Below are positions 1 to 42,170 of a DNA stretch of 42,170 nt, piece after piece. Location of the stretch: IMG/VR virus record IMGVR_UViG_3300040806_001422, positions 1 through 42,170 of that record. One strand, written 5' to 3'. Within the stretch, counting starts at the first letter, position 1; each line of letters starts with the position of its first letter. The notes under the pieces are model-generated. The model saw only the letters and a list, made by a program, of their open reading frames with translations. It was not told where the DNA came from and ran no database searches. This DNA comes from a virus. A program made the translations under genes and the position numbers.

Positions 1-1545
1 GGCGGAAGTCTTGCTCCAGAGTGGTCAGATGATATGCGTACCCAAGCAGGTATTCTAGCAAACAATCCATTAGGTTATGCTTTCCACAACACATACATTG
101 CTCCAGTAATTAGTAAGCCATCACTTGCTACTATTAGAAGCATATTCCAAGACGGTAATACACCAGCACAAGACGATCCAAGTCAAGCAGGAGCATCAGG
201 ATATGTAGTTGATACGCCAACTGGTGATAGAATTCTTAATGCAGGATACAACGAATCATTTATTATTGATGACAGAGTAGAATATGCATTACGTAACTGG
301 CAACAACCAGGCGGTACATTAGGTGCTAATGATATCTTAGTATTATTGAACGGCGTAGAACTTACATATACTATAGATTACATTTTCCGTCCTGCAAACT
401 CTAGTGTTGAAATTTTTGAAAACGTTAAAGTTCCTGGAGCAAGACTAGATGTGTATGTAACTGTTGACGGAGAATACACAGTAAGTGGAAATACAATTAC
501 ACTTAACACAGTTCCACCTGAAGGCGAAATCTTTAGAGTAACACATTTTAGTAGACACGATATTCAAGAAATTGATCGTAAAAATTATGACATTGTAACA
601 AGAACTACACTAAACTTTGAAAGTGCTGGCGATATTGAATACAATCATCTGAAAGCAGGTCTAATTAAACTTGAGAGACAAACTATTGATGCTGAGTATG
701 TTTGGATTATTGTTAATGGAAGGATTCAAACACCTAGTGTTGATTATAAAGTAACAAATGACAGATTCTTTGTGCGTATGGCAACACCGTTAAATGAAAA
801 CGATGCTGTTGAAGTAATTCAGTTTGCTGAATCAGGACCAACAGTTTCTAAGTTTGGATTTAGACAATTTAAAGATATGTTGAATAGAACAGTTTATAAA
901 CGTTTAGGTGATGTGAATAAGTATAGACTACAAGCAGATTTAAAACAGTTTGATAAAGAAATTTTAGTTGAAAACGGTGAAACCATGTTTATACCTGATA
1001 AAGCCAATAATGTTCCAGGTGTTGTATTTGTTAACGGCGAGCGTATTGAATATATGGTTAAAGACGGTAACAGTTTACAACAGTTACGTAGAGGTACATT
1101 AGGTACAGGTGTTAGAGACATTCATAATGTAGGAGACGAGTTGTTTGATCAGGGATTCCAACAAACAATTCCATACCAAGATAAAACATTAGTTAATACA
1201 TATGAAGGTGATGGCACTACATCAGAATTTACACTAGATTGGACTCCGGCTAGTGTTAATGAATTTGAAGTATTTGTTGGTGGCAAGCGTCAACGCAAGA
1301 ATGCTATGTATATGTTTGACCCAACGGTTGATCAAGATTCACCAGAAGGTGACGTATTGCAACCAGCGCAATATAGCATTTTAGGTAATACAATGACGCT
1401 ATTAACTGCACCAGCAGATGGAGTTCGAATAACAGTAATTAGAAGGGTTGGAAAAGTATGGAATGACCCTGGAAAAACACTAGGTAAGACAGAAAATGCT
1501 ATCGCACAGTTCTTAAGAGCGGAAGAGGTTGACTTACCTAAATAA
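1..1545 (+). CDS. Virion structural protein, 5-prime truncated
   Basis: The reading frame is open to base 1 (it reads GGSLAPEWSDD before the first Met at 34), so this is the C-terminal part of a larger protein. About 514 residues are visible. The sequence is rich in beta-strand, Asn, Thr and Val, with repeated modules of the type D-G-x-T/N-x-x-F-x-L followed by V-x-V-x-G (for example around residues 395-425, DGTTSEFTLDW then VFVGGKRQ), typical of tail or baseplate-attached phage proteins. It ends K-stop at 1545, 21 bp before the next gene. Being first in a run of fibre genes fits a tail or neck structural role. I recognise the style from marine T4-like phage virion proteins, not a named family, so the exact structure it belongs to is unknown. 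Confidence 0.7.
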   Translation, partial: GGSLAPEWSDDMRTQAGILANNPLGYAFHNTYIAPVISKPSLATIRSIFQDGNTPAQDDPSQAGASGYVVDTPTGDRILNAGYNESFIIDDRVEYALRNWQQPGGTLGANDILVLLNGVELTYTIDYIFRPANSSVEIFENVKVPGARLDVYVTVDGEYTVSGNTITLNTVPPEGEIFRVTHFSRHDIQEIDRKNYDIVTRTTLNFESAGDIEYNHLKAGLIKLERQTIDAEYVWIIVNGRIQTPSVDYKVTNDRFFVRMATPLNENDAVEVIQFAESGPTVSKFGFRQFKDMLNRTVYKRLGDVNKYRLQADLKQFDKEILVENGETMFIPDKANNVPGVVFVNGERIEYMVKDGNSLQQLRRGTLGTGVRDIHNVGDELFDQGFQQTIPYQDKTLVNTYEGDGTTSEFTLDWTPASVNEFEVFVGGKRQRKNAMYMFDPTVDQDSPEGDVLQPAQYSILGNTMTLLTAPADGVRITVIRRVGKVWNDPGKTLGKTENAIAQFLRAEEVDLPK

Positions 1546-1548
1546 ATA
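1541..1548 (+). promoter_or_regulatory. Candidate T4-type late promoter, AATAAATA
   Basis: AATAAATA matches 7 of 8 bases of the T4 late -10 box TATAAATA. The predicted transcription start, six bases after the box, is near 1554. This leaves a leader of about 13 nt that still contains the AGGAAA ribosome-binding site (1555-1560) for the gene at 1567. The box overlaps the upstream stop codon. Confidence 0.45.
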
Positions 1549-1566
1549 CAATGTAGGAAAACACAA

Positions 1567-2181
1567 ATGACAGATAATTTATTAGATAAAAACGGAGTGT
1601 TAGTGCAGGGTCATATTAAGATATATAACCCCGAGACTAGCGAAATTTACATTGATAAGCGCAATGCAATTCACTATGAGAATATGAGTATTGCACTTGC
1701 TGAATCATTAGCCAACGCAGGACAGGGATTTGTATACGAAATGGCATTTGGGAACGGTGGTACTAGTGTTGATCCTACAGGCATTATTACATACTTAACA
1801 CCAAATAGCACTGGTACAAATGCTTCATTATACAACCAAACTTATAAAAAGGTTGTTGATGACAGATCAGCAAATAACGTAGATCCAAATAGAAACAAAA
1901 TTGAAACACGACACGTTACAGGCACTAGTTATACAGATATCTTAGTAAGTTGTTTGTTAGACTACGGTGAACCAAACGGGCAAGAAGCAAACGATACTGC
2001 TACTAATACAGAAAGTTCATTTGTATTTGACGAACTAGGATTAGTAAGTTATAGTCCAACTGGTGACGGCAAACTTCTTACACACGTTATTTTCCATCCT
2101 GTACAAAAGTCGTTAAACAGATTAATTCAAATTGATTATACAGTTAGAGTACAATCATTAACTGGTTTTAACGAGGGGTAA
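1567..2181 (+). CDS. Virion structural protein, 204 aa
   Basis: The start is supported by an AGGAAA ribosome-binding site 6 bases upstream. The protein begins MTDNLLDKNGVLVQGHIKIYNP and then alternates short predicted strands with Gly/Asn/Thr loops. No signal peptide, membrane segment or catalytic motif is visible. It lies between a large virion protein and the fibre genes and has the composition of a baseplate or fibre-attachment protein. Similar small proteins sit at this place in marine T4-like phages (family recollection, not a search). A connector or fibre-anchoring role is a guess from position. Confidence 0.65.
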   Translation: MTDNLLDKNGVLVQGHIKIYNPETSEIYIDKRNAIHYENMSIALAESLANAGQGFVYEMAFGNGGTSVDPTGIITYLTPNSTGTNASLYNQTYKKVVDDRSANNVDPNRNKIETRHVTGTSYTDILVSCLLDYGEPNGQEANDTATNTESSFVFDELGLVSYSPTGDGKLLTHVIFHPVQKSLNRLIQIDYTVRVQSLTGFNEG

Positions 2182-2185
2182 TTAG

Positions 2186-4255
2186 ATGGCATATACTATT
2201 AACTACACTGACATTACTAATAAAGGTAGTATAGTCATTGAGGATAACACAGTTGATACGTCAACTAGTTTAAGTATCCCAGGAAGATTTACTACTGATT
2301 ACGGTACGTTAATTGGTCAAAACTTTTTACAACTATTAGAAAACTTTTCAAATACAACAGCACCACAAAGACCAGTAGAAGGTCAGTTATGGTATGATAC
2401 ATCTATCGGTGTTAACATTCTTAAAATTTATGACGGCACTAACTGGATTGAAGCCGGAGGATTAAAAAGAGGTGAGTCAGCACCAGATGTTGCTAATTCA
2501 GTTGCTGGAGATTTATGGGCAGATACAGACAATCAACAGTTATATTTGTATACAGGTTCAGGTTGGATTTTAGTTGGTCCAGAATTTAGTGACGGTTTAG
2601 CCGCAGGTGTTCGACCTTCAACATTAACAGGAACAGACAACGTTAATTATACAGCACTTAAAGTTGAAATAGGCGGCAAAGTACTTGCCATTTATGCTAC
2701 AAGTGCATTTACTCCAAAGGCAACAATACAAGGATTTAGTTCGCTGAAGGCAGGCTTTAATATGAGTTCTGCTGATATTACTGGCGCTGGTGTTGCAAAG
2801 TATTACGGTATTGCAGAAAAAGCAGAAAGTTTAATTATTGCTGGAGAGGCTAACCCTGTTTCAGCAGAAAATTTCTTAAGAGGCGACAAAGAGTCAATTT
2901 CTTCTAAAGGATTAATTATTAGAAATAACTCAGGTGTACAAGTTGGAAGTGATGCAGTTGTTCAAATTGGTATTGAAGGACAGAATGCAATTATTTCAAA
3001 TAATACTTCTGGTGCAAACATTGACTTAAGAATTAATAATGCAGGTAACCTACAACCTGTTATCAGAATTGACTCAACACAAAAAGTTGGTATTAATAAC
3101 TTATCACCAGCAGAAGCATTAGACGTAACTGGTAATGCTATTATTAGTAACAACCTTATTATTAATGGAATTGCAGAAGCAGTTAATATTTCAACAGGTG
3201 CTATTACAACAAAAGGCGGACTTGGTGTTGCTAAGAGTGCAAGGATTGGAAATGAATTAGAAGTAGGATCAACCGCAACGTTTGGCGGATCACTACTTCC
3301 AGATACATCAAACACAAGAAGCATTGGATCTGCAATATTAAAATTTGCAGAAGTTAATGCAAATACTTTTAAAGGTAACTTAGTAGGTAATGTAACTGGA
3401 ACAGTTACAGGACGTTCAGGAAGTTCAGATAAACTTGCTTCAAGAACAACATTCCAAGTTACAGGTGACGTAACTGCTCCGAACATTATTTTTGACGGAC
3501 AGTATACAGCACCAGGCGAAACTACACTAGTTAAAACATTTGATATTAGTGTTAATAGTACATTTGTTACTAATAAGCCAAACGTTCCAACATCGAGATT
3601 TGATGACGAACTTTTAATTAATAGACTTAATGACGAAAATGGTAGCGGAACAGGTCTTAAAAAAATATCAAGAAGTAACTTGTTTAGTGCATTACCAGTT
3701 AATCCAGTTGGAATGATAGTTCCATATGCAGGAGATAACAGTACAGCATCAGATTTAAATGGATGGTTATTATGTGATGGTAGAGAAGAATTTATTGTTG
3801 ATTGGCCTCAATTGTATGAAATTATCGGAACAAAATATAAAGCAAATCCGGCGTTAGGTAAATTTGCATTACCAGACTTACGTGGTAGATTCCCGCTAGG
3901 CCAAGACAACATGGGTACACAACAAGGATCAGCAAATAGAGTTACTGATGCTAACGCTGATACACTTGGCGGCACAGCAGGATTTGAAAAGAAACCAATT
4001 AAAGTTGAAAACTTACCAGAACACGAACACGATTTACGTGGACCAAGTGGTACACAATATTACGTATCACGTGATGTTCAAGGTACACCAGTAGATGCAG
4101 ATGCTACAGTAGCCGATGCTCCAACAGGAACAAATGCAGGACAGAAGTTTCCATTCTCAGGAGGCGTGGTAAGTACAACAACAGTAGGACAAGATTTTGA
4201 TATTATGAATCCTTACCTGGCTGTTAACTATCTAATTTACGCGGGGGCAAAATAA
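2186..4255 (+). CDS. Tail fibre with C-terminal phage tail-collar domain
   Basis: A 689-residue trimeric-fibre-type protein. Residues 1-70 (MAYTINYTD..., then a QNFLQLLENFSNT segment) are shared with the next two genes and are probably the anchor to the tail. Next come paired GQLWYD/YDGTNW and GDLWAD/LYTGSGW repeats (about 65-130) and a shaft with a LDVTGNAIISNNLIING-type repeat. The tip (about 507-600) is a phage tail-collar domain: VGMIVPYAGD, WLLCDG and DLRGRFPLGQDN, followed by HEHD at about 612. Collar domains form fibre tips and bind receptors. Start ATG at 2186 follows a GAGGGG ribosome-binding site; the stop overlaps the next ATG as TAATG. Confidence 0.85.
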   Translation: MAYTINYTDITNKGSIVIEDNTVDTSTSLSIPGRFTTDYGTLIGQNFLQLLENFSNTTAPQRPVEGQLWYDTSIGVNILKIYDGTNWIEAGGLKRGESAPDVANSVAGDLWADTDNQQLYLYTGSGWILVGPEFSDGLAAGVRPSTLTGTDNVNYTALKVEIGGKVLAIYATSAFTPKATIQGFSSLKAGFNMSSADITGAGVAKYYGIAEKAESLIIAGEANPVSAENFLRGDKESISSKGLIIRNNSGVQVGSDAVVQIGIEGQNAIISNNTSGANIDLRINNAGNLQPVIRIDSTQKVGINNLSPAEALDVTGNAIISNNLIINGIAEAVNISTGAITTKGGLGVAKSARIGNELEVGSTATFGGSLLPDTSNTRSIGSAILKFAEVNANTFKGNLVGNVTGTVTGRSGSSDKLASRTTFQVTGDVTAPNIIFDGQYTAPGETTLVKTFDISVNSTFVTNKPNVPTSRFDDELLINRLNDENGSGTGLKKISRSNLFSALPVNPVGMIVPYAGDNSTASDLNGWLLCDGREEFIVDWPQLYEIIGTKYKANPALGKFALPDLRGRFPLGQDNMGTQQGSANRVTDANADTLGGTAGFEKKPIKVENLPEHEHDLRGPSGTQYYVSRDVQGTPVDADATVADAPTGTNAGQKFPFSGGVVSTTTVGQDFDIMNPYLAVNYLIYAGAK

Positions 4256-6354
4256 TGGCATATCAGATTAACAAAACGAATGGTGATTTATTAGTAGAAC
4301 TAGTTGATGGACAACTTAATACACAAACAACAGATATTTCTCTAATTGGTCGTAACTATTCAGGCTTTGGTGAATCTATTAATGAAAACTTTGTCAAGAT
4401 GTTGGAAAACTTTACCAACACACAAGCACCTGCTAATCCTTTAACTGGACAATTATGGTACGACTCAAGCGAGTCACGTTTAAAATTATATGACGGCGCA
4501 CAATTTAAAAGTGCCGGCGGACCTATTGTAAGTCCAACACAACCACAAATGGTTACAGGTGATCTTTGGATCGACAATTTAAACAACAAGTTATATTTCT
4601 ATGATGGAACTGATTTAGTTCTTGTAGGACCTCCATATGCAAGTTCAGAAGGACTGTCGGGATTTTCAACCGAAACAGTTCTTGATAATACACAAAGTAA
4701 CAGAACAATAGTAAAATTAAATGTAGGAGGTACAACAGAAGCAGTACTTTCTAATATTAGATTTACTCCAGATTCAAGTAATACTATTAATGGCATTAAC
4801 GGCGCAGTTGAAAAAGGAATTAATATAATTAATGACGATTTTAAATTCCACGGAACAGCAACGTCAGCAGATACTATTATTAATGCACAAGGTATTAAGA
4901 AAAACGCATCACAGTTTTTACCTACAGATGCTAATGGTGTAACCAATGGAACAATTACTACTATTAATAACGGTGGTATTATAATTGGTCCAGAAGATAA
5001 TATTGGTATTAAAATTGTAAATAACCAAACATTAATTGAAAATACAGTTCGTGATAGAAACTTAGAAATTAAAGTTAGAAAAGCAACAGGTTCCACAAGT
5101 GCAATTAAAGTTAATACTGCAAATAGTTATATAGGAATTTTTAATAATAATCCTCAAGCAACATTAGACGTTGGCGGTGATGTAAAAATTGCCGGTAACC
5201 TAACTATATCTGGCGAAACATTCCAAACAGATGTAGAAAACATGAGGATTCAAGATAAAAATATTGAACTTGCTATTGCAAGTGATAGTACATTATTAAC
5301 AGATCCAGAAGTTGATAATGCTGGTTTTATTGTAAAAGCAACTCCGAACGATAAAGAGTTACTTTGGAAAAATACAACTAATTCTTGGACATCAAATGTT
5401 TATTGGGATTCAGACCTAGGGTACAAGTTAAACGGTAACACAGTGTTTAGTGGTACAGAAATGACTTACATTGCAAGTGCTCCTGATTTAACATCAGTTG
5501 GTACCCTTACTAACTTGAATGTAGATAGTGTTAACATTAACGGAAACTTAATTTCATCAGTTGTACAACCTTTACAATTAACAAGTGCAACAGCAATTAT
5601 TGAAATTGTTGATAGCAAAATAATTAGAGGATTAGGAACACCGGCACAAGATACAGATGCGGCAACAAAACTTTATGTTGATAATGCAATTGATAACGAA
5701 GGTGTAGTACTGGCATTAAACATTACTGGATTAGGATATGATCCAGCACAAGGTGGCGGAGCAACATTTGCGGCAAAAATTACAACATTGTTAGAAGAAA
5801 TTGTTCCAGCAAGTACAAAGATTAATGGAGTTCAAGCAAAGATTCATGCAACAGATCAAACATCAGCATCAGCATTGTTTACTGCAAGTGATCTAAACAC
5901 TGCATTAGAAGAGTCAACAGTTGAAGTTGATCATACTGTTTCAGCAAGTTCAAATCTTATTACGAGCATTATTAAAGGTACAACAACTACAATTACTACT
6001 AATGGTGTTCACAAATACACAGCAGGTAGACAAATTGATATTACAGGTGCTACAGTAAATAGCGGTACACCTATGGCTTCGCTAACTGGAACATTTACAG
6101 TAGACAGTGTATTGTCAACTACTGAAGCAATTATTTCTGCAAACACAAGTGGTGAAGCAGGAACATACGATGCTAATTCAGCAACAGCAACTAGAGTTTC
6201 TGAAGTAGGTAATGAGAACGAAAGTGTACTTAAAGACGTAGAATTTAGTGATGTTAACGGTGCAGTTAGTTTAACTGTTTCAAGATACAAACTAATTTGT
6301 ACAGTAAACGGGGGCGTATGGACTTATACTAGCGGACAAAGTTCTGCGGTATAA
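4255..6354 (+). CDS. Tail fibre paralog 2
   Basis: A 699-residue paralog of the preceding fibre. It shares the N-terminal anchor (MAYQINKTNGD, then ENFVKMLENFTNTQAP), the GQLWYD (about 64) and GDLWID (about 101) repeats, and a TLDVGGDVKIAGNL-type shaft motif near 301. From about 331 it has a segment (IQDKNIELAIA..., ELLWKNTTNSWTSNVYW) that I know from many marine T4-like virion proteins. The Thr/Ser/Ala-rich C-terminus after about 480 is unlike those of its two sisters and lacks a collar domain. It probably forms a separate fibre or a co-fibre with a different ligand. The ATG overlaps the upstream stop (TAATG), suggesting translational coupling. Confidence 0.8.
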   Translation: MAYQINKTNGDLLVELVDGQLNTQTTDISLIGRNYSGFGESINENFVKMLENFTNTQAPANPLTGQLWYDSSESRLKLYDGAQFKSAGGPIVSPTQPQMVTGDLWIDNLNNKLYFYDGTDLVLVGPPYASSEGLSGFSTETVLDNTQSNRTIVKLNVGGTTEAVLSNIRFTPDSSNTINGINGAVEKGINIINDDFKFHGTATSADTIINAQGIKKNASQFLPTDANGVTNGTITTINNGGIIIGPEDNIGIKIVNNQTLIENTVRDRNLEIKVRKATGSTSAIKVNTANSYIGIFNNNPQATLDVGGDVKIAGNLTISGETFQTDVENMRIQDKNIELAIASDSTLLTDPEVDNAGFIVKATPNDKELLWKNTTNSWTSNVYWDSDLGYKLNGNTVFSGTEMTYIASAPDLTSVGTLTNLNVDSVNINGNLISSVVQPLQLTSATAIIEIVDSKIIRGLGTPAQDTDAATKLYVDNAIDNEGVVLALNITGLGYDPAQGGGATFAAKITTLLEEIVPASTKINGVQAKIHATDQTSASALFTASDLNTALEESTVEVDHTVSASSNLITSIIKGTTTTITTNGVHKYTAGRQIDITGATVNSGTPMASLTGTFTVDSVLSTTEAIISANTSGEAGTYDANSATATRVSEVGNENESVLKDVEFSDVNGAVSLTVSRYKLICTVNGGVWTYTSGQSSAV

Positions 6355-6355
6355 C

Positions 6356-6363
6356 GATAAATA
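6356..6363 (+). promoter_or_regulatory. Candidate T4-type late promoter, GATAAATA
   Basis: GATAAATA matches 7 of 8 bases of TATAAATA and lies just after the stop of fibre 2. The predicted start near 6369 leaves a leader of about 19 nt carrying a strong AAAGGGG ribosome-binding site for the gene at 6388. Confidence 0.5.
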
Positions 6364-6387
6364 TATACAATAAAGGGGTTAGAAACT

Positions 6388-7866
6388 ATGGCATATATTA
6401 TTAATAAAACCGACGGTTCGCAGATTGCGGTAGTTGAAGACGGTACAGTCGATCAAACTACTAGTCTTAAACTAGTTGGTAAAAACTATGCTGGTTACGG
6501 TGAAATCCAGAACGAAAATTTCGTTCATTTACTAGAAAATTTTTCAAGTGCAAATTCACCATCCAGAGCAATAGCAGGTCAAATTTGGTTTGATTCAGGA
6601 GTAAGCAAACTAAAATTTTATGACGGCACAAAATTTAGAACAACTGGCGGTGCTGAAGTAAGTTCTTCACAACCATCAGGACTTACTGAAGGTGACTTTT
6701 GGTGGGATAATGCAAACAATCAGTTGTATGCAAACACAGGAACAGGTTTTATCCTAATTGGTCCACAATCACAAGGTGATACTTTAACTAGTTTTGTTAC
6801 TGATACAGTAAGAGATATTTCACAAGCACAACGAACAGTTATTAAAGGTACTGTAAACGATGAAGTAGTTGTTGTACTTTCAGCGTCAGACTTTACGATT
6901 GACTCATCCGACCCCGACAATGCCATAACAGGATTTGATGTCATTCATAGAGGTATGACTATGAAGAACACAACAAACGCTACACAAGGTGTTACTTCAA
7001 CTGCTCATAGATGGTGGGGAACTGCTACTAACTCAGAAAAATTAGGCGGAAGAGATGCAAGCGAATACGTTGTAAGTATTCCGGGACAAGAATCATCATT
7101 TACTGAAATTGTAAGATTTAGTGATACAGGCTTTACTGTTGGTGCATCAAATGATTTAAGAGTTTCAATTGAAAATGATAACCAAGGTGTTATTGCAAAC
7201 GAAGTTGGAACTGTAATTAGATTTAAAGTTGACAACGATCAGTCACAAGTAACAGAACCAATGCAAATTAAAGCAGAAGGTATTGTTCCTGGTGCAAACA
7301 ACACTTACAACTTAGGTAATACTAATAACAAGTGGAACAACGTTTGGGCAACAACATTTAACGGTACAGCAACTACAGCAAACGCAATGGTAGTTGGTCA
7401 GAATAACAGAACAGCAAGTACTTCGGCTACTGCTGATACAGTTGCAGTTAGAGACAGTCAAGCAAATCTAAATGCAAACCTATTTAACGGTACTGCTACA
7501 ACAGCACGTTACGCTGACTTGGCAGAGAAATACACAACTGATGACGAGTATCCAACAGGTACTATTATGGCAGTTAGTGATAATGAAGACTCAGAAACTA
7601 CATGGTGCCAAATTGACGGAATGCCAATTGGTGTTATTTCTGCTAAACCTGCTTACTTAATGAATGCAGATGCAGAAGGTCAAGCGATTGCACTTAAAGG
7701 TAGAGTACCAGTAAGAGTTGTAGGCCCTGTTAACAAAGGCGACAAACTATACGTAGGTGCTAACGGTACTGCACAAAAAGCCAACGAAGGCGAATTAGTA
7801 GGTGTTGCACTAGAGTCTAATGATAGACACGAAGAAAAATTAGTAGAAGTTGTACTAAAAGTTTAA
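6388..7866 (+). CDS. Tail fibre paralog 3 with YADLAE C-terminal domain
   Basis: A 492-residue third member of the fibre family. Its N-terminus (MAYIINKTDGS, then ENFVHLLENFSS), GQIWFD (about 64) and GDFWWD (about 102) repeats align with the two upstream fibres. The tip differs: from about residue 375 it reads YADLAEKYTTDDEY, then AYLMNADAEGQAIALKGRVP and GPVNKGDKLYV. This globular C-terminal domain is common in phage and bacterial fibre-like proteins, sometimes as an intramolecular chaperone or self-cleaving tail; cleavage here is not demonstrated. Start follows a strong AAAGGGG site, with its own late-promoter box upstream. Confidence 0.8.
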   Translation: MAYIINKTDGSQIAVVEDGTVDQTTSLKLVGKNYAGYGEIQNENFVHLLENFSSANSPSRAIAGQIWFDSGVSKLKFYDGTKFRTTGGAEVSSSQPSGLTEGDFWWDNANNQLYANTGTGFILIGPQSQGDTLTSFVTDTVRDISQAQRTVIKGTVNDEVVVVLSASDFTIDSSDPDNAITGFDVIHRGMTMKNTTNATQGVTSTAHRWWGTATNSEKLGGRDASEYVVSIPGQESSFTEIVRFSDTGFTVGASNDLRVSIENDNQGVIANEVGTVIRFKVDNDQSQVTEPMQIKAEGIVPGANNTYNLGNTNNKWNNVWATTFNGTATTANAMVVGQNNRTASTSATADTVAVRDSQANLNANLFNGTATTARYADLAEKYTTDDEYPTGTIMAVSDNEDSETTWCQIDGMPIGVISAKPAYLMNADAEGQAIALKGRVPVRVVGPVNKGDKLYVGANGTAQKANEGELVGVALESNDRHEEKLVEVVLKV

Positions 7867-7879
7867 AGGGAAGAAGTAA

Positions 7880-8812
7880 ATGGCAGTTGTAACAGCGGCA
7901 AGGTATAATACATTACAAGCAAAGGTGGCTAACGTTTTAGGTAACGGAAGCGGTCAATTTGGATATGGACAAGTGTTAGCAAGTTCACAAGTAGCCGCAG
8001 AAACAGTTATCGATTCGACACACATGGCTGATCTGTACACTGATTTAGTTGCAACAAGAGTACACCAAGTTGGAAGTGTTCCACAGTCTATTGCAACAGT
8101 AGCGGCAGGCCAAGTTATCGAAGAAGATTCGGCTGATACCGGAACAGGTAGAGGTATTCTTCAATATGAAGATTTAGCAACTACTCTTGAAACAGATAAA
8201 GATTTAATTTATACTGTAGATACATCACAAAGCACAATTACTAATAGTAAAACTTCAAGTACTAGAACTACTTCATGGTCTGGTATTGTTGATCATGTTG
8301 TTACAGTTACTTTTGCAAGTGCTGATGCACGTAGACACTTCTTTAATGCAGGCGGAGAAATTCGTTTTACAGCAGACTTAGATCCTGATGTTTCAAACGG
8401 TAAGAACAACGATTGGAATAACTTATTATCATCAATGGGAACAGTTCTTTTTAAATCAGATGACTGTACTTCAAATGGTACTACTCCAGGAACTCCACAA
8501 GGTCTTGGAAACTTTGATTTAACATCAACTTATCAACTTGTATTTCAGAAAGATGGAACTGGTGTATATTCAATGAACGATTATAATATCAAAGCAAAAG
8601 AGAATACAACAGCACAAATTGAATTTTTAATTGAATTTAGAGACGACGATGTTGGTTCTGATGCTGGCGACTCAAATAATGATGGCGCAATTAACCCAAT
8701 TGACGAAAGTGTAACTGGTACATTAGAGAGTGTAGTTGGCGAAAGATTACCAACTGGTCTTTATGTAGCATTAACTAGTCCAACATTTGCTACAACAAAT
8801 AACTTAACATAA
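7880..8812 (+). CDS. Virion structural protein, 310 aa
   Basis: The start is backed by a GGGAAGAAG ribosome-binding site 5-10 bases upstream. The N-terminal about 100 residues (MAVVTAARYNTLQAKVANVLG..., FGYGQVLASSQ) look like a small helical adaptor. The remainder is beta-rich with Asp/Asn-Gly loops, for example DSNNDGAINPIDES, which could bind calcium. I recognise the type from virion gene clusters of marine T4-like phages but cannot assign a position in the particle. It is the last gene before the terminator, so it closes the virion transcription unit. Confidence 0.7.
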   Translation: MAVVTAARYNTLQAKVANVLGNGSGQFGYGQVLASSQVAAETVIDSTHMADLYTDLVATRVHQVGSVPQSIATVAAGQVIEEDSADTGTGRGILQYEDLATTLETDKDLIYTVDTSQSTITNSKTSSTRTTSWSGIVDHVVTVTFASADARRHFFNAGGEIRFTADLDPDVSNGKNNDWNNLLSSMGTVLFKSDDCTSNGTTPGTPQGLGNFDLTSTYQLVFQKDGTGVYSMNDYNIKAKENTTAQIEFLIEFRDDDVGSDAGDSNNDGAINPIDESVTGTLESVVGERLPTGLYVALTSPTFATTNNLT

Positions 8813-8835
8813 GAATTCCTACTACCTTAGGAACC

Positions 8836-8855
8836 GTGATGTTGCAAGGCGTCAC
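8836..8855 (+). other. Small hairpin before the terminator
   Basis: GTGATG (8836-8841) can pair with CGTCAC (8850-8855) with one G-U pair around an 8-base loop. Its arms share the GTGA/TCAC core with the terminator stem that follows, so the two could form alternative pairings. Function unknown. Confidence 0.3.
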
Positions 8856-8858
8856 ACT

Positions 8859-8889
8859 AGAGTCACTTTTTAAGTGACTCTTTTTTTTT
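8859..8889 (+). terminator. Strong intrinsic terminator ending the virion operon
   Basis: A perfect 10-bp stem, AGAGTCACTT (8859-8868) with AAGTGACTCT (8872-8881), has a TTT loop and runs into nine Ts (8881-8889). It stands 47 bp after the last virion gene and directly before the late-promoter-like box of the island. It is the only clear Rho-independent terminator I see in the window. Confidence 0.9.
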
Positions 8890-8892
8890 GAC

Positions 8893-8900
8893 TGTAAATA
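8893..8900 (+). promoter_or_regulatory. Candidate late promoter, TGTAAATA, near-leaderless
   Basis: TGTAAATA matches 7 of 8 bases of TATAAATA. It sits immediately downstream of the terminator. The predicted start near 8906 is two bases before the ATG at 8908, and no ribosome-binding site is visible, so the first island transcript would be nearly leaderless. Confidence 0.45.
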
Positions 8901-8907
8901 CAGTACT

Positions 8908-9252
8908 ATGGACGAGAAGTTATCAAAAGCCCTTGAATTTGGCAATTATTCTGCTACACTAGAAAATCAAAAGCGTATGTTACAAGAAAAATTTGTAACA
9001 GATACGATTTATTTCTGCGCAGGTGGACAATTTACTATTACTAAAGAACTTATTAATTATTGCCAAACATTACTAGGTAGCGGACAAGAGTCGTTTATAT
9101 TAATTGATGATAATAGTATTCCTATTGAAATACAAAGTATTGAAAAATTTAAAGAAGAAATTTTTGACAAGTACTTTGTTGCTCTTAATGAATATCATAC
9201 GTCTTATCAAAAATTAACAAAAAGTAGGTCCGTTGACGGATTAGTAGAATGA
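8908..9252 (+). CDS. Conserved phage protein of unknown function, 114 aa
   Basis: A small soluble, mostly helical, acidic protein (MDEKLSKALEFGNYSATLENQKRM...). It contains an FTITKELINYC segment and an ILIDDNSIPIEI strand, and ends KSRSVDGLVE. I recall similar proteins near the structural genes of marine T4-like phages, without known function. It opens the accessory island: its ATG lies 8 bases after a late-promoter-like box with no ribosome-binding site, and its stop overlaps the next start (ATGA). It may be more a virion-region gene than part of the modification system. Confidence 0.7.
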   Translation: MDEKLSKALEFGNYSATLENQKRMLQEKFVTDTIYFCAGGQFTITKELINYCQTLLGSGQESFILIDDNSIPIEIQSIEKFKEEIFDKYFVALNEYHTSYQKLTKSRSVDGLVE

Positions 9253-10088
9253 CAAATGGGATTCTTTTATTTGCATACAATAATGAACAAATAGATTACG
9301 TTGCTCAAGCGTGTTATCTAGCCAATCGTGTAAAACAGTACATGAACCTTCCTACTACTTTAGTTACTGATGATAAAGCAAGGGTTGAAAAATATTATAA
9401 TGGTAATGAAGTATTTGATAACATTATAGAAGTTTCATCTATTAGATATAATAAAAAACGCTATCATGATGGAGCGTTGTCGTTCAAACTTCTTAACTTT
9501 AAGAATTTTAATAGAGATAATGCTTATAATGTTTCGCCATACGATCAAACACTAGTACTAGATACTGACTATATTATTTCCAATGACTTATTACTAAGTT
9601 GTTTTAATAGTGTTAATGACTTAATGGTTTATTCAAAGAGTCTTGATATTTCGGGATGGAGAGAAGCAGAAGAATTTGATTTAATAAGTGAAACTAGTAT
9701 AAAATTTTATTGGGCCACAGTTGTGTTTTTTAGAAAAACAAAATCTAATAAAGTGTTCTTTGATCTAATAACACATATTAAAGAAAATTATGAACACTAT
9801 CGAAACTTGTATCAACTTACTAACAGTGTTTATAGGAATGACTTTGCTTTTAGTATAGCAATACATATTATGGCAGGACACTATGGATCTGGATTCGTAA
9901 AAGAATTACCAGGAAAGATGATTTATAGTACAGGTAAAGATATCTTAGAAAAAATTAAAGATGATGAATTAACTTTATTAGTTGAAAAACAAAATAGATC
10001 GGGAGAGTATACCCTTTTAAAATCTAAAGGCTTAAACTTACACGTAATGAATAAGTTTAGTTTGAATAGGAACATTTCTAATGCCTAA
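9249..10088 (+). CDS. Putative GT-A glycosyltransferase
   Basis: A 279-residue protein with the layout of a GT-A glycosyltransferase. The N-terminus (ILLFAYNNEQIDYVAQACYLANRV) is followed by TTLVTDD. The metal-binding DxD is in LVLDTDYIISNDL (D105, D107), and a late His (GLNLHVMNKF) is where GT8-like enzymes hold a metal-binding His. It probably moves a sugar from a nucleotide donor to an unknown acceptor in the cytoplasm. It overlaps its neighbours by 4 and 8 bp and is followed by a clear paralog. Donor and acceptor cannot be predicted. Confidence 0.65.
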   Translation: MTNGILLFAYNNEQIDYVAQACYLANRVKQYMNLPTTLVTDDKARVEKYYNGNEVFDNIIEVSSIRYNKKRYHDGALSFKLLNFKNFNRDNAYNVSPYDQTLVLDTDYIISNDLLLSCFNSVNDLMVYSKSLDISGWREAEEFDLISETSIKFYWATVVFFRKTKSNKVFFDLITHIKENYEHYRNLYQLTNSVYRNDFAFSIAIHIMAGHYGSGFVKELPGKMIYSTGKDILEKIKDDELTLLVEKQNRSGEYTLLKSKGLNLHVMNKFSLNRNISNA

Positions 10089-10902
10089 CTTTACTTTTCT
10101 TGCACAAAATAATGAACAAGACAATTATGTACGTCAAGCAGAATTACTAGCAATGAGTATTAGAAAAACTAATCCAGACAGTAAAATTTGCTTAATAACT
10201 AATGAAGACACTGAATGGATTAAAGAAGGACTGTTTGACGATATTGTACCTATTCCGTGGGAAGATAAAGCAGATGAGCACAAATGGAAAGTACAAAACA
10301 GATGGAAAATTTATCATGCTTGTCCATATGACGAAACTTTTGTATTAGATACAGACATGATAGTATGTCATAACTTAACACATTGGTGGAATTTAATGCA
10401 AAATTATGATGTATTTTATACAACTAATGTAACAGATTATAAACAGTGTAAACTTAATGTAACATACTATAGAAAAATGTTCGAAGCAAACAACTTACCA
10501 AACATCTATGTCGCATTACATTATTTTAAAAAGTCAGAATTTGCAAAACAGTTTTATACTTGTTTAGAAGAAGTAATGAAAAACTGGGAATACTATTATG
10601 AAAGGTATGCACCTAAGAAAATGCAAAAGTTTTTAAGCGTTGACGTATGTACAGCAATAGCAATTAGAGTGTTAGGTGTTGAACATATAGTTACAAATAC
10701 TAAACTACCATTTCCTACGTTTGTACATATGAAACCGTATGCACAAAGTTGGAAAATACAAACAACAAAATGGCAAGACCGTGTTAGTTGCTTTATTGAT
10801 GATAAACAACAACTTAAAATAGGTGGACATTTGCAGGACACAGTGTTTCATTATACTGAAAAAGATTTTACGGAGAAATATTATGACAGATTCAATAATT
10901 AA
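10081..10902 (+). CDS. Putative GT-A glycosyltransferase, paralog of the upstream gene
   Basis: A 273-residue paralog of the preceding protein. It has the same opening (FTFLAQNNEQDNYVRQAELLA), a KICLITNED strand and a DxD in FVLDTDMIVCHNL (D90, D92). A VHMKPYAQSW segment gives a late His. Family knowledge suggests a retaining GT8-like fold; the substrate is unknown. The ATG overlaps the upstream stop by 8 bp and the next gene starts inside its 3-prime end. Two adjacent diverged copies suggest that two successive sugars, or two acceptors, are handled. Confidence 0.65.
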   Translation: MPNFTFLAQNNEQDNYVRQAELLAMSIRKTNPDSKICLITNEDTEWIKEGLFDDIVPIPWEDKADEHKWKVQNRWKIYHACPYDETFVLDTDMIVCHNLTHWWNLMQNYDVFYTTNVTDYKQCKLNVTYYRKMFEANNLPNIYVALHYFKKSEFAKQFYTCLEEVMKNWEYYYERYAPKKMQKFLSVDVCTAIAIRVLGVEHIVTNTKLPFPTFVHMKPYAQSWKIQTTKWQDRVSCFIDDKQQLKIGGHLQDTVFHYTEKDFTEKYYDRFNN

Positions 10903-11437
10903 TTTTCCAGTTAAAGTTCAGAAATTTAAAGAACATAGTGTTCTTAAAGAATTATTATTAACAGCAATTAATGAACAAAAAGAAGTAGAACATTTAATCG
11001 GACCTAATAATGATATTACTCGTTGTGATTGGCAACCTGCAAGATTTAATACTAACCGACGTTGGGTAAAGGATATAAAAGATCCGTTAACTGAACATAT
11101 TGCAAAGTGGGCAGAGTCGTTTGGATATGCAAATTTTAAAGTGCTTGAAATTTGGTTTCAACAATATGCACAGAACAGTAAACACTCTTGGCACACACAT
11201 GGCGGAAATTTTACGTGTGTGTATTATCTAGATTTGCCTAAAGATACTCCACGTACTCAGTGGATTAATCCTACAACTCTAAATGAAGAAACTTTTTGTG
11301 TTGCAGAAGGTGATATTATTATATTTCCAAGTTGGTTAATACATAGAGCACCACAAAATGAATCAAAAAATATGAAAACAATTATTTCATGGAACATTGA
11401 AGTTGGGATATCTGATTTCTACGGAGAAGGTCAATGA
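10883..11437 (+). CDS. Putative 2OG-Fe(II) oxygenase (2OG-FeII_Oxy_5 type)
   Basis: I chose the ATG at 10883, which has a GGAG site 8-11 bases upstream, over an in-frame start 60 bp earlier that lies deeper in the upstream gene. The 184-residue protein has the iron ligands of the Oxy_5 group: HTH (H104, H106) in SKHSWHTHGGNFTCVYYLD and a distal His (H154) in IIIFPSWLIHRAPQNE. The 2OG-binding Arg expected about ten residues later appears as a Lys (KNMKTIISWN), so cofactor binding may differ. Family members hydroxylate or otherwise oxidise C-H bonds using O2 and 2-oxoglutarate. Substrate unknown. Confidence 0.7.
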   Translation: MTDSIINFPVKVQKFKEHSVLKELLLTAINEQKEVEHLIGPNNDITRCDWQPARFNTNRRWVKDIKDPLTEHIAKWAESFGYANFKVLEIWFQQYAQNSKHSWHTHGGNFTCVYYLDLPKDTPRTQWINPTTLNEETFCVAEGDIIIFPSWLIHRAPQNESKNMKTIISWNIEVGISDFYGEGQ

Positions 11438-12009
11438 CAATGTCTTGGAAAGAAGTTCCGTTAAAGCCATCACAAACTTGGCTTGATTTTGATTTAGATA
11501 GTGGTGTAATAAAAACTATCGGAGCAACACCGTTAAGTAAACATAGTATCGAAGTTGACTATGAGCAAGTTAAAGATTTAATTGAAGGTAAAGTATATTT
11601 TAAACACTTTTTAGTTCAATTTAATCCAACTAGCACAATGTATGAGTTGGTTAATAAGCACGACGAAAAGAAATACGAATATAACGTTAATTCTAGTTTA
11701 TATAAAATACAAAAAACTAATAAAGCAGATATTATAATTTGTAAAAATTATAAAAAGAAACAATGGGAATTAAAGTTTGGTGATTTATTTGCAAAAACAT
11801 TGCTCAAAAACAACGTTACATTACAAACAGTAAAGCATTTTAGTGTAGTAGAAAAGAATAACCCATTTGTACTATACAGAACATTAACATTCAATTTAGC
11901 GTCAAATAATTTAGTCTTGCAATTTAATGATAATGATGCTATAATAGAATTTGACATTTATACGAATAAACTTTTTAACAGTTATGGGATACAAATTGAA
12001 CAAGATTAA
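11434..12009 (+). CDS. Hypothetical protein, 191 aa
   Basis: I do not recognise this protein. It is soluble, lysine- and asparagine-rich, with many predicted short strands (ADIIICKNYKKKQWELKFGD, LYRTLTFNLASNNLVLQF). It has no membrane segment, signal or catalytic motif. It is coupled to the upstream oxygenase by an ATGA overlap and the next gene begins 26 bp before its end, so it is made as part of the same operon. Possibly a beta-sandwich accessory or virion-associated protein; that is speculation. Confidence 0.6.
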   Translation: MTMSWKEVPLKPSQTWLDFDLDSGVIKTIGATPLSKHSIEVDYEQVKDLIEGKVYFKHFLVQFNPTSTMYELVNKHDEKKYEYNVNSSLYKIQKTNKADIIICKNYKKKQWELKFGDLFAKTLLKNNVTLQTVKHFSVVEKNNPFVLYRTLTFNLASNNLVLQFNDNDAIIEFDIYTNKLFNSYGIQIEQD

Positions 12010-12883
12010 GATACAAGATGTTGATATTATCTTTCTAAGTTATGATGAGCCTAATGCTGAAGAAAATTGGGCAGACTTACAACGGAAGATCCCTTGGGCA
12101 AAACGTGTACACGGAGTAGAAGGATCAGATGCGGCACACAAAGCCTGTGCAGATTTATCTGAAACAAAACATTTTGTAACTGTAGATGGTGACACTATTG
12201 TCGACCCTAAGTTTATGCAAGTTGAATTAGACTTAGATAAGTTAGGTGTAGACGATGACTATCAATTTAGTTGGTGTGGTAAAATTGATGTTAACGGACT
12301 TATGTACGGCAATGGAAGTTTAAAGATGTGGACAAAAGATTTTGTTAAAAATATGAAGACACATGAAAACACTGACGGATCAGATGAAACAAGTATTGAA
12401 TTTTGTTACTTTGACAACTATTATCAATTAAATGAAAACTATAGTAAAAGTATTATTACAGCAACTCCACATCAAGCATGGCGTGCTGGATTCCGTGAAG
12501 GCGTTAAAATGAGTCTGGATAGGGGAAAGCCAACAGAAGATATTAATTCATTATGGTGGCAAAATAGACACAGACTTTTTATTTGGCAAATGGTAGGTTG
12601 TGATGTTCCTAATGGTATCTGGGCGGTATATGGCGCACGACTTGGAACATATATGAATATGTGTACAGATTGGGATCATACACAGACAAGAGACTTTACT
12701 TACCTCAATGAGTTATGGAAAGAACACGAGACTGTTACAGTCGCAGAAGAATGTAAAGAACTAGGAAAGAAACTAATTAATGAATTAGAATTACCTATTG
12801 CCGTTGTTCCGTTTGATAAATTACAAAGTGAATTTTTTAAGACAGTATACATAAACGGCGATAGAGTAATTAGGCGTAAATGA
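11984..12883 (+). CDS. Putative glycosyltransferase-like protein (VDGD family)
   Basis: The conserved part begins DVDIIFLSYDEPNAEENW, so the ATG at 11984 is the likely start; an in-frame ATG at 11951 would add 11 residues and overlap the upstream gene more. The protein (299 aa) has FVTVDGDTIVDPKF, a DxD-like metal site at the place expected in GT-A enzymes, and AAHKACADLSETKHF before it. A paralog at 21282 shares SYxEPxAxxN, AKRV and VxDGDxxxx. Nucleotide-sugar binding is inferred from these motifs only. It is coupled downstream (ATGA) to a small membrane protein. Confidence 0.55.
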   Translation: MGYKLNKIKIQDVDIIFLSYDEPNAEENWADLQRKIPWAKRVHGVEGSDAAHKACADLSETKHFVTVDGDTIVDPKFMQVELDLDKLGVDDDYQFSWCGKIDVNGLMYGNGSLKMWTKDFVKNMKTHENTDGSDETSIEFCYFDNYYQLNENYSKSIITATPHQAWRAGFREGVKMSLDRGKPTEDINSLWWQNRHRLFIWQMVGCDVPNGIWAVYGARLGTYMNMCTDWDHTQTRDFTYLNELWKEHETVTVAEECKELGKKLINELELPIAVVPFDKLQSEFFKTVYINGDRVIRRK

Positions 12884-13125
12884 AAATAAGATATTATCAT
12901 AATATTGATGGTTGGCGTTGGCTAGGATTTGTATTAGCAATGGTTAGTGCATTTTTATTAAGTGGCGGTAATCCTGCAATACAATGGTTAGGATGGGGCA
13001 TCGCTTGCTTTAGTTGTAGCATATGGATTTACATGGGATGGAAAGATGGTGATACTCCTAGGGCATTAATGGAGTTAATGTATTTGCTTCTTGCTATAAG
13101 AGGCGTTTGGAATTGGGTTCAATGA
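12880..13125 (+). CDS. Small membrane protein, three predicted helices, 81 aa
   Basis: An 81-residue hydrophobic protein with three likely membrane helices: about residues 13-30 (WLGFVLAMVSAFLLSG), 33-53 (IQWLGWGIACFSCSIWIYMG) and 60-79 (LMELMYLLLAIRGVWNWV). It has no signal peptide or known motif. The charged N-terminus MKIRYYHN suggests an inside orientation. It is the only clear membrane protein in the island, coupled by ATGA overlaps to the glycosyltransferase-like gene before it and the radical SAM gene after it. It could tether enzymes to the membrane or move a small product; neither is shown. Too large and membrane-bound to look like a RiPP precursor. Confidence 0.75.
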   Translation: MKIRYYHNIDGWRWLGFVLAMVSAFLLSGGNPAIQWLGWGIACFSCSIWIYMGWKDGDTPRALMELMYLLLAIRGVWNWVQ

Positions 13126-14489
13126 GTGAATTAGACAGAATTAAAACAGTAATGCCAGAAATTGATAAAATTTCTCCTTCATTCTGCTTGGCTAAATGGC
13201 ATCATGTTACTATCTATTTGCAAACAGGCGAAACACACAGTTGTTATCATCCAGCACCTCACAAGATTCCTTTAGAAGGGTTAATAGATAATCCAAGTCA
13301 ATTGCATAATACTCCGCAAAAGAAACTCGAACGTAAAGAAATGTTAGCAGGATTAAAACCTAGTGGTTGTCAATACTGTTGGAACATTGAATGTATGGGT
13401 AAAGATTACATTAGCGATAGACATATTAAAACAGCAAGTATTCATACACCAGAACGTATTGAAGAAATTACAAGTAATCCTTGGGACTATAATATTAATC
13501 CCGAATATATTGAAGTAAACTTTAGTAATGAGTGTAATTTTAAATGCGGTTATTGTCATCCTAAGTTTAGTAGTAGATATTGGAACGAAATTAAACAACA
13601 CGGACCATATAAAGATAGTACAGCACATCGTAACGATATTGACTGGATAGAATTATATGAAGAAGAATCTAATCCTTATGTAGAAGCATGGTGGAAATGG
13701 TGGCCTGAAGTTAGTAAGACATTGAACATCTTACGTGTTACAGGTGGAGAGCCTTTGATGCATAAAAGTACTTGGAGGCTTTTTGAAGAATTAAAATCAA
13801 ATCCAAAGCCGCATTTAAATATTGAACTTAACAGCAATATGGGTGTAAAGCCTGCACTAGTTAAAAAATTAACACAAGTCGTAAAAGAACTTAGAGAAAC
13901 TAATTGTATTGCAAGTTTTAAATTATATACAAGTATAGATACATGGAGTAACCGTGCAGAATATACACGTACTGGATTAGATTTAAAAATTTGGGAAACA
14001 AATTTAGATTATTATCTATCCAACACACCCTGGCCTGTAACATTTATGATTACATTTAACATATTCTCTGTTACAAGTTTCAGTTCTTTGTTAGAAAAAA
14101 TATTAGAATGGCGTAAAAAATATAATACAGATGAACAAACAAAATGGCAACGTATAAGGTTTGATACGCCATACCTAACTGATCCTATTCAGTTTGATAT
14201 AAACATACTTCCTAAAGATGAATTCATGCCTTATATGAAAAAGCACTTAGAGTTTATTGTTAATAATTTAGATGACACAAACAGAACTAAATTTAGTAGT
14301 TTGGAATATGAAAGATTTAGGAGAGTAGTTGACTATATGGAAACAACAAACTATTCTGAGAAAAAACTATTAAACGGAAGAAAAAACTTTCATACATGGT
14401 TTAGAGAATACGATAAAAGACGCAATACTAATCTTGTAGAAACGTTTCCTGAATTTAAAGAATTTTACAATTTTTGTAAAACTTGCTAA
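13122..14489 (+). CDS. Radical SAM enzyme with N-terminal twitch/SPASM-like domain
   Basis: The start at 13122 gives an ATGA overlap; an in-frame ATG at 13107 is also possible. The 455-residue protein has auxiliary-cluster cysteines first: C22 (FCLAKW), C41 (HSCYHP), and C83 and C86 (SGCQYCW). The radical SAM motif CxxxCxxC follows at C138, C142, C145 (ECNFKCGYC), then TGGEPL as the SAM-binding GGEP motif. The domain order is the reverse of classical SPASM enzymes. Cysteine spacing matches the gene at 35068 almost residue for residue. It ends LVETFPEFKEFYNFC, a tail shared with its paralogs. Reaction unknown; the family does radical C-H chemistry on peptides, sugars or small molecules. Confidence 0.88.
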   Translation: MSELDRIKTVMPEIDKISPSFCLAKWHHVTIYLQTGETHSCYHPAPHKIPLEGLIDNPSQLHNTPQKKLERKEMLAGLKPSGCQYCWNIECMGKDYISDRHIKTASIHTPERIEEITSNPWDYNINPEYIEVNFSNECNFKCGYCHPKFSSRYWNEIKQHGPYKDSTAHRNDIDWIELYEEESNPYVEAWWKWWPEVSKTLNILRVTGGEPLMHKSTWRLFEELKSNPKPHLNIELNSNMGVKPALVKKLTQVVKELRETNCIASFKLYTSIDTWSNRAEYTRTGLDLKIWETNLDYYLSNTPWPVTFMITFNIFSVTSFSSLLEKILEWRKKYNTDEQTKWQRIRFDTPYLTDPIQFDINILPKDEFMPYMKKHLEFIVNNLDDTNRTKFSSLEYERFRRVVDYMETTNYSEKKLLNGRKNFHTWFREYDKRRNTNLVETFPEFKEFYNFCKTC

Positions 14490-15600
14490 CTAATTTCTGA
14501 TTGTGTATTAATACGTCTTCTATATCTTGTAAGTTACAATCATTATTAGCAATGTGTTCAATTAATTCAAAAATAGCAATTAACCTATCTGTAGGATTTT
14601 GAATACTGTCGTAGTCTTCATTCCACAAACTATCAAATGTTTTAAATCCAAGTTCTTTAATATATTTTAAAGTATGCGGCGGTCCAACCATAACAAACGG
14701 TCTACCATATAACATTGCATTAAATGTTTTTTCACTAAAGTTAGCAGTAGGTTGTGCAAAACGTGTTTCGTTAACAATAGCACACATACTATCTAAATAA
14801 AATGCTTCTAGTCCTCTACCTTGAGGAGCAAACACAGGCCATTGCTTCATGCTGGCATCAGTTGTTTTTGCATTTTTATAATCTAATACATATGGAATAT
14901 TTTGATTTAATGTATCGATATTTTGTTTAATTATTGTTTCGTAATTAGTACCACTCCATTTGTCTAGTTCAATCCAAGTGCGGTCCATTAATAATTCATA
15001 GTTAGTTTTAAAGTTCCAACTTAAATAACAATCTTTGTCTACAAGAAATGCAGATAGTAAATGACGATGTTTAGTATAACGCCAGTTTGGACAAATAAAT
15101 TTTTTATTATAATTTAAATCAAGTGTAGTATTACCACCACAAAAGAAATCACGTAAAAATATATCCATGCAAAATAAGTTTAATGTTGGATAATTTTTAG
15201 CATAATATTTTTGTATATTATAATCTCCTGTATATACATTGATATTTTTAATACTGTTCTTTTGTTGCCAATTAACAATACTATCTAATTCGTCTGCATA
15301 AAGATTATCAAATGTATTAAATTCACTATAGAAATGGTTGTTATGGATCGTATCTTTTATATATGGACTAACAGGCTCGTACAAGTAGATATCAACACCC
15401 TTACTTAATTTTTTATATGTTTTAGGAGACAGTTCTAAACTGTCAAACTGTTTGATATGATTAGTACCTGTGTAAACAAAAGTAGGACGAGTTGTATCTT
15501 TTAATAAAGATTCACGGAATAGTTCAGTTAACATTCCTTTATCTTTGTTGCGTATATTTTTCTGTGGAATATTTTTCCAGAATAAGTCCTGGACAAACAT
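14455..15600 (-). CDS. Putative GT-B-like glycosyltransferase, 381 aa
   Basis: A 381-residue soluble protein. The C-terminal third carries ANFSEKTFNAMLYGRPFVMV, then GPPHTLKYIKELGFKTF and SLWNEDYDSIQNPTDR. This is a block I associate with uncharacterised glycosyltransferases in marine phages and bacteria; it resembles the (S/T)EKT-x(4)-P-I-x(3)-P-F loop near the donor site of fucosyltransferase/exostosin-type enzymes. The gene at 18339 carries the same block. It is last in the leftward operon, and its 3-prime end overlaps the convergent radical SAM gene by 35 bp, through a palindromic hairpin. The ATG overlaps the upstream stop (TAATG). Substrate unknown. Confidence 0.5.
   Translation of the reverse strand: MFVQDLFWKNIPQKNIRNKDKGMLTELFRESLLKDTTRPTFVYTGTNHIKQFDSLELSPKTYKKLSKGVDIYLYEPVSPYIKDTIHNNHFYSEFNTFDNLYADELDSIVNWQQKNSIKNINVYTGDYNIQKYYAKNYPTLNLFCMDIFLRDFFCGGNTTLDLNYNKKFICPNWRYTKHRHLLSAFLVDKDCYLSWNFKTNYELLMDRTWIELDKWSGTNYETIIKQNIDTLNQNIPYVLDYKNAKTTDASMKQWPVFAPQGRGLEAFYLDSMCAIVNETRFAQPTANFSEKTFNAMLYGRPFVMVGPPHTLKYIKELGFKTFDSLWNEDYDSIQNPTDRLIAIFELIEHIANNDCNLQDIEDVLIHNQKLVSKFYKNCKIL
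14464..14482. other. Perfect 8-bp inverted repeat in convergent gene overlap
   Basis: TTTTACAA (14464-14471), a TTT loop, then TTGTAAAA (14475-14482). It lies inside the 35-bp overlap of two convergent genes and could act as a weak two-way terminator, although no T-run follows on either strand. Confidence 0.5.
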
Positions 15601-16091
15601 TAGTAACTTCCTGTAATTTGTAAAGTGTATCTTGGATCTACGCCAATGTTACTTGCGGCGTGTGGAGCATCGGCATCCCATAAAACATATTCTCCTGCTT
15701 TATAGTTTACAACACCAATACCTTCTACTTCAAAGTAATGACCTGGTTTCCAATCTTCTAAAAATACAATAGCACGTCTTACATTTTTTCGTTCTTGATT
15801 AAACACACGACAATATGTATTAAAATGATCAACGTGTGTAGGCATAATATCTAATGTATCCATTCTATAAAACACAAATCCAGGATTACGTAAATTTAAT
15901 AATGATGCAACTTTTTCTACCCATTCAGGCATTGGATTTTTACTGTCATACATTTTGCCTGTTGTAGTAGTATGTGTATATCCTTGTTCACGCCAAGCAT
16001 CTGCTTCTTCACCTGTAATAGGTTGTCTAACGTAATTAAAATCTTTGAAATCATCATTCCAAAGTTTGCTAATAATCCCTCTATAAAACAT
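15600..16091 (-). CDS. Putative 2OG-Fe(II) oxygenase, 163 aa
   Basis: A 163-residue double-stranded beta-helix protein. Iron ligands are H86 and D88 in MPTHVDHFNTY and H144 in DADAPHAASN, with R154 (PRYTLQITG) positioned to bind 2-oxoglutarate. HYFEVEGIGVVNYKAGEYVLW provides the strands between them. The size and motif order fit small hydroxylases of the cupin/2OG superfamily. It lies between the amidinotransferase (11-bp overlap) and the glycosyltransferase-like gene (1-bp overlap), so it may act on the same product. Substrate unknown. Confidence 0.72.
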   Translation of the reverse strand: MFYRGIISKLWNDDFKDFNYVRQPITGEEADAWREQGYTHTTTTGKMYDSKNPMPEWVEKVASLLNLRNPGFVFYRMDTLDIMPTHVDHFNTYCRVFNQERKNVRRAIVFLEDWKPGHYFEVEGIGVVNYKAGEYVLWDADAPHAASNIGVDPRYTLQITGSY

Positions 16092-17049
16092 CTCTATGTG
16101 TATCCAGTGTTACGCAGTGAAATCCACCGCCAAGTGTTCTTTGATGTCTTGTTGGCAACATAGCACAATCAATACCTTGTGCTTCAAGAACTTTACGTAG
16201 TGGCTCCTGATGTTTCTCAAGTGCTACTAACTTAGTATTTACACTAAACAAGTTCATATTAATCCATGTACTTGCATTACACCATTTAGGATAGTGACCG
16301 ATATCAACAGGTTCAGGACACCATAATATATCCCAGTTTCTAAAAGGTTCTGGCAAATCGTCTTTACTTTTAATCCTACTTGGGTTAGCAAGTAATAATC
16401 CTTCACGTAAGAATGCTATAGTACTATCAATATGCATATAACTATAAACGTCTTGTAATAAATGCACTTTGGCTCTATCACCTAATGCATCTTGCAGTAG
16501 TGTTGCACCTAGTTTATTTCCGCTATTACTTACAAGATATAAAACGTGATCGTTAGCACGAATAACATTTGCGGCATCGAAAGCAGGTTCAAATTCGTTT
16601 AATGCAAGTATGTCTTTATTGCCAATGCAGTCAGTGTTATACAATGCACTTTCGTAATAACAACGTATTTCTTTAGGATTATTTAAATGTTTTTCAAATG
16701 CTTTCCATTCGCCTTTTCTTGCACGAATAGGCATAGGTGTTGCAAGTGTTAAATCTCCATGTACAAATACACTATCTCGAGGACAATAATTATAATAATT
16801 ACAATCAGTAGCATCTGGCCGTACAACCTCAACTGATTCTCCTTTTAAAAAATCTACAAAAACTTCTAAATCTTCATTTGCTTCATCGATAACTTGTTGC
16901 GGATAAGAGCCTTTAATAATTTCCGTTTCGTCAGATTTATCTGCAAAGTTTACACAGCGTAAACTAATATCAATGTCATTTGGAATTTTAGCATTATCTG
17001 CAATTCCTACAATTACTTTACGAAGTTGTCCCCATTCGTTACTAGACAT
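16081..17049 (-). CDS. Amidinotransferase (glycine/inosamine amidinotransferase family)
   Basis: A 322-residue relative of glycine amidinotransferase (AGAT) and the streptomycin-pathway StrB enzymes, which move an amidino group from arginine to an amine acceptor. The catalytic set is intact: the RDSVF Asp (D92), D158 in FEPAFDAANVIR (equivalent to AGAT Asp254), H206 and D208 in YMHIDST, and nucleophile C312 in LGGGFHCVT. The match around these blocks is strong. It is shorter than human AGAT (423 aa), mainly at the N-terminus. Which amine accepts the group (glycine, an aminosugar, an aminocyclitol or other) cannot be read. The neighbouring aminotransferase could supply the amine. Confidence 0.88.
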   Translation of the reverse strand: MSSNEWGQLRKVIVGIADNAKIPNDIDISLRCVNFADKSDETEIIKGSYPQQVIDEANEDLEVFVDFLKGESVEVVRPDATDCNYYNYCPRDSVFVHGDLTLATPMPIRARKGEWKAFEKHLNNPKEIRCYYESALYNTDCIGNKDILALNEFEPAFDAANVIRANDHVLYLVSNSGNKLGATLLQDALGDRAKVHLLQDVYSYMHIDSTIAFLREGLLLANPSRIKSKDDLPEPFRNWDILWCPEPVDIGHYPKWCNASTWINMNLFSVNTKLVALEKHQEPLRKVLEAQGIDCAMLPTRHQRTLGGGFHCVTLDTHRDVL

Positions 17050-17722
17050 ATGATTTACGTCCTTCCCAATGTTCTAAAATTAAATCTTCTAATTCAAGAT
17101 TACTCATTCGAGAATTTTCGCCTTTTAATTGTTGAATAGTTATTTCCATGTTAGAACACCAGTCTTTTGTTGATTGTTTTAAATGATATCCAAGACTTGG
17201 ATAAATTGTATTTTCCACATAATCCATATGTTCTAGTACACTAGGGTGTGCGTCATCTTGATATACGCATTTTGTTTTAGGAAATATATTATTTGAACCT
17301 GGCAAATGATTTGGAACACTTGTAATATGCCCATTAAAAATATCTTGTGTAAATTGTTTTATATAAGCATTGCCTTGTAATATAGCAGTTTCGTTTCTTA
17401 TGTCGTCGTTTTCTACACTCCAGTGTTTTTGTAGGTATTCGTTTGAATAATAATCACTGTTTAGTATGTTGCCTTCAGTCATCCATTTTTCGTCTTTAAG
17501 TAAATCAACTCTAGTCCAACTACTCCAAACTATACAAATAATATCTTCTGTCTGAAAACTATGTTTGCGATTTGCTTCCACTAGTCTACAAGCAATGCCC
17601 TGATTCCCCATACCTGCTTTTCCATAGTTATGATTTTCACAGCCTAAATCTTTTGCAACAATATCACTCCATGTAGGCCAAATGTATTCGGTATACGAGC
17701 AACCAAAAGTAAACAATCTCAT
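17042..17722 (-). CDS. SGNH/GDSL-type hydrolase
   Basis: A 226-residue SGNH-fold protein. Block I is FTFGCSYTEYIW, with S9 as the likely nucleophile in a GCS variant of GDS. An Asn-containing GNQG block follows (YGKAGMGNQG), and the Asp-His pair is in YQDDAHPSVLEH. Such enzymes hydrolyse or transfer acyl esters, often on surface sugars, and GCSYTE forms are common in marine phage and bacterial glycan clusters. It is translationally coupled to the DegT-like gene before it (ATGA) and overlaps the amidinotransferase by 8 bp. A role in acylating or deacylating the product is plausible but unproven. Confidence 0.72.
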   Translation of the reverse strand: MRLFTFGCSYTEYIWPTWSDIVAKDLGCENHNYGKAGMGNQGIACRLVEANRKHSFQTEDIICIVWSSWTRVDLLKDEKWMTEGNILNSDYYSNEYLQKHWSVENDDIRNETAILQGNAYIKQFTQDIFNGHITSVPNHLPGSNNIFPKTKCVYQDDAHPSVLEHMDYVENTIYPSLGYHLKQSTKDWCSNMEITIQQLKGENSRMSNLELEDLILEHWEGRKSYV

Positions 17723-18303
17723 TTAAAAACATCCATATCTGGCAGATACGGATAATCATCACTACTCCATATTTTGCCTTTTTCTAAATCGTTAATTTTA
17801 TCTAAACCAAGTTGTGCAGTTTCTGGAGTCATATAATAATGATATCCTACAAATTTAATATTTTGTTCCGCCCAAGGTTTGTCGTCTGTTCGTCCATCAT
17901 ATGCCATTTGTTTTAGAATATTATAATCTCTCTCACTAGGACAAAGTATTGCACCGCCTCTGCCTAAACTTAATGCTTTTTTATATTGAAAACTTAAACA
18001 CATAAACATATTATTAATGTATGAGTGTCTTTCAAACATTGTAGCCGCATCGATTATTCTTGTATTACCTAGAGGATAAGATCTAGTCCATTCAATGTCT
18101 TGAAATTCCCAATCAAGGCCGAGTTTTTCTAAGGTAAAGGGTATGCTAATATATGTCCTACTTGGAACAGTAATTTTAGTTTGTGGCTGTAAGTATCTTA
18201 GGCTCAACTCAATAGCATGAGTGCAACTATCTACAGCAACAGCATAAGGAGAACCATAGTACTCTGCTATTGCTTTTTCAAATTTATTGACGGTTTCAAA
18301 CAT
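17719..18303 (-). CDS. Half-length DegT/DnrJ/EryC1-type PLP aminotransferase
   Basis: I use the ATG at 18303, which is the predicted transcription start of a perfect late promoter; an in-frame ATG at 18309 lies inside the promoter box. Typical blocks are SCTHAIELSL (phosphate/cofactor loop, about 26-35), IIDAATMFE with the pyridine-binding Asp (D85), SFQYKKALSLGRGG with the PLP Lys (probably K109), and YHYYMTPETAQLGL. The protein ends at 194 residues whereas the family is usually 360-400, so the C-terminal small domain is absent. The end is a clean ATGA junction, not an obvious frameshift. It may still bind PLP as a minimal enzyme or need a partner. The family makes amino-sugars or amino-cyclitols. 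Confidence 0.75.
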   Translation of the reverse strand: MFETVNKFEKAIAEYYGSPYAVAVDSCTHAIELSLRYLQPQTKITVPSRTYISIPFTLEKLGLDWEFQDIEWTRSYPLGNTRIIDAATMFERHSYINNMFMCLSFQYKKALSLGRGGAILCPSERDYNILKQMAYDGRTDDKPWAEQNIKFVGYHYYMTPETAQLGLDKINDLEKGKIWSSDDYPYLPDMDVFK

Positions 18304-18308
18304 ACACA

Positions 18309-18316
18309 TATTTATA
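18309..18316 (-). promoter_or_regulatory. Perfect T4-type late promoter TATAAATA, leaderless
   Basis: The minus strand reads TATAAATA (forward TATTTATA). In T4 the box ends at -6, which places +1 at 18303, exactly the A of an ATG that fits the start of the DegT-like protein. There is no ribosome-binding site, so the transcript is predicted to be leaderless. Confidence 0.7.
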
Positions 18317-18338
18317 TACGCAGATAATAAGTATAAGT

Positions 18339-19286
18339 GTGAGTGAAATGAATTATAACAACATCGTTATGTGGTCAAAGCATTGGAGTCTAACCAACTT
18401 CTTGAAGACTATTGACAATAATACAAATTCTAATATTGTAATATTAGGTGCAGAAGAATTTAGTATGTTAGGTTGGGAAAATTATCCTAATCAAAAAAAA
18501 GTTAATAAGCATATTAAAGGAAAGAATGTTCATTTTGTTGCAGGACATTTTGGAGGCAACAATAACTTTTGGCCTAAGTATGGAAATTTGATTGTTTGGA
18601 AAAGTTTTTGGCCGGCAAACACAGTTTACGAATTTAACAAATTTAATCATTCAATTTCTAATAAAGATATATCAATTCCATTTATTAGTATGAACAACCA
18701 ACCTTGGCAACATCGTTGTCTAATGATGGATACACTTGCAAAACATAACTTAATTGATAAGGGTAGTATTAGTTGGAATAATCTTATTAATGATTATGAT
18801 TGGAAGTATTGGAAACAAGAACGATTAATTATTGATAAAGAGTATGCTAGTACAACTGCTCAATACAGTACGTTGCCAAATGATTATAATTTTAGTTTAG
18901 TAAGTCTAGTTAATGAATCAACAATGGAAACAATGTTTCCTACAGAAAAGACTTACGCTCCTATATATTATAAGAAACCATTTTTGGTTTTTAGTGTACA
19001 AAACTATCACAAGATGTTAAGTGAAGAATTTGGATTTGAAATGTATGATGAATTATTTGATTATAGTTTTGATTCAGAGTCAAATCAAGAAAAACGTGCA
19101 GATATGATTGCAATTCAAATTAGAAATTTAGTTAATCAAAACTATAACGATCTTTATAAAAAGGTTGCACAAAAAGTAGAAAGAAACTATAATAAACTAA
19201 TATCTATTAGTTTAGATAAAAGTCGTGTTCCAAAAATTGTATTGGAATGCGGTGCGTATAAAAAATTAATTGAGGTTATGAAATGA
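18339..19286 (+). CDS. Putative GT-B-like glycosyltransferase, 315 aa
   Basis: Starts with GTG at 18339 or ATG at 18348; the ribosome-binding site is unclear. The protein is soluble and has NESTMETMFPTEKTYAPIYY, then KKPFLVFSVQNYHKMLSEEF and MYDELFDYSFDSE. This is the same EKT-x-x-P-I-x-x-x-K-P-F block as in the gene at 14455, which I associate with uncharacterised glycosyltransferases. The N-terminal 150 residues contain alternating strands and helices (NSNIVILGAEEF, NVHFVAGHFGG). It opens the rightward operon, 30 bp from the divergent DegT-like gene, and is coupled to a nucleotide-sugar dehydrogenase by ATGA. Confidence 0.5.
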   Translation: MSEMNYNNIVMWSKHWSLTNFLKTIDNNTNSNIVILGAEEFSMLGWENYPNQKKVNKHIKGKNVHFVAGHFGGNNNFWPKYGNLIVWKSFWPANTVYEFNKFNHSISNKDISIPFISMNNQPWQHRCLMMDTLAKHNLIDKGSISWNNLINDYDWKYWKQERLIIDKEYASTTAQYSTLPNDYNFSLVSLVNESTMETMFPTEKTYAPIYYKKPFLVFSVQNYHKMLSEEFGFEMYDELFDYSFDSESNQEKRADMIAIQIRNLVNQNYNDLYKKVAQKVERNYNKLISISLDKSRVPKIVLECGAYKKLIEVMK

Positions 19287-20476
19287 GTATTATTGGATAT
19301 ATTGGTGTAGGTAAATTAGGTGTACCCTGTGCTGAGGAAATTGTTAAGAAAGGTCATAAAGTAAATGGATATGACATTTCGCCAATTGTTTCTGATTTAA
19401 TTAATCAGAAAGACACTATTGAAGAAACTGTTAAAGATGCTGATATTGTATTTGTTGCTGTTCCAACACCTCACGATCCTGCATATGATGGGAAACGTCC
19501 GACAAGTCATTTAGAACCTAAGGATTTTAATTACGATATTGTTAATACAGTATTAGAAGAGGCAAACAAATATATGAATAAAAAACAGTTGCTTGTTTTA
19601 ATATCAACTGTATTACCTGGAACAACACGTAGAGAATTTGTACAACGTGTAACTAATACTAGATTTGTTTATAATCCTTACTTAATTGCAATGGGTACTG
19701 TAGGTTGGGATATGATTAATCCCGAGATGATTATGATCGGTACTGACGACGGTAGTGAAACTGGCGATGCAAAACAGTTACGTGATTTTTATGATACCAT
19801 AATGGAAAATAATCCTCGTTATGTAATTGGAACATATGATGAGTGCGAATGTATCAAAGTATTTTATAACACATTTATTTCAACAAAACTAAGTCTTGTT
19901 AATATGATTCAAGATGTAGCCGAACGTCAAGGAAATATTAATGTTGACGTAGTTACTAAAGCACTTGCTGAATCAACAATGCGTATTATGAGTGATCGTT
20001 ATATGACAGCCGGCATGGGAGATGGCGGAAGTTGCCATCCAAGAGATAACATCGCTTTACGTTTTATGGCAAAAGAACTTAATCTTGATTATGATATATT
20101 TGATAGCATTATGACAGCAAGAGAAGTGCAAGCAAAGAACCTTGCTAAATTTGTTGTTAAAACAAAAGAGAAATATGGTGGAAGTATTTTGTTAAATGGA
20201 GTTTCTTACAAACCGGGTGTTTCTTATACTGACGGAAGTTATGCATTATTAGTAGATTACTACATTCGAGAACTGGGTGAATCGGCAATTTACATTGATC
20301 CGTTAGTATCTGAAATCCCAAGTAGTGCATACAATCCTACTGGAGTAATTTTATTGTGCCATCCAGAACCATATGTAGAGTATGGAACAGATTCTGTGTT
20401 TATCGACCCTTGGAGACAAATGAAACCTGACTCTAACTATATGGTTATTCATTACGGGAATACAAGAAAGAAATGA
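19283..20476 (+). CDS. UDP-glucose/UDP-ManNAc 6-dehydrogenase family protein
   Basis: A 397-residue member of the family that oxidises the C6 alcohol of nucleotide sugars to a uronic acid with NAD. GxGxxG is in GYIGVGKLGVP (about 5-14). DADIVFVAVPTP and LISTVLPGTTRREF are typical. The Lys/Asn block is IKVFYNTFISTKLSLVNMI (K192, N196), and the catalytic Cys is C251 in GDGGSCHPRDN (usually GGxCxPKD). The C-terminal domain is complete. It probably supplies an acidic sugar nucleotide to the glycosyltransferases around it. The exact substrate (glucose, ManNAc, other) is not readable. Coupled to both neighbours by ATGA overlaps. Confidence 0.88.
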   Translation: MSIIGYIGVGKLGVPCAEEIVKKGHKVNGYDISPIVSDLINQKDTIEETVKDADIVFVAVPTPHDPAYDGKRPTSHLEPKDFNYDIVNTVLEEANKYMNKKQLLVLISTVLPGTTRREFVQRVTNTRFVYNPYLIAMGTVGWDMINPEMIMIGTDDGSETGDAKQLRDFYDTIMENNPRYVIGTYDECECIKVFYNTFISTKLSLVNMIQDVAERQGNINVDVVTKALAESTMRIMSDRYMTAGMGDGGSCHPRDNIALRFMAKELNLDYDIFDSIMTAREVQAKNLAKFVVKTKEKYGGSILLNGVSYKPGVSYTDGSYALLVDYYIRELGESAIYIDPLVSEIPSSAYNPTGVILLCHPEPYVEYGTDSVFIDPWRQMKPDSNYMVIHYGNTRKK

Positions 20477-21294
20477 TTTATTCAAAGTCTAAACCTTTAT
20501 TATATTTTGAGGAAGTTGCAGGAAAGTCATTACATTGGTATTGCGGAGATGATTCTGAAAACTATGTAATACATAATAAACCAGATTGGAAATATTATTC
20601 TACTGCTGACAAGTTAGATTACACTTTTAATAGTTTAGGTTATAGAACTAAAGAGTTAGACAAATTAGATAATGACTATATTCTTGTTTTTGGATGTAGT
20701 TATACTGAAGGCGTTGGGTTATTTGAAAACGAACTATGGTGTAATATATTAGGTAAAGATTTAAACATTGACGTTGTTAACTTAGCCAAAGCAGGTACTG
20801 GACCTGACATTATTAATATTAACACACAATTATTTGTTAAAAATAAATTTGTTAAACCTCGTGCAGTTGTAATACAATGGCCACAAGCATCAAGAAAAAG
20901 TTTTGGTTATATAGAACGTGAAGGACTATTTAAAAAAGCAATTAGATTAGAAGATAGAAATATTCAATGGTCTAATGTTTTAGACGAACCGGCTGACACT
21001 TACGAAATGTTAGATTCTCAGTGGTATTTTAAACGTTGGGCGTTAGAAGACGGTCAAATGTTATTTGAAAATAGTTTACATATTAATAGTGTAAACAACT
21101 TATGGAACGCACTAGGCGTTCCAGTCTTTCATTGGACCTTCCAAGGAGACTTTGCTACTTCTTATGATAAGGATATGTTTGCTAAACTTAATTTAAAAAA
21201 TGAAGATAGAGCCAGAGACAATGCACATGACGGTCCGTTGATTCATCAGGAAGTAGTAGATAAAATTAGGGATAACGTAAGATGTATGATATAG
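20473..21294 (+). CDS. SGNH/GDSL-like hydrolase, 273 aa
   Basis: A 273-residue protein with an N-terminal about 65-residue extension (YSKSKPLLYFEEVAGKSLHWY) before the SGNH core. Block I is ILVFGCSYTEGVGL with nucleophile S76. AKAGTGPDIININ matches the Asn/Gly block, and DNAHDGPLIHQE gives the Asp and His. PRAVVIQWPQASRKSF lies between. It is a diverged relative of the gene at 17042. It could be an O-acyl esterase or acyltransferase acting on surface sugars. Start at 20473 is coupled to the dehydrogenase by ATGA. Confidence 0.68.
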   Translation: MIYSKSKPLLYFEEVAGKSLHWYCGDDSENYVIHNKPDWKYYSTADKLDYTFNSLGYRTKELDKLDNDYILVFGCSYTEGVGLFENELWCNILGKDLNIDVVNLAKAGTGPDIININTQLFVKNKFVKPRAVVIQWPQASRKSFGYIEREGLFKKAIRLEDRNIQWSNVLDEPADTYEMLDSQWYFKRWALEDGQMLFENSLHINSVNNLWNALGVPVFHWTFQGDFATSYDKDMFAKLNLKNEDRARDNAHDGPLIHQEVVDKIRDNVRCMI

Positions 21295-21968
21295 TTTTTA
21301 TTAGTTATGGTGAGCCTCATGCTGATCAGAACTTTGAATTTTTAAAAAGTAAATTTCCAATGGCAAAGCGTGTAAAAGATATAGAAGGAATACATCAAGC
21401 ACATATACTTGCGGCAAAGAAATGTTTTACTAAAATGTTTTGGGTAGTGGATGGCGATGCAGTATTGCAAAACGATTTTAATTTTGATTACGAGGTTTCC
21501 GAGTGGGATTTAGAAACAGTTCATGTATGGAGAAGTCTAAATCCTGTAAACAACTTGGAATATGGATACGGTGGGGTTAAACTTCTCCCTAGATCACTCA
21601 CACTGAACATGGACACCACCGTACCCGACATGACAACAAGTATTAGTAGTAAGTTTAAAGCAATGCCTGAAACAAGCAACATGACTGTTTTTGACACCGA
21701 CGAGTTTGCAACTTGGAAGAGTGCGTTTAGAGAATGTGCAAAATTAGCAAGTAGATCTATTAAAGGCCAAGTAGATGAAGAAACAGAAAAGCGTTTAGAA
21801 ACTTGGTGTACTGTAGGAAACGGACAATACGGCAAATATGCTATTCATGGTGCTCTAATAGGAAAACATTGGGGAGAACAATATAAAGATGACAAAGAAA
21901 TGTTATATAAAATTAATGATTTTAAATGGTTAAAAGAACAATTTAATGACTATAGCGATTCCATTTAA
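21282..21968 (+). CDS. Putative glycosyltransferase-like protein (VDGD family), paralog
   Basis: A 228-residue paralog of the gene at 11984. It starts directly with MYDIVFISYGEPHADQNF, shares FPMAKRVKDIEGIHQAH and has a DxD-like VVDGDAVLQNDF. FDTDEFATWKSAFRECAKLA corresponds to TPHQAWRAGFREGVKM in the paralog. It is about 70 residues shorter. I infer nucleotide-sugar use from the DxD and the operon; the family has no function I can name. Overlaps its neighbours by 13 and 23 bp. Confidence 0.55.
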   Translation: MYDIVFISYGEPHADQNFEFLKSKFPMAKRVKDIEGIHQAHILAAKKCFTKMFWVVDGDAVLQNDFNFDYEVSEWDLETVHVWRSLNPVNNLEYGYGGVKLLPRSLTLNMDTTVPDMTTSISSKFKAMPETSNMTVFDTDEFATWKSAFRECAKLASRSIKGQVDEETEKRLETWCTVGNGQYGKYAIHGALIGKHWGEQYKDDKEMLYKINDFKWLKEQFNDYSDSI

Positions 21969-22920
21969 AGATATTAACAAGTTCGGTCAACGCACAATGT
22001 TAGACACACAGTTGTTTAATGTTAGTTGGATACTTGGACGTTTTTGTAATTACAAATGTAGTTACTGCTGGCCATATGCTAATACAGATAAACCTGATCA
22101 TCAAGACTTAACCGTTTATAAAAATACTATTGATGAAATAAAACGTCAAGCACGAGAAAATGGATTCACTGATTTTCATTTTAGTTTTAGCGGAGGAGAA
22201 CCTACTGCCTATAAATACTTTGGGGAGATTATAGATCATTACTGTAGTGATACAGTACCTGAATATCAAAGTATACACATGACTACAAATTTGTCACCGG
22301 GCAGTAAGTGGTGGAATACTTTTATAAAGAATACTAAGAGTTTACAACGTCGAAGTGTTACAGCAAGTTTCCATGCAGAGTTTGCTAATGAACAAGAGTT
22401 TGGAGATAAATGTCTTCAATTAATGAAGGACGGAGTATATGTTACAATTAATCAAGTTATGGTTCCAGAGCAGTTTGACGAGTATCTTGAAAGATGTCAA
22501 AGATTTGCCGACAGAGGAATCAATGTTACGGTTAAGCCGCAATCAGATCCTACTGCGTCATTTGTGGTCAATAGTTACACGGAAGAACAGTTAAAAATTA
22601 TGCAACAAGGATTTCCACAACATATACAAGATGAGGAAGTCTATCAGATTAAATTAACAGATGGCATAAAGGAATATTATTTAGATCAAGCAGAACGCTT
22701 TAATGCTTTTGACTTTAACAAGTTTAAAGGTTGGACTTGCAATGCAGGGTATCAAAGTTGTATTATACGCGGTAATGAAGTTAAGAGAGCATACAGTTGT
22801 AAGGAAGAACCCTTAGGCACGCTACAAGACGGTTTTACGCTGTTTAAAGCACCATCTAAGTGCGTTACTGATACTTGTGTAAGTAGTGCAGATAGCAAAA
22901 TACCAAAGGTTCAACGATGA
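21946..22920 (+). CDS. Radical SAM enzyme with C-terminal auxiliary cysteines (short type)
   Basis: A 324-residue radical SAM protein. The cluster motif CxxxCxxC is C34, C38, C41 (FCNYKCSYCWP), and the GGEP motif is SFSGGEPTAY (about 81-90). Near the end are C265 (GWTCNAGYQ), C272, C285, C306 and C311, consistent with a SPASM/twitch-like extra cluster. Paralogs at 26454 and 33088 share the GW-x-C ending. Start ATG 21946 overlaps the upstream gene by 23 bp; a weaker in-frame ATG lies 51 bp on. It is the first of four radical SAM genes in 5.4 kb. Substrate unknown. Confidence 0.87.
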   Translation: MTIAIPFKDINKFGQRTMLDTQLFNVSWILGRFCNYKCSYCWPYANTDKPDHQDLTVYKNTIDEIKRQARENGFTDFHFSFSGGEPTAYKYFGEIIDHYCSDTVPEYQSIHMTTNLSPGSKWWNTFIKNTKSLQRRSVTASFHAEFANEQEFGDKCLQLMKDGVYVTINQVMVPEQFDEYLERCQRFADRGINVTVKPQSDPTASFVVNSYTEEQLKIMQQGFPQHIQDEEVYQIKLTDGIKEYYLDQAERFNAFDFNKFKGWTCNAGYQSCIIRGNEVKRAYSCKEEPLGTLQDGFTLFKAPSKCVTDTCVSSADSKIPKVQR

Positions 22921-23525
22921 AAATAGATATCGAAGACATAAAATTTTGGATGGATGCAATTCGTAACAGCGAAGATAGAGATAGAATGCTAGATAGTTTT
23001 TGGGGAGGACAACTATTTTCTAAAAGATGGTTAGTAGAGCATTTAGAAAAAATTTGTAGAATTCAAAATGCAAGTATAGTAATTCATGGCGGCTGGAATG
23101 GTGTATTAGCAAGTATGCTTTTTAATAGTAGTGTAGGTATTAAACGTATTATCAGTGTTGACATTGATCCTAAGTGTGAACAAATTGCATATACTATTAA
23201 TAAAAGACATGAAATTGATGGAAAATTTAAAGCAGTAACTTGTGATATGGCAGAATATGAATATGAGTTCCATCCTGATATTATTATTAATACTAGTTGT
23301 GAACATATTACACAAGAAACTTATGACAAGTGGTTAGAAAATATTCCTAACACTCCTACAATTATATTACAAAGTAATAATTATAATAAGTTAGAAGAAC
23401 ATATTAATTGTGTTAATAGTATTGAAGAGTTTAAAGATAAATCTAATTTACATGATGTAACAGGCTTAGAATATAAACCACCTCATGTTGAATACACACG
23501 ATTTATGTTAGTAGGAAGACCTTAA
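22917..23525 (+). CDS. Class I SAM-dependent methyltransferase
   Basis: A 202-residue Rossmann-fold protein. Motif I is SIVIHGGWNGVLASML, motif II is IISVDIDPKCEQIA (acidic residue for the SAM ribose), and FKAVTCDMAEYEYEF followed by PDIIINTSCEH matches motifs III and IV. Length fits a minimal methyltransferase without an extra domain. It is tied by ATGA and TAATG overlaps to radical SAM genes on both sides, so it probably methylates the same substrate or an intermediate. Target atom unknown. Confidence 0.7.
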   Translation: MKIDIEDIKFWMDAIRNSEDRDRMLDSFWGGQLFSKRWLVEHLEKICRIQNASIVIHGGWNGVLASMLFNSSVGIKRIISVDIDPKCEQIAYTINKRHEIDGKFKAVTCDMAEYEYEFHPDIIINTSCEHITQETYDKWLENIPNTPTIILQSNNYNKLEEHINCVNSIEEFKDKSNLHDVTGLEYKPPHVEYTRFMLVGRP

Positions 23526-24511
23526 TGTATAAACTAAACGAAATACGAGCAATCCATTTAGAAGTTACATCAAAGTGTCAAGCCTCTTGTCCTATGTGTG
23601 CTAGAAATTTACAAGGCGGCATACTAAATCCCTTCCTTAAATTAAACGAAGTTGATCTAGGAACTTTTGTTAACTGGATACCGAGAGATATTGTACGTCA
23701 ACTAGATCGTTTGTATATGTGTGGTAACTTTGGCGATCCTATTATTGCAAAAGATACACTTGAAATATTTAAGTATCTACGTGAAACAAACGAGTCAATT
23801 AATTTAAGTATGAATACAAACGGCAGTGCTAGAGATCCTAAATGGTTTAAAGACCTTGCTAAACTAAATGTACGTGTTCGATTTGGTATTGACGGATTAC
23901 AAGATACACATAGCAAATATCGCATTGGTACAGACTGGAATAAAATTATAGAAAACGCAAGGGCATTTATTAATGCTGGTGGATATGCTATTTGGGATAT
24001 GTTAATTTTTAGTCATAATGCTCATCAAGTTGATGCTTGTAGAGATCTAGCAGGTACAATAGGCTTTAAAGAATTTTATAGTAAAAATACAAGTAGGTTT
24101 AGAGATGACGAATTACCTGTACTTGATAAAAATGGAAAACAAGTAGATGTATTATATCCAACAGAAAAAAGTACAGAACAAAAAGATAAAATTAAACAAG
24201 TAAAAGCCTCAGAAGAAGTTTGTACTATCAAATGTAAAGTAAAAGAAGAACGTGCAATTTATATAGGTGCTAATGGAAACTTATTACCTTGTTGCTGGCT
24301 GGACCATGATTATATACAACCTACATCAACAAGTAGAATTGACTTTTTAAATCATTTTGCAAATTACCCTAATTTGCATAGGAATACTATGCAAGAAGTG
24401 TTTTCTTCAAACTTCTTTAATAAAATAGAACAAGGTTGGAAAACTAATCCATTAAAAGAATGTAAAAAACAGTGTGGAACATATGACAGATTCAAAGAAC
24501 AATTCAACTAA
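23525..24511 (+). CDS. Radical SAM enzyme, CARN type with C-terminal SPASM-like Cys
   Basis: A 328-residue protein. The cluster motif is C18, C22, C25 in TSKCQASCPMCARN, the form found in SPASM-type radical SAM proteins. The usual GGEP appears instead as CGNFGDP. FGIDGLQDTHSKYRIGT is the typical middle block. The C-terminus has CTIKCKV, then NGNLLPCCWLDH and CKKQCGTYD, fitting auxiliary clusters. The gene at 34040 (minus strand) is a close relative. Start overlaps the methyltransferase stop by one base; the next gene begins 29 bp before its end. Reaction unknown. Confidence 0.86.
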   Translation: MYKLNEIRAIHLEVTSKCQASCPMCARNLQGGILNPFLKLNEVDLGTFVNWIPRDIVRQLDRLYMCGNFGDPIIAKDTLEIFKYLRETNESINLSMNTNGSARDPKWFKDLAKLNVRVRFGIDGLQDTHSKYRIGTDWNKIIENARAFINAGGYAIWDMLIFSHNAHQVDACRDLAGTIGFKEFYSKNTSRFRDDELPVLDKNGKQVDVLYPTEKSTEQKDKIKQVKASEEVCTIKCKVKEERAIYIGANGNLLPCCWLDHDYIQPTSTSRIDFLNHFANYPNLHRNTMQEVFSSNFFNKIEQGWKTNPLKECKKQCGTYDRFKEQFN

Positions 24512-25814
24512 AACATTTTGTCCTTTACCGTGGATACACTTAGCAACTCGTCCCAACGGCGATGTGCGTGTATGCTGTACTGCTAATGCCAGTGGCGCAG
24601 GTGTAACTGACGACAAAGAAGTTGGACTTGTAAAACGTGATGGTGTTGCAATGAACGTTCGAGATCATACTATTGAAGAAGTATGGAACAGTGAACATAT
24701 GCGTAATACTAGATTACAAATGTTAAATGGTGAAGTGCCTGCAAGTTGTCGCAAATGCTTTGAAGAAGAATCAAAAGGAATTAAAAGTAAACGTAACTGG
24801 GAAACAGAAGTTTGGAAAGAACGTATTGATGTTGACAGCATAGTAGCACAAACTAATGATGACGGAAGTTTACCTGTAAACATTCCTTATTTTGATTTAC
24901 GTTTAGGTAATATGTGTAATCTTAAATGTGTGATGTGTAGCCCGCACGATAGTTCAAGTTGGATTAAAGACTGGAAGTTACAATATCCGCAATATAAAAA
25001 TCCTCAACTAAAAGAAGACCAAGGGTGGAATCCTAACTTTGATTATACTTGGTATAAGAAAGGTAGTTTTCTTGACAGTATGAAAAATCAAGCACAGCAT
25101 ATTAAAGAGTTATATTTTGCCGGCGGTGAACCTTTAATGATTCCAGAGCATTATGATATACTTGAATTTATGGTTGCTGAAGGCCATGCAAAAAATTGCA
25201 TACTCCGATACAATTCAAATGGTACAGAAATTAATGATACAATATTAAAATTATGGACTAACTTTAAACAGGTTAAATTTAATTTTAGCATTGATGCTAT
25301 TCACGAACGTAATGATTATATAAGATATCCTAGTAAGTTTAAACAAATTGAACAAAACTTAAAACTATTAGACGATACTCCGGATAATATTATAATTAAT
25401 ATTGCTTGTGCAGTACAAGCATTGAACGTACATCATATTGTAGATTTAGCAGAATGGAAACTACAACAAAATTTTAAAAAGATTAATAAAGCACCATTCG
25501 GCGCAGGAATAATAGGATTACATTTAGTTTACTTACCTAGTTATATGAACGTTAGAGTATTGCCCAAAGAGATTAAAGAGAAAGTATCTGCAAAGATAAC
25601 TAACTTTGCAACACATTTTTTACGTGACTTTGAGTTTAATACAAACCCTTATGGTAAAGAACGTTGGTTAGGACTTGTTAATTATATGAATGCAGAAGAT
25701 TGGAGCCACAAACTTCCTGCATTACAAGAGTATTTAAAAATTAGTGATAAAACTAGGGAACAAGACTTTGTTAGTGTGTTTCCTGAATTGGAGATAGTAT
25801 ATGGACCAAACTGA
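24483..25814 (+). CDS. Radical SAM enzyme with N-terminal SPASM/twitch-like domain
   Basis: The ATG at 24483 has GGAA five bases upstream; a GTG nine bases earlier is in frame. The protein has 443 residues. Auxiliary cysteines come first: C13 (FCPLPWIHL), C31/C32 (VRVCCTA), and C89 and C92 (SCRKCFEEE). The radical SAM motif is C145, C149, C152 (MCNLKCVMC), then FAGGEPLM and FSIDAIHERNDYIRY. It ends FVSVFPELEIVYG, the tail motif shared with the four other enzymes of this subfamily. The N-terminal segment strongly resembles the C-terminal SPASM domain of other radical SAM enzymes moved to the front. Substrate unknown; SPASM enzymes often modify peptides. Confidence 0.88.
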   Translation: MTDSKNNSTKTFCPLPWIHLATRPNGDVRVCCTANASGAGVTDDKEVGLVKRDGVAMNVRDHTIEEVWNSEHMRNTRLQMLNGEVPASCRKCFEEESKGIKSKRNWETEVWKERIDVDSIVAQTNDDGSLPVNIPYFDLRLGNMCNLKCVMCSPHDSSSWIKDWKLQYPQYKNPQLKEDQGWNPNFDYTWYKKGSFLDSMKNQAQHIKELYFAGGEPLMIPEHYDILEFMVAEGHAKNCILRYNSNGTEINDTILKLWTNFKQVKFNFSIDAIHERNDYIRYPSKFKQIEQNLKLLDDTPDNIIINIACAVQALNVHHIVDLAEWKLQQNFKKINKAPFGAGIIGLHLVYLPSYMNVRVLPKEIKEKVSAKITNFATHFLRDFEFNTNPYGKERWLGLVNYMNAEDWSHKLPALQEYLKISDKTREQDFVSVFPELEIVYGPN

Positions 25815-26457
25815 AATTGAAAGAGCATTGCGTTGGCAAAGCCTAGTCAACTTGGGTCATCAAGTTAAACTTAAATGGCATATCAATCATCACGCTGTTG
25901 AACAACAACTAGAGCAGTTTAAAGATAACTGGTGTCCTTATAATGCTAAGAAAGATACACATAACAATAGATGGGGATTACCAGTAACTAGTCACACAGG
26001 CGATGTTATGGACAATTACCATTTGAATAGTTTTGGACATATGCAAAAATATCATGATGTTGAAATGAAGGAAGAAAACTTTAACACTCCTACAGAAGTA
26101 TATCATAAGATCCCCGAACTTAAAAAAATAGTAGATATATTCTCACCCGACATTGGGCGTGTACATTTATTACGTATAGATCAAGGCGGATTCTTCCCAC
26201 CACATAGAGATTTTCACGGAACTAGTCCAGAATACTTTAGACTGTTAGTTGTGTTTGGAAGATGTAGTCCTGAAAACTATGTACAGATGTTAGACGGTAA
26301 ACCTTTGTACCCAGAAGCAGGATATGTGTACTTTACAAACTTTCAACTAGATCACAGTGTGTTTAGTTTTAGCGATAACTTGTATAGTCTTATTTTGACA
26401 GTAAAACTAAATGAGCGCACACAGAAACTTATACTAGATAACACAATGGCAGAATGA
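25801..26457 (+). CDS. Putative 2OG-Fe(II) oxygenase, 218 aa
   Basis: A 218-residue protein with a beta-helix core. VHLLRIDQGGFFPPHRDFHG provides H135 and D137, EYFRLLVVF follows, and the distal His is H185 in NFQLDHSVFSF. The Arg that normally binds 2-oxoglutarate is not at its usual place (SDNLYSLILTV follows), so another residue, perhaps R147, may serve. It lies between two radical SAM genes with 14- and 4-bp overlaps. Resembles aspartyl/asparaginyl-hydroxylase-like proteins in outline. Substrate unknown. Confidence 0.65.
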   Translation: MDQTEIERALRWQSLVNLGHQVKLKWHINHHAVEQQLEQFKDNWCPYNAKKDTHNNRWGLPVTSHTGDVMDNYHLNSFGHMQKYHDVEMKEENFNTPTEVYHKIPELKKIVDIFSPDIGRVHLLRIDQGGFFPPHRDFHGTSPEYFRLLVVFGRCSPENYVQMLDGKPLYPEAGYVYFTNFQLDHSVFSFSDNLYSLILTVKLNERTQKLILDNTMAE

Positions 26458-27359
26458 AATTAACTTACCAAGACATAGCAAAAGAAAACTGGTTCCTTGT
26501 TAGTTGGACATTAAGTAACAAGTGTAACTATCGCTGTTCCTATTGTCCTGATCATCTACATAACGGTAGTACAGGTCAACCTCAATGGGAAACAGTAAAA
26601 CGATTTGTTGAAAATTTTAAAGTTACAGGTAAAAATATTTGTTATAGATTAAGTGGCGGTGAACCTACACATTGGAAACATTTTTTAGATCTTGCTAAAT
26701 TGATAAAAAACCAAGGACACACTTTTAGTTTTTTAACTAACGGTAGTAAAAGTGTAGATTATTATAAAATAATTTCACAATATACAGATGGATATATTAT
26801 TTCATATCATCCTGAATACGCAGATCTAGAACATATTAAAAAAGTAATACAAAAAAGTTACTGTCCTGTATTTGTTAATCTAATGTTGGCCCCTGAGAAC
26901 TTTGATGAAATGTTTAACATTGCAGAAGAAATTTATTTAAGTAGTGATAATGTTAGCGTATGGCCTAAAATTATTTTAGATAAATCTAATATAGATGCAA
27001 TTACAAATACTCCAGCAAAATATACACAGGAACAATTAGATACAATTAAAAATTGGCCTTTCTTTAGTCAACTTCCAGATACACATTTACATAGAGGCGA
27101 ATTATTTTTAGATGAACAACCAGTTACTGCAAATGATTTAATAGCCAATGATCAAAATAAATTTTATGGTTGGAAATGTTGGGCCGGACTACATATGATT
27201 AATGTTGATATGTGGGGTAACATATATAGAGCAGATTGTAAAGAAGGCGGCGCATTAGGAAACATTGAGCGTTATAAGTTACCAACTGAAACAGTACAAT
27301 GCGGTAAACAAGTATGTGCTTGTTTAAGCGATATCTATTTAAGAAAAGAGAGTGTCTAG
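26454..27359 (+). CDS. Radical SAM enzyme, short type
   Basis: A 301-residue radical SAM protein. The cluster motif is C24, C28, C31 (KCNYRCSYCPDH), followed by RLSGGEPTHW and FLTNGSKS. The C-terminus holds extra cysteines: GWKCWAGLHM, IYRADCKEGG, VQCGKQVCAC. It is a paralog of the genes at 21946 and 33088. It ends the rightward operon, and its last 21 bases overlap the convergent gene at 27339. The start is coupled to the oxygenase by ATGA. Substrate unknown. Confidence 0.87.
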   Translation: MKLTYQDIAKENWFLVSWTLSNKCNYRCSYCPDHLHNGSTGQPQWETVKRFVENFKVTGKNICYRLSGGEPTHWKHFLDLAKLIKNQGHTFSFLTNGSKSVDYYKIISQYTDGYIISYHPEYADLEHIKKVIQKSYCPVFVNLMLAPENFDEMFNIAEEIYLSSDNVSVWPKIILDKSNIDAITNTPAKYTQEQLDTIKNWPFFSQLPDTHLHRGELFLDEQPVTANDLIANDQNKFYGWKCWAGLHMINVDMWGNIYRADCKEGGALGNIERYKLPTETVQCGKQVCACLSDIYLRKESV

Positions 27360-28424
27360 TTCAGGACAAACATCTAGTACGTTTGTACCTCTCAACTTAT
27401 CAAGTTCTACAGTAAATTCAATAAACTTTTCTAAGTTATTAGGATCATAGTTTTCTGTATATTCAGTCTTATCTAAAATAAACGTTGGAAGAATTGTTGG
27501 ATTAAGATATGCAGGCGTTGTAACTACGTTGTTAAGATATAATTCATAATTGTCTTTGCGTACATTTTCAAACCAACTTCGAATTTCATCTAAGTGACAA
27601 ACATTATAAGTCATTACAGTTCCAGCAAAAATAACACGATCCATTTTATCAAAGTGTTTTAGATTTTCTTCAAATTGCTCAAATGTAAAGTTATTACCGC
27701 CTCGAATGTACTCGTATAATTTACCTACACCTTCAATACTAATGTGCCATTTAGTTTCTTTAAACTGTTGTGCAAGTTCGTCAAACTCTAAATCAACAAT
27801 AGTACCGTTTGTACTAATATCAAGTGTAATATTTTTAGAAAGATCTAATTCGATTAGTTTTTGCATTATTTGTTTGTTTGCCGGTTCCATATAAGGTTCG
27901 CCGCCTTTAATATTAACATACTGCAAGTTCTTAAAATATTCTGGATATTCAAATAATCTATCAACGATATCTGGCGATAGATTTCTATAACCAAAATCTG
28001 GCTCATGTATAGGACGTTGAATTCCTAATGAATCAAGTTTAAGATCCTCTTTGATCCAAGCAGTTGAGTTTACCCCACTACACATACGACATTTTAAATT
28101 ACAAACATTACTCATATTAAATTCTAAAAAGTAAATGTCATTCTTACCTTTGCTTTCTGGTTTAAGCATAGGATTTAATACTTGTTCAAAAAACTTACGC
28201 CTGCTATGTCCGTTGGTACTTTCTTTTGCCGTACATTGTAAACAGTTGCTAGGAAACTCTCCGGTTGCAATTATTTGTTGTGTTGATATTAATCCAGGAT
28301 GACGAAGTATTGTTGGCAAATCATCTTTAAGTAAATTTCCGTGACGACCTGTGTAAACACAATCAGGTACAACGTCACCGTTGAAACGTATACTTAAGGC
28401 GTGCCAAGGAGCGTAACAGTTCAT
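27339..28424 (-). CDS. Radical SAM enzyme with N-terminal twitch-like domain
   Basis: The ATG at 28424 gives an ATGA overlap with the upstream propeller gene; an in-frame start 30 bp earlier would overlap more. The protein has 361 residues. Auxiliary cysteines C3 (MNCYAPWHAL), C22 (VPDCVYTG), and C61 and C64 (NCLQCTAKE) precede the radical SAM motif C108, C112, C115 (VCNLKCRMC). IKGGEPYM is the SAM-binding motif. It ends NVLDVCPELDTLFS, the subfamily tail. Last gene of the leftward operon that includes both beta-propellers. Substrate unknown. Confidence 0.87.
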   Translation of the reverse strand: MNCYAPWHALSIRFNGDVVPDCVYTGRHGNLLKDDLPTILRHPGLISTQQIIATGEFPSNCLQCTAKESTNGHSRRKFFEQVLNPMLKPESKGKNDIYFLEFNMSNVCNLKCRMCSGVNSTAWIKEDLKLDSLGIQRPIHEPDFGYRNLSPDIVDRLFEYPEYFKNLQYVNIKGGEPYMEPANKQIMQKLIELDLSKNITLDISTNGTIVDLEFDELAQQFKETKWHISIEGVGKLYEYIRGGNNFTFEQFEENLKHFDKMDRVIFAGTVMTYNVCHLDEIRSWFENVRKDNYELYLNNVVTTPAYLNPTILPTFILDKTEYTENYDPNNLEKFIEFTVELDKLRGTNVLDVCPELDTLFS

Positions 28425-29554
28425 AGTACAGCCACCGTTTCTATGTCCAACCAATCGTTAACAGTAACTAGTGTTGAACTATCATCGTGTGTATTATAAA
28501 CGATTGTGTGTATTTTGTCTTTGTAAATTACAGGACGCCCAAACATTAAATTATCTGGATATGTTTTTGAAATCCATATTCCGTTAGGGTCTACTTTATA
28601 TAAAGAACATCCAGGAGTTCCTGCTGGTAAGAAATAAGCATAGCCTTTAAAAGCAATACCGCTACGATATCTAAACTTACCACCGTAAGTTTCTTTTATA
28701 CTAAATTGAAAACTTTCTTTAGTAACAGTATTAAACACTACACCTTTATTACTTTCTCCATGTTCTGTTCCGTATGGTAATCCAATAATAACATCGTCAA
28801 CTAGTACTTGTGCATTATATTTTTTAGCAAAGTCGTCAACATTTAATTTATGTAGTTGGCAGTCTTTTGTTTTTGTATCAAACTCAATTACTTCGTTTAG
28901 TCCTGGAGTTTCTCCGAACGGTAAACTAAAAAGTTTATCGCCTACAACAACAGCATCGGTATACTTGCGTGATACTTCTGGTAAGTCTAGTTTGTGCTTA
29001 ATTACTTTCTTGCCATTAAACTCTAGTATATTTGAATAGTGAACACTTTCACCTCTTGGCATACTGTAATAACTTCCGTTACAATACACAGTCCCCATAT
29101 GTGCTTTCTTTTCGTTTGTATCTACTTCAATAGTTTTAACTTTGTTGTCTTTAATATAAATTAAGAATTGGGTATCTTCGTAACCTAAAGGAAAACTACA
29201 AGCAGTGTTACCGTGACTAGCAACACTGTAAAACTGTCCTTTACCTGTTTTATCTAGTGTATGATATATAGGTTTTTTATCTTTTAGTTGCACAACAACA
29301 TTTAAGTCGTCATAAATGCCGTATGGTATAAGCCATACACTATCGTCAGTAACGCCTACCGCATTAAATTTACTTGTCGCCGGAGGTACATCTAAACTAA
29401 TAAGAGTAGTGTGGTTTTTATGGAAAGCACACATATTATAATCTTCATTGTTCTTAGTACCAAACGGCGGACTAATTAGTTCGTCTTTGTTTACTTCTAA
29501 TACCAGATGTCTAATACGTGCTTCTTTATAAAAATCTTCAAATGCTTTATACAT
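28421..29554 (-). CDS. Eight-repeat beta-propeller protein, copy B
   Basis: A 377-residue protein built of about eight repeats of 45-50 residues. Each has a strand, then a P-(Y/F/R/L/A)-G turn: ISPPFG, WLIPYG, SFPLGY, SMPRGES, SLPFGET, GLPYGTE, FLPAGT, and a degenerate last one (TIVYNT). Between them come lines such as VIEFDTKT. This periodicity indicates a beta-propeller. No signal peptide, so cytoplasmic or carried on the virion. It is a sister of the gene directly upstream (8-bp overlap). Propellers usually bind proteins or glycans; here it may act as a scaffold or binding partner for the modification enzymes. Confidence 0.7.
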   Translation of the reverse strand: MYKAFEDFYKEARIRHLVLEVNKDELISPPFGTKNNEDYNMCAFHKNHTTLISLDVPPATSKFNAVGVTDDSVWLIPYGIYDDLNVVVQLKDKKPIYHTLDKTGKGQFYSVASHGNTACSFPLGYEDTQFLIYIKDNKVKTIEVDTNEKKAHMGTVYCNGSYYSMPRGESVHYSNILEFNGKKVIKHKLDLPEVSRKYTDAVVVGDKLFSLPFGETPGLNEVIEFDTKTKDCQLHKLNVDDFAKKYNAQVLVDDVIIGLPYGTEHGESNKGVVFNTVTKESFQFSIKETYGGKFRYRSGIAFKGYAYFLPAGTPGCSLYKVDPNGIWISKTYPDNLMFGRPVIYKDKIHTIVYNTHDDSSTLVTVNDWLDIETVAVL

Positions 29555-30788
29555 TGTTTAAATCTATTGTGTTTAATACAGTGCCGGATATTGTATCAAA
29601 AATTAATACTGTTTGAAATGTTTCACTTTCACCGTATGGAAATGCAAAAATTGTGTCTTGTACCATTACACAATCATTATACTTTTCTATAGTTGTACTG
29701 TCTTTAAAATGATCACCGATATCTATAGTATATGTACTATCGTCTTTTGTATCAATAACCAATACTTCTGCTAAATCGCCCTGGCTCTTCCAAGTATCTT
29801 CAGGTTCACAAACACAACCGCCTCTTGGAATATAATAAATTTTCCCTTGACTATTTTCTAACCCAGTAAAATATTTTTTACTTTCTTTTCCTATGTCTAA
29901 ATTTTTAATATACCAATCATCTGTAACACTGTTGATCACCAGCATCTCACTCCAGTCTTCATCGTGCCCTGCTGGAGGAAAATAAACTTTTCCGTTTTTT
30001 GCAACAGTATGTGAGTAGTATTTTCTACTAGTTTGTTGTTGTTTTGTTTTTACACCTTGCCAACCTTTTCCGTCAAACTTTGCTAGAATGTCAAACACAG
30101 GACTTTCGCTATATGGTGGTGCATATAATTTGTTACCTACTTTTGCTAGTGTGGTAAACTTTTTATTACAGGTTCGATCCTCATCGTAGTCTACCCACCA
30201 AGAACTCATATCAATTAATTTATAACTGCTATTAAAACAATCATACTCTAATCTATAAGGAAAGAATGTGTCGTGATTTTCACCTCGGGGCATTCCGTAA
30301 ATAATACCATCTACCATTTGTGTAGTGTGCCACATTTTAGTATCAGTAACAGGAATGTCTAAACTCATCATTTTAAAGTTATGCGATTTCATATTGAAGT
30401 CTAATACATAGGTAAACGGTTCGTGTTCCCCGTAAGGAATAGCAATAATTCTATCACCGTAAACGTGTCCTTGTACATACTTGCCTCGTCCTTTTATTCT
30501 TAAATCAATATAATCAACACTGTCGTCTTTTGTGTCTACAATTAGTATACGGCTTTCGTTGTAGGGCAAGAAATATATTTTGTCACGGTGTACAATACCT
30601 TTTTGCCACTTTTCTGTAGAGTTATCTACGTCTAATTTAATCTTCTCTATGCGATATGTTTTCGGATCCATCTTGAGCATATAATCAAGAGATTCTGTAA
30701 GTCCGTAAGGAGGAACATAAATCATTCCATTGCTACCTACTGTAGCATAACTAAATGCTTGCGGTGTCAAACTTATCTCCAAAGGCAC
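29547..30788 (-). CDS. Eight-repeat beta-propeller protein, copy A
   Basis: A 413-residue protein with eight clear repeats: IYVPPYG, IYFLPYNES, IIAIPYGEH, IYGMPRGEN, LYAPPYSES, VYFPPAGHDE, IYYIPRGG and IFAFPYGES. Each is followed by a strand like VLVIDTKDDS and a spacer of similar length, indicating an eight-bladed beta-propeller. A GTG at 30788 opens the frame, but a TTG at 30770 has a better GGAG ribosome-binding site, so the start is uncertain by 18 bp. Related repeats are familiar to me from algal and marine bacterial proteins of unknown function. It overlaps the mini-kinase by up to 38 bp. Probably a binding or scaffold protein. Confidence 0.72.
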   Translation of the reverse strand: MPLEISLTPQAFSYATVGSNGMIYVPPYGLTESLDYMLKMDPKTYRIEKIKLDVDNSTEKWQKGIVHRDKIYFLPYNESRILIVDTKDDSVDYIDLRIKGRGKYVQGHVYGDRIIAIPYGEHEPFTYVLDFNMKSHNFKMMSLDIPVTDTKMWHTTQMVDGIIYGMPRGENHDTFFPYRLEYDCFNSSYKLIDMSSWWVDYDEDRTCNKKFTTLAKVGNKLYAPPYSESPVFDILAKFDGKGWQGVKTKQQQTSRKYYSHTVAKNGKVYFPPAGHDEDWSEMLVINSVTDDWYIKNLDIGKESKKYFTGLENSQGKIYYIPRGGCVCEPEDTWKSQGDLAEVLVIDTKDDSTYTIDIGDHFKDSTTIEKYNDCVMVQDTIFAFPYGESETFQTVLIFDTISGTVLNTIDLNNV

Positions 30789-31206
30789 TTTTTAAATCAC
30801 TTTTTAGTTTTGTTAATACTTCTTTAGGATTATAAATGCCAACGTTATCCCAATCAACCATATACATATTATCTCCGTCGATTATAATATTACTTAGCAC
30901 CCAATCTCCATGTGCATACGGTTCAGTTTCTTTTATATTACTAACACAAAAATTATAAATTTTATCTATAAATTCTGGAGTATGTTCAAACGTATTTGCA
31001 GGAGTGCCTGGAATAATATTAAAGCAAATATACATACTACTATCTTCAATGCCGTGCGATTGTACATAACCGGGCATTATATTATTTAGAACATCGACGT
31101 GCCATTCTAACCATTCCTCGTCAATGTAGTGCCAAACTTTTTTATAACAGTTGTTAAGTTTATAAACCCTACGTGCTTTTTCTTTGTTTACTTTAACTAA
31201 TTCCAT
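30751..31206 (-). CDS. Miniature APH/kinase-like protein, 151 aa
   Basis: A 151-residue protein with the catalytic signature of aminoglycoside-phosphotransferase-type kinases: the HxDxxxxN loop is HGDWVLSNII (H99, D101, N106) and the metal-binding Asp is D118 in YMVDWDNVG. The front is very short: VYKLNNCYKKVWHY could supply one or two N-lobe strands and the ATP Lys. Usual family members are 250-350 residues, so this is a minimal or degenerate kinase. It could phosphorylate a sugar or small molecule made by the cluster. It sits between a radical SAM gene (14-bp overlap) and a beta-propeller gene. Confidence 0.65.
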   Translation of the reverse strand: MELVKVNKEKARRVYKLNNCYKKVWHYIDEEWLEWHVDVLNNIMPGYVQSHGIEDSSMYICFNIIPGTPANTFEHTPEFIDKIYNFCVSNIKETEPYAHGDWVLSNIIIDGDNMYMVDWDNVGIYNPKEVLTKLKSDLKSAFGDKFDTASI

Positions 31207-32227
31207 ATGCTTGTGCTACTTCTGGTAAGTAGTCCTTAATATTTACACGTCTAAAGTTATCTAGTTTTGTAATTTCTTCAACAAAAATTCTTTGTTGATT
31301 TGTATCAGCAGGTTCACTAAACCAGTTTGTGTTAATTTTAAATTGTTCTTTTAAACTATCTGGAGCATTTTTAACGTGTAACCAATCGGGTTGAGAAAGG
31401 TAATTTTCCCAGACCTGCAAATTGTGTTTATCACTCCATTCTAATAATTCGTTATGGTATGCACTGTTCAGTATACTTAAACACGGAGCAATATCTGTCT
31501 TATACATATCTTTATAACGCAATGTATTTTCTTCTACAGTTTTCCAATCTGCGCCGTACCTAATGTATTCAATTCTTTTCCCTACAGAGTCCATACTTAC
31601 ACTCATTATAACACGATTAAAGCGTTTGAGCAAGTTGTGTACACGAGGATTAAATAAACTTCCGTTTGTATTAAACCGTATAGTAACACTTGAGTCTAGT
31701 CTTTCTAAAAACTGTGGCAAGTGTTTAACCATCATAGGTTCGCCTCCTGTCAGGTAAACTTCTTTTAATGGCAAGTTTTCAAAGTAGTGTAAAAATTTTT
31801 CATCATACCAGTTGTAATTTTTTACATCTAGTACAGTATGATATGGATTTAAGTTTTGTCTAGCCATTTCTGCGGCTTCTTCTGCAATGCTACTACTTGC
31901 ACCACTATGACAACTTATACATTTAAAATTACAACTATTACCAAAACGTAAATCTAAGTGTGTTATATCAGGACCGTAAAAGTCCTTTTGTTGACGTCTG
32001 CTAGGTATTCCTGCTTCTTCATGTTTCTTGCAAGTAATACAAGCATCAGGCCATTCGTCTTTTGCTAGAAGTTCTTTAGCATTTATAACAGGTTGACTGT
32101 TAAGCCATTGTTGCGGAGTATGTGTATGCACAGTTTCTACATTATCAGACTCGTTACTAGTACAGCATAATCGATACTGTCCGTTTGCCGCAATGTATAC
32201 GTGACTTTCTAAAAGTTTACATCTCAT
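31193..32227 (-). CDS. Radical SAM enzyme with N-terminal twitch-like domain
   Basis: A 344-residue protein. Auxiliary cysteines are C3 (MRCKLLESHVYI), C21/C22 (YRLCCTS), and C63 and C66 (ACITCKKHEE). The radical SAM motif is C99, C103, C106 (SCNFKCISC), followed by LTGGEPMM and VSMDSVGKRIEYIRYG. It ends IKDYLPEVAQAYG, the subfamily tail. The start codon overlaps the upstream stop (ATGA). Its N-terminal block is shorter than in the 443-455-residue relatives, with the conserved Pro-Trp region missing. Substrate unknown. Confidence 0.87.
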   Translation of the reverse strand: MRCKLLESHVYIAANGQYRLCCTSNESDNVETVHTHTPQQWLNSQPVINAKELLAKDEWPDACITCKKHEEAGIPSRRQQKDFYGPDITHLDLRFGNSCNFKCISCHSGASSSIAEEAAEMARQNLNPYHTVLDVKNYNWYDEKFLHYFENLPLKEVYLTGGEPMMVKHLPQFLERLDSSVTIRFNTNGSLFNPRVHNLLKRFNRVIMSVSMDSVGKRIEYIRYGADWKTVEENTLRYKDMYKTDIAPCLSILNSAYHNELLEWSDKHNLQVWENYLSQPDWLHVKNAPDSLKEQFKINTNWFSEPADTNQQRIFVEEITKLDNFRRVNIKDYLPEVAQAYGIS

Positions 32228-33087
32228 AGCATATGAGCCTTATGCATTAAATCATGTACATTATCTGTAACTTCTGTTAATTCAACACTTACAATATTTT
32301 TATATTTGCTTAACATTCTTGTCCAAGAGTCTCTGTTTAAATTATATACATTGTTCCAATCTAATGGCATAACTAATTTTCCAACAACAATGTATCCTAA
32401 CGCCATATCTAATGTAATTGGCTTATCTGTATTTTTCTTATACCAATCAACAAAATGTTTTGTAACTGTAAACGGAGTATCGTATGCAGAACGATATAAC
32501 ATATATCCCTCGCAATTAATATGCTGTTGGGTAACTACTTCGTTAATCCTATCACCTTCGCCTCTGCCACAAATTTCTAACCAATGTTTACCTAGTGTAT
32601 TGTAACCCATACACAGGTCTCCAAAGTTTCTGTCCATTCTAAAGTATAATAGATCTTCGTTTTCAATTGGCAACGTAGTAGCGCCTTCAAATCTAAAAAA
32701 ACTATTAAGACGGGGCGAGTCTTGATTACTTAAAAATTGTTCATAAACGTGTATTAATCTATTTAACCTATCGTAATCTTCTGAATGATTTTTATTTTCT
32801 ATAAGTTTGTGTAATTCGCTTAGAGAAGCATTTGGATCAATATTTAAATTAGTTGTAATATTTACAATTTCTTGCTTTAATTCTTCTTCATCTTTTGTAT
32901 CTAATACAAAACTTGTTTCCTGTACTAGTGGTTTATTAATGTTTTGTTGTAACAAATACAAAAATTTGTTTGCTGGGTGATGATCGTATAGCACATATGT
33001 TAATGGTAATAACTTCTCGCCGTTAGAATATGTTACGGTAATACCAGGCTTATTACAATATATTTTTTCAGGCAATAAATATTCCAT
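32224..33087 (-). CDS. Hypothetical protein, 287 aa
   Basis: I do not recognise this protein. The likely start is the ATG at 33087 (MEYLLPEKIYCNK), whose CAT abuts the ATG of the divergent gene in a CATATG. A longer frame to 33198 would run antisense through the neighbour. The protein is soluble, with an acidic helical middle (DEEELKQEIVNITTNLN, LHKLIENKNHSEDYDRLNRL), an LLYFRMDRNFGDLCMGYNTLG block and a C-terminal LVMPLDWNNVYNLNRDSW. No catalytic motif stands out. It opens the operon with a twitch radical SAM, the kinase and both propellers, so it may be an accessory or substrate-binding protein. Confidence 0.6.
   Translation of the reverse strand: MEYLLPEKIYCNKPGITVTYSNGEKLLPLTYVLYDHHPANKFLYLLQQNINKPLVQETSFVLDTKDEEELKQEIVNITTNLNIDPNASLSELHKLIENKNHSEDYDRLNRLIHVYEQFLSNQDSPRLNSFFRFEGATTLPIENEDLLYFRMDRNFGDLCMGYNTLGKHWLEICGRGEGDRINEVVTQQHINCEGYMLYRSAYDTPFTVTKHFVDWYKKNTDKPITLDMALGYIVVGKLVMPLDWNNVYNLNRDSWTRMLSKYKNIVSVELTEVTDNVHDLMHKAHML
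33074..33081 (+). promoter_or_regulatory. Candidate late promoter AATAAATA, leaderless
   Basis: AATAAATA matches 7 of 8 bases of TATAAATA. It ends seven bases before the ATG at 33088, putting the predicted start at or one base before the initiation codon. No ribosome-binding site lies between. It is inside the 5-prime end of the divergent gene. Confidence 0.5.
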
Positions 33088-34059
33088 ATGCAAATAGTTT
33101 CTCTTACAAACCACCATCCAAAAAATCGAGTTGATATCAACTTTCAAATGGGTAACACTTGTAATTATGCCTGTTGGTACTGTTTCCCTGGCAGTCATGA
33201 AGGCACATATCGCTGGCCTGATCTGGATTTAGCAACTAAAAATTTAGAACATATTATTAACTGCTATAAAGAAATTGGTAAAACAGAATTTCAAATAGAC
33301 CTAATTGGCGGGGAACCTACACTATGGCCAGAGTTAATTAAATTTACACAACACTTTCGTAACCTTGGATGTACGTTTCATTTGAGTACAAACGGTAGTA
33401 GAACTTTACCATGGTGGGAGAAAAACGGCGGTGAGTTTGACACTGTTTACATTAGTTGTCATCACGAACGTATTGATGTAGAACACGTTAGTAAATTAGC
33501 AGATATGTTATGGAGCAAACATAACAATGTTATTTGTGATGTGCTTATGGATACAAAGGATTGGGATACTTGTGTAACTATTGTAGATAGATTGTTAGAA
33601 AGTGAAACAAGTTTTCCTGTAAATGTTAAACCTATTAAATTAGGAAATACAACACAAGAGACAACATATGAACAGTCGCAGTATCTACTAAACCAACGTA
33701 AAAGAAATCCTAAGCAAGATGAAATTTTTAAACCTAAGAAATCTAAACCTCCAGTGTTATTAACATATGAAGATGGTAGTACACAAGAAGTATCAAAAAA
33801 CTATGTTCTAATAAACAATTTAAATAACTTTAAAGGTTGGAGTTGTAATTTAGGAGTAGACACTGTGTTTATAAACTTTGACGGAAGTATAGGCAGTGTG
33901 TGCGGAAATAATATTTTAGGATTTAAATCTGGAGAGTATAATTTATATGATCCTAAACTAGCAGAAAAATTTAAGCCTATTATAAAACCGGTTACTTGTG
34001 AAAAAGAAAAGTGTATGTGTCAAGTAGGATTTTTACTTCCTAAACACCGCAAGTTTTAG
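33088..34059 (+). CDS. Radical SAM enzyme, short type, own leaderless promoter
   Basis: A 323-residue radical SAM protein: C25, C29, C32 in TCNYACWYCFPG, then LIGGEPTLW and LSTNGSRT. The C-terminus carries GWSCNLGVD, GSVCGNN and CEKEKCMCQVG, possible auxiliary ligands. A Lys/Pro-rich insert (KPKKSKPPVLLTYEDGS) precedes this and is absent from the paralogs at 21946 and 26454. It is a single-gene unit with its own late-promoter-like box and no ribosome-binding site. The 3-prime end overlaps the convergent gene by 20 bp. Substrate unknown. Confidence 0.87.
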   Translation: MQIVSLTNHHPKNRVDINFQMGNTCNYACWYCFPGSHEGTYRWPDLDLATKNLEHIINCYKEIGKTEFQIDLIGGEPTLWPELIKFTQHFRNLGCTFHLSTNGSRTLPWWEKNGGEFDTVYISCHHERIDVEHVSKLADMLWSKHNNVICDVLMDTKDWDTCVTIVDRLLESETSFPVNVKPIKLGNTTQETTYEQSQYLLNQRKRNPKQDEIFKPKKSKPPVLLTYEDGSTQEVSKNYVLINNLNNFKGWSCNLGVDTVFINFDGSIGSVCGNNILGFKSGEYNLYDPKLAEKFKPIIKPVTCEKEKCMCQVGFLLPKHRKF

Positions 34060-35035
34060 AACAGATATCATATCTATTTTCGTTATTCCAACTTTCAGGC
34101 AAATACTTATTAAACCATTCACTGTTTAGTATTTCTTCTAAACTATAATCGTTTACACTTAACCAATCAATACTTGCTACATCTACAGCATAAGGACTGT
34201 CTGGGTTACGAGGATATCTATCACTTAAAAAATAACAGCAAGGAAATACTTCGCCCATGTGACTAATTTGTATTTTACGTTTTGTTTGCCATTTGCATTT
34301 AATAGTTGTTTTAGAAAAGTCTGTAATATTTTTAATACGTTCTACATTGTCAAGGTGTTTTGAATCGTATTTTATTTTACGTGCAGATTCTTTTTTGTTT
34401 GCTTTAAAACTTTCTATTGCTTTATTAGTCAAACTATTAATAGCACTAAAAGTATGTCCGCCATTAATTTCAAAGCGTTTAAACCCCATATCAATACTTA
34501 ATTGTTCACACTGTTCAATTTGATGTGCATTGTGTTCAAACACTAGCATACGCCAACGTGCCATACCACCTGCTTTAATAAATGTACTAGCATTAGACAT
34601 TACTTTATCCCATATTACGCCTCTGCGATATAAATGGTTTGTATCTTCGAGTCCGTCTATACTAAATGTAACATGACTGCCAAACGGAAACGGTTGTAGT
34701 ACATTTGCTAATTCTGCCCATTGTGTTCCTAATCCTCCGTTTGTGTGTATAACAACTACGGGCGGATTTTTATAACCTGCTAGGTGTTCTAGTGCCGGAA
34801 TTAAATTTGGATTAAAAATTGGATCACCGTAACTACCGTTAAAGATAACTTCTTTAATTTTCAGGTCTGGAGTGAAGATATTGCGCCAAGTATCTAAAGT
34901 CATATGCTCTAAAGGCATACGTGGATTTACTGTAACACCTCCCAAATTTCTACTGCAATTTCCGCACATTGAATTACAATGACTTGTGAAATCTATTACA
35001 ATCGTATCTACATCGTCTGGGTGCAAGTAAGGCAT
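34040..35035 (-). CDS. Radical SAM enzyme, CSRN type, own leaderless promoter
   Basis: A 331-residue relative of the gene at 23525. The cluster motif is C20, C24, C27 in SHCNSMCGNCSRN. The GGEP position reads NGSYGDP, and FSIDGLEDTNHLYRRGV matches its paralog. The C-terminal cysteines are in TIKCKWQTKRK, GEVFPCCYFLSD and YDICSKTCGV. It is a one-gene leftward unit driven by a perfect TATAAATA whose predicted +1 is the A of the ATG. A conserved ARWRMLVFEHNAHQ segment is also shared with 23525. Substrate unknown. Confidence 0.87.
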   Translation of the reverse strand: MPYLHPDDVDTIVIDFTSHCNSMCGNCSRNLGGVTVNPRMPLEHMTLDTWRNIFTPDLKIKEVIFNGSYGDPIFNPNLIPALEHLAGYKNPPVVVIHTNGGLGTQWAELANVLQPFPFGSHVTFSIDGLEDTNHLYRRGVIWDKVMSNASTFIKAGGMARWRMLVFEHNAHQIEQCEQLSIDMGFKRFEINGGHTFSAINSLTNKAIESFKANKKESARKIKYDSKHLDNVERIKNITDFSKTTIKCKWQTKRKIQISHMGEVFPCCYFLSDRYPRNPDSPYAVDVASIDWLSVNDYSLEEILNSEWFNKYLPESWNNENRYDICSKTCGV

Positions 35036-35040
35036 AAGTA

Positions 35041-35048
35041 TATTTATA
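35041..35048 (-). promoter_or_regulatory. Perfect T4-type late promoter TATAAATA, leaderless
   Basis: The minus strand reads TATAAATA. The box ends at 35041, so the predicted +1 is 35035, which is the A of the ATG of the CSRN radical SAM gene. No ribosome-binding site is present. This is the same geometry as at 18309-18316. Confidence 0.72.
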
Positions 35049-35052
35049 GATA
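35045..35052 (+). promoter_or_regulatory. Candidate divergent late promoter TATAGATA
   Basis: TATAGATA matches 7 of 8 bases and overlaps the opposite-strand TATAAATA by four bases, so two divergent boxes are interlocked. The predicted start near 35058 leaves a 10-nt leader without a clear ribosome-binding site before the ATG at 35068. Confidence 0.35.
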
Positions 35053-35067
35053 ACTGCGTACTTAATT

Positions 35068-36363
35068 ATGAAACAAGAAACATTATCAGAAGCAATAAAA
35101 AAAGCCAACCTTGGCGACAAGGTAATGGACGATAATGCTATGTGTGCAATGAAATGGATTCATTGTTATGTGCACCTCAGCGAAGGTATTGTAAAGAATT
35201 GCCACAACGTACCACAACGTTTTATCACACAAGAAGAACTAGACAAGTATGGTAAAGATGTGTTTATGAAACATCCATACGAACTAGAGCGTAGACAAGA
35301 AAAACTAGACAACATAAGACATAAAGATTGTAGTGCTTGTTGGCGCAACGAAAAACGCGGAGTAAGAAGTCCAAGATTACCCGGAAAGTATTTTGAGTTT
35401 CATCGTGAGCGTTTTGAAAATCCTGCAGATATATTAGAACCGTTACCTAGTCAACTTGAAGTATATTTTAATAACACTTGTGATTTAAAATGTCAATATT
35501 GTAACGATGTTTTTAGCAGTCAGTGGGAAGTTGAGAATCGTAAGTTTGAAGTAGCACCAAGGCAAAAACATACAGCACCAGATGGCTTTGCAGATACATT
35601 TTATGAATGGTTAGATGATGCTGTTGACAACGTGTTACAATATTATATTTTAGGTGGAGAGCCTTTAATACAAAATGAATTGTATGATTATCTTGATAGA
35701 CTAATTGAATTATTTAGAAAGAAATCAAACAAGTTTAATATTAAACCTGTTATTATTTTAATTAGCAACGGCAACACTCCAGAAGCATACCTAAACAAGT
35801 GGTTTGAAAAGGCTACTGAGTTAGAAAAATATGCCAGTGTTCAAATGGATATTAGTATGGAAAGTTACGGAGAAAAAGCAGAATTTATTCGTACTGGCTT
35901 AAACTGGAATAGATTTGCCAGTAATGTAAAACGTATTATGGAGTTTGCAAAAGGTAAAGATTTTAGATTAAGGTTTAGTACAACTCACAGTGCTTTAAGT
36001 ATTACAAGTTGTTTAGATTTTTTACAATGGTTAAAACAATTAAAAGAAGAAACAGGATGTGATGTTGATTTAATTAGAAGCAATGTTTCATATCCAGTGC
36101 AACTAGCACCGTGGATGCTAACAAAAGAATTTAAACCTTACATTAATGACATTGTTAAATGGATTAATAAACAAGCACCTGAATGGAATTACTATGCTGA
36201 CTTTATGAAAACAATTAAAAAGAGTTTTGGAAAACATTCAAACTCAGATAAGATTGAAGTTGTTAAATGGGTAGAGCGTACAAAGATAAGACGTAACTTA
36301 GATTTAGTAGAAACATTCCCTGAACTAGAATCGTGGTATAAGTATTGTCAAAATCACCGCTGA
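35068..36363 (+). CDS. Radical SAM enzyme with N-terminal twitch-like domain
   Basis: A 431-residue protein. Auxiliary cysteines C26 (MCAMKW), C45 (VKNCHNV), and C88 and C91 (DCSACWRNE) precede the radical SAM motif C138, C142, C145 (TCDLKCQYC). ILGGEPLI is the SAM-binding motif, and ISMESYGEKAEFIRTGL the middle block. The spacing is nearly identical to the enzyme at 13122, its closest relative here. It ends LVETFPELESWYKYC, nearly the same tail. It opens the last rightward unit. The pair may do the same reaction on different substrates or be successive duplicates. Confidence 0.88.
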   Translation: MKQETLSEAIKKANLGDKVMDDNAMCAMKWIHCYVHLSEGIVKNCHNVPQRFITQEELDKYGKDVFMKHPYELERRQEKLDNIRHKDCSACWRNEKRGVRSPRLPGKYFEFHRERFENPADILEPLPSQLEVYFNNTCDLKCQYCNDVFSSQWEVENRKFEVAPRQKHTAPDGFADTFYEWLDDAVDNVLQYYILGGEPLIQNELYDYLDRLIELFRKKSNKFNIKPVIILISNGNTPEAYLNKWFEKATELEKYASVQMDISMESYGEKAEFIRTGLNWNRFASNVKRIMEFAKGKDFRLRFSTTHSALSITSCLDFLQWLKQLKEETGCDVDLIRSNVSYPVQLAPWMLTKEFKPYINDIVKWINKQAPEWNYYADFMKTIKKSFGKHSNSDKIEVVKWVERTKIRRNLDLVETFPELESWYKYCQNHR

Positions 36364-36369
36364 TAAATA
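36362..36369 (+). promoter_or_regulatory. Candidate late promoter GATAAATA
   Basis: GATAAATA matches 7 of 8 bases and overlaps the stop codon of the upstream gene. The predicted +1 near 36375 leaves about five bases before the ATG at 36380, which would exclude the AGG at 36371-36373 from the transcript. Confidence 0.4.
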
Positions 36370-36379
36370 TAGGTACAAC

Positions 36380-37159
36380 ATGAAGTACATATCAAATTAC
36401 AACCCAACACTAATTACACCACAATTCGTAGATGGACTAGAATATGACATTATTGAACTTCCATGGAAACTAGACGTAGATAAACTACAGGAGTGGTACA
36501 GAAAAGTAGACAGTACATATGACAACTTATATTTTAGTTGGCGTAAAGAGCAATATCTTAAAGACAAGTATCATTTAAAAAATATTGAAACAGCATTTGC
36601 TGGTGAAGTAGGAACTGAAGGTAGAGGTGTACACGATGAAGGGTATCATATTGTGCGTTACATTAAAGAACAGTTTAAACACCCAGAAGAAATACTTGTA
36701 ATGGAAGTTAGTTGGCCTGTTGAAAAAGAAATTCCATGTCCGCCTAAATGGGCAGGCAGAGAAGATTTATATCCTGAACTTTCTACTGATGCACCTAAAC
36801 GTGTGCAAGAAAAATTTAAGTTTGGGTATTTTAAAGAACTAGTAGAATACTTTGGAGAAGATATTTTGCGTGATGTTAGTATTAGGAAACATCAACCAAA
36901 TGCAGTATTAGGAAAGCATATAGATGGTCCTAATGTACAGAGATTACATATTCCTGTGACTACCGGCGAAGGTGCTATATTTGCATACGGAGAAAACTTG
37001 GAAAGAGAATATAACTTACAGTTAGGTAAAGCATATATTATTAACGCCGCAGTACCACACGGTACATTTAATCGTAGCGGTATTGATCGCAGTCATTTAC
37101 AAAGCAAGCCACATACAGATGCTATTGTTAGAATGTGTAATATGGAGATAGTGCTTTGA
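36380..37159 (+). CDS. 2OG-Fe(II) oxygenase, aspartyl hydroxylase-like, 259 aa
   Basis: A 259-residue protein with a full ligand set: H180 and D182 in LGKHIDGPN, H227 in NAAVPHGTFN and R237 in GIDRSHL for 2-oxoglutarate. RLHIPVTTGEGAIF and LEREYNLQLGKAY are strands shared with the genes at 39315, 40986 and 41573. This resembles the aspartyl/asparaginyl beta-hydroxylase group. The N-terminal 150 residues (helical, with KHPEEILVMEVSWPVEKEIP and CPPKW) are shared in outline with the protein at 41573. Probably hydroxylates a peptide or small molecule; substrate unknown. First of an array of oxygenase genes. Confidence 0.78.
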   Translation: MKYISNYNPTLITPQFVDGLEYDIIELPWKLDVDKLQEWYRKVDSTYDNLYFSWRKEQYLKDKYHLKNIETAFAGEVGTEGRGVHDEGYHIVRYIKEQFKHPEEILVMEVSWPVEKEIPCPPKWAGREDLYPELSTDAPKRVQEKFKFGYFKELVEYFGEDILRDVSIRKHQPNAVLGKHIDGPNVQRLHIPVTTGEGAIFAYGENLEREYNLQLGKAYIINAAVPHGTFNRSGIDRSHLQSKPHTDAIVRMCNMEIVL

Positions 37160-37851
37160 AAGAACTAGAACAGTACTGGCAAGAAAACAACAAGGAATAC
37201 GAATTTAAGTATCCAGAGCAGTTCGATCCTAAATGGATTGTAATGGAAAGTGGCTGGCCTTTTTTTAAATTAAGTGCATTAGACAATCAACCTTGGAAAG
37301 AGATGCACATTGAGGCAGAAGCGTTACTTGAATATTTTAAAGATCACAGAACTGACTATGGAGAAGGTTGGAAGAGTCTTACACTACACGGACTTAGTGA
37401 AGATACACAAACACTAAACAGTTATGGCGATCGTGCTGAAACTATCAAACAGTTGGACTGGACTTGGGTAGCAGAACAATGCCCTGTAACTAAAAAGTTT
37501 TTAACAGATGTGTGGCCTGCAGAGTTTTTAAATCGTGTGCGTTTTATGTTACTAGAGCCGGGTGGATATATACTTCCGCATCAAGATAGAGCCGATGAGG
37601 AAAAACGTTTAAGTGTTTGTAACATCAGTTTAAACAATCCAGAAGGTTGCGAGTTTGTAATGAAAAATCAAGGGCGTGTACCGTTTGAAGATAAAGGCAG
37701 TGCGTTCTTAATGGATATTTCAAATGTACACAGTGTATGGAATCGTAGTAATGAGCCTCGTATTCATATGATTATTCATTATGAACTAGGTAAACGTATT
37801 CGCGACTTTTTCTATGTGCTAAGACAAAGTTATTATACTAATAGAGGTTAA
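37156..37851 (+). CDS. 2OG-Fe(II) oxygenase, 231 aa, TTG start
   Basis: Starts with TTG at 37156, overlapping the upstream stop as TTGA; GGAG lies about nine bases upstream. The 231-residue protein has H142 and D144 in GGYILPHQDRADE, H192 in DISNVHSVWN and R202 in EPRIHMIIHY, a complete iron/2OG set. CNISLNNPEGCEFVMKNQG forms core strands. It is of the aspartyl hydroxylase-like type but less close to the other three in this block. A single base separates it from the next gene. Substrate unknown. Confidence 0.77.
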   Translation: MKELEQYWQENNKEYEFKYPEQFDPKWIVMESGWPFFKLSALDNQPWKEMHIEAEALLEYFKDHRTDYGEGWKSLTLHGLSEDTQTLNSYGDRAETIKQLDWTWVAEQCPVTKKFLTDVWPAEFLNRVRFMLLEPGGYILPHQDRADEEKRLSVCNISLNNPEGCEFVMKNQGRVPFEDKGSAFLMDISNVHSVWNRSNEPRIHMIIHYELGKRIRDFFYVLRQSYYTNRG

Positions 37852-37852
37852 C

Positions 37853-39322
37853 GTGAAAGATTGGAATAGCATTACTGTAGATAGATATTGGGAACAAATT
37901 AAAGTACCCAATGATGTTGCTATTGGCATATTAGATATCTCACGAGATATTGATAGTCGTACTGTTGCTAAACGCAGTTTTGATATGACTTACTTTTATG
38001 TTAATCGTATGATTAAAATGGGTATGTGTACTTTTGTTGGGTTTGAAAAACGTGTAGAAACTATATTAGAAAATGCTCTAGCAAAAAACAAAAAGTATTG
38101 TATGGTTGCTTGTCAAGGTTTATTGTTATATAGAGGTCCTAGTTTAATTACACAGAGCCTACGTTATGCAGACAACAATCCAAACTTTTTTGTTGTAGGG
38201 CATATTATGGACAAAACAAAACAGCACTATCTAACTAAAGGTGCTTATCCAGGTTTACACAGACAATATCTATTTGTTAATTTAGAAACTTGGAAACAGT
38301 TAGGTAAACCAGCCTTTGATGAAATGGGAATATTCAAAGATAGAAAACCTGTACTACAAAATTATCAATTAAGCAATGAAACTGTACACAGTGATTATAC
38401 GCCTGATTGGATACAAGGTACGCAAGGTGAAACAGAATATCAAATAACTTCTGATGGAAGTAACTGGATTGATATTGCTTGTCGTAACGGAATACGTATT
38501 GATAACTTAGATAATGATATGCGTGACTGTAAAGTATTTCTATATCCTTATAGCGATACAAAAGAGTTAGAGGAAGTATGGTATGATAAAGACATTAACA
38601 AAATTGATAAACTTTCTAACCAATCGCAAAAAGCCTGGCTTAGAAAACTACAGTACCAAGAGTACATTGAAAAAGACAGAGTGTATGCGTTTAACACAGA
38701 AACACTATCTGCTGAAGGAGTAAGAACAAATGGAAAAGTTATAGATCATTTGTTTACTGCCGCGGCAGGTTTTAAACCTCTTGCTATATTAAATGCTAAC
38801 GGGTTTCACAATAATACAACAGTACATTATTTTGATTGGTGCAAATCAAGTTTAAACTATAAAAAGCATTTATTAGAAACTTGGGACGGTTATGATTTAG
38901 ATGCTTGGTTATTAGAACACGACTTAGATTATAACTTTAGTTCTACATATAGAGGAAACTATAAACAGTTTTGGGAACAAGAATTAAAAGACTTTGGTGG
39001 TAGTTTAGCATTTCAAAGACTCTGGGAAAGATACAAAAAATTAAAACATGAATTTCATGTTATTGATATTGTAAACGAAAGCGATAAACTGTTTGATGAA
39101 ATTAACAAAACACACGGTACAAAGGTATTATGGACTACTAACATTTGGAGTAGTGAAATGTTACACTGGAATGTTGAGCCAGAAGTAATAGAACAAAAGT
39201 GGTTAGAGTTTGAAAAGCGTGTACCAGATGATTTAGTTTTATATGGACATGATTACGTAGCAGTTGATATGAACACAAGATTAAGGAGTGGTGTAAAACT
39301 AACACACTTGCATTATGATTAA
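37853..39322 (+). CDS. Large hypothetical protein, 489 aa, possibly two domains
   Basis: Starts with GTG at 37853 after AGAGG, six bases upstream. I cannot assign a function. The N-terminal half contains KKYCMVACQGLLLYRG, NPNFFVVGHIMDK and YPGLHRQYLFVNLETW, a block I associate with uncharacterised phage proteins near glycosyltransferases. The C-terminal half (from about 265) has VYAFNTETLSAEGV, TAAAGFKPLAILNANGFHNN, TVHYFDWCKSSLNYKKHLLE and VLWTTNIWSSEMLHW, an alternating pattern suggesting a Rossmann-like fold. No DxD or SAM loop is certain. Lies between two oxygenase genes and overlaps the second by 8 bp. Confidence 0.6.
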   Translation: MKDWNSITVDRYWEQIKVPNDVAIGILDISRDIDSRTVAKRSFDMTYFYVNRMIKMGMCTFVGFEKRVETILENALAKNKKYCMVACQGLLLYRGPSLITQSLRYADNNPNFFVVGHIMDKTKQHYLTKGAYPGLHRQYLFVNLETWKQLGKPAFDEMGIFKDRKPVLQNYQLSNETVHSDYTPDWIQGTQGETEYQITSDGSNWIDIACRNGIRIDNLDNDMRDCKVFLYPYSDTKELEEVWYDKDINKIDKLSNQSQKAWLRKLQYQEYIEKDRVYAFNTETLSAEGVRTNGKVIDHLFTAAAGFKPLAILNANGFHNNTTVHYFDWCKSSLNYKKHLLETWDGYDLDAWLLEHDLDYNFSSTYRGNYKQFWEQELKDFGGSLAFQRLWERYKKLKHEFHVIDIVNESDKLFDEINKTHGTKVLWTTNIWSSEMLHWNVEPEVIEQKWLEFEKRVPDDLVLYGHDYVAVDMNTRLRSGVKLTHLHYD

Positions 39323-40391
39323 AACAGTTACATATTCTAAACAAGGTATACTAGACTATGTTAAAAATATTGACATAGCAAATACACCTGACTATTTTAT
39401 AAGTGTGTCAACAAGTCACGGACCAGAAAGTTTTCGTTTATTTGAAGGTGCGTATCATAATGTTATTAGTTTGTTTTTTGATGATGTAGAAGTAGATTGT
39501 TGGAAAGACATAGAAGATGGCAGACGTGTTTGGTGTAATGCTATGACAGAACAGCAAGCCACAGAACTGTTAAGTTTTATTAACAGTATTCCAAATGATA
39601 CAACAGTACATATTAATTGTAGTGAAGGACAGTCCCGCTCACCCGCTATTGCACAGTTTATTAATGAACATAGAAACAATGTAAAAGAAAATAATCCTCT
39701 AGTTAATCAACACGTATTAAAACTATTACAGGAAGCAACAGGGTATAAACGTTATATTGAAAAACATGACGAAGTAAAGTTAGGTTGGAAAATTAAAAAA
39801 TGGTTCCCAGTTGATATTAATAAAATACAAAATTGGTATTATAGTTTAGAAGAAAGATACAGTGATTGGAAATTTATTGTAGGAGAAAATCATCATATAT
39901 GGAAATTTCCTATTACAGACCCAGAAGGCAAAACAGGACATCGCTTAATGGATGATACAGCATATTATACACTTTGTTGGAATAGTGATGAGCCAGGCCC
40001 TAAGCCATTTGAACAAGGGTGTGCTAAAGACGAATATAAAGATAATGATGATGACAATCTAAATCCTCGTATGTGCTTTGACGGTTATGCTTTAGACATT
40101 GTACAAGGTTTACCTGTACGTAGTAAAAAATGGTTAGTAACTATTCACACTCCGGGTACTAAACTAATTACACATCAAGACGCACCAGACAAGATTAGAG
40201 TACATATTCCTATACACACAAATAATAATAGTAATTGGATAATTGACGGTGAAGAATATCATATGGAACCCGGCTGGGCATATCTTGTTAATACAACAGT
40301 TCCACACAGTGTAGAGAACAAAGGGTCTACTGATAGAATACATTTATATGGTAAAGTATGGACAGAAGATGTAAGGAAGTTAAACTTATGA
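39315..40391 (+). CDS. Fusion: cysteine phosphatase + 2OG-Fe(II) oxygenase
   Basis: A 358-residue two-domain protein. Residues about 25-145 look like a dual-specificity/tyrosine phosphatase: the P-loop is INCSEGQSRSP with C102, R108 and S109 (Cx5R), and FFDD at about 54-57 is a candidate general-acid region. The usual His before the Cys is Asn. From about 155 to the end is an aspartyl hydroxylase-like oxygenase: H287 and D289 in LITHQDAPDK, VHIPIHTNNN, H331 in TTVPHSVEN and R341 in STDRIHLYG. No frameshift is visible at the join. I know of no described protein with this pair of domains. It could remove a phosphate and oxidise the same molecule. Confidence 0.78.
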   Translation: MIKTVTYSKQGILDYVKNIDIANTPDYFISVSTSHGPESFRLFEGAYHNVISLFFDDVEVDCWKDIEDGRRVWCNAMTEQQATELLSFINSIPNDTTVHINCSEGQSRSPAIAQFINEHRNNVKENNPLVNQHVLKLLQEATGYKRYIEKHDEVKLGWKIKKWFPVDINKIQNWYYSLEERYSDWKFIVGENHHIWKFPITDPEGKTGHRLMDDTAYYTLCWNSDEPGPKPFEQGCAKDEYKDNDDDNLNPRMCFDGYALDIVQGLPVRSKKWLVTIHTPGTKLITHQDAPDKIRVHIPIHTNNNSNWIIDGEEYHMEPGWAYLVNTTVPHSVENKGSTDRIHLYGKVWTEDVRKLNL

Positions 40392-41002
40392 AAGTTGTAA
40401 TTACTGGAGGTAGAGATAGCGGAATTAAACCTGGTGTACATACTATGAACAGTTGGTTACATGATTACTTTAGTGAAGGTAATGAAGTAATACAATTGAG
40501 TAGAGAAACAGGATATGATTTTGATAAAGACTACGACAAGTGTGTTGAGATAGCAAGAACAGCAGATATATTTGTCAATAGTGCTTGTGTTAACGATTAT
40601 CAAATTCGCTTCTTAAATGACGTTTACGGTTATGTTCCCTACTTATTAACTATTGGAAGTATTGCAGGTGAATTCTTAGAAGTTCCTCAAGGATATGATA
40701 ATCATCCTAACTATGTTGAAGTTAAGAATAAATTAAAGCAACGTTGTAAATGGATCCAACTAGAACAAATGGATAATCAAACAACTAAATTATTACATTT
40801 GAATATTACAGAAACTTGTGATACTAAGTATAACGTTATAGGATTAGAAAAAACAGATTTAAATAAGGTACTAGACTTTTGGTTTGAGAATCCTATTATG
40901 TCAAATATTGATATGAGATTCTTTACAGAAAGTTATCATAAAGAATATAAACGCAATAAAGTACAAAGGATTATAGATCACTACAATGATAAGAGAAGTT
41001 AA
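40388..41002 (+). CDS. Short SDR-type NAD(P)-dependent oxidoreductase
   Basis: Start ATG 40388 overlaps the upstream stop as ATGA; a frame 30 bp longer exists but runs into the oxygenase gene. The 204-residue protein has a Rossmann start (VVITGGRDSGI), an NSA motif at 64-66 in place of NNAG, S91 in TIGSIAGE, and Y109 and K113 in NYVEVKNK, a plausible SDR Ser-Tyr-Lys set. It is shorter than most SDRs (about 250). It probably oxidises or reduces a sugar or alcohol in the pathway. Overlaps the next oxygenase by 17 bp. Confidence 0.65.
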   Translation: MKVVITGGRDSGIKPGVHTMNSWLHDYFSEGNEVIQLSRETGYDFDKDYDKCVEIARTADIFVNSACVNDYQIRFLNDVYGYVPYLLTIGSIAGEFLEVPQGYDNHPNYVEVKNKLKQRCKWIQLEQMDNQTTKLLHLNITETCDTKYNVIGLEKTDLNKVLDFWFENPIMSNIDMRFFTESYHKEYKRNKVQRIIDHYNDKRS

Positions 41003-41576
41003 AACACTTAACACAACAGTTGACATTAATGAATTGCAAGACTACTATAAGCAATTAGTAAATAGTCACCAAGACTTGTGTTGGAGATATAAAGATAATG
41101 TTAGTGAAGGCGTTGGCGGACACGTACTTGACAATGCTTATGGTTGGGCATTACAAAGTAATCTTGATGATTTAACATTACCTTGTCCTCCGTACAATGT
41201 TACTGAAGAACGCAAAATGCATCCTTATAAAGATACTAAATTAATGTTTGGCATTGCTCGTAAATTACAAGATGCGTTTCCATTTGCACATCAGTTTAGT
41301 GTAGTTGTACACCCTCCAGGAACTTTTATTAACTTTCATAGCGATAGCGATAATTATTTAAAAGTACATATTCCTATTGAAACTAATAGCAAAGCATATT
41401 TTCAATTTCAACCAATGCGTAGATTTGTTTTGCCAGCAGACGGAAGTATGATTCTAGTAAATACTAATATCAAACACGGTACATACAACGAAGGTGATAC
41501 AGATAGAGTACACTTATTTTTTAAGATACCTATTGATAAAGAGAATGAAGTAGTAGGAATGGAAGGTAAGATATGA
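40986..41576 (+). CDS. 2OG-Fe(II) oxygenase, aspartyl hydroxylase-like, 196 aa
   Basis: A 196-residue paralog of the oxygenase domain at 39315. H118 and D120 are in FINFHSDSDN, VHIPIETNSKAYF follows, H164 is in TNIKHGTYN and R174 in DTDRVHLFF. The N-terminal LDNAYGWALQ and CPPYN segments also match the other members. Iron and 2-oxoglutarate ligands are complete. Coupled to the next oxygenase by ATGA. Substrate unknown. Confidence 0.78.
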   Translation: MIREVKTLNTTVDINELQDYYKQLVNSHQDLCWRYKDNVSEGVGGHVLDNAYGWALQSNLDDLTLPCPPYNVTEERKMHPYKDTKLMFGIARKLQDAFPFAHQFSVVVHPPGTFINFHSDSDNYLKVHIPIETNSKAYFQFQPMRRFVLPADGSMILVNTNIKHGTYNEGDTDRVHLFFKIPIDKENEVVGMEGKI

Positions 41577-42170
41577 GAGTAATACAAAATTACGATCCTA
41601 AAGATATTACAATGGATTTATTGTATAATGACGACTCGTGGGGTGCTATTGAATTAAATGTCAAACTAGATGTTTATGAATTGCAATCTTATTATAATAC
41701 TATACAACAAGAACACAACTATCAATATTTTGACTTTCAAAACTTTCCTGAGCGGTTAACTATTGAAGTTAGTAAGCAGTATATGGAATTAGGTTACTGT
41801 GGATACTATTGCGGACCAATTAGCGGATATACTCTTGCTTGGCCTAAAGAAAGATACGAACCACTACCACCACCTAGTCAAGCAAACGTAGATATGTTTC
41901 CTGAAACACTTGATCCAGAGTTTTATGAAAAGTGTAATGTGTTACCTCGTTTTAGATTTGGCTATATGAATACACTAATTGATATGTTAGGTGAAGACAG
42001 TTTTAAGCAGTGTATTATTACAGAACACGGACCTGGTGCAACCATTCAAACACATAAAGATTCAAATGCTAAGAAGTTACACATACCACTAAGAACAAAT
42101 TCACAAGCGGTGTTTACCTTTGGTGAAAACAGAGAATTAAAATTTAATATGCGTGTAGGTAAAGTATACA
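41573..42170 (+). CDS. 2OG-Fe(II) oxygenase, aspartyl hydroxylase-like, cut by right edge
   Basis: The frame runs from the ATG at 41573 through the last base without a stop, so the 3-prime end lies outside the window. The 199 visible residues start MRVIQNYDPKDITM, similar to MKYISNYNPTLITP of the protein at 36380. They contain H161 and D163 in TIQTHKDSNAKKLHIPL and FTFGENRELKFNMRVGKVY. The distal His and Arg should follow just past the edge. The closest relative in the window is the 36380 gene. Substrate unknown. Confidence 0.75.
   Translation, partial: MRVIQNYDPKDITMDLLYNDDSWGAIELNVKLDVYELQSYYNTIQQEHNYQYFDFQNFPERLTIEVSKQYMELGYCGYYCGPISGYTLAWPKERYEPLPPPSQANVDMFPETLDPEFYEKCNVLPRFRFGYMNTLIDMLGEDSFKQCIITEHGPGATIQTHKDSNAKKLHIPLRTNSQAVFTFGENRELKFNMRVGKVY

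Follow-up and report, generated by a model that had tools for sequence, protein, structure and literature searches.

Published reports of clustered radical SAM (rSAM) genes in T4-like phages go back to 2010, with no function demonstrated so far. The Firehammerviruses CP220 and CPt10 encode 11 and 12 rSAMs, respectively, and each carries one cluster in which five rSAM genes accompany a glycine amidinotransferase gene (Timms 2010, PMC2853527). Among marine viruses, the relevant part of one study describes a 183 kb T4-like genome, TARA_ERS488813_N000010, that encodes an A-type Fe-S carrier besides 12 rSAMs (Nishimura 2017, PMC5332604), and the section of another on the host recognition cluster of pelagi- and cyanomyophages describes a large, plastic, fibre-side island with GT8 genes, LPS-sugar genes (UDP-glucose dehydrogenase) and rSAM cassettes (Zaragoza-Solas 2020, PMC7029224). 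The original prediction for the locus described here, that no known phage system is as dense in such chemistry, does not survive these rSAM counts; our own count for CP220 was likewise 11.

Genomic setting and module A

The window, i.e. the whole 42,170 bp stretch of DNA that was analysed (IMG/VR record IMGVR_UViG_3300040806_001422), is a fragment of a T4-superfamily phage in which 33 kb of the island follow the tail fibre genes. Coordinates below refer to the window, and genes lie on the + strand unless marked −. The window opens within a giant baseplate/tail-type gene, of which it contains the C-terminal part (ORF 1, 1–1545); the full length is 4,962 aa in contig G002, where the gene is the upstream neighbour of the fibres. 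Read from the ATG at position 34, the first 67 residues of ORF 1 share 88% identity with the baseplate wedge proteins of cyanophages of the S-RIM12/Syn33 type. The tail fibre block (1567–8812) comprises s2 (1567–2181), the three paralogs fib1 (2186–4255), fib2 (4255–6354) and fib3 (6388–7866), and s6 (7880–8812), and was assigned from PHROG tail fibre and virion matches of fib3, from paralogy and from its conservation beside the island. This fibre neighbourhood was kept across loci, in agreement with the predicted position of the island next to tail fibre genes. An intrinsic terminator-like hairpin with a T-run (8859–8889, + strand) separates the two, one such hairpin being found against 0.2 expected from shuffles. 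Beyond the window end the island continues with the rest of g39, a tryptophan halogenase, an AMP-binding fragment and an Mtd_N protein (PF18454), and is bracketed by the fibres on the left and the Mtd_N protein on the right. T4-type late promoters had also been predicted, for which the motif counts give little support: TATAAATA occurred 3 times against 9.4 expected, i.e. it was not enriched, and TATAAAT 17 times against 29.7, although two of the three TATAAATA copies lie at divergent gene junctions, where g13 and g31 start. The carriers are large T4-related phages, probably of aquatic bacteria; the polymerase of a related contig was closest to those of jumbo phages, and the carriers probably are jumbo phages within the T4 superfamily.

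Module A (g01–g17), placed after the fibres, encodes GT8-like transferases, a StrB1-like amidinotransferase, a short DegT aminotransferase and a UDP-glucose dehydrogenase. Its first gene, g01 (8908–9252; 114 aa), was present in 25 of 26 loci seeded on s6. The paralogous g02 (9249–10088) and g03 (10081–10902) encode GT8/glycogenin-like glycosyltransferases with an invariant DxD and a weak glycogenin match (E 4e-4). By eye, g06 (11951–12883) is also glycosyltransferase-like, with an invariant DxD and no library match, as is its paralog g17 (21282–21968), which diverges with the fibres; the same likeness by eye was noted for g09 (14455–15600, −), a paralog of g14 (18339–19286), and most glycosyltransferase assignments in the island are weak or paralogy-based. 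Full-length homology places the product of g11 (16081–17049, −) nearer to StrB1 (E 3.5e-71) than to AGAT (2e-40), and its conserved D158, H206 and C312 are presumably the Asp-His-Cys catalytic triad of the AGAT/StrB1 literature. Pfam matches identified g13 (17719–18309, −) as a short DegT/StrS aminotransferase of 196 aa and g15 (19283–20476) as a member of the UDP-glucose/GDP-mannose dehydrogenase family (UGD). The paralogs g12 (17042–17722, −) and g16 (20473–21294) owe the name SGNH-hydrolase-like to the original prediction; g12 had no family match and g16 a weak one to DUF6473, below cut-off. No family match was obtained for g05 (11434–12009), and g07 (12880–13125) encodes an 81-aa protein that is hydrophobic by hydropathy.

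Gene content is more variable in module A than in module B. The identities of g01, g02, g03, g06, g08 and g17 track that of the fibres (Spearman 0.77–0.96, against 0.05–0.76 for nine module B genes, in non-independent pairs from nine genomes and with ranges that nearly touch), a co-divergence that shared ancestry alone may explain.

Module B and its rSAM and oxygenase genes

Module B (g18–g39) contains nine rSAM genes, six oxygenase genes, two beta-propeller genes, a kinase gene and g35; its genes are co-inherited as a collinear set on which purifying selection acts. Order and strand were kept in 63 of 66 loci, including records of up to 356 kb, and in one 260-kb record modules A and B lie ~90 kb apart. 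Among 49 loci with g35, each at least 18 kb long, g27 and g28 were present in all, the AspH gene g34 in 45 and the rSAM gene g23 in 43; thirteen module B genes each occurred in at least 35 of the 49, in a fixed order despite strong genome turnover, which indicates that a single product is important to these phages. Values of dN/dS were 0.04–0.31 in 58 of 61 gene comparisons, the remainder being g34, almost identical to its G007 copy, and two comparisons with saturated dS. Module B genes thus travel together, and the prediction of one large pathway stands in so far as they are not unrelated single acquisitions; what falls is the single block, as the island consists of two separable modules. Within module B, the block g25/g26/g29/g30/g32/g33 varies, and dS between the window and G007 drops across most of g20–g34, a sign of exchange. 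A search of 50,697 phage records returned distant rSAM relatives at best for g18, g20 and g21, and no relative of g35. An A-type Fe-S carrier was present in three of 28 records searched (G001, G009 and G026).

The core gene g35 (37853–39322) encodes 489 aa of no known family, with a poor structural model (pLDDT 53). The paralogous beta-propellers g25 (28421–29554, −) and g26 (29547–30788, −) were recognised from a model (pLDDT 87.7) and by homology, respectively, the small APH-like kinase g27 (30751–31206, −) from a weak Pfam match below cut-off, and the methyltransferase-like g19 (22917–23525) by motif only, with no family or PDB match; g29 (32224–33198, −) and g37 (40358–41002), like g01, g05 and g07, went unassigned.

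Pfam scans matched ten proteins (rSAM 1 to 10 in gene order) to PF04055, nine of which reach its curated cut-off of 29.5 bits (g32 exactly 29.5, g08 29.8); g31 lies 0.3 bit below it but has a SPASM domain above its own cut-off. When the record was searched in six frames, nine rSAMs were returned. The CxxxCxxC motif is conserved in the ortholog alignments, for g31 in 12 of 13 rows with the remaining row gapped at the motif, and for g32 in a thin alignment of 4 rows. SPASM or twitch domains occur in seven of the ten. The 170-bit, whole-protein cut-off of the N-twitch rSAM model NF033640 is passed by g08 (13107–14489; 306 bits), g28 (31193–32227, −; 229 bits) and g32 (35068–36363; 221 bits), all with an N-terminal twitch, and by g21 (24474–25814; 421 bits) and g24 (27339–28454, −; 235 bits), with an N-terminal SPASM/twitch; the other five score below it. 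Domain models place a C-terminal SPASM in g20 (23525–24511) and g31 (34040–35035, −), while g18 (21946–22920; Pfam and alignment) has the conserved C-terminal cysteines C265, C285, C306 and C311, and g23 (26454–27359) is assigned from Pfam and its motif alignment. The closest NCBIfam model of g30 (33088–34059) is viperin-like, and an identity as viperin was rejected at 57.9 bits against the NF038283 cut-off of 180. The groups of g08, g18, g24, g28, g30, g31 and g32 form separate clades, so the array is not one recent expansion.

The eight 2OG-Fe(II)-type oxygenases, with HxD in seven and HxH in g04, are unevenly supported. Those above Pfam cut-offs in the window are g04 (10880–11437; PF13759) and the AspH-family (PF05118) g34 (37156–37851), g36 (39315–40391) and g38 (40986–41576), g36 having an additional N-terminal PHROG 5614 domain that looks phosphatase-like by eye. 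The AspH-family g39 (41573–42169) is cut by the window end before its second His, and its complete 235-aa copy in G002 exceeds the PF05118 cut-off (33.8 bits). The AspH-family-like g33 (36380–37159) is slightly below it (20.3 against 22.6 bits). An alignment and a weak match to beta-/proline hydroxylases (E 4e-4) mark g22 (25801–26457) as AspH/Pro-hydroxylase-like; the G001 and G008 orthologs exceed the PF05118 cut-off (24.6 and 25.2 bits). In g10 (15600–16091, −) HxD...H is conserved, and the cultured phage S-SCSM2R has a protein annotated as 2OG-Fe(II) oxygenase that is 29% identical to g10 (E 1e-20). A few of the motif alignments contain a small number of rows (2 for g36, 4 each for g38 and g39, 5 for g33). 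The ten rSAMs and eight oxygenase-like proteins originally counted are therefore both recovered, the latter on a mixture of Pfam matches, orthologs and motifs. AspH (PF05118) matches number 3–8 in seven module B carriers, against none in CP220 and none in S-SCSM2R.

A putative glycan pathway and its acceptor

That the island encodes a surface-type glycan pathway at all we consider fairly likely, and UGD, the GT8-like enzymes and bacterial relatives in polysaccharide loci support the glycan or envelope-type product originally predicted. Our best reading of that product is a guanidino-, hydroxyl- and radical-modified surface-type glycan, placed on the phage's own fibres or on a host polysaccharide, and we tentatively favour a pathway for glycan decoration that is cytoplasmic, consists of two modules and belongs to T4-superfamily (probably jumbo) phages. 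UGD and DegT would supply a uronic or amino sugar, and the StrB1-like enzyme would transfer the amidino group of arginine to an amine, yielding a guanidino sugar. The rSAMs of module B could carry out C-H epimerisation, dehydrogenation or rearrangement of the sugar or chain, which the oxygenases may hydroxylate, the kinase phosphorylate and the methyltransferase-like protein methylate, with the beta-propellers as putative binding scaffolds. Soluble GT8-like enzymes of module A might then attach the product to the tail fibre/receptor-binding apparatus, where the glycan would take part in, or shield, host contact. We rate the virion as acceptor at somewhat below an even chance; in its favour are the tracking of fibre identity by module A genes and the bracketing of the island by the fibres and the Mtd_N protein, whereas the late-promoter counts and the position of the S-SCSM2R cassette, in the stretch examined, count against the overall reading. 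The fullest version, in which a conserved pathway of T4-superfamily jumbo phages yields a glycan of a new class, carrying guanidino groups and multiple C-H modifications, that is grafted onto the phage's receptor-binding apparatus as a virus-made natural product serving host contact, module B being a transferable common-building-block unit and module A the phage-specific attachment set, is rather unlikely.

Host-envelope remodelling is the strongest competitor, if still somewhat unlikely. Here the O-polysaccharide or capsule of the infected cell would be modified or capped prior to its export from the cytoplasm, which would prevent superinfection or keep progeny from re-adsorbing to debris. 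This reading draws on the O-antigen/exopolysaccharide clusters that house one bacterial amidinotransferase relative and one of the two strong bacterial N-twitch rSAM loci. The g11 homolog (45% identity) lies in a locus with Wzz, Wzy_C, GT2, NodZ-like, rSAM, DegT and epimerase genes. The rSAM locus (G103/L171) has four tandem NF033640 rSAMs, one fused to a Wzt-type ABC exporter ATPase with Wzt_C, beside an ABC2 permease, WbsX, RmlC, RmlD, methyltransferases and a glycosyltransferase; the C-terminal domain of Wzt-type ATPases recognises O-chain ends. The second strong locus (G138) showed only one epimerase-like and one GT2-like ORF by eye. These O-antigen-type relatives are a concrete biochemical lead and, with one locus each, point to host polysaccharide as well as virions; against a virion acceptor there is also G427, where g17 adjoins g18 and thus module B. 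In G009, module B is surrounded by DAHP/KdsA-family (PF00793), CMP-sugar-synthetase-type (PF02348) and PMM-type genes, and the glycosyltransferases of the pelagimyophage host recognition cluster have been interpreted likewise in the pertinent section of that report (PMC7029224). Remodelling is disfavoured by the tracking of fibres by module A and by Pfam scans, in which no island protein matched a flippase, polymerase, ligase or initiating transferase family; together with the lack of a clear TM helix among 45 window proteins in a crude hydropathy scan (highest 19-residue means 1.47–1.61, in g03, g07, g08 and g29), this fits soluble acceptors. Moreover, host O-chains change quickly, whereas module B is conserved over many phages.

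Modification of a protein or peptide is improbable: here rSAM/SPASM enzymes and AspH/prolyl-type oxygenases would act on tail fibre residues or a RiPP-like small peptide, with glycosyltransferases finishing the hydroxylated side chains. AspH-type oxygenases and SPASM rSAMs typically act on peptides, which counts for this possibility and against a glycan, and glycogenin, the closest GT8 relative, glycosylates a protein. None of the ten rSAMs reached the cut-off of a RiPP maturase equivalog model (for three of them among the best 25 models), however, and in bacteria the clear N-twitch locus is of the polysaccharide type.

It is very unlikely that the island provides metabolic help by supplying the infected cell with a cofactor, nucleotide or osmolyte. 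This classical AMG reading (e.g. haem-like AhbD) has a precedent in a Baltic Sea virus survey, whose account of such genes gives 261 instances annotated ahbD, with both rSAM domains in only three contigs (PMC9301287). Against it, no island rSAM reached the haem, MoaA, QueE or other cofactor equivalog cut-offs (again the best 25 models for three of the ten), and the neighbouring genes are glycan and fibre genes. The island also cautions that phage rSAM genes catalogued among haem or cofactor AMGs may carry wrong names. Hypermodification of phage DNA by the oxygenases, rSAMs and glycosyltransferases is hardly credible: rSAMs, kinases and glycosyltransferases do occur in known pathways of this kind, but TET/JBP (PF12851) exceeded its cut-off in none of 34 records (two sub-threshold matches of 17 bits), the oxygenases are of AspH and PF13759 types, and the island lies beside structural genes. 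A plastic region patched together from unrelated, singly acquired genes is just as implausible, for although the variable content of module A, the variable block of module B and the drop in dS would suit it, collinearity and the constant presence of g27 and g28 largely refute it for module B.

Were the product a virion glycan, host recognition and phage decoration would gain a chemical layer; if the host surface is changed, the island would be a large exclusion system of a lytic phage.

Comparison with known systems

The bacterial locus G103/L171 resembles the island in its tandem NF033640 rSAMs, and differs in being cellular and having exporter genes, with no oxygenase seen in 20 kb (Pfam, 8 ORFs). 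The Firehammervirus clusters share adjacent rSAMs and a StrB1/AGAT-type amidinotransferase in a T4-like phage; they also contain two genes with an annotated nucleotide-diphospho-sugar transferase domain and form an interchangeable block. They are smaller than the island, and CP220 lacks an AspH oxygenase. The CP220 amidinotransferase is 26% identical to that of the island and the best full-length rSAM 27%, while both transferase-like proteins had no match; orthology of the two clusters was rejected, as identities were 20–33%, the higher ones over ~100 residues, and several of 14 CP220 proteins were unmatched. TARA_ERS488813_N000010 is, by its description, likewise an rSAM-rich T4-like genome, discussed where the paper treats these genes as Fe-S metabolism rather than a glycan pathway (PMC5332604). 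With the host recognition cluster, as characterised in the corresponding section of its report, the island shares a position beside tail fibres with glycosyltransferase and sugar genes; that cluster is hypervariable, whereas module B is collinear, oxygenase-rich and can lie ~90 kb from the fibres (PMC7029224). The cluster is delimited by VrlC and gp14; in G002 the gene ahead of the fibres is the giant one of 4,962 aa.

S-SCSM2R, a cultured Synechococcus phage (PQ898602), carries genes for a short DegT, an rSAM, a 2OG oxygenase, an inosamine amidinotransferase and five annotated glycosyltransferases consecutively, and so shares with the island the trio of short DegT, 2OG and amidinotransferase, with an rSAM; part of the pathway is testable now in this phage. 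Unlike the island, it has two rSAMs and no AspH match in its genome, its cassette lies near psbA/psbD and not beside tail fibres in the stretch examined, and among the 21 proteins compared, similarity to module B was weak and no closer than family level (rSAM to g20, E 2e-5). Smaller clusters of a similar kind are already known in a few other phages; the oxygenase array, the scale and the strict collinearity of the present island look undescribed.

Enzyme complement and genomic setting of the island

The ten radical SAM (rSAM) and eight oxygenase-type proteins of the original prediction are real, and reflect neither chance nor artefact. All ten rSAM proteins matched PF04055, with g31 only 0.3 bit under the Pfam cut-off, and the CxxxCxxC motif was kept in ortholog alignments built from rows of 30–99% identity (ortholog sets held distinct ORFs of 0.7 to 1.6 times the length in the window). 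We found three architectures: an N-terminal twitch/SPASM domain in g08, g21, g24, g28 and g32, all above the cut-off of the N-twitch rSAM model NF033640; a C-terminal SPASM domain in g20 and g31; and conserved C-terminal cysteines in g18, g23 and g30. Among the oxygenases, g04, g34, g36 and g38 scored above the Pfam cut-off, as did g39 where its copy is complete; g33 is related to this group by homology, and support was weaker for g22 and g10. Ten rSAM genes in a span of only 23 kb are highly unusual, compared with 2 in the 244 kb genome of the cultured Synechococcus phage S-SCSM2R (PQ898602) and 11 in the 177.5 kb genome of Campylobacter phage CP220. Members of the AspH oxygenase family (PF05118) numbered 3–8 in seven carriers of module B (g18–g39), with none in any of 14 well-known control genomes, nor in CP220, S-SCSM2R or G433, a divergent carrier. 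G433 (157.9 kb; loci L305 and L306), which lacks an AspH match and contains 14 PF04055 matches, several under the cut-off, and one UDP-glucose dehydrogenase (UGD), may hold another version of the island that has diverged from this one. Paralogous pairs or sets within the island comprise g02/g03, g06/g17, g09/g14, g12/g16, g25/g26 and g33/g36/g38/g39.

Several other proteins could be assigned to families. The amidinotransferase g11 aligned over its full length with the inosamine-phosphate amidinotransferase StrB1 (E 3.5e-71, 243 bits; AGAT well behind at 2e-40) and retains D158, H206 and C312. The g13 gene (17719–18309) encodes a DegT/StrS aminotransferase of approximately 196 aa against a profile of 360 positions; all 22 orthologs kept were 194–235 aa long under a length filter that admitted 137–314 aa, and S-SCSM2R carries the same short form (195 aa), which may be a distinct, minimal active enzyme. 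UGD family membership was found for g15 (Pfam; PHROG 8e-92), while g02 and g03 are GT8/glycogenin-like (E 4e-4) with an invariant DxD, and g27 is APH-like under the cut-off. The structural model of g25 is a beta-propeller (pLDDT 87.7) whose Foldseek matches were generic propellers. No fold is claimed for g35, the 489-aa core protein of module B, because it had no match in the phage collection, only chance-level matches in the PDB and a poor model (pLDDT 53). PDB searches returned no match for g09 and chance-level matches only for g19 and g06/g17. A match of g20 to cytosylglucuronate decarboxylase (E 4e-8) was taken as generic rSAM similarity, and viperin and cofactor rSAM families all fell under their cut-offs among the models listed.

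The window is a complete IMG/VR record of 42,170 bases in the linear class that starts inside a giant baseplate-type gene, continues through five tail-fibre or structural genes and ends inside g39. Three contigs with near-identical DNA, G002 (98.7 kb), G004 (70 kb) and G015 (45 kb), allowed its surroundings to be read. Beyond the window end, G002 encodes a tryptophan halogenase (PF04820), a 190-aa protein with no convincing family, a truncated 221-aa AMP-binding enzyme (PF00501) and a 431-aa protein with an Mtd N-terminal domain (PF18454) at 83620–87201 (L104 3620–7201); the island is therefore bracketed by fibre-type genes. A tryptophan halogenase is also present in contig G021 and in S-SCSM2R. 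Ahead of the tail fibres lies a single gene of approximately 4,960 aa (24274–39156 in the related contig G001), the last 514 codons of which correspond to window positions 1–1545. Between the tail fibres and the island, positions 8859–8900 hold a terminator-like hairpin followed by an AT-rich TGTAAATA stretch directly before g01. T4-type late promoters did not hold up as a strong argument for the island, since TATAAATA and TATAAAT were both fewer than expected. In an upstream-motif test ATAAATA preceded some genes, a result that was not clean because the A-richness of the coding strand biases the test.

We place the window phage in the T4 superfamily, probably among the jumbo phages, because gp46 and gp43 of G001 (156.6 kb) were closest to those of Sinorhizobium jumbo phage Phosso (47.8% and 50.6%, respectively) and records with module B are as long as 356 kb. 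The next-closest relatives were Pseudomonas PA5oct-type phages, Agrobacterium phage Atu_ph07 and 121Q-type phages. Its relatives suggest an aquatic source. A cyanophage host was set aside in view of these gp46 and gp43 relationships together with a tblastn search using PsbA and PsbD of S-SCSM2R, which had no match in the window and 13 contig sets, all incomplete genomes. We also set aside the "moraphage" jumbo lineage, whose predicted hosts are Bacteroidota and whose published description does not contain the word "radical" (PMC12619734).

Two modules that meet in the window

A search seeded with g35 produced 74 loci, not all of which are independent because the 74 proteins form 33 clusters at 90% identity. 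In the 66 loci with at least 8.5 kb before g35, order and strand agreed with the window (g23, -g24, -g25, -g26, -g27, -g28, -g31, g34, g35, those present) in 63; the sole difference in the other three was g24 on the opposite strand. Co-occurrence was seen for the module B set in the 49 loci that span 18 kb or more, where limited flank lowers the figures for genes farther from g35: g27 and g28 were present in all 49, g34 in 45, g23 in 43, g25, g26, g36 and g38 in 39, g22, g24 and g39 in 38, g21 in 35, g31 in 28 and g20 in 20. Among 26 loci seeded with the fibre gene s6 (redundancy kept), g01 was found in 25, g02 in 24, g08 in 21 and g11 in 20. Module B is a fixed unit, and module A (g01–g17) goes with s6.

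Contigs G009 and G021 contain module B with module A absent from the contig, and in the 260 kb record G427 module B occupies 25–44 kb and the module A genes lie approximately 90 kb away, as a fib3/s6/g01/g02/g03/g06/g08 group starting at 135 kb. The border at g17 is not sharp, as g17 adjoins g18 in G427. The modules are separable and the window is therefore a junction of two units, so that the single large pathway originally proposed is better described as two units that meet here, one of which, module B, has a highly conserved arrangement.

We found dN/dS values (Nei-Gojobori counts) of 0.04–0.31 in 58 of 61 comparisons with contigs G007 (39 genes, fibres included) and G009 (22 genes); the remaining three were g34, near-identical in G007, and two with saturated dS. 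Against G007, dS was 0.65–2.28 in the fibre genes and g01–g16, 0.38 in g17 and 1.5–1.7 in g18–g19, then 0.23–0.63 in g20–g33 (except g22 at 1.19 and g29 at 0.84) and 0.03 in g34. The low values over most of g20–g34 (23525–37851) are a sign that phages have recently exchanged most of module B in one piece. In a tree of rSAM proteins from eight contigs and the window, seven of the ten ortholog groups formed clades with support of at least 0.996, and most rSAMs therefore look like old functions that have been separately retained. The g20, g21 and g23 groups were not clades, probably due to distant paralogs from G020 and G022 assigned there by best hit.

Glycan-type relatives and the possible target of the proposed pathway

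Relatives in phages and bacteria point to glycans. S-SCSM2R, whose record gives Synechococcus WH7803 as host, has a gene row for a glycosyltransferase (GT), GT25, GT, short DegT, rSAM, GT, 2OG oxygenase, amidinotransferase and GT2, of which the short DegT is 54% identical to g13, the 2OG oxygenase 29% to g10 and the amidinotransferase 64% to g11. Matches to the amidinotransferase at E ≤1e-30 occurred in 15 of 398 Pseudomonadota genomes, with a single close relative of g11 (45%), in a betaproteobacterial MAG, where the locus also encodes a Wzz-type chain-length protein, a Wzy_C ligase, GT2, a NodZ-like transferase, rSAM, DegT and an epimerase. All the others were far weaker (E 6e-47 to 3e-32), and 12 of their loci were inspected over approximately 3–4 kb each, with only the lengths of ORFs and the island profiles considered. 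Two of the 398 genomes exceeded the NF033640 cut-off; at E 0.001 some match occurred in 338, which corresponds to generic rSAM similarity. One of the two, G103, has four tandem N-twitch rSAM genes, one of them as a fusion with a Wzt-type ABC ATPase that carries a Wzt_C domain (L171 8579–11143); they stand in an O-antigen-type locus alongside an ABC2 permease, a WbsX glycosyltransferase, a TylF methyltransferase, RmlC and RmlD. In the second locus, epimerase-like and GT2-like ORFs were recognised by eye only, and a Pfam search of two neighbours gave no match. Around module B, G009 carries DAHP/KdsA-family (PF00793), PMM-type HAD, CMP-sugar-synthetase-type (PF02348) and A-type Fe-S carrier genes (9147–14777 and 50416–52400; L119, L121). 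Genes of the 6-pyruvoyl-tetrahydropterin-synthase and Rieske-oxygenase families were also seen there.

On account of the S-SCSM2R row, the g11-relative locus, the N-twitch loci and the G009 sugar genes, a surface-type glycan is the best-supported product class; rSAM genes could also be common near polysaccharide genes for unrelated reasons. The original interpretation, a modification pathway for a virion or envelope component, was partly right, and these relatives do not tell virion from host polysaccharide as the acceptor.

Our leading, tentative reading is a virion glycan. Judging by their enzyme families, module B would tailor an activated sugar or chain, and module A would amidinate this product and attach it to the fibres. 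This reading is favoured by the bracketing of the island by fibre genes, by the conservation of module B across phages with different fibres, by the fact that the window encodes no clear membrane or export protein and by the co-divergence of module A genes with the fibres. Fibre identity was tracked by that of g01, g02, g03, g06, g08 and g17 (rho 0.77–0.96) and less closely by nine module B genes tested (rho 0.05–0.76), a comparison that is suggestive only, given nine chosen genomes, non-independent pairs and ranges that almost touch. The next candidate, in which the host envelope is the target, ranks only slightly lower; the bacterial polysaccharide loci, the Wzt fusion, the sugar genes of G009 and the published interpretation of host recognition clusters (PMC7029224) all speak for it. 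DNA hypermodification was rejected, with TET/JBP above cut-off in none of 34 records.

Comparison with known phage systems

The original view that this density of radical and oxygen-dependent chemistry was unprecedented has to be withdrawn. CP220 and CPt10, both Campylobacter phages, are reported to have 11 and 12 rSAMs and an interchangeable cluster of five rSAMs with a glycine amidinotransferase (Timms 2010, PMC2853527), a T4-like genome has 12 rSAMs with an A-type carrier (Nishimura 2017, PMC5332604), and host recognition clusters contain rSAM cassettes (Zaragoza-Solas 2020, PMC7029224). Our recount for CP220 was also 11. Amidinotransferase-linked multi-rSAM clusters of T4-like phages are therefore an already known kind. 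Two CP220 genes are annotated with a nucleotide-diphospho-sugar transferase domain, but neither matches g02/g03 of the window. A Baltic Sea virus survey lists 261 ahbD (haem) AMGs, with both rSAM domains in only three contigs (PMC9301287); some of these AMGs may belong to clusters like the one described here. No description of module B was found in the accessible parts of the open-licence literature, and a subscription paper may contain one. Relative to these known systems, the size of the island, its set of oxygenases and propellers, its collinearity and its link to bacterial O-antigen-type loci appear to be new.
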